Positions 1-64,000 of a stretch of DNA of 64,000 nucleotides are shown piece after piece (position 1 is the first letter of the stretch; each line of letters opens with the position of its first letter). Both the position numbers and the translations under genes were made by a program. This DNA is from Companilactobacillus zhachilii. Its GTDB lineage: Bacteria > Bacillota > Bacilli > Lactobacillales > Lactobacillaceae. The stretch lies in assembly GCF_003606365.2 (NCBI RefSeq), contig NZ_CP031933.2, positions 2,108,001 through 2,172,000 on the forward strand, written 5' to 3'. The notes under the pieces were generated by a model that was given only the letters and a program-made list of their open reading frames with translations, made no database searches and was not told the DNA's origin.

Positions 1-1
1 T

Positions 2-229
2 AAGTTCTCAAATAATAATCTCTATATCTCAGCACTAAAAGGTATCGTTAATACCGATAAAATCACTATCCCTATTTCTGAAATTACCGATATTGATGAA
101 GATACTTATTATGGCTGGAATAGAATTAAGTTTAATTATAACGGAAAGCGCTTTATTTTCCTATATAGTGGCTATGGTGAATTTGACTACTTAAGGAAAA
201 ACATGATGGGAGCTATCAGTATTAATTAA
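2..229 (+). CDS. C-terminal part of a small PH-like domain protein (cut by window edge)
   Basis: An open frame runs from the window edge to a TAA at 227-229 and gives about 75 residues. The start lies outside the window. It reads as alternating beta strands (around GIVNTDKITIPISEI and KRFIFLYSGYGEF) followed by a helix with LRKNMM, which suits a bacterial PH-like or GRAM-like fold; this is inference from pattern only. A structured repeat begins five bases after the stop. The function is unknown. The gene at 5971-6504 has a similar strand-rich second half, but I cannot show homology. Confidence 0.55.
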   Translation, partial: KFSNNNLYISALKGIVNTDKITIPISEITDIDEDTYYGWNRIKFNYNGKRFIFLYSGYGEFDYLRKNMMGAISIN

Positions 230-233
230 ACAT

Positions 234-413
234 GCCACCTCCAGAAGCAAAAAAATTTAGGTCGCTATGGGGACCGACTTGAGCCAAAGAACGGTCTCAA
301 GTCTCGCTTTTGAACTTCGCAAAGTACGCGAATTTCAAAAGTCGTCCCGTGGTGTAATGGTCGCGACCATTACACCACTTGCACAGCGACCTAAATTTTT
401 TGCTTCCTCCGGT
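234..413 (+). repeat. Cloverleaf repeat core, copy R1 (subfamily a)
   Basis: This is an imperfect palindrome of about 180 bp. The outer stem is formed by AAATTTAGGTCGCT and AGCGACCTAAATTT. Inside are an arm GACTTGAG/CTCAAGTC, an arm TTTTGAA..TTTCAAAA, a GGGGAC/GTCCC pairing around both, and an arm GGTGTAATGGTC/GACCATTACACC with perfect pairing. It lies between a plus-strand gene end and the minus-strand gene end at 571. See the finding on the repeat family. Confidence 0.9.
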
Positions 414-570
414 TAATTTATTCTCTGTTTGGAATATTCTTACCTTTACAGCATCGATGACTGTTCAAAATATTTTTATCAATCAATTGTCTGCTAAAGA
501 TACAAAAAAAGGATAAACTTTGAGATTTTATCCTTCTCAAAATCTATCCATCTTTTTTTAATATCTTTAA

Positions 571-1428
571 CTATGCAAATGACGTAGCAACACTACCAAC
601 GACGATAAGGACAATTCCCAAAATCGTAAAGGTTAGTTCGTGGCGGCTCTTACGTTCATGAAGTACGAAAATACCACCAAATGTTCCGATCACTACGTTT
701 AGTTGTGTCCAAATGAAAGCTGATGTATTACCGTTTGCCTTAGCTGAGAAAATGTAAGCAAAAGCAGCGATTCCCCAAGCAACACCGGCAATAATATTTT
801 GATATTGTTCTTTTTGTTTAAATGAATTCTTATCGGTAAATAAAGCGTAAATAATTGATCCTAATAAGATTCCTAACATTTCAGGTAGAAAAATTCCAGT
901 TGAACTTTCTGCCTTAACAATTGGCATATTTGGAAATGATGAGTAGATCCAAAAACCTACGGTTGTACATAATAGGAAGAGGGCATCTTTTAATTGCATC
1001 TTTTGACCATCAGTACTATCAGATACTGAGGTCAACAATGCACCTACTACAACAATAGCTAAAGCAATGATTCCGATAACCTTGGCTTGTGCACCTGCCC
1101 AATCACCGAAAATCAACATCCCGATAATCGAATTACCAACTAATTGAAAGACAGTTGATAATGGAACTGTTCCTGAAACGCCAATACGCTTGAAAGAAAT
1201 AAATTGTCCAATTTGTCCGATTGTCCACAAAGCGCCACAAAGAACTGAGAACCAAAAGGCTTGAGCGCTTACACTCGGTTGTGTAACGAGGAATGAAATT
1301 AACCCAACAATGGTGGCACCGGCACCGATACCGAACATTTGGTTAACTGGGGATCCCCCAACTTTTCCAGTAATGATTGGCATAAAGCCCCAACCAAGCG
1401 CTGGAATTAAAGCAATTAAAATATTCAT
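571..1428 (-). CDS. GRP-family sugar uptake transporter (GlcU/RbsU-like)
   Basis: This 285-aa hydrophobic protein has about ten predicted membrane helices and begins MNILIALIPALGWGFMPI. That N-terminus and the segment GSPVNQMFGIGAGA are typical of the glucose/ribose transporter family (DMT superfamily, GRP group; established knowledge). Such proteins import glucose or ribose by proton symport, independently of PTS. The start at 1428 is preceded by AAGGAG at a good distance. It is monocistronic, facing structured repeat R1 downstream. The substrate (glucose or ribose) cannot be told from sequence alone. Confidence 0.85.
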   Translation of the reverse strand: MNILIALIPALGWGFMPIITGKVGGSPVNQMFGIGAGATIVGLISFLVTQPSVSAQAFWFSVLCGALWTIGQIGQFISFKRIGVSGTVPLSTVFQLVGNSIIGMLIFGDWAGAQAKVIGIIALAIVVVGALLTSVSDSTDGQKMQLKDALFLLCTTVGFWIYSSFPNMPIVKAESSTGIFLPEMLGILLGSIIYALFTDKNSFKQKEQYQNIIAGVAWGIAAFAYIFSAKANGNTSAFIWTQLNVVIGTFGGIFVLHERKSRHELTFTILGIVLIVVGSVATSFA

Positions 1429-1680
1429 TATGAAACTCCTTCTTGTTTTAACTGAATATTAGTAATAATCATTTTTTAACGTGGTATATTTTGATTGGCA
1501 TAAAGAATTTTGTGTTTCTTATTAATACAATCTCTATTACTCGTGCTGAATATTATTACAATTAATTTGTCTAAATCAGTCGAGTTGGCACAAAAAAATG
1601 TCATGACTTATCTAGACCATTTTAATAGTTTAACGCATTTCAAAAAAATTGAAAGCATTTTCTTCAAAAAATCAAAAAAA

Positions 1681-1726
1681 ATGAAAGTGCATCCAAAGTC
1701 TTTCTCGACTTCAATACTACTTTCAT
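1681..1726 (-). terminator. Terminator of gpmA
   Basis: On the minus strand the stem ATGAAAGT/ACTTTCAT encloses a second stem AAGTC/GACTT and is followed by a run of eight T. It lies just past the gpmA stop. The rest of 1429-1741 shows no gene; it should hold the promoter of the sugar transporter's upstream side, but I see no clear site. Confidence 0.7.
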
Positions 1727-1741
1727 AATTTTCAAATTAAT

Positions 1742-2416
1742 TTATTTTTCAACACGATTACTGCTGACAATATTTAGTTTTTCATCAAATTCATAAATCA
1801 AAGGTTTTCCATTTTCGACTTCAACACCATCAATATCTTGATCACTAATACCTTCAATATACTTGATCAAAGCTCTGATAGTACTTCCATGAGCAACAAT
1901 CAATTGATTCTTGTTATCCAGTAGTTCTGGTGCCACATGATCAACATAATATGGAATGATTCGTTGATAAGCTTCATATAAGCTTTCTGCAACTGGCATA
2001 ATACTAGACTCGTAGTATTTATATGGGCCAACGTTTGGATCAGGCTTTTTCAATTCTGGTGGAACAGAATAAAAACTTCGCCGCCATTGATGCACTTGTG
2101 CTACACCAAATTCTCTTCTAGTAGCATCTTTATTTTGACCACGTAAAGCTCCGTAATGACGTTCATTTAAGCGCCAAGTTTTAGTAATCGGCACGTAATT
2201 AAGGTTCAAATCATCTTGAATGATATAAGCTGTGATAATAGCTCTTTGTAACACAGATGTATGTACATGATCAAAATAAAAACCCTGTAATTTTTTTGCA
2301 GCCACGTGAGCTTGGACAACACCCTCTTGCGTCAAACCAACGTTATTCCACCCTGTATATTGATTTAAAGCATTAGCAATACTCTCTCCATGCCTGACCA
2401 TGACAAGTTTTACCAT
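1742..2416 (-). CDS. gpmA: 2,3-bisphosphoglycerate-dependent phosphoglycerate mutase
   Basis: The 224-aa product interconverts 3- and 2-phosphoglycerate in glycolysis. The phospho-histidine motif is VRHGES at residues 7-12, and the family block LNERHYGALRGQNK is present, as is the second catalytic histidine in IVAHGSTIRAL near residue 175. Length is slightly under the usual 228-250. The ribosome binding site upstream of 2416 is weak. It stands alone with its own terminator. Low-GC bacteria often carry several gpmA paralogues, so this may not be the main glycolytic enzyme. Confidence 0.93.
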   Translation of the reverse strand: MVKLVMVRHGESIANALNQYTGWNNVGLTQEGVVQAHVAAKKLQGFYFDHVHTSVLQRAIITAYIIQDDLNLNYVPITKTWRLNERHYGALRGQNKDATRREFGVAQVHQWRRSFYSVPPELKKPDPNVGPYKYYESSIMPVAESLYEAYQRIIPYYVDHVAPELLDNKNQLIVAHGSTIRALIKYIEGISDQDIDGVEVENGKPLIYEFDEKLNIVSSNRVEK

Positions 2417-2480
2417 ATTACGACATTCCCAACTTTCATATAGAATTACCTACTAATATTAGCACAATTCGGCTTTCTTA

Positions 2481-3359
2481 TTAATCGATCAAAGAATTAT
2501 CTAACCCTCTTGAGCATTCAGCCTGTAAGGTTACATGCGTAATATTGAACTTATCTTTTAATAATTTATCGACTGTATCATATAAACCATCAAGTTCACT
2601 CATATTGCAATTTCTTTTTACATTGATATGGGCATCTAGCATGATATGATTTTCATCAATCATCCATACATGGACATGGTGAACCTTGACAATTTCCGGA
2701 ATAGTCAAAATTACGTCCTGAACGGCATCTAAATCAATTTTTGGACTAGCCTCCATCAGGATATTAATCGTTTCTGAAACGACCGTGTATGCCTCTTTTA
2801 AGAGCCAAATAGCAATAACGATTGTTATAAGTGGGTCGACCCAATTCCAATTAAACAAAATAACAAAAATTGAAGCTACGAAAACACCAATTGAAGACAG
2901 TGTATCTGTCAACATATGTAGAAATGTTGCCTTAATATTTAGGTTATGTTTCGATCCCGACAATAACATAAGCATTGAAATAAAATTAGCCGCTAAGCCA
3001 ATCAATGAAACAATCATCATCAATTTACCATTAATATGTTGTGGTGTTGATAAACGTCTAAATGACTCAACTACCATCATTAACGTTATTACTACTAAGA
3101 CAATCGAATTGACAAAAGCAGCCAATATTTCGGCACGCTTGTACCCAAAAGTCTTCTTAGTATTATTTTTGCGCTGACCAATTACATTAGCCACATATGA
3201 AATTACGATAGAAAGCGAATCTTCTAAGTTATGGAAGGCATCTGAAATCAAACCAAGACTTCCTGAGAAAAAGCCTCCGATAAATTCAGTAATTGTAATA
3301 ACTACATTCAGTACGGTTACATAAAAGAAACGCTTCCCCGTTACTTTCTCATGATCCAT
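2481..3359 (-). CDS. Cation diffusion facilitator (CzcD/ZitB-like metal exporter)
   Basis: The 292-aa protein has about six membrane helices and a cytoplasmic C-terminal domain. The metal site pairs are visible: HNLED in helix 2 (SDAFHNLEDSLS) and HMLTD in helix 5 (FLHMLTDTLSSIG). The C-terminal part VHHVHVWMIDENHIMLDAHI is the usual ferredoxin-like dimer domain. CDF proteins exchange Zn(II), Cd(II), Co(II) or Mn(II) for protons. The start at 3359 is chosen because AGGAGGTG lies six bases upstream; a longer frame to 3446 has no such site and runs into a terminator hairpin. Confidence 0.9.
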   Translation of the reverse strand: MDHEKVTGKRFFYVTVLNVVITITEFIGGFFSGSLGLISDAFHNLEDSLSIVISYVANVIGQRKNNTKKTFGYKRAEILAAFVNSIVLVVITLMMVVESFRRLSTPQHINGKLMMIVSLIGLAANFISMLMLLSGSKHNLNIKATFLHMLTDTLSSIGVFVASIFVILFNWNWVDPLITIVIAIWLLKEAYTVVSETINILMEASPKIDLDAVQDVILTIPEIVKVHHVHVWMIDENHIMLDAHINVKRNCNMSELDGLYDTVDKLLKDKFNITHVTLQAECSRGLDNSLID

Positions 3360-3437
3360 AGCCGTCACCTCCTCGTGTCTATCATACCAATGTTTTCGAC
3401 AAACAGTTAGCGACAAGTAACGGTTCAAAACAAATGA

Positions 3438-3467
3438 CTCCAGCAATCCTAAATCGGACCACTGGAG
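3438..3467 (-). terminator. Terminator hairpin, CCAG-ATCC family
   Basis: CTCCAGcaATCC pairs with GGAccaCTGGAG, with a T-rich stretch after it on the minus strand. It terminates the 70-aa gene at 3538. Related hairpins occur at 5881, 11732, 14692, 25731, 26252, 37571 and 44077. Confidence 0.75.
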
Positions 3468-3537
3468 CCATTCGTTTTAATACTCGAAAGTAGAACATGT
3501 TCTGCTCCACTCTCTTAAACGGTTATATTTTATCCTT

Positions 3538-3750
3538 CTATTTAGTTGTTAACTTTGCAACAACTTTAATGGGATGAGCTACATCAATGATATCAGAGAA
3601 TCTGTTTGTAACATAATCTCTCATACCGTCACGGGCTTCTTTCTTAGAAACGTTGTGACAAATGCGCTTCTTAGCAATTGTTTGGCCTTCCTTGCTAAAG
3701 AAATTACAAGTAACTTCATAATCGCCATGATTACCAAAAAACAACATCAT
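3538..3750 (-). CDS. Small conserved-looking hypothetical protein, 70 aa
   Basis: The 70-aa product starts at 3750 behind AAGGGGG and is followed by a terminator, so it behaves like a real transcription unit. It has a strand-like N-terminal half (YEVTCNFFSKEGQTIAKKR), a charged helix (SKKEARDGMRDYVTNRF) and a closing strand (HPIKVVAKLTTK). It has no signal peptide or membrane segment. I do not recognise the family. The overlapping plus-strand frame at 3574-3843 is a shadow. Confidence 0.65.
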   Translation of the reverse strand: MMLFFGNHGDYEVTCNFFSKEGQTIAKKRICHNVSKKEARDGMRDYVTNRFSDIIDVAHPIKVVAKLTTK

Positions 3751-3946
3751 TGTGACCCCCTTCTACACAAAATAACTATCTCATTAACTTCGACCAGATA
3801 TTTATACCACTTTTTCAAAGTCAGTTCAACACCGTATTTTTAAATTTCTTTTTTAAAGAAAAACTAAGCATTTTTTAGTTAATTAATTCAAATTAACTAA
3901 TTATGATATTATGGTCTTAACGAATTATTCACAGGGGAGTAACGTT

Positions 3947-4687
3947 ATGAAAAGGCAAAACGGCAATAACAGGACGCACATGACTCGTGAAGCGCTTCGT
4001 CGTAAAAGATTACCATTTTATAAAAAAAATTCTTTCATCATTTCCATCTTTTTGATTTTGATTGTACTGATTGGTCTATTCGTTTTTTGGAAAGCAAATA
4101 CTTCCCACAACACTGATTCTACACAACCTTCACATAAGGTAGAAAAAGTTAAAGCTAAGAAACCAGCTAAAAAGAAAACTACTAAAAAAGCCAAACAGAG
4201 TAACAAAGCACAAAAAGTCACCAAAGAACAACCAGCTAAACAAGTGGAGAAACAACCTGAGAAAAAACCGGCTGCACCACAAATAAAGAATGCCGGAACT
4301 TACAGTGATTTAACTTATGATACTGATTGGTATACATTTAAAATTTCCAATGAAGTTAAGCTGATCAAAGATGCTAACGGGGATGCGGCATTATTAGTAA
4401 AATACAATTACACTAACAAAACTAATAACAACGAAGTTCCTCAACAAGTTCAAAACAATGCTATTATGTTGAAACAAGATGGCAAACAATTATCAGCCAC
4501 TTCAGCAACTGGAGATAATGCAGCTATCGTCAATAGTAGTAATAATGGTCAAGTTCAGCCAGGCAAGAGCTTTGACGGCGCCCTTTTAGTTAAGGTAAAC
4601 AATACGACCTCAGAAGTAACCATGTACTTCAAGAATATCCAAACTAATGATTGGCTCGATAGTACCCAACCACTTAAATTAGATTAA
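3947..4687 (+). CDS. Membrane-anchored DUF5067-type protein
   Basis: The 246-aa product has a short basic N-terminus, one membrane helix (residues about 25-45, IISIFLILIVLIGLFVFW), a long Lys/Ala/Pro-rich linker, and an extracellular beta domain from about residue 115. That domain (LVKYNYTNKTNNNEVPQQ, then QVQPGKSFDGALLVKV) matches the pattern of DUF5067, a beta-sandwich domain common in lactobacilli whose role is unknown. The start at 3947 has AGGGGAG upstream; the longer frame from 3911 has no site. The Lys/Ala linker may contact the negatively charged wall (inference). Confidence 0.8.
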   Translation: MKRQNGNNRTHMTREALRRKRLPFYKKNSFIISIFLILIVLIGLFVFWKANTSHNTDSTQPSHKVEKVKAKKPAKKKTTKKAKQSNKAQKVTKEQPAKQVEKQPEKKPAAPQIKNAGTYSDLTYDTDWYTFKISNEVKLIKDANGDAALLVKYNYTNKTNNNEVPQQVQNNAIMLKQDGKQLSATSATGDNAAIVNSSNNGQVQPGKSFDGALLVKVNNTTSEVTMYFKNIQTNDWLDSTQPLKLD

Positions 4688-4720
4688 CAAGTGCCACATT
4701 ATTTGAAATTGAATATCATC

Positions 4721-4775
4721 AAAAAGGCTAGATATTTTTCTGGATTTAATACCAAAAAAATATCTAGCCTTTTTA
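4721..4775. terminator. CTAGATATTT hairpin H1, bidirectional terminator
   Basis: AAAAAGGCTAGATATTTTT pairs with AAAATATCTAGCCTTTTT between two convergent genes. A and T runs on both sides allow termination in both directions. The bases just before it (cacattatttgaaattgaa) recur before the hairpin inside repeat unit R9, so this is a solo copy of that unit's right half. Confidence 0.85.
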
Positions 4776-4863
4776 TATTTGATTACAAAAACTTGAGAAA
4801 GAATCCCCAAATGACGATTTCCATAATCTGCACTGGAAACTGGTCACACAGAGCAAAAATTAG

Positions 4864-5607
4864 TTATTCCGACCAATCTTTTACAACGTAATCTTGCAAC
4901 TGAATATGGGCAATAAATAGCGCAATTAACAAGAAAATGACTGTAACATATAGCGAGGCTGCTGAAAATTCCATTTTACCAGCTTCTGCCATCATTTTAT
5001 TTGAAAACATAGGAAACATGTCACGCAAAGCATGTAAAGCAATTACAATACTCAAATTACGTGTTTTAAGATATATTGTTCCAAAAAGAATCCCGATTGC
5101 TGCCGCAAAAATTACTTGTGCTGAAACATATCCGAACGACAAAGCTTTCAAATTCATCATGTGGATCAAGCCAAACATAATACTAGAACCAACTACTGCT
5201 AACAAAGCATTATTGTGCGTTAATTTTAAAAATAAGCCGATCAAAATGCCACGGAAAACATACTCCTCGGCTAAACCAACTAACAGACAAATTACAATCA
5301 CTTTCAATTTAATTTGAAAATCGGCAACCGCCAACATCGGTGAATCTAGAAAAGCGACAATGATAATCGCTGGCAAAGCAGTCATAAACTGTGCTTGGAA
5401 ATTTTTGCGACTGAACCAATAAACTTTTTGTTGAAAATACTTAGCATTTAAAGCATATGCCAACGCAAAGACTAACAAGTCCCCCATGGCTTGCCAAACA
5501 CTACTAGAAGACTGTCTTGTTACAAATAAAGCTATCAAACTCAACCCAATTGGAAAGATTAAACTGGCAATAATAATTTTCGTAATGTTACTTTTTAATA
5601 GTTTCAT
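4864..5607 (-). CDS. CPBP-family intramembrane glutamic endopeptidase
   Basis: The 247-aa polytopic protein has about seven helices. The ABI/CPBP motif EEYVFRG (EExxxR) occurs at about residues 122-128, and a second motif FGLIH follows at about 152-156. Family members are membrane proteases related to Rce1; in lactobacilli many are linked to bacteriocin self-immunity or maturation, but no bacteriocin gene is seen nearby. The start at 5607 has AAGGGG upstream. Confidence 0.85.
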   Translation of the reverse strand: MKLLKSNITKIIIASLIFPIGLSLIALFVTRQSSSSVWQAMGDLLVFALAYALNAKYFQQKVYWFSRKNFQAQFMTALPAIIIVAFLDSPMLAVADFQIKLKVIVICLLVGLAEEYVFRGILIGLFLKLTHNNALLAVVGSSIMFGLIHMMNLKALSFGYVSAQVIFAAAIGILFGTIYLKTRNLSIVIALHALRDMFPMFSNKMMAEAGKMEFSAASLYVTVIFLLIALFIAHIQLQDYVVKDWSE

Positions 5608-5970
5608 ATCTACCCCTTTTCATTTTGTCCTTATCACAATTATATTAAATTATTGCTTGACATGAAACGCGTTCGATACAGTATTCTTTAATCGTTGAAA
5701 TACGAGTTAGGCAAAAGGCACTGGATAATTCTCCTCCACCAAACTCACCCTTCCAATATCATTTTAAGTATTTCACGTAATTATTTATTTGTTAGTTCAA
5801 GTCCACGATGTGGGCTTTTTTGCTAACTTCAAATGAAAATTATTGTCTTTAAACATGCGGCTTTTCCACTTAACCCAAACGAGACTAGCAATCCAAAATC
5901 GGATTACTAGTCTCGTTTACCTTAATGCCCAAAAGCTGAACAGGTTTTGTTCCACTCTTTTAAATATTAA
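5608..5970. other. Intergenic region with terminators
   Basis: No gene is seen. A short hairpin CCACgatGTGG followed by a T run lies at about 5802-5822. A stronger hairpin at 5881-5914 is listed separately. The stretch after it (aaagctgaac..gttcca) resembles sequence after the hairpins at 3438 and 11732, so this terminator is part of a repeated cassette. Confidence 0.5.
5881..5914. terminator. Terminator hairpin, CCAG-ATCC family
   Basis: GAGACTAGCAATCC pairs with GGATTACTAGTCTC, one mismatch, loop AAAATC. It terminates the minus-strand gene at 5971-6504. Confidence 0.75.
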
Positions 5971-6504
5971 TTACAGCTTCGAATTAAGTAGCGCAACTAC
6001 TCTTTGAATATCGGCAGTCGTTGTTGGAATCCCTGAAGCCTTCCAAGCACAGTTCAATTTAACATCATAATGACCCGTTTTAATCACCAGATAATAAATT
6101 TTGCGTGCTAATGGAACGTTCAAAGCTCCGCCTAACGGATATTGTGTGTTCATGATAGATTTACCATCTACGACTGAAAAAGCTTTGATAGCGGAATATG
6201 GTACTACAATCGGCTTTTCATATGATGGTAGAAAAATAGCTCTAATTTTCTTTCTCCAAGTACTGTAATCATAGTAGTAAATGCCTTGGTCATCGATTTT
6301 CCAGTAACCATAGGAATTTGACAGATATCTTGGATAAATCAGCATACTTTCGACAATAAAAGCCAGTACACCGCAAAGAGTCCAAATCAGTGGAGAGTTA
6401 GGAAACATCGAGTAGGTGATGGTTCCCACAACGAGTCCGAAGAAAATACTGATCAACAATGGTTCAAAATTGATTTTTCTAGCAAAACTCAATTCTTTTT
6501 CCAT
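5971..6504 (-). CDS. Two-helix membrane protein with a strand-rich cytoplasmic domain
   Basis: The 177-aa product has two adjacent membrane helices (residues about 15-55) and then a soluble domain with alternating strands (YGYWKIDDQGIYYYDY, IVVPYSAIKAFSVV, KIYYLVIKTGHYDV) and a C-terminal helix. This resembles membrane-attached bacterial PH domains by layout only. The start is the ATG at 6504, because AAGGTG lies seven bases upstream; the GTG at 6513 overlaps that site. Function unknown. Confidence 0.65.
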   Translation of the reverse strand: MEKELSFARKINFEPLLISIFFGLVVGTITYSMFPNSPLIWTLCGVLAFIVESMLIYPRYLSNSYGYWKIDDQGIYYYDYSTWRKKIRAIFLPSYEKPIVVPYSAIKAFSVVDGKSIMNTQYPLGGALNVPLARKIYYLVIKTGHYDVKLNCAWKASGIPTTTADIQRVVALLNSKL

Positions 6505-6633
6505 TTTAATCACCTTATTTTTACTCTATGATCACTATAAAAATAATACTGAATGACTATTTTTGCCAAAAATTAACACTCAAATTATCCCGATTGTCTT
6601 TTTTATAATAAATTACAAGGGGTGTTTGGTTAG

Positions 6634-6813
6634 TTGCCGTCTCTGGGTGCAAGAAATGTTGGCGCTGTGGGGACCGACTTGAGCCAAAGTACGGTCTCAA
6701 GTCTCGATTTTGAACTTCGCAAAGTACGCGAATTTCAAAACTCGTCCCGTGGTGTAATGGCTAAAGCCATAACGCCACCGTCACTGCTGCCAACATTTCT
6801 TGCACCCAGAGAC
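6634..6813 (+). repeat. Cloverleaf repeat core, copy R2 (subfamily b)
   Basis: The outer stem is GTCTCTGGGTGCAAGAAATG against CATTTCTTGCACCCAGAGAC, perfect over 20 pairs. Arms: GACTTGAG/CTCAAGTC, TTTTGAAcTTCGC/GCGAAtTTCAAAA, and GGTGTAATGGC/GCCATAACGCC. GGGGAC and GTCCC are positioned to pair around the first two arms. Confidence 0.92.
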
Positions 6814-6894
6814 TAATATATTTGTTACCTTTTATATGATATAACTAACTAATTCGATTAAAAAGTTCTATGTGATTTTAGATTTAACATAATC

Positions 6895-6950
6895 AAAAAG
6901 CTAGATATTTTTTTTTGATGTATACCAAGAAAAATACCTAGCCTTTTTTA
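6895..6950. terminator. CTAGATATTT hairpin H2
   Basis: AAAAAGCTAGATATTTTT pairs with AAAAATACCTAGCCTTTT, one base differing from the other copies. It lies downstream of the minus-strand DUF956 gene and inside the subfamily b unit. Confidence 0.7.
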
Positions 6951-7066
6951 TATTCACTTCTATAACCAAAGTTGAGAAAGAACAGATTTTGAATTACTGG
7001 AGATATTTATCTTCATACTCAAAAATCAAAAGTTTCCTATTACATTTTCTTAAAAACCTTGTTCAA

Positions 7067-7468
7067 TTACTTTTTATTCTTCTTAGACTTCTTTGCCTTT
7101 TTAGACGGATTCCTTGTAAAGGCTCGCTTAATAACTTGGAAAAAGCTCAACGAACGAACAATATGATCTGCTTTAATATAAACCCGAACAGCACGTAAAA
7201 CTTTCTTAGGGTCTCTTGCAGAAAATGAGAAAGTCCCATTCTTCTTGGTCTCAATTGCAAATCGTGGAATCCATTTACCACCAAACATAACTGAAACGAT
7301 AACTAATCGTACTTCAGTCCAAGGAATTTGAATATAGTTTTTAGCATCACGATCATCGTAAAATTCGAAGCCCTTATCTCCGACCATGATTTTTCCGTAA
7401 TCTGCCATTCCTAAGTGAGAAGTTGCATTCATGACCAAATCCGACTTCGTATTTAATGATTGAACCAT
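7067..7468 (-). CDS. DUF956 protein (ManO-like, linked to mannose PTS)
   Basis: The 133-aa protein has a strand-rich domain (YGKIMVGDKGFEFYDDRD, IPWTEVRLVIVSVMFGG, FSFSARDPKKVLRAV) and a very basic tail (KKAKKSKKNKK). This is the DUF956 family, nearly always encoded after mannose-class PTS genes and called ManO in some species; its role is regulatory or unknown (established context). The start has AAGGGG upstream. It sits 111 bases past the IID gene with a hairpin between, so it may be transcribed partly by read-through. Confidence 0.85.
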   Translation of the reverse strand: MVQSLNTKSDLVMNATSHLGMADYGKIMVGDKGFEFYDDRDAKNYIQIPWTEVRLVIVSVMFGGKWIPRFAIETKKNGTFSFSARDPKKVLRAVRVYIKADHIVRSLSFFQVIKRAFTRNPSKKAKKSKKNKK

Positions 7469-7533
7469 TTAAACTAACCCCTTTATTCTTTATATAAAAA
7501 GTATTATACGTCTTTATCTATTATCAAAAAAGA

Positions 7534-7556
7534 GGCGGAACTCGTTTGAGTCCACC
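7534..7556 (-). terminator. Terminator of the mannose PTS operon
   Basis: On the minus strand GGTGGACTC pairs with GAGTTCCGCC, followed by TCTTTTTT. It separates the IID gene from the DUF956 gene. Confidence 0.65.
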
Positions 7557-7579
7557 CCATATGTGAAAGTTTCGAATAA

Positions 7580-8491
7580 TTACATAACGTGAAGTACGTG
7601 TAGGACAACACCGACAACGAACAATCCAAGAATGATAACAATTGGAGAAACTTTCTTCTTTAGTAACCACATACAGAACAATGTTAGTAGCAAAGCTGCT
7701 AAACCAGGAATCAATTGATCCAAGTTATCTTGCAATGTTGTTACCTTATGTGCAGTCAATGATAGACCTGCTTTTTGTTGAATCAAGGCTTCCTTGATTC
7801 CTTGTGCACCGGCTGGTAGATGTGCCCAGTCAATATAAGCACCTTTATCTTGTTTAATTGATGAAACCACTGGTGTGAACTTAACAACAACCCAACGGTT
7901 AATCAATGAACCTAGAATGAACATACCCAAAATTGAAGCACCCTTTGTGATATCTTGTAAAATACCACCAGAAAGGTCATCTGTAATCTTTGAACCGGCT
8001 TTGTAGCCAAGTTCTTGTGTGTACCACATGAAGGCCATACGAATAGCGTTCCATGCTACGAAATAAATGATAGGTCCCATAATGTTACCTGTCATAGCAA
8101 GTGAAGCAGCTAAAGCACCAATAATTGGCTTAACAGTGAACCAGAACACAGGATCACCAATACCAGCTAGAGGACCCATCATACCAACTTTAACACCTTG
8201 AATAGTAACATCATCAATAGGTGCACCATTAGCACGTTCTTCTTCCAAAGCCATTGTAACACCTAGGATAGGTGAGGCTAAGTATGGGTGACAATTGAAG
8301 AATTCCATGTGACGCTTCAAAGCAGCGGCACGGTCTTCTTTTGTTTTATATAATCTTTTTAGTACTGGAATTAATGAATAAGTCCAGCCACCATTTTGCA
8401 TACGTTCGTAATTCCATGAACCTTGAAGGAATGTTGAACGCCACCAAACGGAAATTCTATCTCTTTTAGAAATCTTTACTTGATCTGCCAT
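7580..8491 (-). CDS. manZ: Mannose-class PTS permease subunit IID
   Basis: The 303-aa subunit belongs to the mannose/fructose/sorbose PTS class and forms the membrane channel together with IIC. The block FLQGSWNYERMQNGGWTYSL at the N-terminus and the segment MGPLAGIGDPVFWFTVKP are family hallmarks. A hydrophobic C-terminal helix ends the protein. It follows IIC with a 19-base gap and has a gggag site upstream. The gene order IIAB-IIC-IID is standard. Confidence 0.95.
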   Translation of the reverse strand: MADQVKISKRDRISVWWRSTFLQGSWNYERMQNGGWTYSLIPVLKRLYKTKEDRAAALKRHMEFFNCHPYLASPILGVTMALEEERANGAPIDDVTIQGVKVGMMGPLAGIGDPVFWFTVKPIIGALAASLAMTGNIMGPIIYFVAWNAIRMAFMWYTQELGYKAGSKITDDLSGGILQDITKGASILGMFILGSLINRWVVVKFTPVVSSIKQDKGAYIDWAHLPAGAQGIKEALIQQKAGLSLTAHKVTTLQDNLDQLIPGLAALLLTLFCMWLLKKKVSPIVIILGLFVVGVVLHVLHVM

Positions 8492-8510
8492 GTTTGTGTG
8501 TTCTCCCCTC

Positions 8511-9326
8511 TTAGTAGTTATCTATAATGTCGCCGACTGGATCACCGGTGTTAGAGTTTCCTCCGTCACCGTTGCCACCGTTACCACCTGATTTAGATAA
8601 TTTCAAGTAGATAAGCGCCATAGAAATACCGATAGCACCAAGACCGATAAGTGTTAATTGTGTAACTGTAGCAAGTACGAAACCAATTGCGAAGAATGGC
8701 CATACTTCTCTAGTAGCCATCATGTTGATAACCATTGCGTAACCAACGGCAACAACCATACCACCACCAAGTGATAATCCATCTGATAGCCATGCAGGCA
8801 TAGCATTTAGTAATTCCTTAACGGGACCAGCACCAATTGCTAAGATCAATGCAGCAGGGATAGCGATACGAATACCTTGCATTGCAATAGCAATATATTG
8901 CCACATTTCAACTTTTCTAAAACTACCTTCTTCGGCAGCTCTATCCATAATGTGGACAATAGCAGTTGCTATTGTACGTGCCAAAATAGTTAATAGTAAT
9001 CCGGCAACAGCCAATGGAACAGCAATAGCAATAGCTGAACCAACGCCAGCTTTACCTTTACCACCTAAAACAAGAATAATAGCTGAAGCAACAGCTGCCA
9101 AAGCAGCATCAGGTGCTACGGCAGCACCGATATTAGACCAACCTAAGGCGATCATTTGTAATGAACCACCTAGGATAAGACAAGGTAATAATTGACCTGT
9201 AACTAAGCCGATTAATGTACAAGCAATAACTGGTTGGTGAAAATGGAATTCATCCAAGATACCTTCCATACCAGCTAAGAAAGATACAATAACGACTAGA
9301 ATCATTTGAATAGCATTCAATTGCAT
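8511..9326 (-). CDS. manY: Mannose-class PTS permease subunit IIC
   Basis: The 271-aa polytopic subunit begins MQLNAIQMILVVIVSFLAGM and contains the segment ILGGSLQMIALGWSNIGAAV, typical of IIC-Man. It forms the sugar pathway with IID. Its C-terminus carries an unusual hydrophilic Gly/Asn/Asp tail (GGNGGNGDGGNSNTGDPV) of about 25 residues. The start has CGGAGG upstream. Class IIa bacteriocins use this IIC/IID pair as receptor in related species (established knowledge, not shown here). Confidence 0.95.
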   Translation of the reverse strand: MQLNAIQMILVVIVSFLAGMEGILDEFHFHQPVIACTLIGLVTGQLLPCLILGGSLQMIALGWSNIGAAVAPDAALAAVASAIILVLGGKGKAGVGSAIAIAVPLAVAGLLLTILARTIATAIVHIMDRAAEEGSFRKVEMWQYIAIAMQGIRIAIPAALILAIGAGPVKELLNAMPAWLSDGLSLGGGMVVAVGYAMVINMMATREVWPFFAIGFVLATVTQLTLIGLGAIGISMALIYLKLSKSGGNGGNGDGGNSNTGDPVGDIIDNY

Positions 9327-9373
9327 GATTATAATCCTCCGTGTTATTTCTTACTTATATAATGAATTAAAAA

Positions 9374-10345
9374 TTAATTTTTGTTCAATTCGTCTTGAGC
9401 TTTCTTCATAATGCTATCAAGATTATCCTCAGAATCTGTTGGAACTTTACGAACATCAAACTTGATGCCTTCTTTTTCCATTTCCTTGTAAGTATCGATA
9501 TCATTTTGATCAAAAGCCAAAACCTTGTTTGGTTGAACTTTACCAACTGAGTGAGCCATTGAACCAACGTTAACTGTCTTCAATGGAACTCCTCCGTCAA
9601 TTGCCTTCTTAACATCTTGTGGTGTTTCGAAGAGCAATAGTGCACGTTCGCCACCAAAATGTTTGTCATCCTTAGCAATCTTGATCATTTGATCGATTGG
9701 GATAACGTGAGCGTGAACACCAACTGGTGCAGCTTGCATGATCAATTGCTTACGCAAATCATCTTTAGCAACATTATCAGAAACAACAATGATACGTGTA
9801 GGGTTTGTTGTCTTTGTCCATGCAGTAGCAACTTGACCATGCAATAGACGTGAATCAACACGTGCCAAAACATACTTCATTGATCCTGGTTGACCACCCT
9901 TTGGTCCTTGTTTTGGTGCAGCAGCCTTAGGAGCTTCCTTTGGTTGTAGAGATTCTGGACGAACCTTAACACCATCTTTTGCTGTTTCAATAATATGTGC
10001 AGCAATTTCTTGTGCTGAGTTCATTGATAGACGTGAAGCATATGCTTCAATCAACATAGGCAAGTTAAGACCAGCAACGATAGCCCACTTGTCTTTATGT
10101 GCCTCGAACAAACCATTTACTTGGTTAAATGGTGTTCCACCCCATAAATCAACTAAGAACAATACTTGTTCTTGGTCTTCTAGAGAAGAAACAGCTTTTT
10201 CCAATTTTGCCTTAAGATCATCAGGACCCATGCTAGGTTGCAATGTAACGGATTGAACATCTTTTTGTTCACCGAAAATCATTGAACCTGACATCTTGAT
10301 GCCATCGGCAAAGTCACCATGGCTTGCAATAACAATTCCAACCAT
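9374..10345 (-). CDS. manX: Mannose-class PTS fused IIAB subunit
   Basis: The 323-aa cytoplasmic protein has a IIA domain (residues 1-140; phosphorylated His in VIASHGDFA, residue 9), an Ala/Pro/Gly-rich linker (KEAPKAAAPKQGPKGGQP) and a IIB domain from about residue 155 (active His in ARVDSRLLHGQVATAW). It passes phosphate from HPr to mannose or glucose crossing IIC/IID. It heads the operon. GGAGG lies upstream of 10345 and a cre site 28 bases upstream suggests CcpA control. Confidence 0.96.
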   Translation of the reverse strand: MVGIVIASHGDFADGIKMSGSMIFGEQKDVQSVTLQPSMGPDDLKAKLEKAVSSLEDQEQVLFLVDLWGGTPFNQVNGLFEAHKDKWAIVAGLNLPMLIEAYASRLSMNSAQEIAAHIIETAKDGVKVRPESLQPKEAPKAAAPKQGPKGGQPGSMKYVLARVDSRLLHGQVATAWTKTTNPTRIIVVSDNVAKDDLRKQLIMQAAPVGVHAHVIPIDQMIKIAKDDKHFGGERALLLFETPQDVKKAIDGGVPLKTVNVGSMAHSVGKVQPNKVLAFDQNDIDTYKEMEKEGIKFDVRKVPTDSEDNLDSIMKKAQDELNKN

Positions 10346-10372
10346 GTTTAATCCTCCTTTATTTTTATGTCA

Positions 10373-10386
10373 TTAAAGCGCTTACT
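10373..10386. promoter_or_regulatory. cre site upstream of the mannose PTS operon
   Basis: TTAAAGCGCTTACT matches the cre consensus TGWAARCGYTWNCW at 13 of 14 positions. It lies between the start codon of manX and its likely promoter. No sigma-54 style -24/-12 pair was seen, unlike many LevR-controlled mannose operons. Confidence 0.75.
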
Positions 10387-10686
10387 TTGACCTCCCATTT
10401 CAGGTCAATACTGACAATAAAAATAGAATAATTTCTAAATAAACCGCTTTAATAGAGCTCACCCTTCATGTGAACCCTTACATAATATCATTTTTTCAGA
10501 AAAAAAACAGCTTTTTTAACAAAAAGTATCAAATTAAAACAAAAGTAAACTTTAAAAATAAAAATATTAATTCATTTTTCATGTATCTGGTTCATCAATC
10601 ATAGTTATCAGAACGGGAAGTTCAAAAAATAGGTATTATTTAGTCAAAGTAAATTAAGTCGCTATTTCCCTAATTAATGACACTTT

Positions 10687-10733
10687 GTGATAATTGAAAG
10701 TTTGGCGAATTTTTCACCATTTTCAATTATCAC
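10687..10733. repeat. Long perfect hairpin between manX and R3
   Basis: GTGATAATTGAAA and TTTCAATTATCAC pair perfectly over 13 bases, and the enclosed sequence has a second stem TGGcGAA/TTCaCCA. It has no T run. It could be a protein site, RNA structure or a relic of a mobile element; its role is unknown. Confidence 0.6.
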
Positions 10734-10982
10734 AGAGCTCAATCCCATTTATATCAGCATTTTCAATTTAGTTAAAAAAGATGATAAATTACGATAAAGA
10801 TTTTTTCACATGTTACTTCTATGTAACAGCTTGTCACATATGTTTCTACGGATTTAAGTTTGAGAAAAATATTGTCGAACAGATTGTAATTTACTGAAAC
10901 TGGTAGTTACCAATTTGTATAGCCCATTTTTAGTAAAAATAAATTCTTAAGATTTTTTAAAGATGGGCTAAACCAAAAAATA

Positions 10983-11155
10983 TGCCGCCTCCAAGAGCAA
11001 GAGATTAGGTCGCTATGGGGACCGACAAAAGCCAAGGTCTTTTGTCTCGATTTTGAACCTCGCACAAACCGCGAGTTTCAAAAGTCGTCCCGTGGTGTAA
11101 GAGCTGAAGCTCTAACGCCACCTGCACAGCGGCCTAATTTCTTGCTCTTTCCGGC
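10983..11155 (+). repeat. Cloverleaf repeat core, copy R3 (subfamily a)
   Basis: Arms here are GACAAAAG/CTTTTGTC, AACCTCGC/GCGAGTTT and GGTGTAAGAGC/GCTCTAACGCC, all paired but unlike R1 in bases. The outer stem is GCCGCCTCCAAGAGCAAG against CTTGCTCTTTCCGGC. A degenerate end TCAGCACTAC at about 11278-11287 matches the terminal inverted repeat of R4's unit. Confidence 0.9.
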
Positions 11156-11731
11156 TAGTTCATTGTTTATTTTTGAATCAATATTAAATTATTTTGTCAT
11201 CAACGACTAGAATTTCAGGATATAGAGTATGTTCTGAATTTTTTGACTTTAAAACAAATCCATAGAAAAAAATCAATCAGCACTACAAGTAATAGCATTA
11301 TATTTTTAGACATATATAAGATACCAATTTACTTTTCTAAAAAATACCTTTAACGACAAATAATCTAACACCACTTAAATATGAAGTTAAAAATAAGTTA
11401 GATATTAAAAACCTCATTGTTCAAATGATAATCTTTGAAATTAAATTTATCTTGAAAGCGCAATTTCAAATTCTCTTTGAAGATAAATATGCCGTTCGCC
11501 TTCAGAAACAAAAAATTAAAGTATATTTTTATATTCTTCAATATTTAGTCCCTATTAATAGTAGGAATCAATTCGTAAATTTACTCCGTCACAAATAATC
11601 TTTTAGATTTAATAAATATCTAATATCACTTTATCTTTTTAATCTTATTCAAAATTCATCATATGAAAACATAATATTTTAATATAAAAGTAGAAGTCAC
11701 GATATAACCGCTTTTTCCGTATAAGATAAAT

Positions 11732-11765
11732 AGCCCCAGCAATCCAAACTCGGATTACTGGAGCT
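11732..11765 (-). terminator. Terminator hairpin, CCAG-ATCC family
   Basis: AGCCCCAGCAATCC pairs with GGATTACTGGAGCT downstream of the minus-strand DUF4867 gene. Confidence 0.7.
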
Positions 11766-11830
11766 ATTCTCTTAACGATTGAAAGCTGAACATCCTCCGC
11801 CCAACTTCCAATAGCAAAACACTATTATTT

Positions 11831-12511
11831 TTATTTAGCTAATGGTTTCATTTCAATCATCTTGCCTGTTAAACCAACTTCGACTCCAATAGCAATCTTA
11901 TCTTTACGACTTGGATCAACTAATTGGAACTTGTTTTGTTTAACGATTCGTTTGTTAGTGCTCTTGAAATCTGCAGGTAACTCTTCATTAGTACCTTTAA
12001 TCAACATAACAATGATTGAGAATCCAGAATCATGAACCTTGATAGGTGCATAATGCAAGGTTGAACTATAAAATTCAACTACTGTACCAGCTGGAACAAA
12101 GAATGTTTGACCATCGTCGGCTGGACTGTATGAACCTTTAGTATCAAGGATTGAACGTTGTCCTAAAACCATGATGACATCAGTCAACATAATATTAGTT
12201 TCGCTACCTTGGTGATATTCGATGGCTGAAAAGTTAGTTGATTGACCTGTACATTCCCCAGCTTCAATTGGCATGTTGGCATAAATATCCTTGCCCATTT
12301 CTTGAATAACTGGAATTGCTTCTAGTCCTTTATTTGACGGAGTATAGAAATTAGCTGGACTTGAAATTTTAACATTCTTATCCATATAGTCAGTTACTTC
12401 ACTAATATCATAGTTAGTATAAACTTTTCCGTACTTCTTAAAGTCTGGATCATCAATTGAGAGGATCTTATATTCTGGATTTAATTTTTGAAATTCTTCT
12501 AATGAACTCAT
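11831..12511 (-). CDS. DUF4867 family protein (cupin-like)
   Basis: The 226-aa soluble protein has a beta-barrel-like core (AGECTGQSTNFSAIEYHQGS, DDGQTFFVPAGTVVEFYSST, LHYAPIKVHDSGFSIIVML), with histidines spaced as in metal-binding cupins. The sequence matches what I know of DUF4867, found next to sugar metabolism genes and suspected to be a sugar isomerase or epimerase-like cupin. A GGGGGAACAG site precedes 12511. It is divergent from the ketopantoate reductase gene with a cre-like site between them. Confidence 0.8.
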   Translation of the reverse strand: MSSLEEFQKLNPEYKILSIDDPDFKKYGKVYTNYDISEVTDYMDKNVKISSPANFYTPSNKGLEAIPVIQEMGKDIYANMPIEAGECTGQSTNFSAIEYHQGSETNIMLTDVIMVLGQRSILDTKGSYSPADDGQTFFVPAGTVVEFYSSTLHYAPIKVHDSGFSIIVMLIKGTNEELPADFKSTNKRIVKQNKFQLVDPSRKDKIAIGVEVGLTGKMIEMKPLAK

Positions 12512-12560
12512 GCTGTTCCCCCATGTTTACTAATGTTTATTTCAAACATAATCTAACAGT

Positions 12561-12574
12561 TGAAAACGTTTTAG
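12561..12574. promoter_or_regulatory. cre-like site between DUF4867 gene and ketopantoate reductase gene
   Basis: TGAAAACGTTTTAG matches the cre consensus at 12 of 14 positions. It could equally bind another LacI-family protein. Either divergent gene may be the target. Confidence 0.45.
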
Positions 12575-12657
12575 TCAATAGTTATGTAAATACTTGTAGC
12601 TTTTTTCACAATAAATCCCGTATAATGGTGAAGTAGAAAACTTAAGGAGAGAACACT

Positions 12658-13596
12658 ATGAAAGTTATTATTGCAGGTGCGGGTGCTATGGGTAGCCGCT
12701 TCGGAATTATGCTTCATCAAGGTGGCAACGACGTTACTCTAGTCGACGGTTGGCCTGATCATGTCAACGCCATTAGAAACAACGGTTTAAAGGCTAACTT
12801 CAATGGTGAAGATATCACAGTCAATATCCCCGTTATGCTTCAATCAGAAATTAAGGCTGATGCGAAAGCCGACTTAATTATTTTATTCACTAAATCTATG
12901 CAGCTTGATAAAATGTTGCAAGATGTTAAACCTTTAATTTCTGACAAAACAAAGATCCTCTGTCTGTTGAATGGTATCGGTCACGAAGATACTATCGAAA
13001 AATACATCCCTATGGAAAATATCTTCATTGGTAATACAATGTGGACTGCCGGTTTAGTTGGACCTGGACAAGTTAAACTATTCGGTAATGGTTCGGTTGA
13101 ACTACAAAACCTTGGTCAAAATCAAGAATCAGCTGCTCAGGACTTGGCTAAAGTTCTTTCGGATTCTGGTTTAAACGCCAAATATTCAAACAACATTCAC
13201 TACTCAATCTATCGCAAGGCTTGTGTCAACGGAACAATGAACTGCCTTTGCTCAATTCTGGATGTTAACATGGCAGAATTTGGTGCCACTAAACCAGCCC
13301 ATGACATCGTAGTCACAGTTGTTAATGAATTCGCCGCAGTTGCTCATGCTGAAAGTGTTGATTTAGACGTCAAAGAAGTAGTTGAACACGTCGAATCATG
13401 CTTTGACCCTGAAACAATTGGTAAACATTACCCATCAATGTATCAGGATCTAATCAATAACCATCGTTTAACAGAAATTGACTATATCAATGGTGCTGTT
13501 TCACGCAAAGGTAAAAAATATAATATTGCAACACCATACTGTGATTTATTAACGCAATTAATTCACTGTAAAGAAGATATTCTTGGCGCTAAATAA
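12658..13596 (+). CDS. 2-dehydropantoate 2-reductase family oxidoreductase
   Basis: The 312-aa protein starts with a Rossmann motif GAGAMGSRFG (GxGxxG) at residues 7-16 and has the C-terminal helical ApbA/PanE domain (residues about 175-305), including the Lys of IYRKACVNGTMNCL. The family reduces ketopantoate to pantoate with NADPH for coenzyme A, but many paralogues act on other 2-keto acids. AAGGAG precedes the start. The next gene, a membrane IIC-like protein, follows after 23 bases, so the pair may form an operon and the true substrate may be a carried compound (inference). Confidence 0.85.
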   Translation: MKVIIAGAGAMGSRFGIMLHQGGNDVTLVDGWPDHVNAIRNNGLKANFNGEDITVNIPVMLQSEIKADAKADLIILFTKSMQLDKMLQDVKPLISDKTKILCLLNGIGHEDTIEKYIPMENIFIGNTMWTAGLVGPGQVKLFGNGSVELQNLGQNQESAAQDLAKVLSDSGLNAKYSNNIHYSIYRKACVNGTMNCLCSILDVNMAEFGATKPAHDIVVTVVNEFAAVAHAESVDLDVKEVVEHVESCFDPETIGKHYPSMYQDLINNHRLTEIDYINGAVSRKGKKYNIATPYCDLLTQLIHCKEDILGAK

Positions 13597-13619
13597 TTAA
13601 ATTACAGGAGACCCCATTT

Positions 13620-14657
13620 ATGAAAGACAAACTAACAGCCAAAATTTTCCTTAATAAGGTTTTATCAGGAACTGCAACTGGTATCATTATCGGTTTGATT
13701 CCCAACGCTGTTCTAGCCGCTATCTTAAAAATTTTTGGAGACAACCCCTTTGCCGTGGCTATTGGCCAAATGGCGATTATTTTTCAACTAGGAACACCGC
13801 TCTTAATTGGCGCCTTGATTGCTCTACAATTCGGTTTAAAACCAATGCCAATGATGGTCGTTGGTGGAGCTGCCTTTGTTGGTTCTGGTGTTATTAAATT
13901 CAATGAAAAAGCTCAAGCATATATTGGTGCTGGTACTGGTGACATTATTAATACCATGTTGACTGCCGCCATTGCTGTAGGAATGATTTTACTAATCGGC
14001 GAAAAATTTGGTTCAGTTGCCATCGTTTTAACACCTATCGTTGTCGGTGTCGGAGCAGGATTAATTGGTTTTTACCTTTACCCATACGTTACCGATATTA
14101 CCAAAGCTATCGGTGATGGAATCAATTCCTTCACTGACCTTCAACCAATCTTGATGTGTATTCTAATCAGTTGTGCTTTTGCAACCCTAATTATTTCCCC
14201 AATTTCGACTGTTGCAATCGGTATGGCAATCCAATTAAATGGAATTTCAGCCGGTGCCGCTGCTATGGGAGTTGCTGCTACAACAATCGTGCTTGTCGTT
14301 AACTCATGGAAAATCAACAAGCCTGGTGTTACCATCGCCATTGCCTTAGGTGCAATGAAAATGATGATGCCTAATCTCTTTAGAAAACCAATCATTTTAC
14401 TACCATGTCTAATTACAGCAACTATTTCAGCCATTCCGGTTGCTCTCTTCAGTATTTCCGGAACACCTGCTTCAGCCGGATTTGGATTGGTAGGATTAGT
14501 TGGACCTTTAGCCTCATTAGAAGCTGGGTTAAACGTCGTCTTACTGTTAATCAGTTGGTTAATCGTTCCAATCGTTGTAGCAATCGCACTTCAATTCTTA
14601 TTTGAAAAAGTTTTACATTTATACAAACGTAAAGATGTTTTTGAATTCTTAGGTTAA
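13620..14657 (+). CDS. PTS IIC-like membrane protein (PTS_EIIC_2 type)
   Basis: The 345-aa protein has about ten helices and begins KIFLNKVLSGTATGIIIGLI, the usual start of the PTS_EIIC_2 family. It carries no IIA or IIB domain. Such solitary IIC-like proteins are widespread in lactobacilli, and their substrate and even their PTS dependence are unknown. CAGGAGACC lies upstream of the start. It is probably cotranscribed with the reductase at 12658. Confidence 0.85.
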   Translation: MKDKLTAKIFLNKVLSGTATGIIIGLIPNAVLAAILKIFGDNPFAVAIGQMAIIFQLGTPLLIGALIALQFGLKPMPMMVVGGAAFVGSGVIKFNEKAQAYIGAGTGDIINTMLTAAIAVGMILLIGEKFGSVAIVLTPIVVGVGAGLIGFYLYPYVTDITKAIGDGINSFTDLQPILMCILISCAFATLIISPISTVAIGMAIQLNGISAGAAAMGVAATTIVLVVNSWKINKPGVTIAIALGAMKMMMPNLFRKPIILLPCLITATISAIPVALFSISGTPASAGFGLVGLVGPLASLEAGLNVVLLLISWLIVPIVVAIALQFLFEKVLHLYKRKDVFEFLG

Positions 14658-14691
14658 TATCAAAACATAATCAACTTTAGAGCATTAAAAT

Positions 14692-14729
14692 AATGACGCC
14701 AGTAATCCGATTTTGGATTGCTGGCGTTA
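14692..14729 (+). terminator. Terminator hairpin, CCAG-ATCC family
   Basis: AATGACGCCAGTAATCC pairs with GGATTGCTGGCGTTATT, with TTTT close after. It ends the reductase-IIC operon. Confidence 0.8.
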
Positions 14730-14782
14730 TTTGTTTTAAGTGAAAAAAGCAATACAAATATTTTGGCTTCCATCCGCTCCTT

Positions 14783-15161
14783 ATATAACGCGTGGTGCTA
14801 GTTGATTTTTTGATGATGAATTTGAAATTATTTTTTTAAGCAATTTTTTTAATCAAAAGATTCAAATATGCCTTACATCCTATTGCTTTAGTCATTAATA
14901 GCATAATAATACTTATAACTATTCATTATTAATTAAAAGAACAAAGAATAAACTAGCCGGAAAGAGCAAGAAATTTTGGTCGCTGTGAAGGTGGCGTTAG
15001 GGATTTATCCCTTACACCACGGGACGACTTTTGAAATTCGCGGTTTTTGCGAGGTTCAAAATCGAGATTCGAGACCGCTTTTTGGCTCGAATCGGTCCCC
15101 ATAGCGACCAAAATTTCTTGCTCTTGGAGGTGAAACCTTTAACTAGCACTACGCGTTATAT
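14783..15161 (-). mobile_element. MITE-like unit of subfamily a with 21-bp terminal inverted repeats (contains R4)
   Basis: The ends at 14783-14803 and 15141-15161 are inverted repeats matching at 20 of 21 positions (core ACGCGTGGTGCTAGTT and AACTAGCACTACGCGT). The cloverleaf core is off-centre, at 14956-15132; the other 150 bases are AT-rich filler that also resembles filler around R7. No coding frame is present. The unit lies between two convergent PTS genes. Confidence 0.85.
14956..15132 (-). repeat. Cloverleaf repeat core, copy R4 (subfamily a, reversed)
   Basis: Read on the plus strand, the arms are GGCGTTAGGGAT/ATCCCTTACACC, TTTTGAAATTCGC against the matching strand, and GATTCGAG/CTCGAATC. 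The outer stem is GAGCAAGAAATTTTGGTCGC against GCGACCAAAATTTCTTGCTC. Confidence 0.92.
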
Positions 15162-15224
15162 GGAAAATAAAAGAGCATTGGAATCTTTCCAATGCTCTTA
15201 CGTGACTATGAAGGGTGTAATACT

Positions 15225-17207
15225 CTATTTGGTTGTTACTTTAACAACTTCGGTATCTAACTTAACATCCTTGTCTAAGACGTTATATTTCATATAGCTA
15301 ACACTAGGCATATTAGTTACGATGACCATCATGTCAGTCTTCTTACCTGCTTGTTTAATTTTATCTAAATCTACTTGAGCTAATTGATCACCATGTTTAA
15401 CAACTTGGCCTTCTTTAACTTTAAGATCAAATGGCTCTCCCTTTAGTTGAACCGTATCAATACCCATATGTACCAATACTTCTAAGCCATTAGTAGTTTT
15501 AATCCCCATTGCATGCTTAGTTGGGAAAATCGTGGCAATTGTTCCATCAACTGGAGCAGTAATCTTGCCATCAGTTGGAACGACTGCATAACCATCGCCA
15601 AGCATTTTTTGTGCAAAAGTTGGATCAGAAACTTGTTCGATATCTTCCAAATGTCCATTAGCAACACTATAAAAGACATCTGTCTCACCTGATCTAATAT
15701 CGCTAACTGGTTCAACCTTTTCTACCGGCTTATCGTTAGCTTCGTTAGTAGTTGTAACAGTAGCATTATCAGCATAAAGCTGCTTCAAAGCATCGGCTAC
15801 GAATTGAACTTCAGTTCCGACAACAATATGAATATTGGTTTTATCTAAAACATTTACACCGGCGACACCAGCACTCATAATTTGTGACTTATTAATTTTT
15901 CCAGTATCTTTCAATTGCAAACGTAAACGTGTCGTACAATTATCGATCACACTAATATTATCGTGCCCTCCGATACCAGCATAAACTTTTTTCGCCATAA
16001 TCATATATTTGTCATCAGTCTTAGAAGTCGAAACCTCTTCAACCGGTGCATCGTCAGCTTCAATTGGTTCACGACCTGGAGTTAACAAATTAAACTTCTT
16101 AATTGCAAAGTCAAAACCAAAGTAATAAATAACCGCCATAACTAAACCTTGAACGATTAACATGTAAGGCTTATTAGCAATTGGCATGTGGAAACTCAAA
16201 ATATAATCGACCAATCCAGCACTGAAAGTAAAACCGGCTGTCCAATGCATGAACGCTGCAAAGGCCATTGATAAACCAGTGAAGATAGCGTGAATCACAT
16301 AAAGTGGCCATGCTACAAACATAAACGAGAACTCTAGTGGTTCAGTAACACCTGTAAAGAACGAAGCAAAAGCACCAGCTAACATTAAACTGGCAGTAGT
16401 CTTTTTACGTTCTGGCAAAGCATTTTTATAAATTGCCAAAGCTCCGGCTGGTAAACCAAACATCATCACTGGGAAATATCCAGCTAGATACATCCCTGTG
16501 ATACCCTTGGTACCCTTATTGGCCCAGAAATTTCCAATATCATTAATACCAGCAATATTGAATTCGAAGACTTGATTCAAAGCTTGATGTAAACCAGTAG
16601 GAATCAACAAACGGTTGAAGAAACCGAAGAGACCAGCTCCGACCCAACCCAAATTAACAATAAATTTACCAAATGTGATTAAGGCTCCATATAAAACGGG
16701 CCAAATAAATAACAAAACAACTGACAAAACTAACATTACTAACGTTGCCAAAATTGGCACTAAACGTTTACCACTAAAAAATGATAACGCCATTGGCAAT
16801 TTAGTTTCATGGAAACGGTCAAACAAAGCTGCAGCAATTAATCCTGCTACAATCCCGATGAAGACATTTCCAGCAATCGCGTTAAAAGCAGGATCAACTT
16901 GTCCCACCTTGATACCCTTTAATAGAGCAACTTGTTTTGGTGCTAATACATAAGTTGGAACGATATAAGCAACAACACCAGCCATAGCAGCAGCACCATC
17001 TTTGACCTTTGCCATCCCAACTGACAAACCAATCGCAAATAATAATGCTAATTGACTAAGAATTGCTGTACCACCAACTTGCAAGAATTGTGATAATCCC
17101 CAATTTTGTGGCAACCAGTGACCAATACCCTCAAGTAGAGCGGCGGCTGGTAAAACAGCTACCGGTAATTGAAGAGAACGGCCCATTCTTTGAAGATAGG
17201 TTTTCAT
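15225..17207 (-). CDS. PTS glucose/N-acetylglucosamine-type IICBA transporter
   Basis: The 660-aa three-domain permease has a membrane IIC domain (residues 1-385), IIB (about 405-490; phospho-Cys in DNCTTRLRLQL) and IIA (about 520-655; phospho-His in VLVHMGIDTV). It imports and phosphorylates glucose, GlcNAc or a related sugar. The IIC end with GKRLVPIL and MYLAGYFPVMMFGLPAGA looks like the Glc/GlcNAc group. The start at 17207 (MKTYLQRMGRSLQ) has GGGAGG upstream; a longer frame adds 16 residues without a site. Substrate not settled by sequence. Confidence 0.92.
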   Translation of the reverse strand: MKTYLQRMGRSLQLPVAVLPAAALLEGIGHWLPQNWGLSQFLQVGGTAILSQLALLFAIGLSVGMAKVKDGAAAMAGVVAYIVPTYVLAPKQVALLKGIKVGQVDPAFNAIAGNVFIGIVAGLIAAALFDRFHETKLPMALSFFSGKRLVPILATLVMLVLSVVLLFIWPVLYGALITFGKFIVNLGWVGAGLFGFFNRLLIPTGLHQALNQVFEFNIAGINDIGNFWANKGTKGITGMYLAGYFPVMMFGLPAGALAIYKNALPERKKTTASLMLAGAFASFFTGVTEPLEFSFMFVAWPLYVIHAIFTGLSMAFAAFMHWTAGFTFSAGLVDYILSFHMPIANKPYMLIVQGLVMAVIYYFGFDFAIKKFNLLTPGREPIEADDAPVEEVSTSKTDDKYMIMAKKVYAGIGGHDNISVIDNCTTRLRLQLKDTGKINKSQIMSAGVAGVNVLDKTNIHIVVGTEVQFVADALKQLYADNATVTTTNEANDKPVEKVEPVSDIRSGETDVFYSVANGHLEDIEQVSDPTFAQKMLGDGYAVVPTDGKITAPVDGTIATIFPTKHAMGIKTTNGLEVLVHMGIDTVQLKGEPFDLKVKEGQVVKHGDQLAQVDLDKIKQAGKKTDMMVIVTNMPSVSYMKYNVLDKDVKLDTEVVKVTTK

Positions 17208-17317
17208 TTTCCTATTTTCCTCCCTCAAATCAAAATAAATCTTTACCGATTCCAATCATACTGGTATACATGCCACATGGCAATAACTTTATTAATATTT
17301 ATCTACCATGTAAGGTA

Positions 17318-17331
17318 GTTAAACGTTTTCA
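17318..17331. promoter_or_regulatory. cre-like site upstream of IICBA
   Basis: GTTAAACGTTTTCA (reverse TGAAAACGTTTAAC) matches cre at 12 of 14 positions, 110 bases upstream of the start. Two TGGTATA half sites (17262 and 17362) and the inverted pair CTACC/GGTAG (17303-17318) are nearby; the TGGTATA boxes resemble GntR/NagR-type sites but are not complete palindromes. Confidence 0.5.
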
Positions 17332-17556
17332 GACAGCAATTGGACTAGATGGATTTGATATTGGTATATTCCGAAATAGTCTATATCTTCAAATGTGTTT
17401 TCCCATTTCCAGTATTAGTCATTATTTTTAATCACTTTTATATTTCTAATTTAAAAATTAAAAAACTTTAAGTCCTGACACTCTGGTTGCGAATGATACA
17501 AAACAGCAAGACTTATACAGCAATCTAAAAAAATATCTAAAGCAAAGATTACACTA

Positions 17557-17732
17557 GCCGGAAGGAGCAAGAAAATTTTGGTCGCTGTGACAGTGGAGTT
17601 ATGGCTTTAGCCATTACACCACGGGACGAGTTTTGAGACTTGCGGTTCGTGCAAGGCTCAAAATCGAGACTGGAGACCTCGGCTCCAGTCGGTCCCCATA
17701 GCGACCAAAATTTTCTTGCTCCTGGAGGCGGC
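17557..17732 (-). repeat. Cloverleaf repeat core, copy R5 (subfamily a, reversed)
   Basis: Arms read on the plus strand: ATGGCTTTAGCCAT, GAGACTTGC/GCAAGGCTC, GACTGGAG/CTCCAGTC. The outer stem is GAGCAAGAAAATTTTGGTCG against CGACCAAAATTTTCTTGCTC. It lies between divergent genes. Confidence 0.9.
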
Positions 17733-17773
17733 CACACATAACACATTATTAATTTCTAATAATAACTTTAATA

Positions 17774-17802
17774 TTGACTTAATATATACATCCTGATATA
17801 TT
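17774..17802 (+). promoter_or_regulatory. Promoter of the P-type ATPase gene
   Basis: TTGACT at 17774-17779 and TATATT at 17797-17802 are 17 bases apart. The start of transcription would be near 17809, leaving a leader of about 140 bases. Confidence 0.6.
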
Positions 17803-17814
17803 TATATCTACACA

Positions 17815-17925
17815 TAACTGAGGGAGTGAACTTTTAACTGAAAACGAATCTTATATATTTCTTGCATCGAATTCGGAGCTGAGTGACTGCACATTACTTT
17901 TTATAGCAATGCGCTTTTTTTAACC
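17815..17925 (+). promoter_or_regulatory. Leader RNA with terminator before the P-type ATPase, possible metal riboswitch
   Basis: The leader holds GAGGGAGTGAA near its 5' end, GGAGCTGAGTGACTG near its 3' end, and then a terminator stem GCaCATT/AATGcGC with seven T (17889-17921). This sits just before the coding start, so transcription must pass a stop signal. The yybP-ykoY manganese riboswitch has a GGGGAGUA box and precedes related ATPases in lactococci (established knowledge), but the match here is partial. Confidence 0.35.
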
Positions 17926-17950
17926 CTAAAAAACGAATGAGGAGATGCTA

Positions 17951-20602
17951 ATGAAACCTAAACCCTATCAAATAGGATTTAAAGCTTTAAAAGAAACATA
18001 TAACACAAATGAATTTAAAGAAGGACTATCTACAAAAGAAGCTCAAAAACGTTTGAGTGAAAATGGTCCTAACAAATTAGAAGCGCACAAGACACCTAAA
18101 TGGAAAATCTTTTTCCGTCAATTTAATAATATGGTTATCTACGTCTTGATTGCCGCAACAATTATTACTCTATTAATGCAGCATTATTCAGATGCCATAA
18201 TTATCTTTTTGGTTGTAATCATTAACGCTATCATTGGTTACTACCAAGAATCTAATGCATCCGATGCCTTGGATAAAATTAAACAAATGTTATCAATCGA
18301 GGCGACTGTCTACCGTGATGGTCAGCGAAAAGATATCCCCGCTGAAGATCTAGTTGTTGGTGACACCGTATTCTTAGAAGCTGGTGACAATGTGCCAGCC
18401 GACTTAAGAATCATTGACTCTGATAACTTGCGAATTCAGGAATCAGCTTTAACTGGTGAATCAAACTCGGTCGCGAAAATTGCTGAAGCTTTACCAAATG
18501 ATGCTCCACTTGCTGAACAGATCAATATGGCTTTTGCTTCAACTGCTGTTACCAATGGTAATGGTAGTGGTGTCGTAATCGCAACGGCCAAAGATACCGA
18601 AATTGGTAAGATTTCTGACGAAGTAAGTTCCGTTAAACAACGTAAAACACCTCTGATGCAAATCATCGATAGTTTAGGGACAAACGTCTCATACTTCATC
18701 GTTGCCGCCTCAATTGTAATTTTCATTATTGGTTTAATCTTTGGAACTTACTCACTACCTGTACTTTCCTTAGCTGTTGTTGCCATGATGGTTGGGGCTA
18801 TTCCTGAAGGTATGCCTGCCACAACGTCCGTTATTTTGGCTAAAGGTGTTAGCGACATGGCTAAACGTCAAAATACTATTGTTAAAACTTTACCAGCTGT
18901 TGAAACTTTGGGATCTGTTGACGTGGTAGCAACTGATAAAACTGGTACCTTAACTAAAAACGAAATGACTGTTACCGATATTTTAATTGATGACCAAGAA
19001 TATCAAGTAACTGGAACTGGCTATGAACCGACTGGTGAAATCATGCAAAATGGTCAACCAATCGAAGCTTCTAAACGTTTGAAATTATTCTTAGAAGCTG
19101 GTTACCAAGCCAACGATACAACGCTAGTTCATGAAGACAATCAATGGCTTGTGAATGGTGAACCAACTGATGGGGCCTTCTTAACGCTTTATCACAAGGT
19201 TTTCCCTTATGGACAAACTAACCCTTATCAAGAAATCGACATTTTACCATTCGATTCCGATTATCGTTATATCGGTAAAATCGTTCAAGATACTGATGAC
19301 AATCGTTTATTATTCGTTAAGGGTTCACCTGACAAACTATTAGAAATGGCCCAAAAACAAGATGCTAACTTTAATTACGATTATTGGTTGCAAAAAGTAA
19401 AACAATTCTCTGCTGAAGGCAAACGAGTTATCGCTGTTGGGTATGAAGAAGCACCAAAGAACGCTGATGAAGTAACTCACGAAATGATTGTCGATGGTCT
19501 AAACTTCCTAGGTTTAGCCGCCATTATTGACCCACCTCGTGAAGAAGTTATTGAATCTTTAAAAATCATGCGTGGAGCTGGTGTTGAAGTTAAAATGATC
19601 ACCGGTGACAATGCTATTACTACTAAAGCTATTGGTGAAAAACTTGGCCTAGCCGATGAAATCCATGCCATTACCGGACCTGAATGGGACAAACTTTCTG
19701 ATGAAGAAAAAGTTATTGCTGCGGATGAAAACCAGGTTTTTGCTCGGACAACCCCTAGTAACAAACTAGAAATCATCAAAGCCTTACAAAAAAATAATAA
19801 GGTTACAGCAATGACTGGTGATGGAGTTAACGATGCCCCTGCCTTGAAACGAGCCGATATTGGTGTCGCTATGGGTATCAAGGGTACTGACGTTGCTAAA
19901 GACTCTGCTGATATGATTTTAACTGATGACAACTTTGCTACGATGTCATCCGCCATTAAAGAAGGTCGAAGAATCTTTGATAACATCAAGAAAAGTATTC
20001 TCTACTTGTTACCAATTTCATTCTCCGAAGGTTTGATTGTTGCTTATGCCATTTTGACTAAACAAGAAATTCCATTACAACCTACACAGTTGCTTTGGAT
20101 CAACATGGTCTCAGCTATTACAATTCAATTTGCTTTAATCTTTGAGCCAGCTGAAGACGGCATTATGAAACGATCTCCACGAAAAACTGGTAGTAAATTA
20201 ATGAATCGCCATGATGTTTTCCAAATGACTTACGTTGCAATCTTGATTGCTGCAGTCAGTTTGATTATTGATATTTACCTGAACAACCAAGGCGTTGGTG
20301 AAGTAATATCAAGTACAACCATGGTTAACACCTTGATTATTGGTAAGATTTTCTACCTATTTAACATAAGAACACCTAAACTAGCACTTTCCAAAGAACT
20401 CCTCTCTAATCCTAAAGCCTTCGTTTTCGTTGGCTTGATGATCTTGCTACAAATTTTCTTAACATACGTTCCATTTATGCAAGGAATTTTCTACACAGGT
20501 TCAATCGGATTAGTTGAATGGGGTATGGCAATCGCTGCTGGGGCAATTGTTCTAGTTGTAACTGAATTTGATAAATTAATTCGGTTAAGCATTAAACGAT
20601 AA
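17951..20602 (+). CDS. P-type cation-transporting ATPase (Ca2+/Mn2+ type, P2)
   Basis: The 883-aa pump has the N-terminal cation ATPase domain, the actuator motif TGES, the phosphorylation motif DKTGTLT at about residue 330, the TGDN and MTGDGVNDAPALK hinge motifs, and a C-terminal six-helix domain. It belongs to the SERCA/PMCA-like group; lactic acid bacterial members export Ca2+ or Mn2+. The site IPEGMP in helix 4 corresponds to the cation-binding PEGLP. The start at 17951 is used because GGAG lies six bases upstream; the ATG at 17945 touches the site. Confidence 0.92.
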   Translation: MKPKPYQIGFKALKETYNTNEFKEGLSTKEAQKRLSENGPNKLEAHKTPKWKIFFRQFNNMVIYVLIAATIITLLMQHYSDAIIIFLVVIINAIIGYYQESNASDALDKIKQMLSIEATVYRDGQRKDIPAEDLVVGDTVFLEAGDNVPADLRIIDSDNLRIQESALTGESNSVAKIAEALPNDAPLAEQINMAFASTAVTNGNGSGVVIATAKDTEIGKISDEVSSVKQRKTPLMQIIDSLGTNVSYFIVAASIVIFIIGLIFGTYSLPVLSLAVVAMMVGAIPEGMPATTSVILAKGVSDMAKRQNTIVKTLPAVETLGSVDVVATDKTGTLTKNEMTVTDILIDDQEYQVTGTGYEPTGEIMQNGQPIEASKRLKLFLEAGYQANDTTLVHEDNQWLVNGEPTDGAFLTLYHKVFPYGQTNPYQEIDILPFDSDYRYIGKIVQDTDDNRLLFVKGSPDKLLEMAQKQDANFNYDYWLQKVKQFSAEGKRVIAVGYEEAPKNADEVTHEMIVDGLNFLGLAAIIDPPREEVIESLKIMRGAGVEVKMITGDNAITTKAIGEKLGLADEIHAITGPEWDKLSDEEKVIAADENQVFARTTPSNKLEIIKALQKNNKVTAMTGDGVNDAPALKRADIGVAMGIKGTDVAKDSADMILTDDNFATMSSAIKEGRRIFDNIKKSILYLLPISFSEGLIVAYAILTKQEIPLQPTQLLWINMVSAITIQFALIFEPAEDGIMKRSPRKTGSKLMNRHDVFQMTYVAILIAAVSLIIDIYLNNQGVGEVISSTTMVNTLIIGKIFYLFNIRTPKLALSKELLSNPKAFVFVGLMILLQIFLTYVPFMQGIFYTGSIGLVEWGMAIAAGAIVLVVTEFDKLIRLSIKR

Positions 20603-20643
20603 TAAAAAACACGTTCGAAAAATTTGGTTATAGAATCGAATGT

Positions 20644-20701
20644 AAAAAAAGGCTAGATATTTTCCTGGTGGTATAAATCCAGAAAAAATATCTAGCCTTT
20701 T
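20644..20701. terminator. CTAGATATTT hairpin H3, bidirectional terminator
   Basis: AAAAAAAGGCTAGATATTTT pairs with AAAATATCTAGCCTTTTA. It follows the ATPase gene. Confidence 0.8.
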
Positions 20702-20782
20702 ACTTATATTTAATTTCAAATAAAGTGTAACCTTCTTATCAAATTAACTAATCATACCATATAAAAAATAACAAATATATTA

Positions 20783-20961
20783 GTCTCTGGGTGCAAAAAA
20801 TGTTGGCTGCAGTGAAGGTGGCGTTAGAACTTTACTATTACACCACGGGACGAGTTTTGAAATTCGCGCACTTGGCGAAGTTCAAAATCGAGACCTTAGA
20901 CAGCCCTTTGGCTCAAGTCGTTCCCCACAGCGCCAACATTTTTTGCACCCAGAGACGGCAA
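20783..20961 (-). repeat. Cloverleaf repeat core, copy R6 (subfamily b, reversed)
   Basis: The outer stem is GTCTCTGGGTGCAAAAAATG against CATTTTTTGCACCCAGAGAC, in which both strands carry the matching A/T change relative to R2. The arm near 20825 (AGAACTTTACTATT) is weaker than in other copies, so this copy may be decaying. Confidence 0.88.
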
Positions 20962-20987
20962 CTAACCAAAATTGCGGACGTGTTTTT

Positions 20988-21728
20988 TTACTTACCCGAA
21001 ACTAACGGATAATCATTATCTAAAACATAACCAAAGCCACGAACTGTTTTTATACAATCCGGTGACTGCGATCTCTCTGCTAACTTATCACGCAAATGAC
21101 TGATGTGGATATCTATTGTTCGACTGGATCCGGCTGAATCATATCCCCAGACCCCCTCTAATAACTGATCACGACTCATGACTTTGCCGCGATGCTGTAC
21201 TAAATACCAAAACAAACTAAACTCCTTAGGTGTCAGGCCAAGATCATAACCGTTATGAGTTACACGATAATGTTTAAAATCAATCACGATATCATTGAAT
21301 TTAACTGTTTCATTTTTTAATTCTTTGCGCGTATTTTTAGGAACATCCTTTGTTATTGAAAAACGGTCATAAACCCAAAAAAGCTGTTTAACTTTTGCAA
21401 CCAACTCTGGATATTCAAAGGGTTTAGTAATGAAACTATCAATGTTGATATTGTAAAACAGCGACCGACGCTTCTTTTCTTTAGCGGGAGCCAGTACAAT
21501 GATAGGTCCAGAGATTTTGCTACGTAATTCTTTTAATATTTTTAAAGATTGATGCAGATCAGTAATCGAAAAATCCCATAATAAACCAGCAATTTCTTCT
21601 TTTTCAACTAACTTCACTACTTCATTTGGATCAGTTATATTTCGAATAAACCAGCCTTGATTATTGAAATACCCGTTAATTTCAATAAAAAGTGGTAACT
21701 TATTGCTTAGCAATACTAGAGGTTGCAT
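20988..21728 (-). CDS. OmpR/PhoB-family response regulator with an atypical receiver domain
   Basis: The 246-aa protein has a receiver-like domain (residues 1-115) and a winged-helix domain (about 145-240; DLGLTPKEFSLFWYLVQHRG and ISHLRDKLAE). The likely phosphoacceptor is the Asp of LLWDFS, and the Lys of ITKPF is kept, but the acidic pair after strand 1 is replaced by SNK (LVLLSNKLP), so metal binding may be lost. It is divergent from pstS and has no histidine kinase beside it. It is the obvious candidate for control of pst (inference). The start at 21728 has GGAAGGAAG upstream. Confidence 0.85.
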   Translation of the reverse strand: MQPLVLLSNKLPLFIEINGYFNNQGWFIRNITDPNEVVKLVEKEEIAGLLWDFSITDLHQSLKILKELRSKISGPIIVLAPAKEKKRRSLFYNINIDSFITKPFEYPELVAKVKQLFWVYDRFSITKDVPKNTRKELKNETVKFNDIVIDFKHYRVTHNGYDLGLTPKEFSLFWYLVQHRGKVMSRDQLLEGVWGYDSAGSSRTIDIHISHLRDKLAERSQSPDCIKTVRGFGYVLDNDYPLVSGK

Positions 21729-22005
21729 GTAAACTACTTCCTTCCTGTCATTTAATATTGCAAGGGCAAAAACTATTACAATATTAAAATTCAAGGCATC
21801 TTTGCTAACAGATTTCTTGAAATAAACTCAACTATAGCCAAATTATATTTTGATTATAACAATGCAGTTGCGGCCGGTCATTTATATCGACCGAATCGTC
21901 CATTGTCTTTCAATATATACAAATACAAATCTTATAATAATTAGCTGTCTCTTAATTCCCCTGCGTTTTTCAGTCTACAAAGTAAATGTATATTTTTTTC
22001 ACAAC

Positions 22006-22044
22006 TTTACAAAAACTTTACATTAAATAAACATTATTTATACA
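22006..22044 (+). promoter_or_regulatory. PhoP-type direct repeats and promoter of pstS
   Basis: TTTACA (22006), TTTACA (22017), TAAACA (22028) and TATACA (22039) repeat at an exact 11-base period, the pattern of Bacillus PhoP boxes. The second and fourth can also act as -35 and -10 (spacing 16). This array points to phosphate-starvation control. Confidence 0.75.
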
Positions 22045-22114
22045 CCCCACCGTTATCTTTATAGGTGTTCACTAAAAGATTTCATCAATTTGAATTTGAA
22101 TAGGGGTTTTAGAA

Positions 22115-23014
22115 ATGAAAAAGAAAACTATTATTTCACTAGTTTTAGGTTTCGCCGCATTGATGTTGGTTCTAACTGGTTGTGGAAATAACAGCAGTAA
22201 GAGCTCTTCATCAAAGGATTCTAGCAGTGAAGCTTCGGGCAAGATTACAGCAGTTGGTTCAACAGCACTACAACCACTTGTAGAAAAAGCTGCAACTAAC
22301 TTCCAAAAGAAGAACAGTAAAGTTACTATCACCGTTCAAGGTGGTGGTTCTGGTACTGGTTTAAGTCAAGTTCAAGACAAATCTGTTACTATTGGTAACT
22401 CAGATATCTTTGCTGAAGAAAAACAAGGTATCGATTCAAAGAAGCTAGTTGACCACAAGGTTGCCGTAGTTGGTATGGCACCAGTTGTTAACAAAGATGC
22501 TAATGTTAAGAGCCTTACAATGGAACAAGTAAAACAAATCTTCACAGGTAAGATTACAAACTGGAAAGAAGTTGGCGGCAAGGACGAAAAGATCACTGTT
22601 GTTAACCGTGCTAAAGGTAGTGGTACACGTGCCACTTTCGAATCAGCCGTTCTTAAAGGTGAAGAAGCCGTTAAGTCACAAGAACAAGACTCAAACGGTA
22701 CTGTTCAAAAGATCGTTGAAAGTACACCAGGTGCCGTAAGTTACCTAGCATTCTCATACATTAATGACAAAATTCAACCAATCTCAATTGACAATGTAAA
22801 ACCAACTGACGAAAACGTTGAATCAGACAAGTGGAAGATCTGGTCATATGAACATATGTACACTAACGGTAAAGCCGACAGTGCAACTACTAAGTTCCTT
22901 GACTACATGAACTCAAAAGATGTCCAAGACTCACTAGTTAAAGACATGGGTTACATCAGCATCCACAATATGAAAGTTCAAAAAGATTCAAAAGGAACAG
23001 TTAGTTCAAAATAA
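22115..23014 (+). CDS. pstS: Phosphate ABC transporter substrate-binding lipoprotein
   Basis: The 299-aa protein has a lipoprotein signal (residues 1-22, lipobox LTGC) and a Ser-rich linker, then the PBP-like II fold with phosphate-binding motifs VGSTALQPL, GGGSGTGL and RAKGSGTR. It captures inorganic phosphate outside the cell for PstCAB. The start follows AGGGG. A terminator-like hairpin 14 bases past the stop separates it from pstC and probably keeps PstS levels above the permease. Confidence 0.95.
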   Translation: MKKKTIISLVLGFAALMLVLTGCGNNSSKSSSSKDSSSEASGKITAVGSTALQPLVEKAATNFQKKNSKVTITVQGGGSGTGLSQVQDKSVTIGNSDIFAEEKQGIDSKKLVDHKVAVVGMAPVVNKDANVKSLTMEQVKQIFTGKITNWKEVGGKDEKITVVNRAKGSGTRATFESAVLKGEEAVKSQEQDSNGTVQKIVESTPGAVSYLAFSYINDKIQPISIDNVKPTDENVESDKWKIWSYEHMYTNGKADSATTKFLDYMNSKDVQDSLVKDMGYISIHNMKVQKDSKGTVSSK

Positions 23015-23027
23015 ATAATTGAGAAGA

Positions 23028-23068
23028 GAACTTCAACCTTGTCCAATCTTGGTCGAGGTTCTTTTTTT
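23028..23068 (+). terminator. Attenuating terminator between pstS and pstC
   Basis: GAACTTCAACC pairs with GGTCGAGGTTC (with G-U pairs), followed by seven T. The downstream pst genes have no other clear promoter, so partial read-through is expected. Confidence 0.75.
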
Positions 23069-23089
23069 AATCTACAGGAGTGATTCCCG

Positions 23090-24007
23090 ATGGATGATAT
23101 TCAAAAAAAATTACAAGCGAAATCCAAAGCCACATTTCAAGATTACTTTGGCAAGGGAATTTGTTACCTATGCATAGGTCTAATTATTTTATTAGTTACT
23201 TGCATTCTCTACTTCATTGCTTCCAAAGGTCTAGCAACATTTACTCAAAATCATGTACGCGTGTTGGACTTTATAACAAAAACAAACTGGAACCCTGGTG
23301 CTACTGATGCTAAAGGACATCCCGACATTGGTGCCTTGCCAATGATCGTAACATCATTTAGTGTGACTCTACTAGCAGCGTTGATTGCTACTCCTTTCGC
23401 ATTAGGCGTCGCCATTTTTATGGCTGAATTCTCAAGTAAACGTGGTAGTAAAATCTTACAACCAGTTATTGAATTACTAGTTGGTATCCCATCAGTTGTT
23501 TATGGATTCATTGGTTTATCAGTTATTGTTCCTTTTATCCGCGGAATCTTTGGTGGAACTGGTTTTGGTATTTTATCTGGTACCCTCGTCCTCTTCGTTA
23601 TGATTTTACCAACGATTACTTCACTATCCGTTGATAGTTTAAAGTCAGTCCCACTCTATTACCGTCAAGCATCATTAGCACTTGGAGCAACCAGATGGCA
23701 AACCATTTACAAAGTTATCTTACGTGCTGCCGTACCCGGAATTTTAACTGCAATTATTTTTGGTATGGCTCGTGCTTTCGGTGAAGCTTTAGCTGTACAA
23801 ATGGTTATCGGTAATGCGGCATTAATGCCAAAGAACTTAATTTCTCCAGCTTCCACTTTAACAAGTAAATTGACCACCGACATTGGTAATACTGTCATGG
23901 GTACTTTACCTAACAATGCTCTTTGGTCATTAGCACTAATCTTGTTATTGATGTCCTTAATTTTAAATATGCTTGTTAAATTCATTGTAAAGCGAGGTCG
24001 TTTCTAG
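23090..24007 (+). CDS. pstC: Phosphate ABC transporter permease
   Basis: The 305-aa permease has six helices and a cytoplasmic N-terminus. The EAA-type loop QASLALGATRWQTIYKVIL lies at about residues 200-218, and the family strip GIPSVVYGFIGL is present. It forms the channel with PstA. CAGGAG precedes the ATG. Its stop abuts the pstA start (24008). Confidence 0.94.
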   Translation: MDDIQKKLQAKSKATFQDYFGKGICYLCIGLIILLVTCILYFIASKGLATFTQNHVRVLDFITKTNWNPGATDAKGHPDIGALPMIVTSFSVTLLAALIATPFALGVAIFMAEFSSKRGSKILQPVIELLVGIPSVVYGFIGLSVIVPFIRGIFGGTGFGILSGTLVLFVMILPTITSLSVDSLKSVPLYYRQASLALGATRWQTIYKVILRAAVPGILTAIIFGMARAFGEALAVQMVIGNAALMPKNLISPASTLTSKLTTDIGNTVMGTLPNNALWSLALILLLMSLILNMLVKFIVKRGRF

Positions 24008-24895
24008 ATGAATGCAAAAAAATGGGATCATATTGCTACCGGTGTCATTTATGCTCTAGTAGCAACGGTCGTACTTATCTTAATTGCAATTTTGGGTTAC
24101 ATCCTTTTTAATGGTGTCCCTAATATTTCTTGGCACTTCTTAACATCACCTGCACAATCATTCAGCGCTGGCGGTGGTATTCGTGACCAACTTTTCAATT
24201 CACTTTACCTACTAGTTTTAACAATCATTGTTTCACTACCAATCGGTCTGGGTTCAGGAATCTATTTGTCTGAATACGCTTCTGACAATTGGTTTACCGA
24301 CCTAATCAGAACTAGTGTCGAAGTTCTGAGTTCTCTACCTTCAGTCGTAGTTGGTCTGTTTGGTTACTTACTGTTTGTTATCAAATTGAACCTTGGTTTC
24401 TCCATTTTATCTGGGGCCATTGCGTTAACATTTTTCAATTTGCCACTATTAACTAGAAATATTGAAGAATCACTACGAAGTGTTCCTAACTTACAACGTG
24501 AAGCTGGTATGTCACTAGGATTATCTAATTGGAAAACAACTACTAAAATCGTATTGCCAGCTGCTTTACCCGGTATTTTAACTGGTCTGATCCTTAGTGC
24601 TGGTAGAATTTTCGGTGAAGCCGCTGCTTTAATTTACACTGCTGGTCAAAGTGCTCCAACTGTTGACTACACAAACTGGAATATATTCTCAGCAACTAGT
24701 TTTCTTAATCCAATGCGTCCTGCCGAAACTTTAGCAGTTCATATTTGGAAAGTTAATACGGAAAGTGTCACTCCCGATGCTAATTTAATTTCCAGTGCAT
24801 CATCTGCTGTCTTGATCATCGTTATTTTGATTTTCAACCTAGGAGCACGTTTCTTGGGTAATAAATTGTACAAAAAAATTACTGCCACGAAATGA
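24008..24895 (+). CDS. pstA: Phosphate ABC transporter permease
   Basis: The 295-aa permease has six helices, the strip SSLPSVVVGLFGYLLFV, and the EAA loop REAGMSLGLSNWKTTTKIVL. It pairs with PstC. It begins directly after the pstC stop, so translation is coupled; a weak GAGG lies inside pstC's last codons. Confidence 0.94.
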   Translation: MNAKKWDHIATGVIYALVATVVLILIAILGYILFNGVPNISWHFLTSPAQSFSAGGGIRDQLFNSLYLLVLTIIVSLPIGLGSGIYLSEYASDNWFTDLIRTSVEVLSSLPSVVVGLFGYLLFVIKLNLGFSILSGAIALTFFNLPLLTRNIEESLRSVPNLQREAGMSLGLSNWKTTTKIVLPAALPGILTGLILSAGRIFGEAAALIYTAGQSAPTVDYTNWNIFSATSFLNPMRPAETLAVHIWKVNTESVTPDANLISSASSAVLIIVILIFNLGARFLGNKLYKKITATK

Positions 24896-24906
24896 GGTCC
24901 TAGCTC

Positions 24907-25701
24907 TTGAAAGAATATAACTTGAACGATTCATACATTACAGATATCTCCGAAAAAAAAGCACTCTCGACTAAGGACTTACAAGTCTACTACGGTGACA
25001 ACCATGCTATCTTTGATGCCAATTTAGATTTCCCACGTTATAAAATCACTGCGTTAATTGGAGCATCTGGTTGTGGTAAATCAACTTTCCTACGTTGTTT
25101 AAATCGGATGAATGATAAAGTTGCTCGCGTTGACGGTGAAATAATGTATCGTAATGTCGATATTAATAGTCCTAAAATCAACGTTTACGAAGTTCGCCAA
25201 CATATTGGAATGGTATTTCAAAGACCTAATCCCTTTGCAAAATCCATTCAAGAAAACATTACTTTTGCTTTGAAAAATACCGGCATAAAAGACAAACATG
25301 AATTAGAAGAACGTCTAGAACAAAGTCTTCGTGGCGCTGCTTTATGGGACGAAGTTAAGGATGACTTAAATAAAAGTGCTTTAGCTCTTTCTGGTGGCCA
25401 ACAACAACGACTTTGTATTGCGAGATCAATCGCTATGCATCCGGATATCTTATTACTAGATGAACCCGCTAGTGCCCTTGATCCAATCTCTACTTCTAAA
25501 ATTGAAGAAACCTTGCAAGAACTCAAGAAAGATTATTCAATCATCATCGTGACGCATAATTTACAACAAGCCTCGCGTATTAGTGATTACACTGCTTTCT
25601 TACACTTGGGACACATCATCGAATACAATTCGACGGTCAATGTTTTTACTAATCCTAAAATTCAAACTACTGAAGATTATGTTTCCGGAAACTTTGGTTA
25701 A
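24907..25701 (+). CDS. pstB: Phosphate ABC transporter ATP-binding protein
   Basis: The 264-aa ATPase has Walker A GASGCGKST, signature LSGGQQQRLCIARS, Walker B LLLDEPASALDP and the switch His in IIVTHNLQQA. It drives phosphate import. The start is a TTG at 24907 with GAGGT nine bases upstream, which fits the usual length. No phoU gene follows, unlike many pst operons; a terminator ends the unit. Confidence 0.94.
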   Translation: MKEYNLNDSYITDISEKKALSTKDLQVYYGDNHAIFDANLDFPRYKITALIGASGCGKSTFLRCLNRMNDKVARVDGEIMYRNVDINSPKINVYEVRQHIGMVFQRPNPFAKSIQENITFALKNTGIKDKHELEERLEQSLRGAALWDEVKDDLNKSALALSGGQQQRLCIARSIAMHPDILLLDEPASALDPISTSKIEETLQELKKDYSIIIVTHNLQQASRISDYTAFLHLGHIIEYNSTVNVFTNPKIQTTEDYVSGNFG

Positions 25702-25730
25702 TAATCTAAAAATATCAAACATTATGTCAA

Positions 25731-25770
25731 AAGACTCCAGCAATCCGATTTTGGATTACTGGAGTCTTTT
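25731..25770 (+). terminator. Terminator of the pst operon
   Basis: AAGACTCCAGCAATCC pairs with GGATTACTGGAGTCTT, with TTTTGTTTT after. CCAG-ATCC family. Confidence 0.85.
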
Positions 25771-25886
25771 GTTTTAAGCAAATGTCACACCCTTTAAGAA
25801 CGAAAGAACATGGTTCAAGACAAACTTTAAATCAAATATAAAGCCGATGTTAAAATTATTGTGTAAAAGAAAAGAGGCTTAATCTT

Positions 25887-26231
25887 ATGGAGGAACAACG
25901 TCAAAAACTTATCGACCTAATTGACACCGCTTATAATAATGTTCAAAATCCTAAATTCAAAGACTTTCAAAATAATCTATTGAAACTCGCCAAGGAATTA
26001 AATAACAATGGTGATTATATTAAAGTAATGCTTGCTTTAAGAACCGATTTACTACAGGCGGATTTATCTCTAAATATCAAAAAACGCATTTCGGGATTAC
26101 CTGATGAATATAGTGCAATCTATTATTTTATTGAACCTCAATTAAAAACAATCGATGCTAAAGTTTTGGATCAGTACACACATTGCGGATTCATTCCCCT
26201 TAAATTTGGTAGTACCGTTAAATATCCCTAA
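25887..26231 (+). CDS. Small helical protein of unknown function, 114 aa
   Basis: The 114-aa soluble protein is mostly helical (residues 1-85) and ends GFIPLKFGSTVKYP. It has an AGAGG site upstream and its own terminator, so it is probably expressed. In size and helix content it recalls bacteriocin immunity proteins of the enterocin A type, but no diagnostic residues are visible and no bacteriocin gene is near. Function open. Confidence 0.6.
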   Translation: MEEQRQKLIDLIDTAYNNVQNPKFKDFQNNLLKLAKELNNNGDYIKVMLALRTDLLQADLSLNIKKRISGLPDEYSAIYYFIEPQLKTIDAKVLDQYTHCGFIPLKFGSTVKYP

Positions 26232-26251
26232 GCAGGTCCGCCTTTAAGTAC

Positions 26252-26296
26252 AAAACAGCTCCAGTAATCCGATTTTGGATTGCTGGAGCTGTTTTG
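26252..26296 (+). terminator. Terminator hairpin, CCAG-ATCC family
   Basis: AAAACAGCTCCAGTAATCC pairs with GGATTGCTGGAGCTGTTTT. It serves the 114-aa gene and, on the other strand, the HAD gene at 26351. Confidence 0.85.
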
Positions 26297-26350
26297 TTTT
26301 TACCAAAAAAAATTTTGTACATGTTTAAAATAATGTCACGTTACTTTTAT

Positions 26351-27019
26351 CTAGATTAAACCATCAACATTTTGATAATCATTAATCACCCTATCAACTC
26401 TCAACTTAGCGGGTATTTTAACTGGAGCTAAATTTTTATCTTCAACTAAAACAACTTTACCTGCTTGAGCATTATTAGCTGCCTTAATGCCTGACAAGGA
26501 ATCCTCAAAGACAACACTCTGCTTCGGCGTAACTCCGAGATTTTCAATGGCTTTCAAAAAAATATCTGGGGCTGGTTTCCCCGCTAACCTTCCATCATTT
26601 AAAGCCACCTTTTCTCGATCAAACCACTTTTCTAAATGTAGATGCTCAAAGAAGAAATCAACATTACTTGGTTCGGAAGCTGTGGCAATATTTAACCGTA
26701 TTCCTTTTTCTCTACAATAATCCAAAAACTCAGGTAACCCATCAACTAGCTGAAAAAGTTCAGAACGCTTTAAACATTCAGAACGATACAATTGTTCCTT
26801 TTTTTCAGACGTCTCAGCCAACTCTTGTTCACTTAACTTTCGACCCAAATAGTATTCAAAAGTATGTTGATTATTTCGGCCAGCAATATGTTGCGCAAAT
26901 TCATTTTCTGTCATGCTGCGATTAAATTCCTGCTTAATAAATTTTTTCCAAGAACTTTTTTGAATCTTCCCATCAAAAATCATCGTACCATTGAAATCAA
27001 AAATCATTACTTTTTCCAT
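26351..27019 (-). CDS. HAD-superfamily (subclass IA) phosphatase
   Basis: The 222-aa protein has HAD motif I as DFNGT (residues 8-12), motif II IATAS, motif III Lys in GKPAPDIF and motif IV VFEDSLSGIKAA. The second Asp of the usual DxDGT is Asn here; this Asp normally acts as general acid/base, so activity may be lower or different. The cap is an alpha-helical C1 type, as in beta-phosphoglucomutase and sugar phosphatases. The start has AAAGGG upstream. Substrate unknown. Confidence 0.85.
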   Translation of the reverse strand: MEKVMIFDFNGTMIFDGKIQKSSWKKFIKQEFNRSMTENEFAQHIAGRNNQHTFEYYLGRKLSEQELAETSEKKEQLYRSECLKRSELFQLVDGLPEFLDYCREKGIRLNIATASEPSNVDFFFEHLHLEKWFDREKVALNDGRLAGKPAPDIFLKAIENLGVTPKQSVVFEDSLSGIKAANNAQAGKVVLVEDKNLAPVKIPAKLRVDRVINDYQNVDGLI

Positions 27020-27129
27020 GATGAATGCCCTTTCAATTTAGTTATCTTAATTCTTGCATCAAACTAAATTTTCTTCAAGACAAATAGATTACTTAGAAAC
27101 GTATTTCACATTATGAAATCAAACTAAGC

Positions 27130-27444
27130 TTATTTACGTAAGATCAACTTATATTTAGTCTTGTCATCTAACTTCCTTATAATATATTGGCGTGAAATAA
27201 TATGCTTTAAATCTTGTAAATCACGTTTTTCTTGACTCATAAAAGCCCGATGAATTTTATGATTAAGGGCTGTTATCAAAGCCATCCAACCGTGAGTTAC
27301 CGCAATTGACCAATCAGCACCACTACCAACGATTTGTTCCATACGAATTTGGTCACAAAAATCAAACGCTGCTTCGGAAACTTCAAAATCTGTTTGTTTA
27401 CTAGCGATTACCTGTTTTAAATCTTCAGTATTCTTAATTAACAT
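27130..27444 (-). CDS. Hypothetical protein, 104 aa
   Basis: The 104-aa helical protein has no membrane segment. Recognisable features are few: a central ADWSIAVTHGWMALITALNH and a charged C-terminus ending KYKLILRK. The start at 27444 (MLIKNTED) is used because GAGGAG lies eight bases upstream; the ATG at 27459 overlaps that site. It lies just downstream of the pyruvate oxidase gene, but a terminator separates them. Family not recognised. Confidence 0.6.
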   Translation of the reverse strand: MLIKNTEDLKQVIASKQTDFEVSEAAFDFCDQIRMEQIVGSGADWSIAVTHGWMALITALNHKIHRAFMSQEKRDLQDLKHIISRQYIIRKLDDKTKYKLILRK

Positions 27445-27471
27445 AGATAAACTCCTCATTTACTCAACAAA

Positions 27472-27503
27472 AAAAGACGAGTTATTACGACTCGTCTTTT
27501 ATT
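27472..27503. terminator. Terminator of the pyruvate oxidase gene
   Basis: AAAAGACGAGT pairs with ACTCGTCTTTT, with A and T runs on both sides. Confidence 0.85.
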
Positions 27504-27535
27504 TTACTTGTTTATTTGTTAATTATATAGTCCAA

Positions 27536-29296
27536 CTAATCATTGTCTCCTTGTGCTCTTAATAATTCACCTAGAGCTGGTTGATCTTTAGGATTGATTT
27601 CATATTTTTTAGCATAAGCATCAACAGTTTCTTGACCATACAATTTTGCATCTAATGGCATAAAGGCTGTCGCAATTGGATCAACTTGTCTAATTACCGC
27701 ATTAACAACAATCGGTTTCTTATTGCCTGAAGCTTGTAATTCCTTAATTTTGGCAAAAACTTCATTAGCCTCTTTAATTGACGTGATCGTGAAGCCAATA
27801 GCTCCAAGTCCTTCAGATACCTTAGCCCAGTCAGCTCCAGTTAAATCAACTCCATACAAGTGCTGCTTTGAAGCAACTTGTTCATAGTAGATAAAACCAA
27901 GGCGTTCATTAGACAATACAATATTGATAACTGGTAAATTATATCTGGCTTCCGTAATGATATCCGGTGCAACCATTGAAAAACCACCATCACCCGATAA
28001 CGTCCAAGCTTGCGCATCAGGGACACTCAAGGCACCAGCTAAACCAGCTGGCAAACCAAAGCCCATTGTGGCAAACAAACCCGATAATGCAAAACGCTGA
28101 TTGTGATTCATTGGTAATCCACGCACGCCGAATTCAGTGACATTACCAGTATCAACACCATAAGTATCATTCGGACCAGCGAGTTCAGCCATCTTCTTAG
28201 TAACAGTTTCAGGATTCAAACCTTTGCTATCGTCATTTGCACGCTCATCCAGCCACTTATCCCAGTTAGCTTTATTTTCTTGGTTTGCTTTCAACCAAAC
28301 GCCTGCTGGCAAGGTTTCTTTAGTATCAATTAAACCTTGAAGATAACTCTTGGCGTCAGCGATAACTGCATAGTCAACATCAACCGTTTTACCAATATCA
28401 TAAGGATTATTATTAACATCAATAATTTTGACACCCTCAGGCCAAAATCTAGCAAATGGAAATTCCGAACCAATAAACAAAATCAAATCAGTATGTTGTA
28501 AAGCTTCAAAACCTGATTTGCTACCTAAACGACCAAACGTACCAATAAAATTAGGATGGTCCGAGCTTATGACCCCAATCGCAGGTACCGTAGTCATAAC
28601 TGGAATATTAAATTGTTCTGAGAACTTGGTCAAAGTATCCTTAGCTCCCAACAGTCCACGTCCAGCATAAACTAATGGGTGTTTAGCTGCTTTTAACATT
28701 TTTAAAGTATTTTGAATATCTTCAGAGTCGATTGTTTGAGTGTAGTTTTGCTTAACAACTTTTGGTGTCTTGGTAGGCACATAATCAATTTCTGTACTTG
28801 TTAAGTCCTCTGGCAAGATTACGACAGCAACACCATTTTGACGATATGCTTCACGAATAGCCTGGTTAATTACATATGGAATTTGTTCAGCAGTTGTTAC
28901 AGTACGATTATAGACTGCAACGTCCGCAAACATTGGACCCTCATCCATTTCTTGGAAATAATTGGTATTCATATTTTCAGTAGGAACTTGACCGACAAGA
29001 GCCAACACCGGAACATGGTCCATTTTGGCATCATATAAACCATTGAATAAATGCGTTGCCCCAGGTCCAGCAGAACCAAAGGCTACCCCAATTTTTCCTG
29101 TAAATTTAGCATCAGCAGAAGCAGCAATCGCTCCAACCTCTTCATGACGAACTTGAATATATTTAACTTGGTCTTTTTCCAAATATAGACCTTCAACAGT
29201 ATGATTAATTGAACCGCCGGGTACACCATAAACGTGATCAACACCCCAGTCCTCAAGAACCTTTACTAAAGCTTGTCCAGCAATCATTTTTGTCAT
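27536..29296 (-). CDS. pox: Pyruvate oxidase (acetyl phosphate forming)
   Basis: The 586-aa thiamine diphosphate and FAD enzyme oxidises pyruvate with O2 and phosphate to acetyl phosphate, CO2 and H2O2. The catalytic Glu lies in VRHEEVGAIAASADAK, the ThDP motif is GDGGFSMVAPD, and the early block HVYGVPGGSINHTVEGLY matches lactobacillus Pox. The start is ambiguous: GAGGG is three bases before a GTG at 29305 and twelve before the ATG at 29296; the ATG is chosen. A perfect cre site lies upstream, fitting expression when glucose is exhausted. Confidence 0.92.
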   Translation of the reverse strand: MTKMIAGQALVKVLEDWGVDHVYGVPGGSINHTVEGLYLEKDQVKYIQVRHEEVGAIAASADAKFTGKIGVAFGSAGPGATHLFNGLYDAKMDHVPVLALVGQVPTENMNTNYFQEMDEGPMFADVAVYNRTVTTAEQIPYVINQAIREAYRQNGVAVVILPEDLTSTEIDYVPTKTPKVVKQNYTQTIDSEDIQNTLKMLKAAKHPLVYAGRGLLGAKDTLTKFSEQFNIPVMTTVPAIGVISSDHPNFIGTFGRLGSKSGFEALQHTDLILFIGSEFPFARFWPEGVKIIDVNNNPYDIGKTVDVDYAVIADAKSYLQGLIDTKETLPAGVWLKANQENKANWDKWLDERANDDSKGLNPETVTKKMAELAGPNDTYGVDTGNVTEFGVRGLPMNHNQRFALSGLFATMGFGLPAGLAGALSVPDAQAWTLSGDGGFSMVAPDIITEARYNLPVINIVLSNERLGFIYYEQVASKQHLYGVDLTGADWAKVSEGLGAIGFTITSIKEANEVFAKIKELQASGNKKPIVVNAVIRQVDPIATAFMPLDAKLYGQETVDAYAKKYEINPKDQPALGELLRAQGDND

Positions 29297-29353
29297 AATT
29301 TTCACTTTCCCTCTTAAAAAGTTTCAATCAAGGTACAAATAACATATGCCTCT

Positions 29354-29367
29354 TGTAAACGTTATCA
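29354..29367. promoter_or_regulatory. cre site upstream of pyruvate oxidase
   Basis: TGTAAACGTTATCA matches the consensus TGWAARCGYTWNCW at all 14 positions. CcpA repression of pox is known in lactobacilli. Confidence 0.85.
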
Positions 29368-29428
29368 TCAAACAAATTCAAACAAAAATCAAATAATTAA
29401 TCTTGTTAATAATTTAATTAGTAATAAA

Positions 29429-29482
29429 AAAAAAGCTAGATATTTTTCTGGATGTATACCAAGAAAAATATCTAGCCTTTCT
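29429..29482 (-). terminator. CTAGATATTT hairpin H4 (solo copy)
   Basis: AAAAAAGCTAGATATTTTTC pairs with AAAAATATCTAGCCTTTCT. It terminates the 82-aa gene at 29600. It is followed by one arm of the CCAG-ATCC hairpin (atcggattactggagcc, about 29503-29520), showing that the two terminator types can be joined. Confidence 0.75.
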
Positions 29483-29599
29483 TACATTCAACTTTGTACC
29501 CAAAATCGGATTACTGGAGCCATTTTTAATACCCGAAAGCTGACTATATTTCGTCAAACTTTCTCTGATTTGATACTTTAAGGAAAAAATATCTATCAA

Positions 29600-29848
29600 T
29601 TAATTATTAAAGAACTGTGATATGACTAAGAAAACTATTCCACCTACAATTACCCCAATACCAATAATCAGATAATTCCACAATCCTAATACCCCTAGCA
29701 AAATTAAGATAATCCCGATAATTGGATGATGTAACAAAGCAATCCCCGTTTTAATAAATAACCAAATAATCACGAGAATAGCCACGCCAATAGCAATCAA
29801 CAAAGGAGCTGCTGAACTACTGGAACTGGCTGCCATTAATGTGAGCAT
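29600..29848 (-). CDS. Small membrane protein, 82 aa
   Basis: The 82-aa protein has a Ser/Ala-rich start and two or three hydrophobic helices (residues about 15-35, 42-60 and 62-78). AAAGGAGG lies at a good distance from the ATG at 29848, so it is likely translated. No family recognised. Repeat R7's unit lies directly upstream. Confidence 0.7.
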   Translation of the reverse strand: MLTLMAASSSSSAAPLLIAIGVAILVIIWLFIKTGIALLHHPIIGIILILLGVLGLWNYLIIGIGVIVGGIVFLVISQFFNN

Positions 29849-29908
29849 GTTAAGCCTCCTTTTAGTAAAACAAATTATATCATTAATACAATCAAAAAGT
29901 ATATTTAC

Positions 29909-30264
29909 ATACGTTTGGTACTAGTTGGCCTTTGACTTTGGATTAAAAATTACTTTTAAAATCAAAATATACTCCATATCCTATAACTCTAGTTACAGTC
30001 ATCAACGGCACAATAATACCTAAAATTACTCAATGCTAATTCAAAAATATGGAATGAACTAGCCGGAAAGAGCAAGAATTTTTGGCCGCTGTGCAGGTGG
30101 CGTTGGCGCTTCAGCGCTTACACCACGGGACGACTTTTGAAACTCGCGCTCTTTGCGAGGTTCAAAATCGAGATTGGAGACCGCTCTTTGGCTCCAATCG
30201 GTCCCCATAGCGACCAAAGTTTCTTGCTCTTGGCGGCGGCATATTTAACTAACCCGCACGTATA
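29909..30264 (-). mobile_element. MITE-like unit of subfamily a (contains R7), degenerate ends
   Basis: The left end has ACGTTTGGTACTAGTT and the right end AACTAACCCGCACGTA, a decayed version of the inverted repeats of the unit at 14783-15161. Filler sequence at 29975-30020 also resembles filler of that unit. No coding frame. It separates divergent genes. Confidence 0.65.
30062..30240 (-). repeat. Cloverleaf repeat core, copy R7 (subfamily a, reversed)
   Basis: Arms on the plus strand: GGCGTTGGCGC/GCGCTTACACC, AACTCGC/GCGAGGTT, GATTGGAG/CTCCAATC. The outer stem is GCCGGAAAGAGCAAGAA against TTCTTGCTCTTGGCGGC. Confidence 0.9.
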
Positions 30265-30422
30265 ATTGTTGAAACATTATAATTTTGGATATTCATTTAA
30301 ATCAAATATATTCTAAATTTTTATATAATTTCCTGTATTTATTACTAAAATAATATTACAATCAAGGCTTAAGGAAATGATAGGGGCGTTTTCTTATCAT
30401 TCTGACTTCAAAGGAGCTTATC

Positions 30423-31088
30423 TTGCAATTAGAGGAAAATACTCATCGAAAATGGCTTGCATTAACTTATGCGGTCATCTTCTTTCTTTTAGAAATAATG
30501 GTGATAACTAACAGTCCCATTGTTACTAGTTTCGACAAAACAGCACAAAATATCTTAGGTATGATTGTTTCACCTTTCAGCACTAGGATTTTCACAGTTA
30601 TTACCTTTATTGGCAGTCCGGTCATGGACGTTATCTATTTAGTTATCATGGCCTTATTGCTCTACCGAATTGGTAAAAAAGACGCAAGTTTCTGGATTGG
30701 GTTTATTTTAATAGGTGGAAATATTATTTCTTACTTAATTAAAATAACGGTCAAAAGATCCAGACCGACTGATAAAATTATTCCTGCATCAGGATTTAGT
30801 TTTCCCAGTGGACATGTATTTGGTACCATGCTTGTGATTTTAACCTTAATTTTTTTAATATTGCCACTGATTAAAAATCTATCAACGCGACATACCATTA
30901 CTGCTATTTTGATTATTTGGTTGTTACTTGTGGCCATATCACGAGTATATTTACGGGGACATTTTCTCAGCGACGTAACGGCCAGTACTTTACTAGCTGG
31001 TGCTTGGTGGGAATGCTCAGAATTATTGTATTTAAAGTATTACAATGTATTAGGTAATTTTTTAAATTTAAATAATCAAGACAAATAA
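30423..31088 (+). CDS. PAP2-superfamily membrane phosphatase
   Basis: The 221-aa protein has about six helices and the three PAP2 motifs: KITVKRSRPTD, SFPSGHVFG and SRVYLRGHFLSDV. Such enzymes dephosphorylate undecaprenyl pyrophosphate or phosphatidylglycerol phosphate at the outer membrane face. The start is a TTG at 30423, six bases after AAGGAG. It stands alone and ends in a shared terminator. Confidence 0.88.
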   Translation: MQLEENTHRKWLALTYAVIFFLLEIMVITNSPIVTSFDKTAQNILGMIVSPFSTRIFTVITFIGSPVMDVIYLVIMALLLYRIGKKDASFWIGFILIGGNIISYLIKITVKRSRPTDKIIPASGFSFPSGHVFGTMLVILTLIFLILPLIKNLSTRHTITAILIIWLLLVAISRVYLRGHFLSDVTASTLLAGAWWECSELLYLKYYNVLGNFLNLNNQDK

Positions 31089-31131
31089 AAATCACGGAAT
31101 GAATTTAAAAATTCACTCCGTGATTTTTTTT
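31088..31131. terminator. Bidirectional terminator between PAP2 gene and phn operon
   Basis: AAAATCACGGAATGAATTT pairs with AAATTCACTCCGTGATTTT. T runs on either side. Confidence 0.9.
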
Positions 31132-31136
31132 GTTAC

Positions 31137-32228
31137 CTATTTGGCCATAATGTTTTTGATAGCTACTAATAATTCAGTAATATCTTCATCATAAACTTCA
31201 CCAATATTACCAATTCTAAATGTTGGCACTTGGGAAATTTTACCTGGGTAAATAACAAACCCATCTTGTTTTAATTCTTGATAAAACTCGTGGAAATTAA
31301 AATCTGCAGTTGGATAAATGAATGAAGTGATAATTGGTGACTGGTACTTCTCGTCGATCAATACCTTGAAACCAAGTTCTTCCATTCCAGTAGCCAAATG
31401 TTTTTGATTACTTGCATAACGTTTATGGCGTGCACCCACACCACCTTCAGCATTTAATTCAGCCAATGCTTCATAAAATGCATGAACAACGTGTGTTGGC
31501 GAAGTAAATCTCCACTTACCATTATTGCGTTCCATCTCAGCATATTGATCATATAGATCCAATGACAATGTACGTGACATACCTTTAGTAGCTTCAAGTA
31601 TTTGCTTGTTAGCAATTACAAATGAAAAGCCAGGTACACCTTGAATACATTTGTTAGAACTACTAATTAAATAATCAATTTTTTCTTCTTTGACATCAAT
31701 CGGAACACCACCAAAACTGCTCATAGCATCAACAATTGTAGTGATTCCTTGTGCTTTAACATAAGGAATAATATCTTCGATTGGATTAAGGATACCGGTT
31801 GTTGTTTCACAGTGAATCATTGCAAAGTGTGAAATATCAGGATATTTGTCCAAATATTCAGTTACTTTTTCAAGTGTTATTGGTTCTCTTTCATCAACAA
31901 CTAAGTCAACGTGATCAATACCATAGATATCGGCCATTTCACTGATTCTCTTACCGTAAGCTCCATTAATGGCAATCATCAATTTATCATCATTAGATAT
32001 CGTTGAACTAATAACTGATTCCACACCATACGTTCCGCTACCTTGAATAGGAACAGCCGTATATTCATCTTCAGTTACTTGTGCAATATCTAATAGTGAG
32101 TGACGAAATGATTGGGTGATTTTCTTATAATCATCATCCCAAGTACAATAATCAAAATCCATTGCTTCCTTAACTTCTTCACTAGTTGTTAAGGGTCCAG
32201 GTGTTAAAAGTAAGTATTTTTCTACCAT
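31137..32228 (-). CDS. phnW: 2-aminoethylphosphonate--pyruvate transaminase
   Basis: The 363-aa PLP enzyme transfers the amino group of 2-aminoethylphosphonate to pyruvate, giving phosphonoacetaldehyde and alanine. The start MVEKYLLLTPGPLTTSEEVK is typical, and the PLP lysine is in SSSNKCIQGVPGFSF at about residue 193. It overlaps the end of phnX by seven bases. Last gene of the operon. Confidence 0.95.
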   Translation of the reverse strand: MVEKYLLLTPGPLTTSEEVKEAMDFDYCTWDDDYKKITQSFRHSLLDIAQVTEDEYTAVPIQGSGTYGVESVISSTISNDDKLMIAINGAYGKRISEMADIYGIDHVDLVVDEREPITLEKVTEYLDKYPDISHFAMIHCETTTGILNPIEDIIPYVKAQGITTIVDAMSSFGGVPIDVKEEKIDYLISSSNKCIQGVPGFSFVIANKQILEATKGMSRTLSLDLYDQYAEMERNNGKWRFTSPTHVVHAFYEALAELNAEGGVGARHKRYASNQKHLATGMEELGFKVLIDEKYQSPIITSFIYPTADFNFHEFYQELKQDGFVIYPGKISQVPTFRIGNIGEVYDEDITELLVAIKNIMAK

Positions 32229-33016
32229 TTTTTATCCATCGATTCATTTAAGTATTCAATAATTTGAACTAAGTCATAAATATTCTCAATCACAAAGTCA
32301 GTATTTACTGCCTCAAACTTGCGTTTGACTTCATTACGTTTAGCAATTTGTCCTTCAGTATTCAGTTCATCAAATTCAATCTGTGATAATCCCATCAAAC
32401 TGCTTCCTTCAACTATCCCAACGGTTTTGACACCAGCATTTTGACCTTCTTCAATATCAACCAAAGTATCCCCTACTTTGATAACTTTTTTAGGATCATC
32501 AATATTAAATTTCTTCATAATGAATTGAATCATCGCTGGGGATGGACGTCCCAATCCGTCAACATCTTCAGATGTGACAACAATTTCTGGTGTATAACCT
32601 GCTTCAGCAGCCTTGTCCTCAACAATTTTCATCATCTCTGCAGTATAACCAGTAGTTGTCGCAACTTTAATTCCGTATTCTTTTAAATAGTTAAAAGTCT
32701 TCAGTACCCCAGATTTTAACTCCGTTGATTCCTTCAAATAATGAAGTAATGCTTCTTGAAAATCAGCATAAAGTTTTTTACGATCATCATCATCTGGTGT
32801 CTTCGAATACTTTTGTTCCCATTGTTGTTTAACGTCATCGAGTTCTAAGATTTTACCGATATGGTCCCACTTGGCCATACCCATATCTTGACGGATCTCA
32901 CCGTCGCTCAAATCAATACCGGCATCTTTGAACGCCTTTTTAAATGCGATAACTGGTGCCAAACTACCATAATCAACGGTGGTGCCGGCCCAATCAAAAA
33001 TTACTGCTTCAATCAT
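32222..33016 (-). CDS. phnX: Phosphonoacetaldehyde hydrolase (phosphonatase)
   Basis: The 264-aa HAD enzyme splits phosphonoacetaldehyde into acetaldehyde and phosphate. The motif I form DWAGTTVDYG is diagnostic, and the Schiff-base lysine is in MGMAKWDHI. Motif IV is GDTLVDIEEG. With PhnW it gives a two-step route from 2-aminoethylphosphonate to phosphate. It sits 18 bases after the second phnE. Confidence 0.95.
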   Translation of the reverse strand: MIEAVIFDWAGTTVDYGSLAPVIAFKKAFKDAGIDLSDGEIRQDMGMAKWDHIGKILELDDVKQQWEQKYSKTPDDDDRKKLYADFQEALLHYLKESTELKSGVLKTFNYLKEYGIKVATTTGYTAEMMKIVEDKAAEAGYTPEIVVTSEDVDGLGRPSPAMIQFIMKKFNIDDPKKVIKVGDTLVDIEEGQNAGVKTVGIVEGSSLMGLSQIEFDELNTEGQIAKRNEVKRKFEAVNTDFVIENIYDLVQIIEYLNESMDKKW

Positions 33017-33033
33017 AAAATTTTCTCCCTAAC

Positions 33034-33885
33034 TTAACGGTTTAAATAGATTTGTCTAATCTTAACCGCAATAAACTCAAGTGCAAATGTTACTAAAATA
33101 ACTAAGTAAACAATCAAACCTGTCTCATGAAAGTCGAAACTCATTCCACTAGCGACAAATAATTGATATCCAATTCCACCAGCACCAGCAGCTGCACCCA
33201 CGGCAATTGCATTTGCAAAATTAATTTCTAGACGGATGAATGTCCAAGAAACAATTGAAGCAACGATTGTTGGCCAAATGGCTTGAAATACGATCACCCA
33301 AAATTTGGCTCCCGTAACTTTTAATGACTCAATTGTAGATTTATCAATTCCTTCGATACTTTCAGAATATGCTTTAGTCAAGTAAGCAATACTATGAAAG
33401 CTCAAACCTAAAATAGCAGCGGTTGAACCCAATCCACAAACAATCGAAAAAATCAAAGCCCAGATAATTGTAGGAATTGCTCTAACAACAGCCATGATCA
33501 CACGAATACCTGCTCCCAGATACGCGTTAGTTAGGTTCTTTGAAGCCAAAACGGCAAATATAAAACCGAAAAAGGCACCAATAATAGTAGTTAATATTGA
33601 AAGTACGACTGTACTTGCCAATGCTTGAAGTAATAATGGTAAGCCATCAGTACCTGCATTGGGTTGCAAGAACATTTGATTCAAGGTTGTTGCCAATTGT
33701 TTAAATGCTTCATCTACTTTGACACCAGCGGTATCTAGATGCGTTAAAGTAAACCCAGTAATCAAAACTAAACTGACAAAAACAATGAGGATCATTGTTC
33801 TTGAAAGAGACTGTTCGTGCAATTTAATTTGAGGAGATCGTGGTGTCTTAGGTTTTTGAATAATATTCTCTTCACTATTTATCAC
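33034..33885 (-). CDS. phnE: Phosphonate ABC transporter permease (second)
   Basis: The 283-aa permease has a hydrophilic N-terminus and six helices; the EAA-like loop SLKVTGAKFWVIVFQAIWP lies at about residues 185-203. It starts at a GTG overlapping the stop of the other phnE by four bases, with AGGAGGGTG upstream. Two PhnE proteins form a heterodimer. Confidence 0.92.
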   Translation of the reverse strand: MINSEENIIQKPKTPRSPQIKLHEQSLSRTMILIVFVSLVLITGFTLTHLDTAGVKVDEAFKQLATTLNQMFLQPNAGTDGLPLLLQALASTVVLSILTTIIGAFFGFIFAVLASKNLTNAYLGAGIRVIMAVVRAIPTIIWALIFSIVCGLGSTAAILGLSFHSIAYLTKAYSESIEGIDKSTIESLKVTGAKFWVIVFQAIWPTIVASIVSWTFIRLEINFANAIAVGAAAGAGGIGYQLFVASGMSFDFHETGLIVYLVILVTFALEFIAVKIRQIYLNR

Positions 33886-34676
33886 AAGATCACCCTCCTA
33901 ATTTGATTTGAAATCGTCTCTAATGCAATTACAACTACGATAATCGCTAATACGGTCATACCAGCAGCATCAAAGCGGAAACTCTTATAATAAATATCGA
34001 AAAGAAAACCAATTCCGGTACCCGTCAAAATACCAACTAAGGTAGCGTCACGAACATTATTTTCAATCATATAAAGAATCCAACTTAAAATACTTGGTAA
34101 AATTTGTGGCAATACTGCCTGAAAAATAACTTGGAAATAACTAGCACCAGTCGCTTTTAAAGCTAACATGGTTTCACTAGCTTCATCTTCAATAATTTCC
34201 ATGAATGCACGGATCAAGTAACCAATAGACATTAACAATAAAGCCAGGAACCCAGTGAAATCACTTTGTTTGAAAGAAAAAAGTAAAATCATTGACCATG
34301 CAACTAATGGAATGTTTCTAAAGAAAGAAGCAACCCCTCTAACAATCATTTGAACAAAGCTATTAATTCCCGTAACTTTTGACCCCAAGAGTGCCACAAA
34401 GATTGAAACAACTGCAGCAACAACCGTAGATGAAATTGCTAGTAATACGGTTTGAATTAATTTTTGCCAAATTTTTGGAAGATATTGCACCGAATGTGCT
34501 GTTGGCTTGAAATAGATTCCTAGCCATGCAAACGCCTTTGGTACCCCAATAAATCCGTTGACACTATCAAAATTTAACACCCAGCTACCGAAAACATACA
34601 TGCCTCCGATTAGAGCGATAATTGCTGTCTGATGCCATCCTTTGTGTGCTAAATACTTTTTAGGTGATTGCATCAT
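33882..34676 (-). CDS. phnE: Phosphonate ABC transporter permease (first)
   Basis: The 264-aa permease has six helices and the loop ALKATGASYFQVIFQAVLP (about residues 170-188). It overlaps phnC by four bases (ATGA), indicating coupled translation. It resembles its neighbour in layout but not closely in sequence, as usual for paired PhnE. Confidence 0.92.
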   Translation of the reverse strand: MMQSPKKYLAHKGWHQTAIIALIGGMYVFGSWVLNFDSVNGFIGVPKAFAWLGIYFKPTAHSVQYLPKIWQKLIQTVLLAISSTVVAAVVSIFVALLGSKVTGINSFVQMIVRGVASFFRNIPLVAWSMILLFSFKQSDFTGFLALLLMSIGYLIRAFMEIIEDEASETMLALKATGASYFQVIFQAVLPQILPSILSWILYMIENNVRDATLVGILTGTGIGFLFDIYYKSFRFDAAGMTVLAIIVVVIALETISNQIRRVIL

Positions 34677-35428
34677 TCAAGCTCCTTCGTAATGTCTTGA
34701 TCATACAAGGTTCTTAAAATATCCTCTGACAATAAATCAGCATTCTCATCGAAAACTAACTTTCCCTTACGAATACCAATAATTTGATCAGCATATTTTT
34801 TAGCCATATTGATTTGATGAAGATTAGCAATACAGATTAGGTTATATTCTTCGGTTAAGTCTTTTAGCAATTCCATGACGTTTTGTGCAGAAGCTGGATC
34901 CAATGAAGCGATTGGTTCATCACACAAAATTACTTTAGGGTGTTGAATCAAGGAACGAGCAATCCCCACACGTTGCTTTTGACCACCACTAAGTTCAGAA
35001 CATCGCTTTAAAGCAAAGTTTTCCAAACCAACTTTCTTTAATAGTGACATCGCTTCTTCTTTTTCTTCTTGCGTATAGCGTCCGAAAACACCCGCTAGTG
35101 TAGATTTATAGCCGAGACGTCCGTGCAGAACATTTTCAATTACTGTTAATCGTTCAACCAAATTATAATTTTGAAAAACCATTCCAATTTGACGACGATA
35201 TTTACGTAACTGTGTTTTGTTAGCTGTACGAATATCATTTCCGTCTAATAAAATCTGACCATCATCATCCTTGATCAACTGATTCAAACTTCTTAAAATA
35301 GTTGTTTTACCAGCACCAGAAGGTCCAATAATGGCAACGAATGTTCCTGGTTTGATGTCGAAGGAAATATCTGTTAATGCAGGTCGATCCTTCTCGTAGC
35401 TTTTTTGTAAATTCTTAACCTCTAACAT
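34673..35428 (-). CDS. phnC: Phosphonate ABC transporter ATP-binding protein
   Basis: The 251-aa ATPase has Walker A GPSGAGKTT, signature LSGGQKQRVGIARS, Walker B VILCDEPIASLDP and the switch His in ANLHQINMA. The replacement of the usual THxxQ by NLHQ is common in PhnC. GAGGTAAGG precedes the start at 35428. Confidence 0.94.
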   Translation of the reverse strand: MLEVKNLQKSYEKDRPALTDISFDIKPGTFVAIIGPSGAGKTTILRSLNQLIKDDDGQILLDGNDIRTANKTQLRKYRRQIGMVFQNYNLVERLTVIENVLHGRLGYKSTLAGVFGRYTQEEKEEAMSLLKKVGLENFALKRCSELSGGQKQRVGIARSLIQHPKVILCDEPIASLDPASAQNVMELLKDLTEEYNLICIANLHQINMAKKYADQIIGIRKGKLVFDENADLLSEDILRTLYDQDITKELE

Positions 35429-35440
35429 AGCCTTACCTCG

Positions 35441-36484
35441 TTATTTACCAATTAGTTCATGAGTTGGTTTGTACCAGTCATCATCAACTTTTAGAAGCTT
35501 CATCTTGTCACTCTTCTTTTGCCATAGTGTTGGTGTCTTACCTTTACCATCTGAGAATAGATCTTTGTTGTTTGTAAATTCTTTTGCAGTAAAGTGTTTT
35601 GCGATTGCGTCTGTATCTTTCTTGCTTAGAGCTTTTGTATTAACTACGAAAGGTCCATTTTGAACAGGTAGAACTGAAATATTAACTAATTCCTTACCCT
35701 TAAATTGTGCAAATGGTGCATCAGCATCATCTTTAACCTTGAATGTTGAACCAACCTTGTCATAACTACCTTCTGAAACTTTTAGGAATGGTGTTAGATC
35801 AATATCATCAAATGCAGCAACGTCAACGTCACCCTTCAATAAGTTAATAGCTGAACCTGGATGAGTACTTCCATAAAGAACCTTTTCAAAGAACTTGCCA
35901 CCTTCTGAAAGGTCATCTTTGTTCTTCAACTTAAAGTGCTTTTGAATTTCATCTGTTGGAACTGCGAAACCTGATGTTGAACTTGTTGAAACGAATGAAG
36001 CTTTTTCACCTTTGATCTTGTCGATGTTGAACTTGCCGTCTTTCTTGTATTGATCGGCTTTATCTTTGTTTACCATTAGGTATGAACGGTAACTAGCACC
36101 CTTTGTTGTACCATCTGGACCTGATTGTAAAAGAAGTGGTTCAATCTTGCTGTTTTGTGCATGTGCTTGAATATAACCATCGGCACCCATGAATGCCAAT
36201 TGTGCTTTACCTGATGCAATAGCTTCAATAGCTACGTTGTAATCAGTTGTTGTTTGAATGTTAATCTTCTTACCTGTAGCCTTGTGTAATTCTTCTTGCA
36301 AAGCTTTACGTGAAGCAGTAAAGTTCTTTGCTGATTCATTTGGATAGAAAACCATAGTAATTTCTTTATTATCTGCACTACCTGCTTTTTCTGAAGCTGA
36401 ACTCTTTGATGAGCAACCAGCTAGAACACCTGTAAGTAGCAAAAATACCCCTAGAAAAGCGGTCAAAATTCGCCCTTTTTTCAT
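35441..36484 (-). CDS. phnD: Phosphonate ABC transporter substrate-binding lipoprotein
   Basis: The 347-aa lipoprotein has a signal peptide with lipobox LAGC at residues 21-24, a Ser-rich linker and the PhnD fold (EITMVFYPNESAKNFTASR, then AFMGADGYIQAHA, STSGFAVPTDEIQ). It binds 2-aminoethylphosphonate or a similar phosphonate outside the cell. It leads the operon phnD-C-E-E-X-W. GGGAG precedes the ATG. Confidence 0.94.
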   Translation of the reverse strand: MKKGRILTAFLGVFLLLTGVLAGCSSKSSASEKAGSADNKEITMVFYPNESAKNFTASRKALQEELHKATGKKINIQTTTDYNVAIEAIASGKAQLAFMGADGYIQAHAQNSKIEPLLLQSGPDGTTKGASYRSYLMVNKDKADQYKKDGKFNIDKIKGEKASFVSTSSTSGFAVPTDEIQKHFKLKNKDDLSEGGKFFEKVLYGSTHPGSAINLLKGDVDVAAFDDIDLTPFLKVSEGSYDKVGSTFKVKDDADAPFAQFKGKELVNISVLPVQNGPFVVNTKALSKKDTDAIAKHFTAKEFTNNKDLFSDGKGKTPTLWQKKSDKMKLLKVDDDWYKPTHELIGK

Positions 36485-36585
36485 AAATAACTCCCAACTT
36501 TCTTTGTCTTTTTTTCGAACAAGATAAGGTTAACAAAGCTATGTAAAGTAATAATAAATTTTCTGTAAAATAATAATTTGTAACA

Positions 36586-36613
36586 TTTACATTATTTATA
36601 CATTTTATATACA
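36586..36613 (+). promoter_or_regulatory. PhoP-type direct repeats between phnD and AKR gene
   Basis: TTTACA (36586), TATACA (36597) and TATACA (36608) repeat at exactly 11 bases, as before pstS. They lie about 100 bases upstream of phnD and 47 upstream of the divergent AKR gene, pointing along the plus strand. TATAAT at 36625-36630 may be the AKR -10 box. Confidence 0.6.
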
Positions 36614-36659
36614 TTTAACTAAGCTATAATGGAATTGAAAAAACACAGGAGGTAAATTT

Positions 36660-37535
36660 ATGGCTACAAATATTCCTTATATCGAATTAGCAAATGGCGT
36701 AATGATTCCCCAAGTTGGTTTGGGAGTCTTCAGAATGGATGATGACCAGGTTTTAGATAGTGTCAAGTGGGCTATCGAAAGTGGTTACAGACATATTGAT
36801 ACCGCCAGTTTCTACGATAACGAAGAAGCTGTCGGCAAAGCTATTAAAGCATCCGGTATTGATCGTAAATATCTTTTCATCACAACTAAGGTTTGGAACA
36901 ATATCCGTGGATATGATGAAACAATTGCACAGTTCAACAATTCATTACAAAAATTAGGTTTAGACTACTTGGACCTTTACTTGATTCACTGGCCTGCAGC
37001 AGGATTTGAAGAGAATTGGCGTGCCATGGAAGACCTCTACAAAGCAGGTAAAATCCGTGCCATTGGTGTATCTAACTTCAAAGCTCATCACATTGAGCAA
37101 CTAATGAAGACGGCGACAATTGCTCCAATGGTTGACCAAATTGAGACTCATCCATACTTACAAGAAACCGATCTACACGAATATCTTCAAGAAAAACACA
37201 TCGTTCACGAATCATGGAGTCCACTTGGTGCTGGTTTGAACAAGGTTGTGGACAACCCAGTTATTAAAGAACTCGCTGAAAAATATGGTAAGTCACCTGC
37301 TCAAATAATCTTACGTTGGCACATTCAACGTGGCGAAGTTATTATCCCTAAATCAACTCATGAAAATCGTATCAAGGAAAACATCGACTTATTCGACTAT
37401 CATTTTGATTTAACTGCTGATGATATGGCTAAAATCGCTACATTAGACAGTGACCAACGTGTCGGTGCCGATCCTGATGACAAAGAATTCTTGGAAAAAT
37501 CAACAACTTACACAAATCAAAATAATGCTAAATAG
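36660..37535 (+). CDS. Aldo/keto reductase
   Basis: The 291-aa TIM-barrel NADPH oxidoreductase has the catalytic Asp in GYRHIDTASFYDNE, Tyr in the same block, Lys in FITTKVWN and His in YLIHWP. The NADPH segment IPKSTHENRIKENI is present. These enzymes reduce aldehydes or diketones such as methylglyoxal or 2,5-diketogluconate. CAGGAGG precedes the start. Substrate unknown. Confidence 0.9.
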   Translation: MATNIPYIELANGVMIPQVGLGVFRMDDDQVLDSVKWAIESGYRHIDTASFYDNEEAVGKAIKASGIDRKYLFITTKVWNNIRGYDETIAQFNNSLQKLGLDYLDLYLIHWPAAGFEENWRAMEDLYKAGKIRAIGVSNFKAHHIEQLMKTATIAPMVDQIETHPYLQETDLHEYLQEKHIVHESWSPLGAGLNKVVDNPVIKELAEKYGKSPAQIILRWHIQRGEVIIPKSTHENRIKENIDLFDYHFDLTADDMAKIATLDSDQRVGADPDDKEFLEKSTTYTNQNNAK

Positions 37536-37570
37536 GAAAGTGTGACCAATACTCAAATTTCGAGCATTAA

Positions 37571-37618
37571 AACAAAGAAGACTCGTAATCCGATTTTGGA
37601 TTACGAGTCTTCTTTGTT
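37571..37618. terminator. Terminator hairpin, CCAG-ATCC family, long
   Basis: AACAAAGAAGACTCGTAATC pairs fully with GATTACGAGTCTTCTTTGTT over about 20 bases. Here the usual CTCCAG has become ACTCG with matching change on the other arm. Confidence 0.88.
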
Positions 37619-37671
37619 TTACACCATATTTTTGGGGAGGATTAACTAGGAACTGTCTTAAAATTAGTCTG

Positions 37672-37833
37672 ATAAGAATCGGTTCTGATACGGATGAATA
37701 TTTTAAAGACATGGTCATTCCAGAATCCTATCAAGACAGTAATAAAAACCATAAAAAATATTCGAGATATCAAGCTATTCTTGAGTTAATAAAGAACCAG
37801 TCGGAAGATTCGGACAGTGGTTACTGGCAGTGA
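37672..37833 (+). pseudogene. Possible gene remnant running into repeat R8
   Basis: An open frame reads RIGSDTDEYFKDMVIPES, then YQDSNKNHKKYSRYQAILEL, then ends in TGA at 37831-37833 inside the repeat. The composition is protein-like, but there is no start codon at a useful distance from the GGGGAGG at 37634. It looks like an internal or C-terminal gene piece whose end was replaced by the repeat. The original gene is not recognised. Confidence 0.3.
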
Positions 37834-37982
37834 AAGTGGTGTTAGGACGACCGCTTTTGTCGTTCTTACAGCACCGGACGCGTTTAAGACTTGCCGAACT
37901 TGCAAGGCTTAAACCGAGGTCCGAGACCGTGGCTCGGACCGTTCCGCACCGCCAGTGACCACTGTCCGAATCTGTAGACGGC
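37797..37982 (-). repeat. Cloverleaf repeat core, copy R8 (divergent subfamily c, reversed)
   Basis: Nearly all bases differ from the other copies, yet the same arms appear in the same order: outer GATTCGGACAGTGGT with ACCACTGTCCGAATC, GGACGAC/GTCGTTC, GTTTAAGaCTTGC/GCAAGgCTTAAAC, and GGTCCGAG/CTCGGACC. Conserved spacers are CCGGACG and CCGAG. This copy is the strongest proof that the fold matters. Confidence 0.88.
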
Positions 37983-38006
37983 AGGCATATAATTTGAAGA
38001 CACATC

Positions 38007-39323
38007 CTAGGCTGAAATCTTTTTAAAATGATGTTCCATTGATTCTCGATAAATTCGTTTGATAGTTTTTTCGTAATCATCATTATTAACACCGAAGACA
38101 ATTTTCAAGTCACTGCCTTCTTGGAAGACGAATCGTACATGTATCAAGCTACTATCTAGATAATTTAAAATCTTGCCAGCAATCGCCGGTCTTTTGCTCA
38201 ACTGCAATGACACCGCTGCGACAAGGGCAATGTTTTGATTAACTTCGACGGAATCGACACCACATGTTTTTTTCAATTTAGAAATAATAGCTGATAAATG
38301 AGTAGCAATCTCGGCATGCTGACACAAGAAACTAAATCCATCATTACCCGATGGCACTGAATTAATTGCTAAATCAAACTTCTGGAATACTGCCAAAACT
38401 TTTTGCAAAACTTCCAGATGTTTATTCAACTGATACTTTCTAATTGTTATTACGGTACAGTCTTTCCGTCCAGCAATCCCTGTCACGATTTGATCTTTTT
38501 TCTCATCTTCATGGGCACTGACAACTAATGTTCCGCCAGCTTCAGGTTGATTTGTATTCAAAATGGCTGTCGGAATGTGTTTTTCTCGCACGGGTCGAAC
38601 GGCTTCTTCTTGGAAAACACCAATTCCCATATAAGAAAGTTCTTGCAATTCATCATAAGTCAAACTATCAATCTTTTGAGAATTAGAGACAATGCGGGGA
38701 TCGGCCATTAAGATACCTGAGACATCTGTCCAATTTTCATACAATTCAGCATCTACTAAATTGGCCAAAAGAGAACCTGAAATATCGCTACCTCCACGAG
38801 GCATCAAATGAACGGAACCATTCTCATTAGCACCATAAAAACCCGGTACTACTATTTGCGAATGTGTTGCTAGAACATTTAACAACCTTTTTTGCGACTG
38901 AACATAATTTATGCCTTGATTATCAAATATCAAAATATCTTTTGCATCGACAAAATAATAGCCCAGGTATTTTGCCATTAATTTAGCAGTTAAATATTCA
39001 CCACGAGAAATTAAATAATCATGTGAACATGTACCTAACTGTTGATGAATAATTTGTAAATCCTTTTCAATCTTAATAGATAAGGCTAAATCATTTCTTA
39101 TTTTAATAATACGGTCACTTACAGCTTGAAAAAGTGGTTCAGAATCAGCAGCCTGTTCTAAATTTAACAACATATCAGTCATCTTGACTGGCTCGCTGGA
39201 ACTTTTTCCGGCTGCACTGACAACAACTATTTGTCGCTTTCTATCGCTGTTTATAATTTGTTTTACCTTCTTAAATTGTCCAGCATCTGCTACCGAACTA
39301 CCTCCAAATTTGACGACTTTCAT
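38007..39323 (-). CDS. Aspartate kinase
   Basis: The 438-aa enzyme phosphorylates aspartate, the first step to threonine, methionine and lysine. The kinase motif MKVVKFGGSSVADAGQF starts the protein, followed by IVVVSAAGKSSSEPVKMTD, RGGSDISGSLLA and two C-terminal ACT domains (from about residue 300). The start at 39323 lies one base after the hom stop, with AGGGGG upstream. Paired with hom and opposite thrC-thrB, it is probably the threonine-branch isoenzyme. Confidence 0.92.
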   Translation of the reverse strand: MKVVKFGGSSVADAGQFKKVKQIINSDRKRQIVVVSAAGKSSSEPVKMTDMLLNLEQAADSEPLFQAVSDRIIKIRNDLALSIKIEKDLQIIHQQLGTCSHDYLISRGEYLTAKLMAKYLGYYFVDAKDILIFDNQGINYVQSQKRLLNVLATHSQIVVPGFYGANENGSVHLMPRGGSDISGSLLANLVDAELYENWTDVSGILMADPRIVSNSQKIDSLTYDELQELSYMGIGVFQEEAVRPVREKHIPTAILNTNQPEAGGTLVVSAHEDEKKDQIVTGIAGRKDCTVITIRKYQLNKHLEVLQKVLAVFQKFDLAINSVPSGNDGFSFLCQHAEIATHLSAIISKLKKTCGVDSVEVNQNIALVAAVSLQLSKRPAIAGKILNYLDSSLIHVRFVFQEGSDLKIVFGVNNDDYEKTIKRIYRESMEHHFKKISA

Positions 39324-39324
39324 A

Positions 39325-40497
39325 TTAAGCGACCCCCTGACTAGGAAGACTAACCATGAAAGCAGCGGCATCCATTTGTAAAACTTTTCTCATTAACCGG
39401 TGCATTTCGCCTACTGGAATTTGATGAACTGCTAGATAAGCCCCATCATTAGTTGGCTGATAATCGACAAAAATATCACTAATGTCGACTTTGCTCCGGA
39501 CTAAATAATCGCCTTTAGTTAATTCCGGACAATATTCCATCTTTTTGTTAAAATCACGACGTAAATGCGATTTCCGTTCTTTAATATCCAAGACATCTTG
39601 AACGACCGCATTAGCTGTTGGAAACATCCCTGCACCTTGACCAAAGAAATCAAGTTTGCCAATGGTGTCACCGTTCAAAGAAATTAAGTTGTAGTTATCA
39701 GGTGTATTAGCTTCCAATGTCCGGTCTAAAAACAATGCTGGCTCCACAACATAATCAAATTTGTTGCCCTTTTGATGTGTTCGGCCAATTAATTTAACTG
39801 CTAGACCTTTATCTTGAAAATACTTCACATCTGCGCAAGTAATATTTCGGATACCGAAAATAGGTAGATTTTGATGATTATGAATATCAATATCATAGGC
39901 AATATCAGCACTGATACACAACTTATTGGCAACATCGATTCCGTCAATGTCAGCACTAGGATCAGCTTCTGCATACCCCAGTGCTTGGGCCTTCTTTAAG
40001 ACTTCCACAAATGATTCACCATTACGACTCATTTGGTCCAAAATAAAATTACTTGTACCATTAAAAATACCTGAAATTGCATTAACATTATCAATTCTTA
40101 AGGCTTTCTCTAAACCTTGAATCCAAGGGATCCCTCCACCAACGGAAGCTTCGAAATAAAATTTAACATCGTTTTGTTCAGCAGCTTCAGTAAATTCTTT
40201 CAAGTAACGAGCAATAACGGCTTTATTAGCAGTAATCACATGTTTACCATGCTTCAAAGCTTCCAAAATATATTCATGTGCGGGTTCGATTCCACCAATT
40301 GCTTCAACTACAATGTCAGTTTGCTCATCATTCAAAATCTCATTTATGTCATCTGTCATTTCTGGTAACGAACGTACTTTGTTCTTTCTAATTAAGATAT
40401 GGCTAACAGCGAGGTCTTGCGTTTGAACATTAGCCTTCTTAATAATTTTATAAACACCTTTTCCGACTGTTCCAAATCCTAAGATTGCAATTTTCAT
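39325..40497 (-). CDS. hom: Homoserine dehydrogenase
   Basis: The 390-aa enzyme reduces aspartate semialdehyde to homoserine. It has the NAD(P) motif GFGTVGKGVY at residues 7-16 and the catalytic block GIFNGTSNFILDQM, ADPSADIDGIDVANKL. The C-terminal ACT domain of longer enzymes is mostly missing, so feedback control by threonine may differ. The start at 40497 has GGAGG upstream; a frame to 40548 adds residues without a site. First gene of hom-aspartokinase. Confidence 0.94.
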   Translation of the reverse strand: MKIAILGFGTVGKGVYKIIKKANVQTQDLAVSHILIRKNKVRSLPEMTDDINEILNDEQTDIVVEAIGGIEPAHEYILEALKHGKHVITANKAVIARYLKEFTEAAEQNDVKFYFEASVGGGIPWIQGLEKALRIDNVNAISGIFNGTSNFILDQMSRNGESFVEVLKKAQALGYAEADPSADIDGIDVANKLCISADIAYDIDIHNHQNLPIFGIRNITCADVKYFQDKGLAVKLIGRTHQKGNKFDYVVEPALFLDRTLEANTPDNYNLISLNGDTIGKLDFFGQGAGMFPTANAVVQDVLDIKERKSHLRRDFNKKMEYCPELTKGDYLVRSKVDISDIFVDYQPTNDGAYLAVHQIPVGEMHRLMRKVLQMDAAAFMVSLPSQGVA

Positions 40498-40527
40498 AGG
40501 TTTAACCTCCTGTTTCCATTCTTGGAT

Positions 40528-40548
40528 GTGTTTACATACAGTAAACAC
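40528..40548. promoter_or_regulatory. Perfect inverted repeat operator candidate in the thr divergent region
   Basis: GTGTTTAC and GTAAACAC flank five bases, and a half copy AGTTTAC lies at 40568-40574. TTGTTT (40549) and TACTAT (40572), 17 apart, make a thrC promoter directly after the repeat. The site is placed to control both directions. Confidence 0.6.
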
Positions 40549-40605
40549 TTGTTTTTAATTTATGGACAGTTTACTATATAGATAATTTAAAAGCAAGGAG
40601 TTAAT

Positions 40606-42099
40606 ATGATGAATAAAAACTACACAAGCACTCGTAATGAAAAAATTAATATTTCAGCTAAGGAAGCCATAAAAAAAGGCTTTGCTGATGATGGTGGTCT
40701 TTTCGTCTATCCTGAATTATCAAAACTAAAAGTTGACCTTGCATCCATGCAAAACTTCACTTATCAACAAACTGCTCAAATTATATTAGAAAAATTATTA
40801 CCAGATTTTTCTACTGCAGAAATTAAAGACGGCATTACTAATGCATATAATGATAGTTTTGACACCAAGGAAATAACTCCGCTTGTTAAGGTTGATGATT
40901 TTCATGTTCTTGAACTTTTCCATGGCCCAACTAGTGCCTTTAAAGATATTGGCCTACAAATGCTCCCTCAATTGATGAAACGGGTGCTAAAAAAAGATAA
41001 TCGGGTCATGATTTTAACAGCCACAAGCGGTGACACTGGCAAAGCCGCTCTGGAAGGTTTCAAGAATCTCGACCAAACTGCTATCACTGTTTTCTACCCT
41101 CACAATGGTGTCAGCAAAGTTCAACAACTACAGATGGAAACAACTAGTGGTAACAATACTGAAATAACAGCTATTAAAGGTAATTTCGATGATGCTCAAA
41201 GCAACGTTAAAAAGATCTTTAACAATCAAGCTTTAAGACAAAAACTAGGCACAAACATTAGTCTTTCAAGTGCCAATTCAATTAATATTGGTCGCTTGAT
41301 TCCCCAAGTCGTTTATTACTTCGATGCTTATTTCCAATTAATAAAACAAAACCAAATTAAGCTCGGTCAAAAAGTTAACTTCACTGTCCCAACTGGTAAC
41401 TTTGGTGACGTCTTAGCTGGTTTTTATGCTAAACAAATGGGTCTACCCGTGAATAAGTTCGTTGTTGCTAGCAATGCCAATAATGTGTTAACTAAATTTT
41501 TCAAGACTGGGATTTACAATCGAAACATTCCGTTCTTACAAACCGACGCTCCTAGTATGGATATCCAGATTTCCAGTAACTTTGAACGCTTACTCTACTA
41601 TAAAAGCCATGAGGACACTAATTACGTTCAAAAATTGATGGCTGAGCTCGAACAAACTGGTTCTTATCAAGTTTCTGAACCAGTCTTACGAAACATTCGT
41701 GCTGACTTCTACTGTGGTTTTGCCACTGATCAAGAAATCGAATCAACTATCAACAATGTTTATCAACAAGCTGGTTACTTAATGGATCCCCACACAGCCG
41801 TTGGGTACAAAGTTATGCGAGACTATCAAGCTAATGATCCTGACACACCAATGATTCTCTTGAGCACTGCTAGTCCATACAAATTCGTCCACGTTGTTAC
41901 AAAAGCTGTTCTAGGTGAAAACTTTGAGAATGATCAAGTAGCAATGCAACAATTACAAAAATTTACTCGTCTACCGATTCCACAAAATTTGGCCCAAGTC
42001 TGGGATTTACCAATTTTGCACCAAGATGTTATTGACCAAACAAAAATGACTGAATACGTTTTGCAGAAAGTCGAGGCTAATTTCAATGATAAAAATTAA
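40606..42099 (+). CDS. thrC: Threonine synthase
   Basis: The 497-aa PLP enzyme converts O-phosphohomoserine to threonine. The PLP lysine is in FHGPTSAFKDIGLQ at about residue 112, and the phosphate loop is TATSGDTGKAAL. The N-terminus with STRNEKINISAKEAIKKG is the longer, yeast-like threonine synthase type. AAGGAG precedes the start. It overlaps thrB by 14 bases. Confidence 0.95.
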   Translation: MMNKNYTSTRNEKINISAKEAIKKGFADDGGLFVYPELSKLKVDLASMQNFTYQQTAQIILEKLLPDFSTAEIKDGITNAYNDSFDTKEITPLVKVDDFHVLELFHGPTSAFKDIGLQMLPQLMKRVLKKDNRVMILTATSGDTGKAALEGFKNLDQTAITVFYPHNGVSKVQQLQMETTSGNNTEITAIKGNFDDAQSNVKKIFNNQALRQKLGTNISLSSANSINIGRLIPQVVYYFDAYFQLIKQNQIKLGQKVNFTVPTGNFGDVLAGFYAKQMGLPVNKFVVASNANNVLTKFFKTGIYNRNIPFLQTDAPSMDIQISSNFERLLYYKSHEDTNYVQKLMAELEQTGSYQVSEPVLRNIRADFYCGFATDQEIESTINNVYQQAGYLMDPHTAVGYKVMRDYQANDPDTPMILLSTASPYKFVHVVTKAVLGENFENDQVAMQQLQKFTRLPIPQNLAQVWDLPILHQDVIDQTKMTEYVLQKVEANFNDKN

Positions 42100-42958
42100 A
42101 GTCCCTGCTACTAGTGCTAATTTAGGTGTTGGCTTTGACTGCTTAGGTCTAGCTGTTTCGCTTTATTCCTATGCTTCTTTCACTGAAAACTCTGAGAAGT
42201 TAACAATTACTGGTTGTGACCCTAAATATCAAAATACTGATAATTTAATTTACCAAGCTTTTGTTAAGGGATGCCAAGCACTTGAACAAGATGTTCCTAA
42301 TGTAAAAATAACGATTGAAAATCAAATCCCTATTTCTCGAGGTTTAGGTAGTTCAGCCTTTTGCGTCGTTGCCGGCCTAATGGGAGCTAACGCCTGGTTT
42401 GGCAATACACTTAACAAGGAACAACTGCTCGATTTAGCTACACAAATTGAAGGTCATCCAGACAATGTTTCTCCAGCTATCTACGGTCAATTGGGAGCAT
42501 CCTTTATTGATCATCAAGACGTCCAGACGGTCCATTTTCAAGTCCATCCTAGTTTGCATTTTGTCGCCTTAATTCCCGATTACCAAGTTAGCACTGAACA
42601 AGCTCGAAGTATCTTACCAAAAGAAATGTCTTATCAAACAGCTATCTATCAAATCGGTCATGCAGTCGCCTTAACTAAGGCATTTGAATTAGGTGATCTG
42701 GAACTGATCAAGACAGCTATTATCGACAAAATGCACGAACCATTCCGTTCAAAACTTATTCCCGATTATCCACTTGCTAAAAAAATTGTTGAGGAAAACT
42801 CAGGTATTTTATACATCAGTGGTAGTGGTTCAACTTTAATGGCAATTACAAATGATAATCACACCGCTGATAATATTATCGCTGACATCAAAAAAGACTT
42901 CCCAGCTTGGGAAGCCCATCATTTAACTGTTGATAATCAAGGAGCAACAGTTGTTTGA
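42086..42958 (+). CDS. thrB: Homoserine kinase
   Basis: The 290-aa GHMP kinase begins MIKIKVPATSANLGVGFD and has the ATP loop PISRGLGSSAFCVVAGL at about residue 88, and the C-terminal GSGSTLMAI. It makes O-phosphohomoserine for ThrC. Translation is coupled by overlap with thrC. Its 3' end overlaps the opposing AraC gene by 22 bases. Confidence 0.95.
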   Translation: MIKIKVPATSANLGVGFDCLGLAVSLYSYASFTENSEKLTITGCDPKYQNTDNLIYQAFVKGCQALEQDVPNVKITIENQIPISRGLGSSAFCVVAGLMGANAWFGNTLNKEQLLDLATQIEGHPDNVSPAIYGQLGASFIDHQDVQTVHFQVHPSLHFVALIPDYQVSTEQARSILPKEMSYQTAIYQIGHAVALTKAFELGDLELIKTAIIDKMHEPFRSKLIPDYPLAKKIVEENSGILYISGSGSTLMAITNDNHTADNIIADIKKDFPAWEAHHLTVDNQGATVV

Positions 42959-43803
42959 GTTAGATTTTGAATATGTTTGCGATATTCTAATGGTGTTTGA
43001 TGATAACGATCTTTAAAAGCAGAATAAAAGCTCTTTTCATCTGGAAAGCCTGTCTCTGCGACAATCATAGTAAATTTATCATCCGTCTTTTCAATTAACT
43101 CAGCAGCTTTTTGAATTCGGAGGAAAGTTAAATATTTCTTAGGTGACAAACCGAGATACTTTTTAAAAAACTTAGAAAAATAAGCATAGCTGTAATTATA
43201 TTCTTTCGCCATATCCGACAATTGAATATCGTTTTGATAATCGGCGTGAAATTCAGCAATGATTTGCGAAATAACTTCCGGAATATCACTAGTTACCTGC
43301 TTATCCACAGCAAAATTCTTAACCAGCACACTAATCAATTCCACTGACATCGCTAATTGATGCAGATGATTATCCTCCGACGTATCATGGCATTGAAAAT
43401 CATTAATATTATTTATTAAAGCCGTCAATTCATGAAAGGCAGTCATTTGACTGTCTTTTTTTGGTGCCTTGATAAGTTCAAAATTTTTCTTCCGAACCGT
43501 TTTAGGCAAACTGTGGCGCAACCAATCATAGTTGATCAAAATCGTAATAATGCGTGAACCATCATTGATAACCGTGTCAAAACTATGAATCAAACGAGAA
43601 TTGATTACATAAATGTCCCCTTGATTTAATTGATATTCTTTATCCTCAATATACATGGTTCCGGGGTGTCCCTTAGCCACATAACAAATCTCAATAGCTT
43701 CATGCCAGTGAGGTACGACATACTTTTTTCCAATTGGGCGGTGATAAATACACTTAATGGGATTCGTGTAGTCGAACTCTAATAATTCCATTGGTGTGGT
43801 CAT
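42937..43803 (-). CDS. AraC-family transcriptional regulator with cupin sensor domain
   Basis: The 288-aa protein has an N-terminal cupin (VVPHWHEAIEICYVAKG, YQLNQGDIYVINSRLIHSFD) and a C-terminal double HTH (LSDMAKEYNYSYAYFSKFFKKYLG and DEKSFYSAFKDRYHQTPLEYR). It should sense a small sugar or metabolite. The start at 43803 has GGAGGAGAG upstream. It is divergent from a truncated esterase gene, whose intact form may once have been a target (inference). Confidence 0.9.
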   Translation of the reverse strand: MTTPMELLEFDYTNPIKCIYHRPIGKKYVVPHWHEAIEICYVAKGHPGTMYIEDKEYQLNQGDIYVINSRLIHSFDTVINDGSRIITILINYDWLRHSLPKTVRKKNFELIKAPKKDSQMTAFHELTALINNINDFQCHDTSEDNHLHQLAMSVELISVLVKNFAVDKQVTSDIPEVISQIIAEFHADYQNDIQLSDMAKEYNYSYAYFSKFFKKYLGLSPKKYLTFLRIQKAAELIEKTDDKFTMIVAETGFPDEKSFYSAFKDRYHQTPLEYRKHIQNLTQTTVAP

Positions 43804-43870
43804 TATCTCTCCTCCTTTTCTTGACAAAAAATGGTAGTTGTGTAAACAAATAATAACTTATTGGTTTTAT

Positions 43871-43884
43871 TGTAAACGTATACA
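43871..43884. promoter_or_regulatory. cre-like palindrome between AraC gene and esterase remnant
   Basis: TGTAAACGTATACA matches cre at 13 of 14 positions and sits in a wider inverted repeat TTATTGTA..TACAATAA. Confidence 0.65.
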
Positions 43885-43948
43885 ATAAGCTTGTCAATGA
43901 GATTTTACCAGACTGCCACCACATCGCGCCACTCTGGAGGAACAAAAA

Positions 43949-44047
43949 ATGGCACATATTAAATTAAATTACTTTTCTAATGCTCTTTTAAAGGATTGTC
44001 AAATGGATGTCTTGCTTCCTCAAATGACGGCTGATCATCCTGATTAA
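43949..44047 (+). pseudogene. Truncated esterase gene (EstA/esterase D-like), 32 codons
   Basis: A good site (GGAGG, 43937-43941) precedes ATG at 43949. The peptide MAHIKLNYFSNALLKDCQMD plus VLLPQ resembles the first residues of tributyrin esterases of the esterase D family in lactic acid bacteria. After TADHPD it stops, and the rest of the ~260-residue gene is absent, replaced by a terminator hairpin. Confidence 0.65.
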
Positions 44048-44076
44048 TAAGCTTTCAAAAAACATAATTAGAAAAT

Positions 44077-44116
44077 AATGACGCCAGTAACCCGATTTTG
44101 GATTGCTGACGTCATT
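44077..44116 (+). terminator. Terminator hairpin, CCAG-ATCC family
   Basis: AATGACGCCAGTAACCC pairs with GGATTGCTGACGTCATT, with a few mismatches. It follows the esterase remnant. The rest of 44117-44290 holds the promoter region of the DeoR gene; no clear boxes seen. Confidence 0.7.
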
Positions 44117-44290
44117 TATTTTAAGTAGATAAAGCAATATTCTATCCCACGTTTACGCCGCATGCTAAAGATTGAAAGTTTCCAAATAAACTTTAAGTTG
44201 TGTCGCGCGCTCGTTTCACATTTGCTTTTTAAGTCATGATAAGTTACTATCACGTTAGAACTTAAAATAACTTAATTGGTGATTATTATC

Positions 44291-45043
44291 ATGCAAAAAG
44301 AACGATTAGATCTTATCTTAAAAACACTTCAAGAAAAACAAACCTTGTCCTTAAAAGAAATTATCGAACTGACCCACTCTTCCCGTGATACCGCTCGAAG
44401 AGATATCGTTAAACTAGCTGAAAATGATTTAGTTGAACGTAATTATGGTGGTATCAGTCTCCCCAACACTTTTAAAAAATTAGACAATTATCTGCAACGA
44501 AGTGACGATTACGTTAATGCCAAAAGAGAATTGGCTAAACGAGCCGCTGTCTTTACCAATCAAGCCACTCAAGTCTATTTAGATGTTTCCACAACCGTAG
44601 AATTTATGCCTAAATACATAACTAATCCTAATTTATTCACGGTTACCAATTCTCTCGACATTGCTGATCAACTCCTAAGAAATTCACCATGTAAGACCCG
44701 TATCCTAGGTGGAAATCTTGATGCTGAAAAACGCTGTGTCACTGGTACTAGACCCTGTCTGGACCTTGAGAATTACACATTCGACTATGCCTTTTTGAGC
44801 AGTGTAGGTATTGACGAAAACGGTATTTATTATGCCTATGATGACGACATTGACTACAAAGCTAAAATCCGTAAACAATCCAAGAATTTAGTTCTATTGC
44901 TCGACAGTAGCAAGGTGAATGTTAAACACAACTTTAAGGTACTTAATTTGAATCAAATCGACTACATCATTACTAACGACAATCTGCCAAGGAAACTCGA
45001 GAATCGGCTTTTAAAATCAAAAACACAAATGATTTACATTTAA
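44291..45043 (+). CDS. DeoR-family transcriptional regulator
   Basis: The 250-aa regulator has an N-terminal HTH (LSLKEIIELTHSSRDTARRD, then VERNYGGISL) and a C-terminal sugar-phosphate sensing domain (VYLDVSTTVEFMPKYI, DYAFLSSVGIDENGIY, VLLLDSSKVN). The start at 44291 follows GGTGAT; an upstream TTG frame has no site. It is 12 bases before a HAD phosphatase gene, so it probably controls this pair. Confidence 0.88.
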   Translation: MQKERLDLILKTLQEKQTLSLKEIIELTHSSRDTARRDIVKLAENDLVERNYGGISLPNTFKKLDNYLQRSDDYVNAKRELAKRAAVFTNQATQVYLDVSTTVEFMPKYITNPNLFTVTNSLDIADQLLRNSPCKTRILGGNLDAEKRCVTGTRPCLDLENYTFDYAFLSSVGIDENGIYYAYDDDIDYKAKIRKQSKNLVLLLDSSKVNVKHNFKVLNLNQIDYIITNDNLPRKLENRLLKSKTQMIYI

Positions 45044-45055
45044 GGAGAATTTATT

Positions 45056-45682
45056 ATGTCTAAAACAATTTTATTTGATGTTGATGGAACACTTGTTGAT
45101 ACAGAAAAAACAATTATCAAATCATGGCAAAAGACCTTGAAAGATACTTTGAATATTGAACCAAAGGCTGAAGAACTATTTTATGTTCTAGGCATTCCAG
45201 GTACTAAAGCCGTTCAAAAATATTCAAATAATCCCCAACAAAGTAAAGAACTACTCGAATTGTGGGAACACAACGACCATCAGATGTTTCACTATGCTAA
45301 GCTCTTCTCTGGTATTGAAAATATGTTGCAGCAACTAACAGCTAAAGGTGTGCAACTAGGCATCGTTACATCACGGACTAACCAGGAAATGAAAATTGTT
45401 TTAGATAAGTTCAATTTGGAAAAATACTTCGATACCTTTATTACTGCTTCAAAAACTAAACTTCACAAACCCAATCCTGAACCGATTCTTAAAGCCATCG
45501 AAACTTTAAAAGTTGACCCTGCTGAAACACTTTACATTGGTGATTCTATTTATGATTTCCAATGTGCCAAAAATGCTAAAGTTGAATTTGCTCTCGCAAG
45601 CTGGGGTGCTAAAGACAATCCTGAATTTTCTAAGGTAGATTATCTACTCCAAAAGCCCACTGATTTAGTTAAATTGGTCTAA
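45056..45682 (+). CDS. HAD-superfamily (IA) hydrolase
   Basis: The 208-aa protein has motif I FDVDGTLVDTE (residues 7-17), motif II IVTSRT, motif III Lys in KLHKPNPEP and motif IV IGDSIYDFQCA, with a helical cap as in phosphoglycolate phosphatase or beta-phosphoglucomutase. AAGGAG precedes the start. Cotranscribed with the DeoR regulator; a sugar phosphate substrate is likely. Confidence 0.88.
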   Translation: MSKTILFDVDGTLVDTEKTIIKSWQKTLKDTLNIEPKAEELFYVLGIPGTKAVQKYSNNPQQSKELLELWEHNDHQMFHYAKLFSGIENMLQQLTAKGVQLGIVTSRTNQEMKIVLDKFNLEKYFDTFITASKTKLHKPNPEPILKAIETLKVDPAETLYIGDSIYDFQCAKNAKVEFALASWGAKDNPEFSKVDYLLQKPTDLVKLV

Positions 45683-45791
45683 CTTCATGAAAATTTAATT
45701 AGCATTATTGCCCATAAACGTGCAGCTTAAAACAAAAAAATTAGCAAACCAAACTCAGGCTCTTTCTCAAGTTTAATTATAAAATCCAACA

Positions 45792-45851
45792 TAAAAAAAG
45801 CTAGATATTTTTCTGGATTTATTATACCAAGGGAAAATATCTAGCTTTTTG
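45792..45851. terminator. CTAGATATTT hairpin H5, bidirectional (solo copy, reversed flanks)
   Basis: AAAAAAAGCTAGATATTTTT pairs with AAAATATCTAGCTTTTT between convergent genes. The flanks (ctttctcaagt before, attcaatttcaaata after) match the right part of subfamily b units in reverse. Confidence 0.85.
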
Positions 45852-45884
45852 TTTATATTCAATTTCAAATAACACGACACTCTT

Positions 45885-47273
45885 TTAATCTTGCAAATAC
45901 TTAAACACTTGTTGTCCAGCCTGACGACCGAAGATAACCGTTTCAGCGATGGAATTACCACCGATACGATTATTTCCATGCAAACCACCAGCTACTTCAC
46001 CTGCAGCAAACAACCCTTTGATTACCTGACCCGATTCATCAAGCACTTGCGTTTGATGATTAATCGCTATGCCACCCATCGTATAATGAACGGCTGGAGC
46101 AATATGGATCGCATAAAACGGCGCATCAGAGATATTACGTTCCATTCCGGTTGTACGCCCAAATGAAGAATCATTTTGACTCTCAACCGTTTTATCCCAA
46201 TCAGCAACTGTTTGTTCAAGATTCTCAGCATCAATATTAATTTCAGTGGCTAATTCAGTTAAGGTTTGCCCTGTTTTCACTAAACCAACATGATTATAAA
46301 ATTCGATTGCTTTAACACGATTACGAATATCGCGATCAAAAATTAAATAGGCTCCCGTTCCACCTAAATCATCAATTGCTTTAGTGACATTTTTTCTCGT
46401 ATCCAACTCATTAACGAATCTTTGACCATTATTATTAACTAAAATAGCCCCTTCGCCACGAACAGCTTCACCAATCAAAAAGGCATGCGGTGTATCTTGT
46501 TGAACTGTTGGGTGAACTTGTATCTGATCCATATCAACTAATTTGGCACCCACTTTTTGAGCTAACTTCAAGCCATCTCCAGTGGCCCCAGGCTGATTGG
46601 TCGTCCGTAAATTCAATAAGTCTGAACGATATTCAGCTAACAAATCTTTACCAGCGCCAAACCCTCCAGTGGCCAAAATAACTGCTTTCGCATGAATATC
46701 AACTTCTCGATCAGTTTCAGCTTTTACACCAGAAATTCGACCATTATCTTTCAATAAGCCAGTTACCTTAATACTAGTAAATAATGGGATTTCGTCCTTA
46801 GCAACCCACTTCAATAGTTCCGTTACCAAATAACCACCAATTGGCGCTAATGAACTTGGGCGATGTGTCCGCATTGTTTTCATCCCACCAGTAATGGTTA
46901 AATCATCTAATTTAATACCATGTTGGGCTAACCAATCAATTGCTAAAGCCCCATGTTCAGTGAAAAATTTAAGCAACTCAGTATTATTTTGCTTGCCACC
47001 ACCGAGATAAGTTTCATTGTAAAAATCTTCAAAACTATCAACAATTTTGTGGTCCAATTGAACTGAAGTTTCGGCCGCATTCATTCCTGAAGATGCCCGT
47101 GTCGTATTTCCACCGATTTTATCCATCTTTTCTAAGATGACTGGCTTCAAACCTAATTCATAAGCTTGAATAGCACTCGTTAAACCAGTTCCACCGGAAC
47201 CAATAATAATAACGTCATAGTTATCCTTTAATTCACTCAAATCGCTCGATTCAAAGACAAATTTTTCTGCCAT
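45885..47273 (-). CDS. Fumarate reductase flavoprotein (soluble, FrdA/flavocytochrome c type)
   Basis: The 462-aa FAD enzyme reduces fumarate to succinate. It has the FAD motif GSGGTGLTSAIQA near residue 25, MNAAETS and MGGIAINHQTQ, and the FAD-closing GNNRIGGNSIAETVIFG at the end. It lacks a heme or FMN-binding domain. The start lies one base after the fumC stop. With fumarase upstream it forms a short reductive malate-fumarate-succinate branch that can use up NADH-derived electrons. Confidence 0.92.
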   Translation of the reverse strand: MAEKFVFESSDLSELKDNYDVIIIGSGGTGLTSAIQAYELGLKPVILEKMDKIGGNTTRASSGMNAAETSVQLDHKIVDSFEDFYNETYLGGGKQNNTELLKFFTEHGALAIDWLAQHGIKLDDLTITGGMKTMRTHRPSSLAPIGGYLVTELLKWVAKDEIPLFTSIKVTGLLKDNGRISGVKAETDREVDIHAKAVILATGGFGAGKDLLAEYRSDLLNLRTTNQPGATGDGLKLAQKVGAKLVDMDQIQVHPTVQQDTPHAFLIGEAVRGEGAILVNNNGQRFVNELDTRKNVTKAIDDLGGTGAYLIFDRDIRNRVKAIEFYNHVGLVKTGQTLTELATEINIDAENLEQTVADWDKTVESQNDSSFGRTTGMERNISDAPFYAIHIAPAVHYTMGGIAINHQTQVLDESGQVIKGLFAAGEVAGGLHGNNRIGGNSIAETVIFGRQAGQQVFKYLQD

Positions 47274-47274
47274 T

Positions 47275-48660
47275 TTACTTCTCCTCAATATTAGTCATAT
47301 CAATCGGTACAACCCATTTGTCAAATTGTTTCTCAGTTACCTTACCTGATTTCAAAGCAGCGACTTTCAAAGTTGTTCCTTCACGTAAAGCTTGTTGCGC
47401 AATTTCTGCACTTTCATGATAACCAATGTGAGGTGATAATGCTGTGACAGTCATTAATGATTGGTCTACTAATTCAGCCATTCGTTTCTCATTAACAGTC
47501 AAACCGGCAATCATCTTATCGGCAAAACCATTCATTGTTCCTGTCAATAAATCAGTTGATTCTAGGAAGGTATAAATCAAAACTGGCTTATAAACGTTCA
47601 TTTCAAAGTTACCTTGACTGGCAGCCATATTTACCGTTACATCGTTACCCATTACTCGCACGGCCGCCATTGTAATTGCTTCTGCCTGAGTCGGGTTAAC
47701 TTTTCCAGGCATAATCGATGAACCCGGTTCATTTGCGGGAATATTCAATTCACCGTAACCCGATCTAGGACCACTAGCTAAGAAACGGACGTCGTTAGCA
47801 ATCTTTAATAAATCGCTAGCCAAAGTTTTGATAGCACCGTGAACCACATTTAAGCCTGAGTGAGCTGCCAATCCATAAAACTTATTGGTTTCCGCAGTGA
47901 ATTCATGATTATAAACTTGGCTCATCTGCTCAGCAATTTTATCAGCAAAACCAGGAGCAGCATTCAAGCCTGTTCCGACAGCTGTTCCACCCATTGCTAA
48001 CTCACCGAGTGTCTTGTTCAAAGTTTGCAAATAGTCTAAATCATGTTCCAACATACTGACCCAACCACTGACTTCTTGTCCAAAAGTTAATGGTGTAGCA
48101 TCTTGTAAATGTGTTCGACCAATTTTGACAACTCGCCAATATTTAGCTTGTTTTTGCCTCAATTCATTAATCAAATGTTTGGTTGCTTCTTCAAGTTTAT
48201 CAACCGCCATAGCGGCCGTAATGTTCATTGCAGTAGGGAAAATGTCATTGGAACTCTGACCATGATTGACATCATCATTAGGCAAAATTTCAATTTTAGC
48301 ATTGATTCTTTGAGCCACATGAGCCACAACTTCGTTAACATTCATGTTCGTTTGTGTTCCAGAACCTGTTTGATAAACGACTAAAGGAAAATCTTTACGC
48401 AAATCAGTGTCTTCAAGACTTAGCAGTTGGTCGATGGACTCAACAATTAAATCTGCCTTAGCAGCATCAATTGCTGAAACTTCTTTGTTGGCAATCGCAG
48501 CAGCCTTCTTAATTTGTAATAAGGCCTTGATAATTTCAAGTGGCATTTTTGCACCAGTTGAGAAATTGTTACGACTACGCTCAGTTTGAGCACCCCAGAG
48601 TGCATTAGCGGGGATTTTTACGGCACCAAGTGTATCTTCTTCAATTCTATAATCAGACAT
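47275..48660 (-). CDS. fumC: Class II fumarate hydratase
   Basis: The 461-aa enzyme interconverts malate and fumarate. It has the signature GSSIMPGKVNPTQ at about residue 315, the active-site segment GSGTQTNMNVNEV, and NDDVNHGQSSNDIFPTA. GGAGGG precedes the start at 48660; the longer frame has no site. Operon with the reductase. Confidence 0.95.
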   Translation of the reverse strand: MSDYRIEEDTLGAVKIPANALWGAQTERSRNNFSTGAKMPLEIIKALLQIKKAAAIANKEVSAIDAAKADLIVESIDQLLSLEDTDLRKDFPLVVYQTGSGTQTNMNVNEVVAHVAQRINAKIEILPNDDVNHGQSSNDIFPTAMNITAAMAVDKLEEATKHLINELRQKQAKYWRVVKIGRTHLQDATPLTFGQEVSGWVSMLEHDLDYLQTLNKTLGELAMGGTAVGTGLNAAPGFADKIAEQMSQVYNHEFTAETNKFYGLAAHSGLNVVHGAIKTLASDLLKIANDVRFLASGPRSGYGELNIPANEPGSSIMPGKVNPTQAEAITMAAVRVMGNDVTVNMAASQGNFEMNVYKPVLIYTFLESTDLLTGTMNGFADKMIAGLTVNEKRMAELVDQSLMTVTALSPHIGYHESAEIAQQALREGTTLKVAALKSGKVTEKQFDKWVVPIDMTNIEEK

Positions 48661-48760
48661 TTTTTCCCTCCAAAACAAAGTAATTAACTCAATTATAGCG
48701 GAGATGAAAGATGGGGCAAAATGAAAAGGAATCGTTTTTCAAATTCAGTTACTTAAATAT

Positions 48761-48941
48761 GCCGCCTCCAAGAACAAGAAATTTTGGTCGCTATGGGGAC
48801 CGATTCGAGCCAAAGTGCGGTCTCGAATCTCGATTTTGAACTTCGAGAAGACCATTCGAATTTCAAAAGTCGTCCCGTGGTGTAGGCGCTGAAGCGCCAA
48901 TGCCACCTGCACAGCGACCAAAATTTCTTGTTCTTTCCGGC
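48761..48941 (+). repeat. Cloverleaf repeat core, copy R10 (subfamily a)
   Basis: Arms: GATTCGAG/CTCGAATC, TTTTGAACTTCGA/TCGAATTTCAAAA and GGTGTAGGCGC/GCGCCAATGCC. The outer stem is CAAGAAATTTTGGTCGC against GCGACCAAAATTTCTTG, with GAACAAG/CTTGTTC changed on both sides relative to R3's GAGCAAG/CTTGCTC. Confidence 0.92.
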
Positions 48942-49084
48942 TAGTTTATCCTTTATTTCTAAATCAATAGTGAATAACTTTCAATATTATAATGTCACTG
49001 ATAACTAAAGTCATATGATAAGGGGTATATTGAATTTCAAATCTATAGTAAAAAATCAACTAGCACCACGCGTATTGAAGATAC

Positions 49085-49148
49085 TAAAAAAGGCTAAATA
49101 TTTTATCTCGATATATTGCCTGAGATAAAAAGTATCTAGTCTTTTTTT
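49085..49148 (-). terminator. CTAGATATTT-type hairpin H6 (divergent)
   Basis: AAAAAAGGCTAaATA pairs with TATCTAGTCTTTTTTT, with an inner stem TTTATCTC/GAGATAAA unlike the other copies. It terminates the YfcC gene. Confidence 0.75.
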
Positions 49149-49183
49149 CACAAATAGTACTAATTTTAGGCCTTAAATTATTT

Positions 49184-50713
49184 CTAAATCAACACTCCGA
49201 CACTCAAGAAGACCAGTATCAAAACAACTATCATAATTAGTAGTTTCATGACAAATTTCAACCACTTGTCAAAACCGACATTAACCATTGCTAATGATAC
49301 TAAAATCAATCCAGTTGGTGCAATTAGTCCAATCAAACCTTGACCCCAATTATAGGCGTTGATAATCATGGATCTATCAATTCCAACCACATCGGCTAAT
49401 GGCGCCATGATAGGCATGGATAGTACGGCCAAGCCTGATGATGATTGAATAAAGAAACCTAAAATAATGTATACGAAGAATAATACGCAGATGAACAAAA
49501 CGCTATTCATCCCTTTGATCTGGTTGGTAAAGTAATTCATGATCGTATCACTGACAAAACTCTTTTCCATTACGATACCAACTGATCTAGCTAAACCAAC
49601 TGTTAGAGCAACGCCCAGCAAATCTCCAGCCCCGGACACGAAACTATCGACAAACTTGCTCTCTTTTAAGCCAGCTGTAAAAATCAAAATATACGTTACA
49701 GCCAAGAAAACAACCGCAATTTCAGTAAAGTACCAGCCTAATTGTTGTACACCATAAATCATGACCACGAATCCTAGTGCAAAAACAATCAAGGATAACT
49801 TCTGGCGCATTGTGAAATCACCTTTAGTCGTTAAATCTAAGTCACCTAAAAATTTCTCCTTATCAGTCTCTGCCTGGTCAGCAACAAATGATTTGGAAGG
49901 GTCTTTTCTAACTTTTTCAGCATAATGAATTGTATAAATAATCGAAATACCGATTGAGGCAACCCACATTAAAACTCTCATTGGCATACCGTCAGTAAAA
50001 TTAATTCCAGCAGCGTTGGAAGCAATAACCGTTGAAAATGGATTGATTGTCGAACTCATGGAACCAATCGCGGTACCCAAATATACCGCTGCGACCACGG
50101 TCAACGTGTCATACCCTGCCAATAAAAAAATTGGAATAAGGATTGGATAAAAGGCAATGGTTTCTTCAGCCATACCAAAAGTTGTTCCACCTAATCCAAT
50201 CAAGGCTGTGACAATAAAAATCAGCCACTTCTGTTTACCTTTCAATACTTCAGACAGTCGCATCATTCCGGAGTTCATCGCCCCAGTTTGATTAACGACC
50301 CCAATAACACCACCTAGAATCAAAACAAACACGATGATATCAACACTATCAACAATCCCTTGAACTTGTGACGTTAAGAATTGATTGATTGTGCCAAAAA
50401 CACCTCGTTTTGGTTTCTTAATTTGATGATAAGTATTTGGAATAGCCGCTGGACGGTAAATTGTCCCATCCTTAAATTTTGAAACATTTATTTTAATCTT
50501 ATAATCATCGAGTGTCTTTTGAGTGGCACTCTTCTTAATTGTCTTACCAGAAGCTTCGGTAATAACAAATTTGTCCAAGCCCGAATTATATTCCAAGGTA
50601 CTGTACTTCCCTGATGGAATAAAGAACGTTAAAGCTTGAACCAAAATCAAAACGATAATAATAACAGTATACGCGGAAGGAAAGCTGTGCTTTTTCTTTT
50701 TTGCATTAGCCAT
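49184..50713 (-). CDS. YfcC-family membrane carrier (C4-dicarboxylate/amino acid type)
   Basis: The 509-aa protein has 12-13 helices, an early soluble loop (residues about 35-100), and the family strips QALTFFIPSGKYS and GLGGTTFGMAEETIAFYP, NPFSTVIASNAAGI. YfcC relatives include arginine/ornithine and dicarboxylate carriers; the exact substrate is not known. The nearby malate/fumarate genes suggest an organic acid (inference). The start at 50713 has GAGGGG upstream. A cre site lies before the gene. Confidence 0.85.
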   Translation of the reverse strand: MANAKKKKHSFPSAYTVIIIVLILVQALTFFIPSGKYSTLEYNSGLDKFVITEASGKTIKKSATQKTLDDYKIKINVSKFKDGTIYRPAAIPNTYHQIKKPKRGVFGTINQFLTSQVQGIVDSVDIIVFVLILGGVIGVVNQTGAMNSGMMRLSEVLKGKQKWLIFIVTALIGLGGTTFGMAEETIAFYPILIPIFLLAGYDTLTVVAAVYLGTAIGSMSSTINPFSTVIASNAAGINFTDGMPMRVLMWVASIGISIIYTIHYAEKVRKDPSKSFVADQAETDKEKFLGDLDLTTKGDFTMRQKLSLIVFALGFVVMIYGVQQLGWYFTEIAVVFLAVTYILIFTAGLKESKFVDSFVSGAGDLLGVALTVGLARSVGIVMEKSFVSDTIMNYFTNQIKGMNSVLFICVLFFVYIILGFFIQSSSGLAVLSMPIMAPLADVVGIDRSMIINAYNWGQGLIGLIAPTGLILVSLAMVNVGFDKWLKFVMKLLIMIVVLILVFLSVGVLI

Positions 50714-50770
50714 AATTGTCCCCTCTTTTCCCATTAATTAAATCCTTCACAAGTTAATTATATCAGGAAA

Positions 50771-50784
50771 AGAAAGCGTTTCCA
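50771..50784. promoter_or_regulatory. cre site upstream of the YfcC carrier gene
   Basis: AGAAAGCGTTTCCA matches the consensus at 13 of 14 positions. It is followed by the end of the metal homeostasis peptide gene. Confidence 0.7.
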
Positions 50785-50805
50785 TTATATTATTATAATC
50801 TTAAT

Positions 50806-50910
50806 TTATTTACGTTTATTATCCTTAATGGCACGTAACGCACGCTTACGAGTCTTGATATTAGGACTCCTGAGCTGACGGTAAGCTGTTGCTGTAGACA
50901 TTTTTTTCAT
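50806..50910 (-). CDS. Putative metal homeostasis peptide, 34 aa
   Basis: A 34-codon gene starts at an ATG at 50910 and ends in TAA at 50806. The peptide is MKKMSTATAYRQLRSPNIKT followed by RKRALRAIKDNKRK. It is very basic and matches the short lactobacillus peptides annotated as putative metal homeostasis proteins next to zinc-free ribosomal genes. It follows rpsN after 14 bases with a GGGG site, and probably belongs to the same Zur-controlled operon. Confidence 0.75.
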   Translation of the reverse strand: MKKMSTATAYRQLRSPNIKTRKRALRAIKDNKRK

Positions 50911-50924
50911 AATTTTTCCCCTTA

Positions 50925-51194
50925 TTACCAACTAGCTTTTTTCACACCAGGAATTTGACCGGCATGTGCTAACTGTCTAAAATTCAAACGAGACATCCCA
51001 AATTTACGCATGTAGGCGTGGGGGCGTCCATCGATTGAGTCACGATTCTTTAAACGAACTGGACTAGAATCTCTTGGTAGCTTTGAAAGAGCAATATAAT
51101 CACCCTTAGCTTTTAATTCTTTTCGGATTTGAGCATATCTTTCAATTAATTCCATTTGTTTCTTATTTCTAACAATCTTTGATTTCTTTGCCAT
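50925..51194 (-). CDS. rpsN: 30S ribosomal protein S14, zinc-independent paralogue
   Basis: The 89-aa protein starts [20 protein letters not shown] and ends [11 protein letters not shown]. It has no CxxC pairs, so it is the zinc-free (C-minus) form, longer than the 61-aa zinc form. Such copies replace the zinc form when zinc is scarce. GAGG lies upstream. Second gene of the operon, two bases after rpmG. Confidence 0.95.
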
Positions 51195-51196
51195 AA

Positions 51197-51346
51197 TTAC
51201 TTAACCTCTTTAAAAATTTCTCTTTGTTTTGTTTTTGGTGAATATTTCATTAATTCTAAACGATCTGGATGGTTCTGTTTATTTTTACTGGTTAGATATA
51301 GACGTTCATTCGTCTTACTACATTCCAAAATAATATTTTGACGCAT
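51197..51346 (-). CDS. rpmG: 50S ribosomal protein L33, zinc-free type
   Basis: The 49-codon gene runs from ATG at 51346 to TAA at 51197. The product starts [20 protein letters not shown] and ends [12 protein letters not shown]. Only one Cys is left, so it cannot form the four-cysteine zinc ribbon. GGGG precedes the start. It heads rpmG-rpsN-metal peptide. Confidence 0.9.
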
Positions 51347-51365
51347 TTTAAATCCCCACTTCTAA

Positions 51366-51417
51366 ATAGTAATTTTTACCATTCGTACATACTATTATTT
51401 TTTTAATTTAATGTCAA
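51366..51417 (-). promoter_or_regulatory. Promoter of rpmG operon with Zur-like box
   Basis: On the minus strand TTGACA (51412-51417) and TAGTAT (51389-51394) are 17 bases apart. Just after the -10 lies ATGGTAAAAATTACTAT (51366-51382), matching 14 of 16 defined bases of the Bacillus Zur box ATCGTAATnATTACGAT. Binding there would block transcription when zinc is ample. Confidence 0.7.
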
Positions 51418-51437
51418 TCAATTAGTTTTGGTTAGTT

Positions 51438-51610
51438 GCCGTCTCTGGGGGCAAGAAATGTTGGCGCTGTGGGGACCGCATGAAGCCAAGGTCTCCATGC
51501 TCGATTTTGAACTTCGCATAAAGCGCGAATTTCAAAACTCGTCCCGTGGTGTAATGGCTAAAGCCATTACACCACCTGCACTGCTGCCAACATTTCTTTC
51601 ACCCAGAGAC
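51438..51610 (+). repeat. Cloverleaf repeat core, copy R9 (subfamily b)
   Basis: Arms: GCATG/CATGC replacing GACTTG/CAAGTC, TTTTGAACTTCGC/GCGAATTTCAAAA, and GGTGTAATGGC/GCCATTACACC perfect. The outer stem has a few unpaired changes (GGGGGCAAG against CTTTCACCC). Confidence 0.9.
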
Positions 51611-51685
51611 TAATATATTCGTTGTTTTTTATACGGTCTAATTGATTCGATAAAAGGGTTACACATTATTTGAAATTGAATATGA

Positions 51686-51742
51686 GTAAAAGGCTAGATG
51701 CTTTTTCTGAATTTATACCAGGAAAACATATCTAGTTTTTTT
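51686..51742. terminator. CTAGATATTT hairpin H7
   Basis: AAAAGGCTAGATGCTTTTTC against AAAACATATCTAGTTTTTT, slightly decayed. Inside the R9 unit, before the MarR promoter. Confidence 0.65.
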
Positions 51743-51868
51743 ATATTCGATTCTATAACCAAAATTGAGAAAGAACCCAAAATAACTTCTAATAATGCAG
51801 TTCAATATGAACCAAGCAACCTACTTCTCCCACAATTACTATCTTCTCAAAAAAATAATAAAATTTCG

Positions 51869-51925
51869 TTGACATTAATTCGGTACCGAACTATAATTCT
51901 TCTTGCAATAAAGTTCGGTACCGAA
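51869..51925 (+). promoter_or_regulatory. MarR promoter with two identical palindromic operators
   Basis: TTGACA (51869-51874) and TATAAT (51892-51897), 17 apart, form a consensus promoter. TTCGGTACCGAA occurs in the spacer (51879-51890) and again downstream (51914-51925), 35 bases apart. A dimer bound to each would block the polymerase; autoregulation by the MarR protein is likely. Confidence 0.85.
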
Positions 51926-51959
51926 TTAATTTAATAAAAACGAAAAGAGGATTTTAAAT

Positions 51960-52646
51960 ATGAGTCAACTTACAGATGATTTAATGAAACAACTACGTTT
52001 TATCAGTGAAGCTGGTAATTACTTTATGAGTCAAAAAAAACAAAAATTAACTGGTCAACAACGGGTCCTAGCTATTCTTAAACTGGAAGACGGCTTAACG
52101 CAAAACTACCTTGCCGAAGTTCTAGACCTTCGTCCTAGTTCTATTGCGGAGCTATTAAAGAAAATGGAAAACAATGGTGACATCACTCGTACTGAAGATG
52201 AACGAGACAAACGTACCAAACATGTGCACTTAACCGAAGCTGGTCAAAAAAAAGCTGAAGAAAATGCATCCCTAAAAAATGAGGACTACAGTGAGACTTT
52301 CTTTGCCGGTTTAAATTCAGATGAGCAAACCCAGTTCAGCGATTACCTTCAAAAAATTTCTGACGGTTGGGATGAAGATTTCAAAAAAAATTCAGCTAAA
52401 TTCGTTGATCCAACGGACAAATTCAAAGCTATGTTGAATATGCGTAATCAAATGATGCATATGCGTGAAAATATGACCGATGAGGAAATCGATCAAATGC
52501 GACATGAAATGCGTCAAAATATGCACAATATGCCTTTTAATGGCCATTGCCGTCCTAATTTTGGTGGAGCAAGGGGCCATGAGAATTTTGGTCACGGACA
52601 TGGGCCTGATTTTCGTAACAATTTCTGGCGTGGTCCAGAATATTAA
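51960..52646 (+). CDS. MarR-family transcriptional regulator
   Basis: The 228-aa protein has a winged helix (residues about 25-105; LTQNYLAEVLDLRPSSIAEL, then DERDKRTKHVHLTEAGQKKA). It is longer than usual: the C-terminal 90 residues are rich in Met, His, Asn and Gly (MRHEMRQNMHNMPFNGHC, GHENFGHGHGPDF), a possible metal or heme-binding tail. It is cotranscribed with an ABC exporter. AAGAGG precedes the start. Confidence 0.9.
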   Translation: MSQLTDDLMKQLRFISEAGNYFMSQKKQKLTGQQRVLAILKLEDGLTQNYLAEVLDLRPSSIAELLKKMENNGDITRTEDERDKRTKHVHLTEAGQKKAEENASLKNEDYSETFFAGLNSDEQTQFSDYLQKISDGWDEDFKKNSAKFVDPTDKFKAMLNMRNQMMHMRENMTDEEIDQMRHEMRQNMHNMPFNGHCRPNFGGARGHENFGHGHGPDFRNNFWRGPEY

Positions 52647-52670
52647 TTTCAATTTTGTGAGGATAGTACA

Positions 52671-54437
52671 ATGCACAATGGAGCAATGATAGGACACGAA
52701 TTACCTAAGCGTAATGGTACATTCAAGTTCCGAGATTTTATGCGTTTGATTAACAGTGTTAATCCTAAAAAGAGCTTATTCATGCTCGGTATGTTGTTAA
52801 GTTTAGTAACTAGTGGTGCCAGTTTGGTCGTGCCACAATTAACCAAAGGCTTAGTTGATACAAGTGGACTTTCCAAAATTGACAGTAAGATGTTAGTTGT
52901 TTTAGTCTTAGCATTCTTAGTTCAACTTGTTTTTGGGACCGTTGGTAGCTTTATCCTGCGTTATGTCGGTGAAAGTTCGGTTAAGACATTACGTGAAAAA
53001 TTATGGGCTCACTTATTACAATTACCCGTTGATTACTTTGACGATCATAAGTCAGGTGAAACAAGCTCTAGATTAGTCAATGATACGAGTGTGATCAAAG
53101 ATTTAATTACTTCTCAGTTCCCTAATTTTATTACCGGAGCTATTCAATTAATTGGTTCCATGATTATCTTATTCTTCATGGATTGGAAAATGGCATCACT
53201 TATGTTTGGCATCATCCCTATCTTCGTCTTGATTCTCTTACCGATTGGTCGAATCATGTCAAAACTAGGTCGGAAACTGCAGGCCGCCACTGCTGATTTT
53301 AATGCCGATGCTAGCGAAAAATTAGCCGAAGTTCGTTTAATCAAATCAAGCAATGGTGAAAACTTTGAACGTGCAACTGGCGGCAACTTTATCGACAAGA
53401 TTTTCAAAGTCGGAATTAAAGATGCCCGTGTAGAAGCCGTTTTACAACCAATTATGACAACAGCTATGTTAGGTGTTTTTGTCGGTATCTTAGGTTATGG
53501 TGCTGTTAGAATTCAACAAGGTACCCTCTCAAGCGGTTCCTTGGTCGCCTTTCTACTCTACCTATTTAATATCATTACTCCAGTAGCCAGCTTTGCGACC
53601 TTCTTCTCCCAAGTTCAAAAAGCAATGGGTTCAACTGAACGCATTCAAGAAATTTTACAAACAAAACCAGAAGTTACTACCGCGGGAAAAGCAATTGATG
53701 TCGAGGGACAAACTATTACAGCTACTCAGCTTGATTTTAGTTACGACTCTGATAAACCTATTTTGAAAAATGTTTCTTTTGAGGCTAAACCTAATACAGT
53801 TATTGCCTTTGCTGGACCTTCTGGTGGTGGTAAATCAACTATTTTCTCTCTACTAGAAAGATTTTATCAACCAGATAGTGGTTCCATTTTAATTGGCGAC
53901 CACAATATTAAAAATATTGATTTAGCTAATTGGCGTTCCCAAATCGGCTACGTTTCCCAAGATAGTGCCGTTTTTGCTGGTAGCATTCGAGACAACTTAC
54001 AATACGGATTGGATAAACAATTGACCGATGAACAACTTTGGCACGGTTTATCATTAGCTTATGCCGACGAGTTCGTTCGTAACTTTCCTGATCAATTGGA
54101 AACTCAAATCGGTGAACGCGGTGTCAAACTCTCCGGTGGACAAAAACAACGAATTGCTATTGCTCGGGCCTTTCTCCGTAATCCAAAGATTTTGATGTTA
54201 GACGAAGCCACCGCCAGCCTTGATTCGGAATCAGAAGAAAAAGTTCAACGAGCCTTAGATCAATTGATGGTTGGCAGAACTACTCTTGTTATCGCACATA
54301 GACTTTCAACAATCGTTGATGCAGATCAAATTTACTTCATCGAACATGGCTCAGTCACAGGTCATGGAACTCACCAAGAATTAATGAAAGACCATAGTTT
54401 ATATGCCCAATACGTGAAAGAACAAGTTGTTAACTAG
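52671..54437 (+). CDS. ABC multidrug exporter, fused permease and ATPase
   Basis: The 588-aa half-transporter has a six-helix membrane domain (residues 30-320) and a nucleotide-binding domain with Walker A GPSGGGKST, signature LSGGQKQRIAIAR, Walker B ILMLDEATASLDS and switch His in VIAHRLSTI. It resembles LmrA/BmrA homodimeric exporters. The start has GAGGA upstream, 24 bases after the MarR stop. Expression is probably induced by a MarR ligand. Confidence 0.92.
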   Translation: MHNGAMIGHELPKRNGTFKFRDFMRLINSVNPKKSLFMLGMLLSLVTSGASLVVPQLTKGLVDTSGLSKIDSKMLVVLVLAFLVQLVFGTVGSFILRYVGESSVKTLREKLWAHLLQLPVDYFDDHKSGETSSRLVNDTSVIKDLITSQFPNFITGAIQLIGSMIILFFMDWKMASLMFGIIPIFVLILLPIGRIMSKLGRKLQAATADFNADASEKLAEVRLIKSSNGENFERATGGNFIDKIFKVGIKDARVEAVLQPIMTTAMLGVFVGILGYGAVRIQQGTLSSGSLVAFLLYLFNIITPVASFATFFSQVQKAMGSTERIQEILQTKPEVTTAGKAIDVEGQTITATQLDFSYDSDKPILKNVSFEAKPNTVIAFAGPSGGGKSTIFSLLERFYQPDSGSILIGDHNIKNIDLANWRSQIGYVSQDSAVFAGSIRDNLQYGLDKQLTDEQLWHGLSLAYADEFVRNFPDQLETQIGERGVKLSGGQKQRIAIARAFLRNPKILMLDEATASLDSESEEKVQRALDQLMVGRTTLVIAHRLSTIVDADQIYFIEHGSVTGHGTHQELMKDHSLYAQYVKEQVVN

Positions 54438-54615
54438 AGAGTGGAACAAGCCCGGGAATTTTCGAGCATTTACATGACTTCACGAATTGTCCGCGTTTTT
54501 TGCGGATGATTTGGGAAGTTAGGTAAAGCGGAAAAAATTGGCTTGCGTAACTCGTTTCAAATAGAGAGTGAAACAAGCCTGGGAATTTTCGAGCATTTAC
54601 ATGACTTCACGAATT
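54435..54615. repeat. Two 54-bp direct repeats
   Basis: 54435-54488 and 54562-54615 differ at only two bases (e.g. gtggaacaagcccggg versus gtgaaacaagcctggg). The first begins in the ABC gene's stop codon. A hairpin TCCGCgttttttGCGGA lies between. Confidence 0.85.
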
Positions 54616-54628
54616 TCTTATTAAAACT

Positions 54629-54673
54629 TAAAAAGCAGGTATCTGGAACCCCCTCCAGTTACCTGCTTTTTTA
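54629..54673. terminator. Bidirectional terminator
   Basis: AAAAAGCAGGTAtCTGGA pairs with TCCAGtTACCTGCTTTTT between the convergent ABC and SDR genes. Confidence 0.88.
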
Positions 54674-54681
54674 GCTATAAA

Positions 54682-55476
54682 TTAAAAGATCGTTGGCACT
54701 AATCCACCATCAACACGTAAGGCTTCTCCAGAAAATGATGAGGAATCTGGACTAGCAACAAATGCCGCAAATCGACCTATCTCTTCTGGTCTAATTAAAC
54801 GTTGGATTTGGGAACGAGAACGATGATGTTTCATGAAGTCCTTTTCCCACTTATCCTTAGGCAAATCACTATCTTTATACATATCATCGAGCATCTTTTG
54901 AACGCCTTCAGTCAAGGTAGACCCTGGCATAATTGTATTAACGGTCACATGAGTATCAACTGTTAACTTCGATAGACTCTTAGCCAAAGATAGATTCATT
55001 GATTTGGTCATACTGTATTGTGGCATTTCACCAGAAGGCATTACGGCTTCTTCACTTGCAATAAAGATGATACGACCAAAATCTTGGTTTAACATTTTAG
55101 GTAGATAGAATTTAGCCAAAGAATTTCCTGCTAAAACATTAATATTGAAAAAATTTTCCCAAATTTCATCCGTAATATCTTGGTACTCCATTGGTTGAAA
55201 AATACCCATATTATTAATTAAAATATCTACTTCTGGAACTTGGGTGAACAATTTCTGACGTTCTGCTTCATTAGCTAAATCAGCAGCTACTCCAATAGGA
55301 CTAGTTTTAGGAAAATCATGTTTAATTTCAGCCACAATCTGATCAACTTCTGACTGTTTTCTTCCATTAATAATGACATTCGTACCTTCACGGGCCATTT
55401 CAATAGCAATTGCTTTACCGATACCTTTGGTTGAGCCAGTTATTAAAGCCACTTTATTTATTAAGTGAAGATCCAT
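54682..55476 (-). CDS. Short-chain dehydrogenase/reductase
   Basis: The 264-aa Rossmann enzyme has the cofactor motif TGSTKGIGKAIA (residues 14-25), NNMG, catalytic Ser in FIASEEAV and YSMTK (YxxxK). Arg in INGRKQ suggests NADPH. Substrate unknown. GGAGG precedes the start. It is 15 bases after the AKR gene, so both reductases form an operon. Confidence 0.9.
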   Translation of the reverse strand: MDLHLINKVALITGSTKGIGKAIAIEMAREGTNVIINGRKQSEVDQIVAEIKHDFPKTSPIGVAADLANEAERQKLFTQVPEVDILINNMGIFQPMEYQDITDEIWENFFNINVLAGNSLAKFYLPKMLNQDFGRIIFIASEEAVMPSGEMPQYSMTKSMNLSLAKSLSKLTVDTHVTVNTIMPGSTLTEGVQKMLDDMYKDSDLPKDKWEKDFMKHHRSRSQIQRLIRPEEIGRFAAFVASPDSSSFSGEALRVDGGLVPTIF

Positions 55477-55491
55477 AACATTACCTCCTAA

Positions 55492-56331
55492 TTAGAAATC
55501 AAATTCATCTGGGTTTGGACCCACGCGCAAATCTTCGTTCAAAGCATTTATTTTATCCATATCTGCTTGATCCAAAGTAAAGTCAAAAACGTCGGCATTG
55601 CTTGCCATACGGTCAGGGTGAACTGATTTAACAACTAATAAGATATCCCTTTGAATATCCCAACGTAAAATAATTTGAGCGGTCGATTTACCATACTTGG
55701 TAGCAATCGACTCCAAAGTAGCGTCCTTTAGAATTTTACCTTGCATCAATGGTGACCAGGCTTGAATTTTAATATTATGCTTGGCAGCAAATTCGCGAAG
55801 TTCAGTTTGAATCAGCTTGGGATGTGATTCCACTTGATTTAAAACCGGTGTAACTGTCGCAAATTTAGCCAATTCTTCCAAATGATGAATTTGAAAATTG
55901 CTGACACCAATGGCTTTGATTTTGCCTTCTTTATAAAGTTGTTCCAAAGCTAAGTATGAATCTTTGAAAGAATCATCACCAGGCCAATGAATCAAATAAA
56001 GATCCAAATAATCTAAGCCCAATTTTTGCAGACTGTCATTTGCTGCAGCAAGTGTCTCATCATAAGTTAAATGATTGTTCCAAACCTTTGAAGTAATAAA
56101 TAAATCTTCACGTTTCAAGTTATTTTCTTTGAGTCCGCGCTTGATACCAACACCTGTGCCCTCTTCATTGCCATAAACTTGTGCAGTATCAATCAAGCGA
56201 TAGCCTTGCTTAATTCCATTGGCAACAACATCCGCTGTGTCTTCGTTAGGAATCTGGAAAACACCTAAGCCCAAACCAGGAATAGCTGTGCCGTTATTTA
56301 ATTTAATGCGATCATTTAATGAAGTAATCAT
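55492..56331 (-). CDS. Aldo/keto reductase (2,5-diketogluconate reductase type)
   Basis: The 279-aa TIM-barrel enzyme has Asp in GYRLIDTAQVYGNEEG, Lys in FITSKVWNNH and His in YLIHWPGDD. It is a paralogue of the protein at 36660-37535. GAGGAG precedes the start. Operon with the SDR. Confidence 0.9.
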   Translation of the reverse strand: MITSLNDRIKLNNGTAIPGLGLGVFQIPNEDTADVVANGIKQGYRLIDTAQVYGNEEGTGVGIKRGLKENNLKREDLFITSKVWNNHLTYDETLAAANDSLQKLGLDYLDLYLIHWPGDDSFKDSYLALEQLYKEGKIKAIGVSNFQIHHLEELAKFATVTPVLNQVESHPKLIQTELREFAAKHNIKIQAWSPLMQGKILKDATLESIATKYGKSTAQIILRWDIQRDILLVVKSVHPDRMASNADVFDFTLDQADMDKINALNEDLRVGPNPDEFDF

Positions 56332-56437
56332 ATTATGCTCCTCGTTATTGAATTCGTATTATTAATATAAACCGAATTGTAATAATTGGATAGTATGTAC
56401 TTTTTAGTGGTATAGGTACTTTTTAGTGCCTATATTG

Positions 56438-58582
56438 TTACTCTTTAATAAGATTCCTCTTCACCATGTTGAAATATTCACGATTAAATTTTACTGGGAA
56501 TGGAACAACAGTCGCTTGATTTATACGTACAAAATCAACATCGAACATTTCTGATAACAATTTATTGTACTCTTCTGAAAATCTGAAGCCTTTATTTATA
56601 ATTCTCCTGATTGGATATCCCTTCTCATATGTTTGCTTGATGTTTGAAGTACCTTCCGCAACAGAATAGAATTCATGATTAACAGGTACTTGTTTACCTC
56701 TTGCATAAACAGTTTTATCAATTCCTGGAATATTTCTAAAGAAATGAGTCCAATATAAAGGCGAATAATCTTCTTTAAAATCTCTCCCCCTATGATTACT
56801 GAAAGCTATGTAAGGGCTATTCAATTTAATTAGGTAATCTGTATAAGCCTTTCCAATCTTTTTTCTTCCCGTAATATTACATTTACTCAATAACTGACGA
56901 TATTCGTTTAGACTTATTTTTTCCTCATCAAATTCAAGTAAAAGTTGCTTTACATTCTTCAGATCGACATCATTTTTATACTCTGTATATTGATTTTCAA
57001 AAAGCTCTAAATCATTAATAAGTCGTTTTACATAAGGCTTCTTTCTTCCATCGGCGAGCCTTAGTCTTTCACTAATGGTTTCCATTTTAGGTATTTCATA
57101 AATTCCAATATTTAAAATTACATTTGGATTTTTTACCTCATCATAAAATATGCACTCCACTGTACCTTTATTTTTTTCTTTAATTCCCAAATCAGCTAAA
57201 TTCTTAGCGAGTACTGATTCTTCATTAAAGAAATCCTCTGATTTTTCTAAATCAAAAATAATATTGCCATCATTATCAAATTGGGAAGTCACTGCATAAT
57301 CCTTATAAAATTTTCCATAATAATACCTATGAAAAGTCACAAACTTATATTTAGTATTTATTTTTTCTTTGGGAATAAAAGTAAATTCAATTTTATTCTT
57401 ACCGATACTATCCTTTACCATCAATTCCTGTAAGATTTTTAAACATATTGGATTTTTAATCAAACTACTTTCCTTTTTTATTTCAAGATTATCCTCAGTT
57501 ATGTTTTGTACTATTATTTCTTTTGAAAAAGATTTGTAAGGATCATCTTTATCATTTCCCGAATAATACTTAGGATCCTTCGTTATCGAAATATTTATAC
57601 CTTTTTTTAATTTATTACTTCGTGTAACATCTAAATTTTCAATTTCTTGATTTAACATTAAAATGATTTTTTCTACAAACTGCACTGATTTGTCTTCATT
57701 TATATAATCTACAACATTAATTTTCTTACCAGAAAAATATTTAATTGCACTTTCTAAGAACAACTGTTTATTTGAAGACAATTGATAAACAACCTCTTCA
57801 TCCTTGGACATTTCATATAAATGAAATTCAATATATTTTCCCAAACTTTCATTAAAATCATCGATTATTGTATATAAAACACCAATTTTAGAATTCTTAT
57901 ATTCTTTAAAACTATTAAGGGATAGAAAAGTTATTAAATTTTTCTCACTACTTCGTCCACCCTGAATCCAATAGTCATTCGCTTTATCCTTAGAGTTATA
58001 AATTCTTGATGGTACCAAGGAGTCGTTATCCCAAAAATACTTAACTTTATGATTATCGATTTTTTTCTTAAAAGACTGAACACTAATATTCAAGCCTTTA
58101 TAATACTTAAGACTTAGTACATGTCTATTGTATGGATCGTCATTCTTACCCACGGGATAAAAAAGTTCACCATATATAGATGACGTACTTTTACTAATTT
58201 TTGTTTGAGGAAGAATTTTAGAACCATACAAATTCAAAAATAAATTAACTAAACTTGCACGATGTTTCTTCAAATCATTAATATCTATTGAACTAACTTG
58301 ATAATCATCAATCTCCAAACCTTGCAAATAATCTAAGTTAGTTACACCTTTGACAACAATTAGAAATACTGAAAAATATTGATTCGTCACAGCACATTTC
58401 TTGATTTCAGAGAGCTTTTCGAATGGAAAGTTTATATATTCTTTTGACTTGTCCTTAGATTTATTTTTTTTGAATTCAAAAATATCAAAATCAGATCTTA
58501 TCTTCTGATCGTGTGTAACAAAGTCAATTGTATTAACTTGTTTGAGCGATTCTTTTTGCGATGTATCTAATATTTCCATCAT
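56438..58582 (-). CDS. Unknown 714-aa protein of the helicase cluster (possible PIWI-like end)
   Basis: The 714-aa soluble, Lys/Asn/Asp-rich protein has no membrane segment. I find no sure family. Its last 20-odd residues (NQATVVPFPVKFNREYF) recall the closing strand and helix of PIWI domains, where a Pro-rich segment leads into the final helix. WTHFFRNIPGID lies before this. Such proteins of the pPIWI-RE type occur with DinG-like helicases and nucleases; this is inference. It overlaps the helicase gene end by 50 bases, with AAGGA upstream, so translation is coupled. Base composition is more AT-rich than in neighbours. Confidence 0.8.
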   Translation of the reverse strand: MMEILDTSQKESLKQVNTIDFVTHDQKIRSDFDIFEFKKNKSKDKSKEYINFPFEKLSEIKKCAVTNQYFSVFLIVVKGVTNLDYLQGLEIDDYQVSSIDINDLKKHRASLVNLFLNLYGSKILPQTKISKSTSSIYGELFYPVGKNDDPYNRHVLSLKYYKGLNISVQSFKKKIDNHKVKYFWDNDSLVPSRIYNSKDKANDYWIQGGRSSEKNLITFLSLNSFKEYKNSKIGVLYTIIDDFNESLGKYIEFHLYEMSKDEEVVYQLSSNKQLFLESAIKYFSGKKINVVDYINEDKSVQFVEKIILMLNQEIENLDVTRSNKLKKGINISITKDPKYYSGNDKDDPYKSFSKEIIVQNITEDNLEIKKESSLIKNPICLKILQELMVKDSIGKNKIEFTFIPKEKINTKYKFVTFHRYYYGKFYKDYAVTSQFDNDGNIIFDLEKSEDFFNEESVLAKNLADLGIKEKNKGTVECIFYDEVKNPNVILNIGIYEIPKMETISERLRLADGRKKPYVKRLINDLELFENQYTEYKNDVDLKNVKQLLLEFDEEKISLNEYRQLLSKCNITGRKKIGKAYTDYLIKLNSPYIAFSNHRGRDFKEDYSPLYWTHFFRNIPGIDKTVYARGKQVPVNHEFYSVAEGTSNIKQTYEKGYPIRRIINKGFRFSEEYNKLLSEMFDVDFVRINQATVVPFPVKFNREYFNMVKRNLIKE

Positions 58583-60983
58583 TCAAAATACCATCCTTAT
58601 TCATTAAACTTTGTACAATTACAATCCGTTCATCGTTAGTCTCATATGGCAGATAACTTCCATCACCAATTAAATTAATAATAAATGCTTTTTTACCATT
58701 AACTTCATCTAATTTTTTTGATACTCGATCAATTTCTTGTTCGAACTCCTTATCAAAGTTTTTCCAATTTTTAAAATCAAATACGATTTGCCCATTCATA
58801 AACTCATAATCGAATTTTTCAAAAAAACCTTCCTTAGAAAAACGTTTCAATTTGATATTCAATTGATTCTCTAATATAGCAATCCCAGCTTTTTCAGCAA
58901 CTATCGCCTTATAGATAAATTGAAAAAGATATGAACACATTATTCTGCCATCTGTTCGAAATTTTGTAGGCCAGCCATTATCTACAAAATATTTACGAAC
59001 TATTGGATTCTTCATAAAATCAGGTAATGTGGAGCTGCGTTCAGAAATTTCTATTAATGATTCATTTGTCATATCTTTTTTAAAATAATAATTCGGATTT
59101 TTATCACTACTAATCCAATATTCAGGGCCATCCATTTCAATATAAAACTCACTATAATCAGTCTGCTCCCCTTCAGTAAGAACTGGGTGTTTCAAAACAG
59201 ATTCTCTCAGATCATCATAATCTTGACCAGATTCATAATTTTCAGCCTGACGAAAGCTACTCAAAATACGATAAACAAATAACTCGCAATCCTCATTTCT
59301 GTTCTTAGCATTATTCCGGCGATTTTTATCAGATACTGATTGAGAGATTTCTGATTTATCTGGTAATAGTTCAAAAACACTAATCATTTCCATTGTTAAT
59401 AACCCAGCATCCTTCATCTCTTTTAAATCATCGTATGGAAGATTTTTTAAAAGATTGTCAGAAATAAGAATGCTTATTTCATTCTTATTAAATGTTCGAC
59501 TTAGACGCCCCACTGCTTGAATAACAGTAGTCAAAAGTTTTCTACGACTTGATTCTTTGGTTATCAGTTTAAGATTGCTATAAACTTTTTCATTCGAAAT
59601 CTTTTGTAATCCTCTATTTATAAGATAATTCTTTTCGTTAATACTTATTTCATATGATTTAGCTAAATACTCAATTTGAAAAAAATAATTCAACAATTCT
59701 TTTACGTCAAAATCAGAATCTGACAAACTCTCGATAACATACGTTATCTCCCCAAGATATAAACCATCAAAGTCCTTTTTTGTATAACGTTGGTCTGTTT
59801 CGGAAAAATTGCTTATATTAATCTGCTTTAATTTTTCTGAACTAAAAGGAGTATATTGTAAGTTTTGGCCATCTCCTATAGTCTGGTACGTACTTAAAAC
59901 AAAAACTCTACCGCCTTTATGTAACTTACTTTTTATTTTTGCCTTTGTCTCTGCAAAATTTTCACCTTGTAAATTAAACAGATATGCATCATCAGAATTT
60001 TCTTCGTTAAAATAATCAAAAACATTTTTCAATAAATTTAAATCCAATTTATTATCATTTTCTTTAGCAGATTTATTATTCAAACATAAGAATGACTCCA
60101 AATTTTTATTTTTAAAAAATATTGCCATAGAATAAATAATTTCTAGATACCTTTTCATGAGATAATTTTCGGTCGTTCGACTTTGTATCCCATTTCCTAT
60201 AGCCGTTATTTTATCTATTGAGAATTTTTCTCCCATTATTTTTTTCAAAATATTATTTAAATCCCCAGGGTTTGAACGATCTCCGTAATCCAAATACTCA
60301 CCTATTTGTTCAGTTGAAGACGAATTAATTGGTATGCTTTGATTCGTATATTCTTTGTCCTGGTTATTTAATTCAATTAATGTTTCTTCTGAAATCAATT
60401 TATCATCAATGGCATTAACGTAACTATCTTTTAGACATCCTTCTAAATAATCCAAATCATAATTAGAAAGTTTGCTTTTTATACCAGCTGTTGCGGATAA
60501 ACCGACTACATGGTTTTTCTTTGCTAAATAGAGCATTATCTTTTCTGGTGTATCCCAGATAGTATATGTATTAAAAACAGTACTAAGGTTATGACTAATT
60601 CCATTTTCCAAAGAAATTAGACGTAACCCATAATCGTAGAAAGAATTCGTCTTATATTTAAATACTTTCTTAGGTAAAATTTTACCTGTATAACGCATCT
60701 CATCCAGGATAATGCCGGATTGCTTATCATCCAATTTAAATATATGAATAATGGTTGATAGAGCATTGTTGTAGTCGATTTTAATATCTTGATTACTATG
60801 GACATTCGCTTGATTTTCCAGATACTTATGAGCAAAATTATTAAAATAATAACCTAATTTTTTATAAAAACTATTTATTTCAAAAATTGCTCCCAAAATA
60901 CTGATATTATCTTCACTCACATCTTTTTCATCAACAATCCTCATAGATACTTCTGGGTTATTTGTATTATAAGAACTGTACAA
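58533..60983 (-). CDS. Helicase C-terminal part with possible PD-(D/E)XK nuclease domain
   Basis: The 816-codon frame opens at a TTG without a ribosome binding site, directly after an A7 tract shared with the upstream frame. It has motif III-like VGLSATAG (near residue 150-157) and motif VI TTVIQAVGRLSRTF, both of SF2 helicases of the DinG/XPD kind. From about residue 690, GIAILENQLN, FEKFDYEFMNG and QIVFDFKNWKN give E..D..DxK, the pattern of a PD-(D/E)XK nuclease. It lacks Walker A, so it must work with the N-terminal part at 60941-62029, either through frameshifting or, if that fails, as a broken gene. Confidence 0.8.
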   Translation of the reverse strand: MYSSYNTNNPEVSMRIVDEKDVSEDNISILGAIFEINSFYKKLGYYFNNFAHKYLENQANVHSNQDIKIDYNNALSTIIHIFKLDDKQSGIILDEMRYTGKILPKKVFKYKTNSFYDYGLRLISLENGISHNLSTVFNTYTIWDTPEKIMLYLAKKNHVVGLSATAGIKSKLSNYDLDYLEGCLKDSYVNAIDDKLISEETLIELNNQDKEYTNQSIPINSSSTEQIGEYLDYGDRSNPGDLNNILKKIMGEKFSIDKITAIGNGIQSRTTENYLMKRYLEIIYSMAIFFKNKNLESFLCLNNKSAKENDNKLDLNLLKNVFDYFNEENSDDAYLFNLQGENFAETKAKIKSKLHKGGRVFVLSTYQTIGDGQNLQYTPFSSEKLKQINISNFSETDQRYTKKDFDGLYLGEITYVIESLSDSDFDVKELLNYFFQIEYLAKSYEISINEKNYLINRGLQKISNEKVYSNLKLITKESSRRKLLTTVIQAVGRLSRTFNKNEISILISDNLLKNLPYDDLKEMKDAGLLTMEMISVFELLPDKSEISQSVSDKNRRNNAKNRNEDCELFVYRILSSFRQAENYESGQDYDDLRESVLKHPVLTEGEQTDYSEFYIEMDGPEYWISSDKNPNYYFKKDMTNESLIEISERSSTLPDFMKNPIVRKYFVDNGWPTKFRTDGRIMCSYLFQFIYKAIVAEKAGIAILENQLNIKLKRFSKEGFFEKFDYEFMNGQIVFDFKNWKNFDKEFEQEIDRVSKKLDEVNGKKAFIINLIGDGSYLPYETNDERIVIVQSLMNKDGILNDGNIRYIAKRIAQTS

Positions 60984-62029
60984 TCTTTTTTTGAGTCATT
61001 ATTTAAAAATGTATTCACCTTTCCATCAAAAAACATGAATTCATGGACGGTATTACGTTCATTAAGATACCAATTAGCATTTGTATGATATTTATTTTTA
61101 ATTTCAACATATTTCTTTTTTATATCCTCAAAGCTTTCAATCATCTTAGGACTTTGAAGCTTCTTCAAATCTTCAGAAATTTTACAATCAAATACCTGTT
61201 GAAACCCTTGAAAATCTTTAAAAAGATCCCCAATATTTCTTATGGCTTGATCCTCTATTTTTCTCAAAATGACCTTTTTAGTTTGATCAAATTCGTCAAT
61301 AATAATCAGAGCATTATTGATTATTACTTTATTAGTTAAAAATTGTTGAGGACCCCCCACTATAGTGCTGTAGGAGGTAAGAAACTTAGATGTATTCATC
61401 ATTAATATCTGATAATCTTCTATAAAAATCGTTGGAAAAACCGAAGAAATCCACCTGAAACTCTTGTCTTCCCTAACGGTCTTCAACATATATTCCTTTA
61501 TAGATAAATTTGAATCAGAATTTTCTAACTGCTTAATCGCAAAATGTCGTAATTTTGTATATATTTCATGTCTAAATTCTTTCTCAAGTCCTCTGCCTGA
61601 GTCGATACCATTTTCAATATAACTTCTCGCAAACTTTTGTAAATCATCATCCTTATCATTACCTGAATGATTTATGTATATATCGATTTGTTTGATTAAT
61701 TTGTGATACGTATTTGATTGAAACATCGAAGGAACATTAGCTTTAGGCAAATTTTCTACAATCGAGTCAAAATTTGATTTAACAATTAAAACCTTATTTT
61801 TAAAACTTGATTTTTCTGATTGATTTCTTTTAAAAGCTGCCCGTAATTCTTCTATCGGAAGGTTATTATTCTTATTAGTAATATAAATTATCCGATCATA
61901 TTTTGAATTATTAGACTGGCTAACAAAATCCATTGCTGTATATGTTTTTGAAGATCCAGTTCTCAAAGGTACGATGGTCAAACCTTTAATCTGATTATCG
62001 GTAATATTTTTAAAATCTTTAATATTCAA
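60941..62029 (-). CDS. Helicase N-terminal part (Walker A and B), ends after an A7 tract
   Basis: The 362-aa frame has Walker A-like VPLRTGSSKTYTAMD near residue 20 and motif II LIIIDEFDQTK near residue 254. The long gap between them fits DinG/XPD-type helicases. Start: a TTG at 62029 has GGAGTGA eight bases upstream; a TTG at 62077 has none. The frame ends 15 codons past TCA AAA AAA GAT (60986-60992), where a -1 slip continues into the 816-codon frame, giving about 1165 residues. Confidence 0.75.
   Translation of the reverse strand: MNIKDFKNITDNQIKGLTIVPLRTGSSKTYTAMDFVSQSNNSKYDRIIYITNKNNNLPIEELRAAFKRNQSEKSSFKNKVLIVKSNFDSIVENLPKANVPSMFQSNTYHKLIKQIDIYINHSGNDKDDDLQKFARSYIENGIDSGRGLEKEFRHEIYTKLRHFAIKQLENSDSNLSIKEYMLKTVREDKSFRWISSVFPTIFIEDYQILMMNTSKFLTSYSTIVGGPQQFLTNKVIINNALIIIDEFDQTKKVILRKIEDQAIRNIGDLFKDFQGFQQVFDCKISEDLKKLQSPKMIESFEDIKKKYVEIKNKYHTNANWYLNERNTVHEFMFFDGKVNTFLNNDSKKDCTVLIIQITQKYL
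60986..60992 (-). promoter_or_regulatory. A7 slippery tract joining the two helicase frames
   Basis: On the minus strand the zero frame reads TCA AAA AAA GAT, an in-frame A AAA AAA heptamer. Slipping back one base gives AGA TTG TAC and enters the 816-codon frame. That frame has a TGA just before the tract, so the shift must happen in a short window here. No SD-like site 10-14 bases upstream and only a weak TTGTA/TACAA stem downstream are seen. Confidence 0.5.
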
Positions 62030-62077
62030 TCTATCTTTCACTCCTATTCTATAACCTAGTATTTTTAGAATATTCAA

Positions 62078-62296
62078 AAAATCTTATTTAGACTACTAAT
62101 AAGGGGCTAATACAACAAAAACGAATATAATTACAAACCAATTTTTTATTATTTTATTTTAAGTAAATTCAAATCAATCTAAAATATAAAAAAAAGCATC
62201 CATCTATGTTGATATAGGTGGGTGTTTCTTATTTTTAAACTTATATTCGAATATTTAATATTACTTTTCGTATCATTCTTAACATTGCAAGCATAC
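62078..62296. other. Intergenic region upstream of helicase cluster
   Basis: It holds an AT-rich stretch that should contain the cluster promoter (no clear boxes) and the terminator of the macro-domain operon at 62188-62224. Confidence 0.6.
62188..62224 (-). terminator. Terminator of the DeoR-Cof-macro operon
   Basis: On the minus strand CACCCACCTAT pairs with ATAGATGGATG (two G-U pairs), followed by CTTTTTTTT. Confidence 0.75.
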
Positions 62297-62803
62297 TTAT
62301 TTTTTAGCACTTAGATATTTCTTCGCCAATTCTTCCGTCGTATCGTCAAATGCCACAAAATAAATCTTTGCATCTAAATCAAATTTTTTAACTGTATCAA
62401 TTGCCACTGCAATGGCTTCTTCCAAAGGATAACTGTAAATACCCGTACTGAGAAACGGTATTGCTAACGAGTTGACCTGTAGTTTCTTTGCCATTTCCAT
62501 GGAAGCTTTATAAGCATCACTCAATAACTGTTTTTCCCCATGTTCACCATCGTTATAACGGGGACCAACGGCATGAATTACATAGTCAGCGTTTAAATCA
62601 TAGGCCTTAGTGTAGACGGCAGTTCCGGTAGGAGTACCACCGAAAGATATCATATCACGTCCCAGATTGGGACCGGCTTTTCGATTCAAAGCCCCATCAA
62701 CACCCCCACCTGGAACTAAGGCACTATTAGCTGCATTAACAATTGCATCAACGTGAAATGGTAAATATGAAATATCTCCTCTAATAATGGAAATCTTATC
62801 CAT
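62297..62803 (-). CDS. Macro-domain ADP-ribose-processing protein
   Basis: The 168-aa macro domain has ISIIRGDISYLPFHVDAIVN, then AANSALVPGGGVDGAL, and the loop FLSTGIYSYPLEEA, as in O-acetyl-ADP-ribose deacetylases of the YmdB/MacroD type. It hydrolyses ADP-ribose esters. An ATG at 62821 overlaps the stop of the upstream gene (ATGA); the ATG at 62803 behind AAAGAAG is chosen but either is possible. Confidence 0.9.
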   Translation of the reverse strand: MDKISIIRGDISYLPFHVDAIVNAANSALVPGGGVDGALNRKAGPNLGRDMISFGGTPTGTAVYTKAYDLNADYVIHAVGPRYNDGEHGEKQLLSDAYKASMEMAKKLQVNSLAIPFLSTGIYSYPLEEAIAVAIDTVKKFDLDAKIYFVAFDDTTEELAKKYLSAKK

Positions 62804-62817
62804 AATAATTACTTCTT

Positions 62818-63639
62818 TCATTTTAAAACATATTTCTCAATGGCTTTAGAAACACCATTTTGATTATTGCTCTTCGTGATTACCTTAGCACAATTTCTGA
62901 CCTCGGTTGGGGCATTTTGCATTGCAACACCTAGTCCAGCCAATTTCAACATTGGAACATCATTGAAGTTATCACCTAGAGCCATTGTTTTATCAAGTGA
63001 TAAATTGTATACCTTTGCTAGCTCTCTTAGTGCTTTTTCCTTAGACACCTGACTACTAGTTATTTCCAAGTAATTAGGTTTTGATAAATAAAACAAACTA
63101 TTGGGCATTATAGCGTTACGAAGGTAGTCTAAAACTTGCTCTATTTCTTTAGGCTCACTGATCAATAGAAGCTTATGAATTGGACTTTGATGCTCACTAA
63201 CGAATTGATTTATGTCCGTTATGATTGGTTGTAATTGGGTAATTTCAGATTCAATTTCTGTCCACTTATCTCTTCTTTCAACATACCAATCTGAACCTGA
63301 ATATAAATTAATTGAAACGTTAGGAAAACGTCGACGAACTATCTGAACTACCTGACGAACTTCTTCAATTTCCAGTTCATGACTCAATATTGTTGTATAG
63401 TCTTTTTTATTGAGATCTTTAACAACTAAAGCACCGTTATAACACGCAATCGGGTTATCCATAACATCCAATTCTTTGGCAATGGGTAACATCCCTTCAG
63501 GTGAGCGCGCTGATGCTAAAACAAAAGGAATACCTTGTTGACGTAATTCAGAAATGACTGATTTTAAATCACTATCAACCATGTTTTCGTCATTTAAAAT
63601 TGTTCCATCAATATCACTTAAAATTAATCTAATATCCAT
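62818..63639 (-). CDS. Cof-type HAD-IIB sugar phosphatase
   Basis: The 273-aa protein has motif I LSDIDGTILND (residues 7-17), motif II LASARSPEG, Lys in SKEKAL and motif IV MALGDNFNDVPML, with a C2B cap, typical of Cof/YidA phosphatases. GGGAGGGG precedes the ATG. It is 12 bases after the DeoR gene and overlaps the macro gene. Confidence 0.92.
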   Translation of the reverse strand: MDIRLILSDIDGTILNDENMVDSDLKSVISELRQQGIPFVLASARSPEGMLPIAKELDVMDNPIACYNGALVVKDLNKKDYTTILSHELEIEEVRQVVQIVRRRFPNVSINLYSGSDWYVERRDKWTEIESEITQLQPIITDINQFVSEHQSPIHKLLLISEPKEIEQVLDYLRNAIMPNSLFYLSKPNYLEITSSQVSKEKALRELAKVYNLSLDKTMALGDNFNDVPMLKLAGLGVAMQNAPTEVRNCAKVITKSNNQNGVSKAIEKYVLK

Positions 63640-63651
63640 AATTGCCCCTCC

Positions 63652-64000
63652 CTAATATTTAACCGAAGTAGCAGTCAAATATTTTTCCTCTGGTTTCACA
63701 TCTGTCAGTAAATAATCAAACTCACTCAAATCACCAATTGAATATGTGGCTTCTTTAGTAAATTTAGCATTCTCAGCTAGTAAAATTTTAACCTTGGCAT
63801 TTTGTAAAATTAATCGCTTAAGATATGCATCTGTCTGATCTTCAAAACTAACTTGGCCATCTTTTAATCCAGCAGCCCCAATGAATACCACGTCAAAATG
63901 TATATGTTTCAAGATTTCGGCCTCTTGTAATGAATAAAAGAAACGGTTTTTAGGATAAAATTGGCCTCCCAAAGCATGTAAATTAATTTTGGGATTAGCG
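63652..64000 (-). CDS. DeoR-family regulator, C-terminal part (cut by window edge)
   Basis: The frame is open to the window edge and encodes about 116 residues. HALGGQFYPKNRFFY, FDVVFIGAAGLKDGQVSFED, VKILLAENAKFTKEA and EFDYLLTDV are the effector-domain blocks of DeoR/GlpR proteins. The HTH lies outside. It probably controls the Cof-macro operon it heads. Confidence 0.88.
   Translation of the reverse strand, partial: ANPKINLHALGGQFYPKNRFFYSLQEAEILKHIHFDVVFIGAAGLKDGQVSFEDQTDAYLKRLILQNAKVKILLAENAKFTKEATYSIGDLSEFDYLLTDVKPEEKYLTATSVKY

Follow-up and report, generated by a model that had tools for sequence, protein, structure and literature searches.

A cloverleaf-like sequence that recurs ten times within 64,000 nucleotides of the Companilactobacillus zhachilii chromosome (this whole stretch is called the window in the following), with arms that differ between copies and stay paired, raises the question whether such a family consists of RNA genes, of regulatory elements of the adjoining genes or of mobile DNA. 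In this study, we analyzed the fold, copy number, surroundings and taxonomic distribution of these copies. The reading that we favor, and that we hold to be narrowly probable, is a non-autonomous, intergenic family of structured and partly sRNA-like elements of the Lactobacillales, which in C. zhachilii is high-copy mobile DNA, i.e. a parasite recognized by its fold.

Ten copies with a common fold in the window

All ten cores described in an earlier note on this DNA were present at the positions first noted. They were recovered by model R3, the training set of which includes these copies, with E-values from 3e-42 to 2.7e-29; one extra weak R3 match in the window was a 30-nt antisense piece (51546-51575). 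No tRNA was found in the window. As the earlier note had stated, five copies point each way. The plus strand carries c1 (232-419, model core 256-396), c2 (6634-6815, core 6656-6796), c3 (10980-11160, core 11004-11139), c9 (48758-48945, core 48782-48924) and c10 (51436-51612, core 51458-51593), while the minus strand carries c4 (14948-15136, core 14973-15113), c5 (17552-17736, core 17575-17710), c6 (20778-20961, core 20800-20939 with R1 and 20799-20939 with R3), c7 (30054-30245, core 30079-30219) and c8 (37795-37985, core 37818-37960). Copies c3, c4, c5, c7 and c9 belong to subfamily A, c2, c6 and c10 to subfamily B, and c8 to the divergent subfamily C.

The common fold consists of an outer stem, a GGGGAC/GTCCC stem further inside that encloses two arms, and a third arm. 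One of the enclosed arms carries a bulged motif, AGCC..GGTCT, which is nearly invariant in 143 copies and was seen again in many rows from other genera. For the ten window copies, RNAalifold gave 51 pairs, 20 of which showed at least one double-sided compensated change. The strong covariation first noted was also found when 145 rows (143 copies and two antisense rows), taken from 464 kb of the C. zhachilii genome, were aligned to the model. Here, the covariation score was 0.356 compared to 0.126 for shuffled and 0.04-0.07 for slid alignments. Standard pairs made up 95.2% of the pair cells, a share that fell to 82.6% on shuffling and to 28-47% when the partner was moved by one to three columns. 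These figures lean towards structure because the alignment was fitted to the model. Covariation thus stands, whereas the claim that compensation by itself shows selection for structure went too far, since paired changes could likewise arise by template switching or by conversion between copies.

Copy number, placement and taxonomic distribution

The count of ten is true of the window and understates a family of several hundred copies in the genome. With one mismatch allowed, a 14-mer from the third arm was found 314 times in the genome (156 + 158), and a reversed-pattern control gave 0. It was carried by 9 of the 10 window copies, by 21 of 31 copies in 164 contiguous kb, and by 92 of 133 copies in stretches that were chosen partly for matches. 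From these shares, genome estimates of 349 (window), 464 (164 kb) and 454 copies (partly match-chosen stretches) were obtained, while the plain density in the 164 kb gave 513. The 2.71-Mb chromosome therefore holds about 450 copies (estimates 350-510) and, at about 185 nt per copy, some 2-3.5% of it is one structured repeat. Also, the intergenic placement claimed for the window applies to the wider sample: once core-overlapping ORFs shorter than 600 nt had been removed, 160 of 164 copies shared at most 40 nt with any retained ORF. Two such short ORFs, of 88 and 108 aa, overlap c4 and c8 in the window.

Within the genus, model R1 matched at E-values up to 1e-3 in 14 of 19 Companilactobacillus genomes including C. 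zhachilii itself, and the numbers in the 18 congeners ranged from none to at least 104. Across the order, R2 matched 36 of 395 genomes in 12 of 80 genera. Across the phylum, R3 matched 2 of 398 genomes, namely C. zhachilii and one Streptococcus-type genome, both of this order. The literature covered, with few of the subscription papers among it, yielded no description of this repeat, also when searched by genus name. Carriage by phages or plasmids was considered and rejected: c4 had no blastn match to either, and none of 72 viral contigs with an exact 14-mer had an R1 match at E-values up to 1.

Streptococcus-type relatives and SSRC8

In a Streptococcus-type genus, the members of which appear to be streptococci, 55 of 98 genomes matched the model and 43 did not. 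The 32 best loci, i.e. the 28 best rows of this search and four further ones from the order-wide R2 search, all lie between infB and rbfA, so that this position was shown here for 28 of the 55 matching genomes. There, the cloverleaf is under strong conservation, with a mean distance of 0.0505 versus 0.2400 for third positions of infB and the lower value in 494 of 496 pairs. In the infB-rbfA alignment, the outer stem showed 47 G.T and 0 A.C states, mostly at two fixed wobble pairs, and the inner cloverleaf 3 and 3.

These relatives also qualify the statement that no described family matches. It is right for direct matches, as the window had no Rfam match at gathering level and c2 had none up to an E-value of 5. 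The Streptococcus-type relatives, however, matched RF02616 (SSRC8_2) below threshold, at 10 of 11 loci in one set and 7 of 10 in another. Together with L271, a locus of another family, they reached 28.5-51.7 bits versus a gathering threshold of 72, within model positions 138-242 of 281 and on the strand opposite to the modelled one. According to cmscan, the matched part includes the bulged GAGACC..GGCUC arm and the neighboring arm. In the window copies, this two-arm part was seen by eye as the reverse complement and via R2 and R3 only, and the link of the window to SSRC8_2 is transitive through these two models. The two differ in that coverage is partial, below the cut-off and on the other strand, with c2 unmatched.

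This kinship bears on the possibility that the family consists of small RNA genes, with each copy or a master set transcribed as an sRNA or a protein-binding RNA and the many copies due to gene duplication. SSRC8 is described as an S. pyogenes sRNA seen by Northern blotting and circular RACE (PMC3675131), and the tiling-array data of S. pyogenes M49 as published list sRNASpy491336c on the plus strand, with rbfA and infB to either side (PMC3542284). This RNA would be on the RF02616-matching strand, because the complement tags of its neighbors in that list suggest a minus-strand operon (PMC3542284). The detected S. pyogenes RNA and the infB-rbfA conservation, including the outer stem with its G.T states, point to an RNA role there. 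For Companilactobacillus, nearest-neighbor changes had no G.T excess on the modelled strand: without the outer stem and a single fixed T.G pair, A.C exceeded G.T by 82 to 48 in alignment A4 and by 60 to 31 in alignment A6. Selection on a sense-strand RNA is thus unsupported in this genus. The same counts amount to a weak G.U lean on the other strand, from events that are not independent, and to this extent agree with an RNA read from it. Hundreds of copies in both orientations speak against RNA genes, as do the single-copy tandem gaps, with 14 copies on the same strand as the genes and 26 on the opposite one, and match numbers that vary so widely between congeners. As an explanation of the copies in C. 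zhachilii, small RNA genes therefore appear unlikely.

Miniature-transposon frames and site comparisons

Some copies of all three subfamilies sit in frames that resemble miniature transposons. The A frame of c4 (14781-15163, minus strand) has the inverted repeat ATATAACGCGTRGTGCTAGTT at both ends; the A-type ends of c7, near 29910 and 30265, are imperfect, and c9 has an A-type right end (49055-49075) and an unrecognizable left one. The C frame of c8 (37646-38010, minus strand) is bounded by the inverted repeat CTAGGATGTGTCTTCAAATTA / CTAGGAACTGTCTTAAAATTA. In B copies, identity mostly ends 30-34 nt (in some 45 nt) before the core and 172-200 nt after it, the ends are GGTTCTTTCTTAAATTTGGTTA (22 bp in complete units), and the tails contain a terminator-like hairpin. 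The B frame of c2 (6625-6983, plus strand) has the end TTTGGTTAG, a tail with such a hairpin and the right end TATAACCAAAGTTGAGAAAGAAC, and that of c10 (51426-51777, plus strand) the right end TATAACCAAAATTGAGAAAGAACC. The B frame of c6 (20618-20973) splits a terminator hairpin (20604-20989), the halves of which lie at 20604-20617 and 20975-20989; read by eye, C. nantensis L050 has this hairpin intact.

Ends of ISL3 elements look like those of frame B, and these elements make 8-bp target duplications. Only one ISL3 transposase gene was found in this genome; its end, GGCTCTTTGTCAA, is similar. The two B units of the sample with both full ends had flanking 8-mers matching at 8 of 8 and 6 of 8 positions, where the chance of at least 6 matches among 8 is 0.0076, and the unit with the perfect 8-bp duplication sits inside an A unit. 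From these sequence features, frame B was probably moved by an ISL3-type transposase. Unlike a family of ISL3-type MITEs, only some cloverleaf copies are framed: terminal inverted repeats exceeded the 99% null in 8 of 140 copies and the 95% null in 13, so that frames account for a minority. Some of these repeats look like AT-rich chance. Since frames A, B and C have unrelated ends but the cloverleaf in common, the latter is a module rather than just a single MITE family. Next to c8, in the tail of the C frame, an open stretch of 47 aa looked coding and was considered as the relic of a transposase. It has 26 matches in its own genome including itself, 23 of them with stops, and none in 18 congeners, and is therefore repeat sequence.

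For the comparison of sites between sister species, occupied and empty calls were taken from sites read by eye only, as the automatic table could not be relied on where an aligned block extends into an element. The c5 site is occupied in C. nantensis L050, and the element is absent in L031 and L038. At the c9 site, the aligned blocks are just 11 nt apart in C. nantensis. Remnants were seen at seemingly empty sites, in C. nantensis at c10 and perhaps c8 and in C. huachuanensis at two sites, so that absence there may be due to deletion. Among the sites compared by eye, no frameless insertion with a target duplication was seen. The c4 site has a subfamily A copy here and a B-type copy in C. nantensis L050.

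An exchange of this kind would be expected from conversion, and it bears on a neutral explanation, by which the pairing of the arms is maintained through template switching in palindromes and through conversion between copies, and the elements in C. zhachilii are miniature-transposon debris. A published mechanism gives such double changes, as described in PMC8794818, and intermediates are few here: among nearest neighbors, 231 double Watson-Crick changes exceeded 186 single mismatched states when neither the outer stem nor a fixed T.G pair was counted, although both came to 298 with all pairs included. Such processes would hardly account for a bulged motif that is nearly invariant and recurs in other genera, for an inner stem that encloses two arms and stays paired in 94.1% (A4) or 88.6% (A6) of the cells, or for the conserved Streptococcus-type orthologues. 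Purely neutral compensation seems a little less credible still than small RNA genes. That the copies are cis-acting elements (terminators, insulators or mRNA stabilizers) kept for an effect on the adjoining genes is improbable: despite their nearly always intergenic position, the hairpins of the B tails and the insertion of c6 in a terminator, they occupy tandem (57 of 128), convergent (31 of 56) and divergent gaps (25 of 60) alike, i.e. also places where a terminator is not wanted, and occupancy varies between sister species.

Convergent doublets and a candidate mechanism

Neighboring copies up to 600 nt apart are mostly convergent. In the C. zhachilii sample, 33 of 37 such pairs were '+-', compared to 3 '++', 1 '-+' and 0 '--', and congener stretches held 7 '+-' and 1 '--'. 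Further '+-' pairs were found in L251 (the sequence of which is the same as L252), L254, L256, L264 and L265, the last with one additional weak '+' copy beside its pair. A doublet unit recurs with 78-84% identity over 485-571 nt, and doublets combine different subfamilies. Singlets as visible relics of doublets were rejected, as the end motif was found at 5 of 81 on the 3' side and 6 of 79 on the 5' side, not above a background of 40 of 966 windows. By eye, three singlets are clear doublet remnants.

The favored reading of a fold-recognized mobile family would work as follows. The functional unit would be the folded strand, with a fold that is an old feature of the Lactobacillales and may descend from an sRNA-like ancestor. 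In part of the Streptococcus-type genus, purifying selection keeps the members at infB-rbfA, which are few in copy number and related to SSRC8. In Companilactobacillus and some other genera of its family, the element has become a multi- to high-copy repeat. A trans-acting enzyme would recognize the folded strand, most likely as single-stranded DNA or a cruciform and less likely as an RNA intermediate, and often on two convergent copies, as in REPINs. Plain units could move thereby, and some lineages would ride as cargo in miniature transposons.

For plain, unframed units, no autonomous partner or copying enzyme was found. RAYT/IS200-type mobilization was rejected because the Y1/RAYT transposase domain PF01797 had 0 matches in the C. 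zhachilii genome (G000), as in the high-copy genomes G005 and G008; it is present in 8 of 19 genomes of the genus, in three of them as partial matches. Retro-mobilization was rejected since reverse transcriptase PF00078 is absent from C. zhachilii and the high-copy genomes G004 and G009, though present in the high-copy genomes G005 and G008. Also rejected was an autonomous version between distant convergent copies, as three such spacers (1.5, 2.0 and 2.8 kb) encode, by eye, ordinary-looking host genes.

Pneumococcal BOX and RUP and bcr1 of B. cereus are high-copy intergenic repeats in Firmicutes, and by this description they resemble the present family. REPINs likewise comprise numerous structured copies between genes, with an excess of inverted doublets at preferred spacing and an abundance that varies between related genomes. 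They are described as REP doublets linked to RAYT, typically identical pairs (PMC3116915), of REPs of 20-40 bp (PMC3733652). The present family differs in its three-armed fold of about 185 nt, its mixed-subfamily doublets and a genome free of Y1 transposase matches. As a more far-reaching and speculative idea, which we regard as rather doubtful, it could be a bacterial counterpart of SINEs, i.e. a conserved SSRC8-like sRNA family turned, in Companilactobacillus and some sister genera, into self-spreading DNA with REPIN-like pairs and MITE-carried copies, and with the fold as mobility signal.

For other repeat families, these results advise caution, as strong covariation need not mean RNA; the usual G·U signature is missing here on the modelled strand. 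With relatives conserved in apparent streptococci, the family offers a natural series from a conserved copy via few copies to hundreds. With this series, one can ask by what route structured RNA or DNA turns into a genomic parasite, and what recognizes its fold.

Cloverleaf cores, copy number and arrangement

All ten cloverleaf cores described in the earlier note (c1 to c10) are present in the window and have a common fold, with strong covariation across copies. A comparison with Rfam gave no match to the window at gathering level, and none to c2 up to an E-value of 5. From the ten cores, a covariance model (R1) was made, which found 143 copies in 464 kb of sampled own sequence, consisting of stretches mostly picked partly for matches, after removal of two antisense rows. 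When up to one mismatch is allowed, the 2,714,973-bp chromosome has 314 occurrences of a 14-mer of arm 3, and none of its reversed control. Calibration of this count yielded whole-genome estimates of 349 (window), 464 (164 contiguous kb) and 454 copies (chosen stretches), and the copy density in the 164 contiguous kb yielded 513.

The intergenic location noted for the window holds more widely, as 160 of 164 copies (the 143 and 21 more) lie outside kept ORFs, ORFs below 600 nt overlapping a core having been removed beforehand. Gaps of every class hold copies (tandem 57/128, convergent 31/56, divergent 25/60). Of 37 pairs of neighboring copies less than 600 nt apart in the own sample, 33 are convergent, as are seven of eight close pairs in stretches of congeners. 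Where a gap holds a single copy, the 5′ end of the cloverleaf is closer to a gene in 68 of 78 cases (median 81 nt vs. 225.5 nt), which indicates that the unit extends beyond the cloverleaf on the 3′ side.

Frames and miniature transposons

Between the most similar copies, identity ends abruptly at the unit borders. Three subfamilies of units were distinguished in the window: B units (c2, c6, c10), whose ends reach 22 bp and whose tail bears a terminator-like hairpin, A units (c4, and less clearly c7 and c9) with ends differing from those of B, and a C unit (c8) with ends of another kind than B. With mismatched flanks as null, ends above the 99% null level were obtained for only 8 of 140 copies, some of them probably by chance in AT-rich sequence.

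One B unit (own positions 2,089,689-2,090,010) is located within an A unit, with GCTAATTG on either side of the B unit, and c6 splits a terminator that is uninterrupted in C. nantensis. The copy L172_14196 has the halves of a terminator-like hairpin on either side, with TAAATAATAA at both flanks, but belongs to a tandem duplication; here, a B unit plus flank is present twice (L172_14196 and L172_14591), at a distance of 395 nt and with 100% identity. At L176_12586, a B frame lacks the cloverleaf, which may have been lost, or this may be the state preceding its gain. Pieces resembling the B-frame tail, with a CTAGATATTTTT hairpin and no cloverleaf, are located at window positions 4678-4806, 29425-29510 and 45758-45870, the last also having an ISL3-like end.

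A second repeat family in the window consists of terminator-like hairpins around CAGTAATCCGATTTTGGATTACTG (approximately at 3440, 5885, 11736, 14699, 25737, 26261, 37582 and 44084), several with an A-run upstream and a T-run downstream. Their arms vary between copies with pairing mostly kept, and several B units outside the window lie within or adjoin such hairpins.

Site occupancy in sister species

The host is a Companilactobacillus, as the closest relatives in a nagE scan were named Companilactobacillus genomes (C. nantensis, 94%). Site occupancy was judged by eye. In C. nantensis, the c4 and c5 sites are occupied, c4 by a copy of B type vs. A type in the window; the core is absent at c2, c6, c7, c8 and c9, with a possible remnant of some 9 nt at c8, and a remnant is kept at c10. 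C. huachuanensis has no copy at c5 to c8 and a different copy at c2, and two further sites hold remnants. From these occupied, empty and remnant sites, both gain and deletion of copies seem to occur. At the c3 site (window 10962-11831, 0.87 kb), both species have about 1.6-1.7 kb of apparently coding sequence instead.

Distribution across genomes

R1 matched 14 of 19 Companilactobacillus genomes and, among 12 genomes of other families, gave one weak match (E 2.6e-4). With a second model of 92 sequences (R2), matches were found in 36 of 395 genomes and 12 of 80 genera of the order (E ≤1e-4; eight candidates scored per genome). In genus g4, a third model of 80 sequences (R3) matched 55 of 98 genomes. 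Across the phylum, R3 matched 2 of 398, both within the order, whose share of the 398 is not given; the phylum scan used stricter filters and eight candidates per genome. In five loci of some other genera (L268, L272-L275), arm 1 is seemingly missing and the inner stem surrounds one arm only, possibly a second type.

Distant kinship with the sRNA SSRC8

RF02616 (SSRC8_2), the Rfam family of the Streptococcus pyogenes sRNA SSRC8, matched 10 of 11 loci of one set (all except L276, and including L271, which does not share a family with g4) and 7 of 10 of a second (all except L249, L250 and L266). These matches always scored under the cut-off and, in the cases compared, lay on the other strand from the cloverleaf model. 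Because of them and of gene order, we call g4 Streptococcus-type. Between infB and rbfA, 32 g4 loci are located, namely the best 28 of the R3 g4 matches (E ≤4.7e-15) and four from the R2 scan, with mean distances of 0.0505 for the cloverleaf, 0.0837 for the remaining gap and 0.2400 for infB third positions. Four loci (L300, L301, L303, L305) are sited elsewhere; the Streptococcus-type copy in L305 (at about 1541-1771, RF02616 match of 44.5 bits) is located between genes resembling purE and purD.

SSRC8 was detected by Northern blot in S. pyogenes MGAS315, its ends were determined by circular RACE, and homologues in other streptococci span parts of nt 142-250 (PMC3675131). For S. pyogenes M49, an array study gives a plus-strand sRNA located between rbfA and infB (PMC3542284). 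The passages on these sRNAs mention neither a repeat family nor lactobacilli (PMC3675131, PMC3542284).

Pairing changes and strand

The 143 copies comprise 7229 pair cells. Watson-Crick pairs make up 6728 of these, G·T 155 (80 of them at a single T·G position) and A·C 119. Between nearest neighbors, all pairs together gave 298 double Watson-Crick changes and 100 G·T, 101 A·C and 97 other single states; after exclusion of the outer stem and the fixed T·G pair, the numbers were 231, 48, 82 and 56, respectively. For RNA of the sense strand, G·U is expected to be favored over A·C. The changes in Companilactobacillus fit more than one reading: folded DNA, a mutational mechanism or, weakly, RNA from the opposite strand. 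Little variation is seen in the inner cloverleaf across the 32 orthologous Streptococcus-type loci (three G·T and three A·C cells). Their outer stem shows 47 G·T vs. 0 A·C cells, mostly at two standing wobble pairs, a pattern closer to the expectation for RNA of the infB strand.

The earlier note knew of no matching described family. No description of the high-copy repeat was found in the literature searched; a related family, RF02616, is described and gives sub-threshold matches. No agent copying the plain units was found. The cloverleaf repeat is real, structured and present in high copy number; it is distantly related to a known sRNA family, and miniature transposons carry some of its copies.
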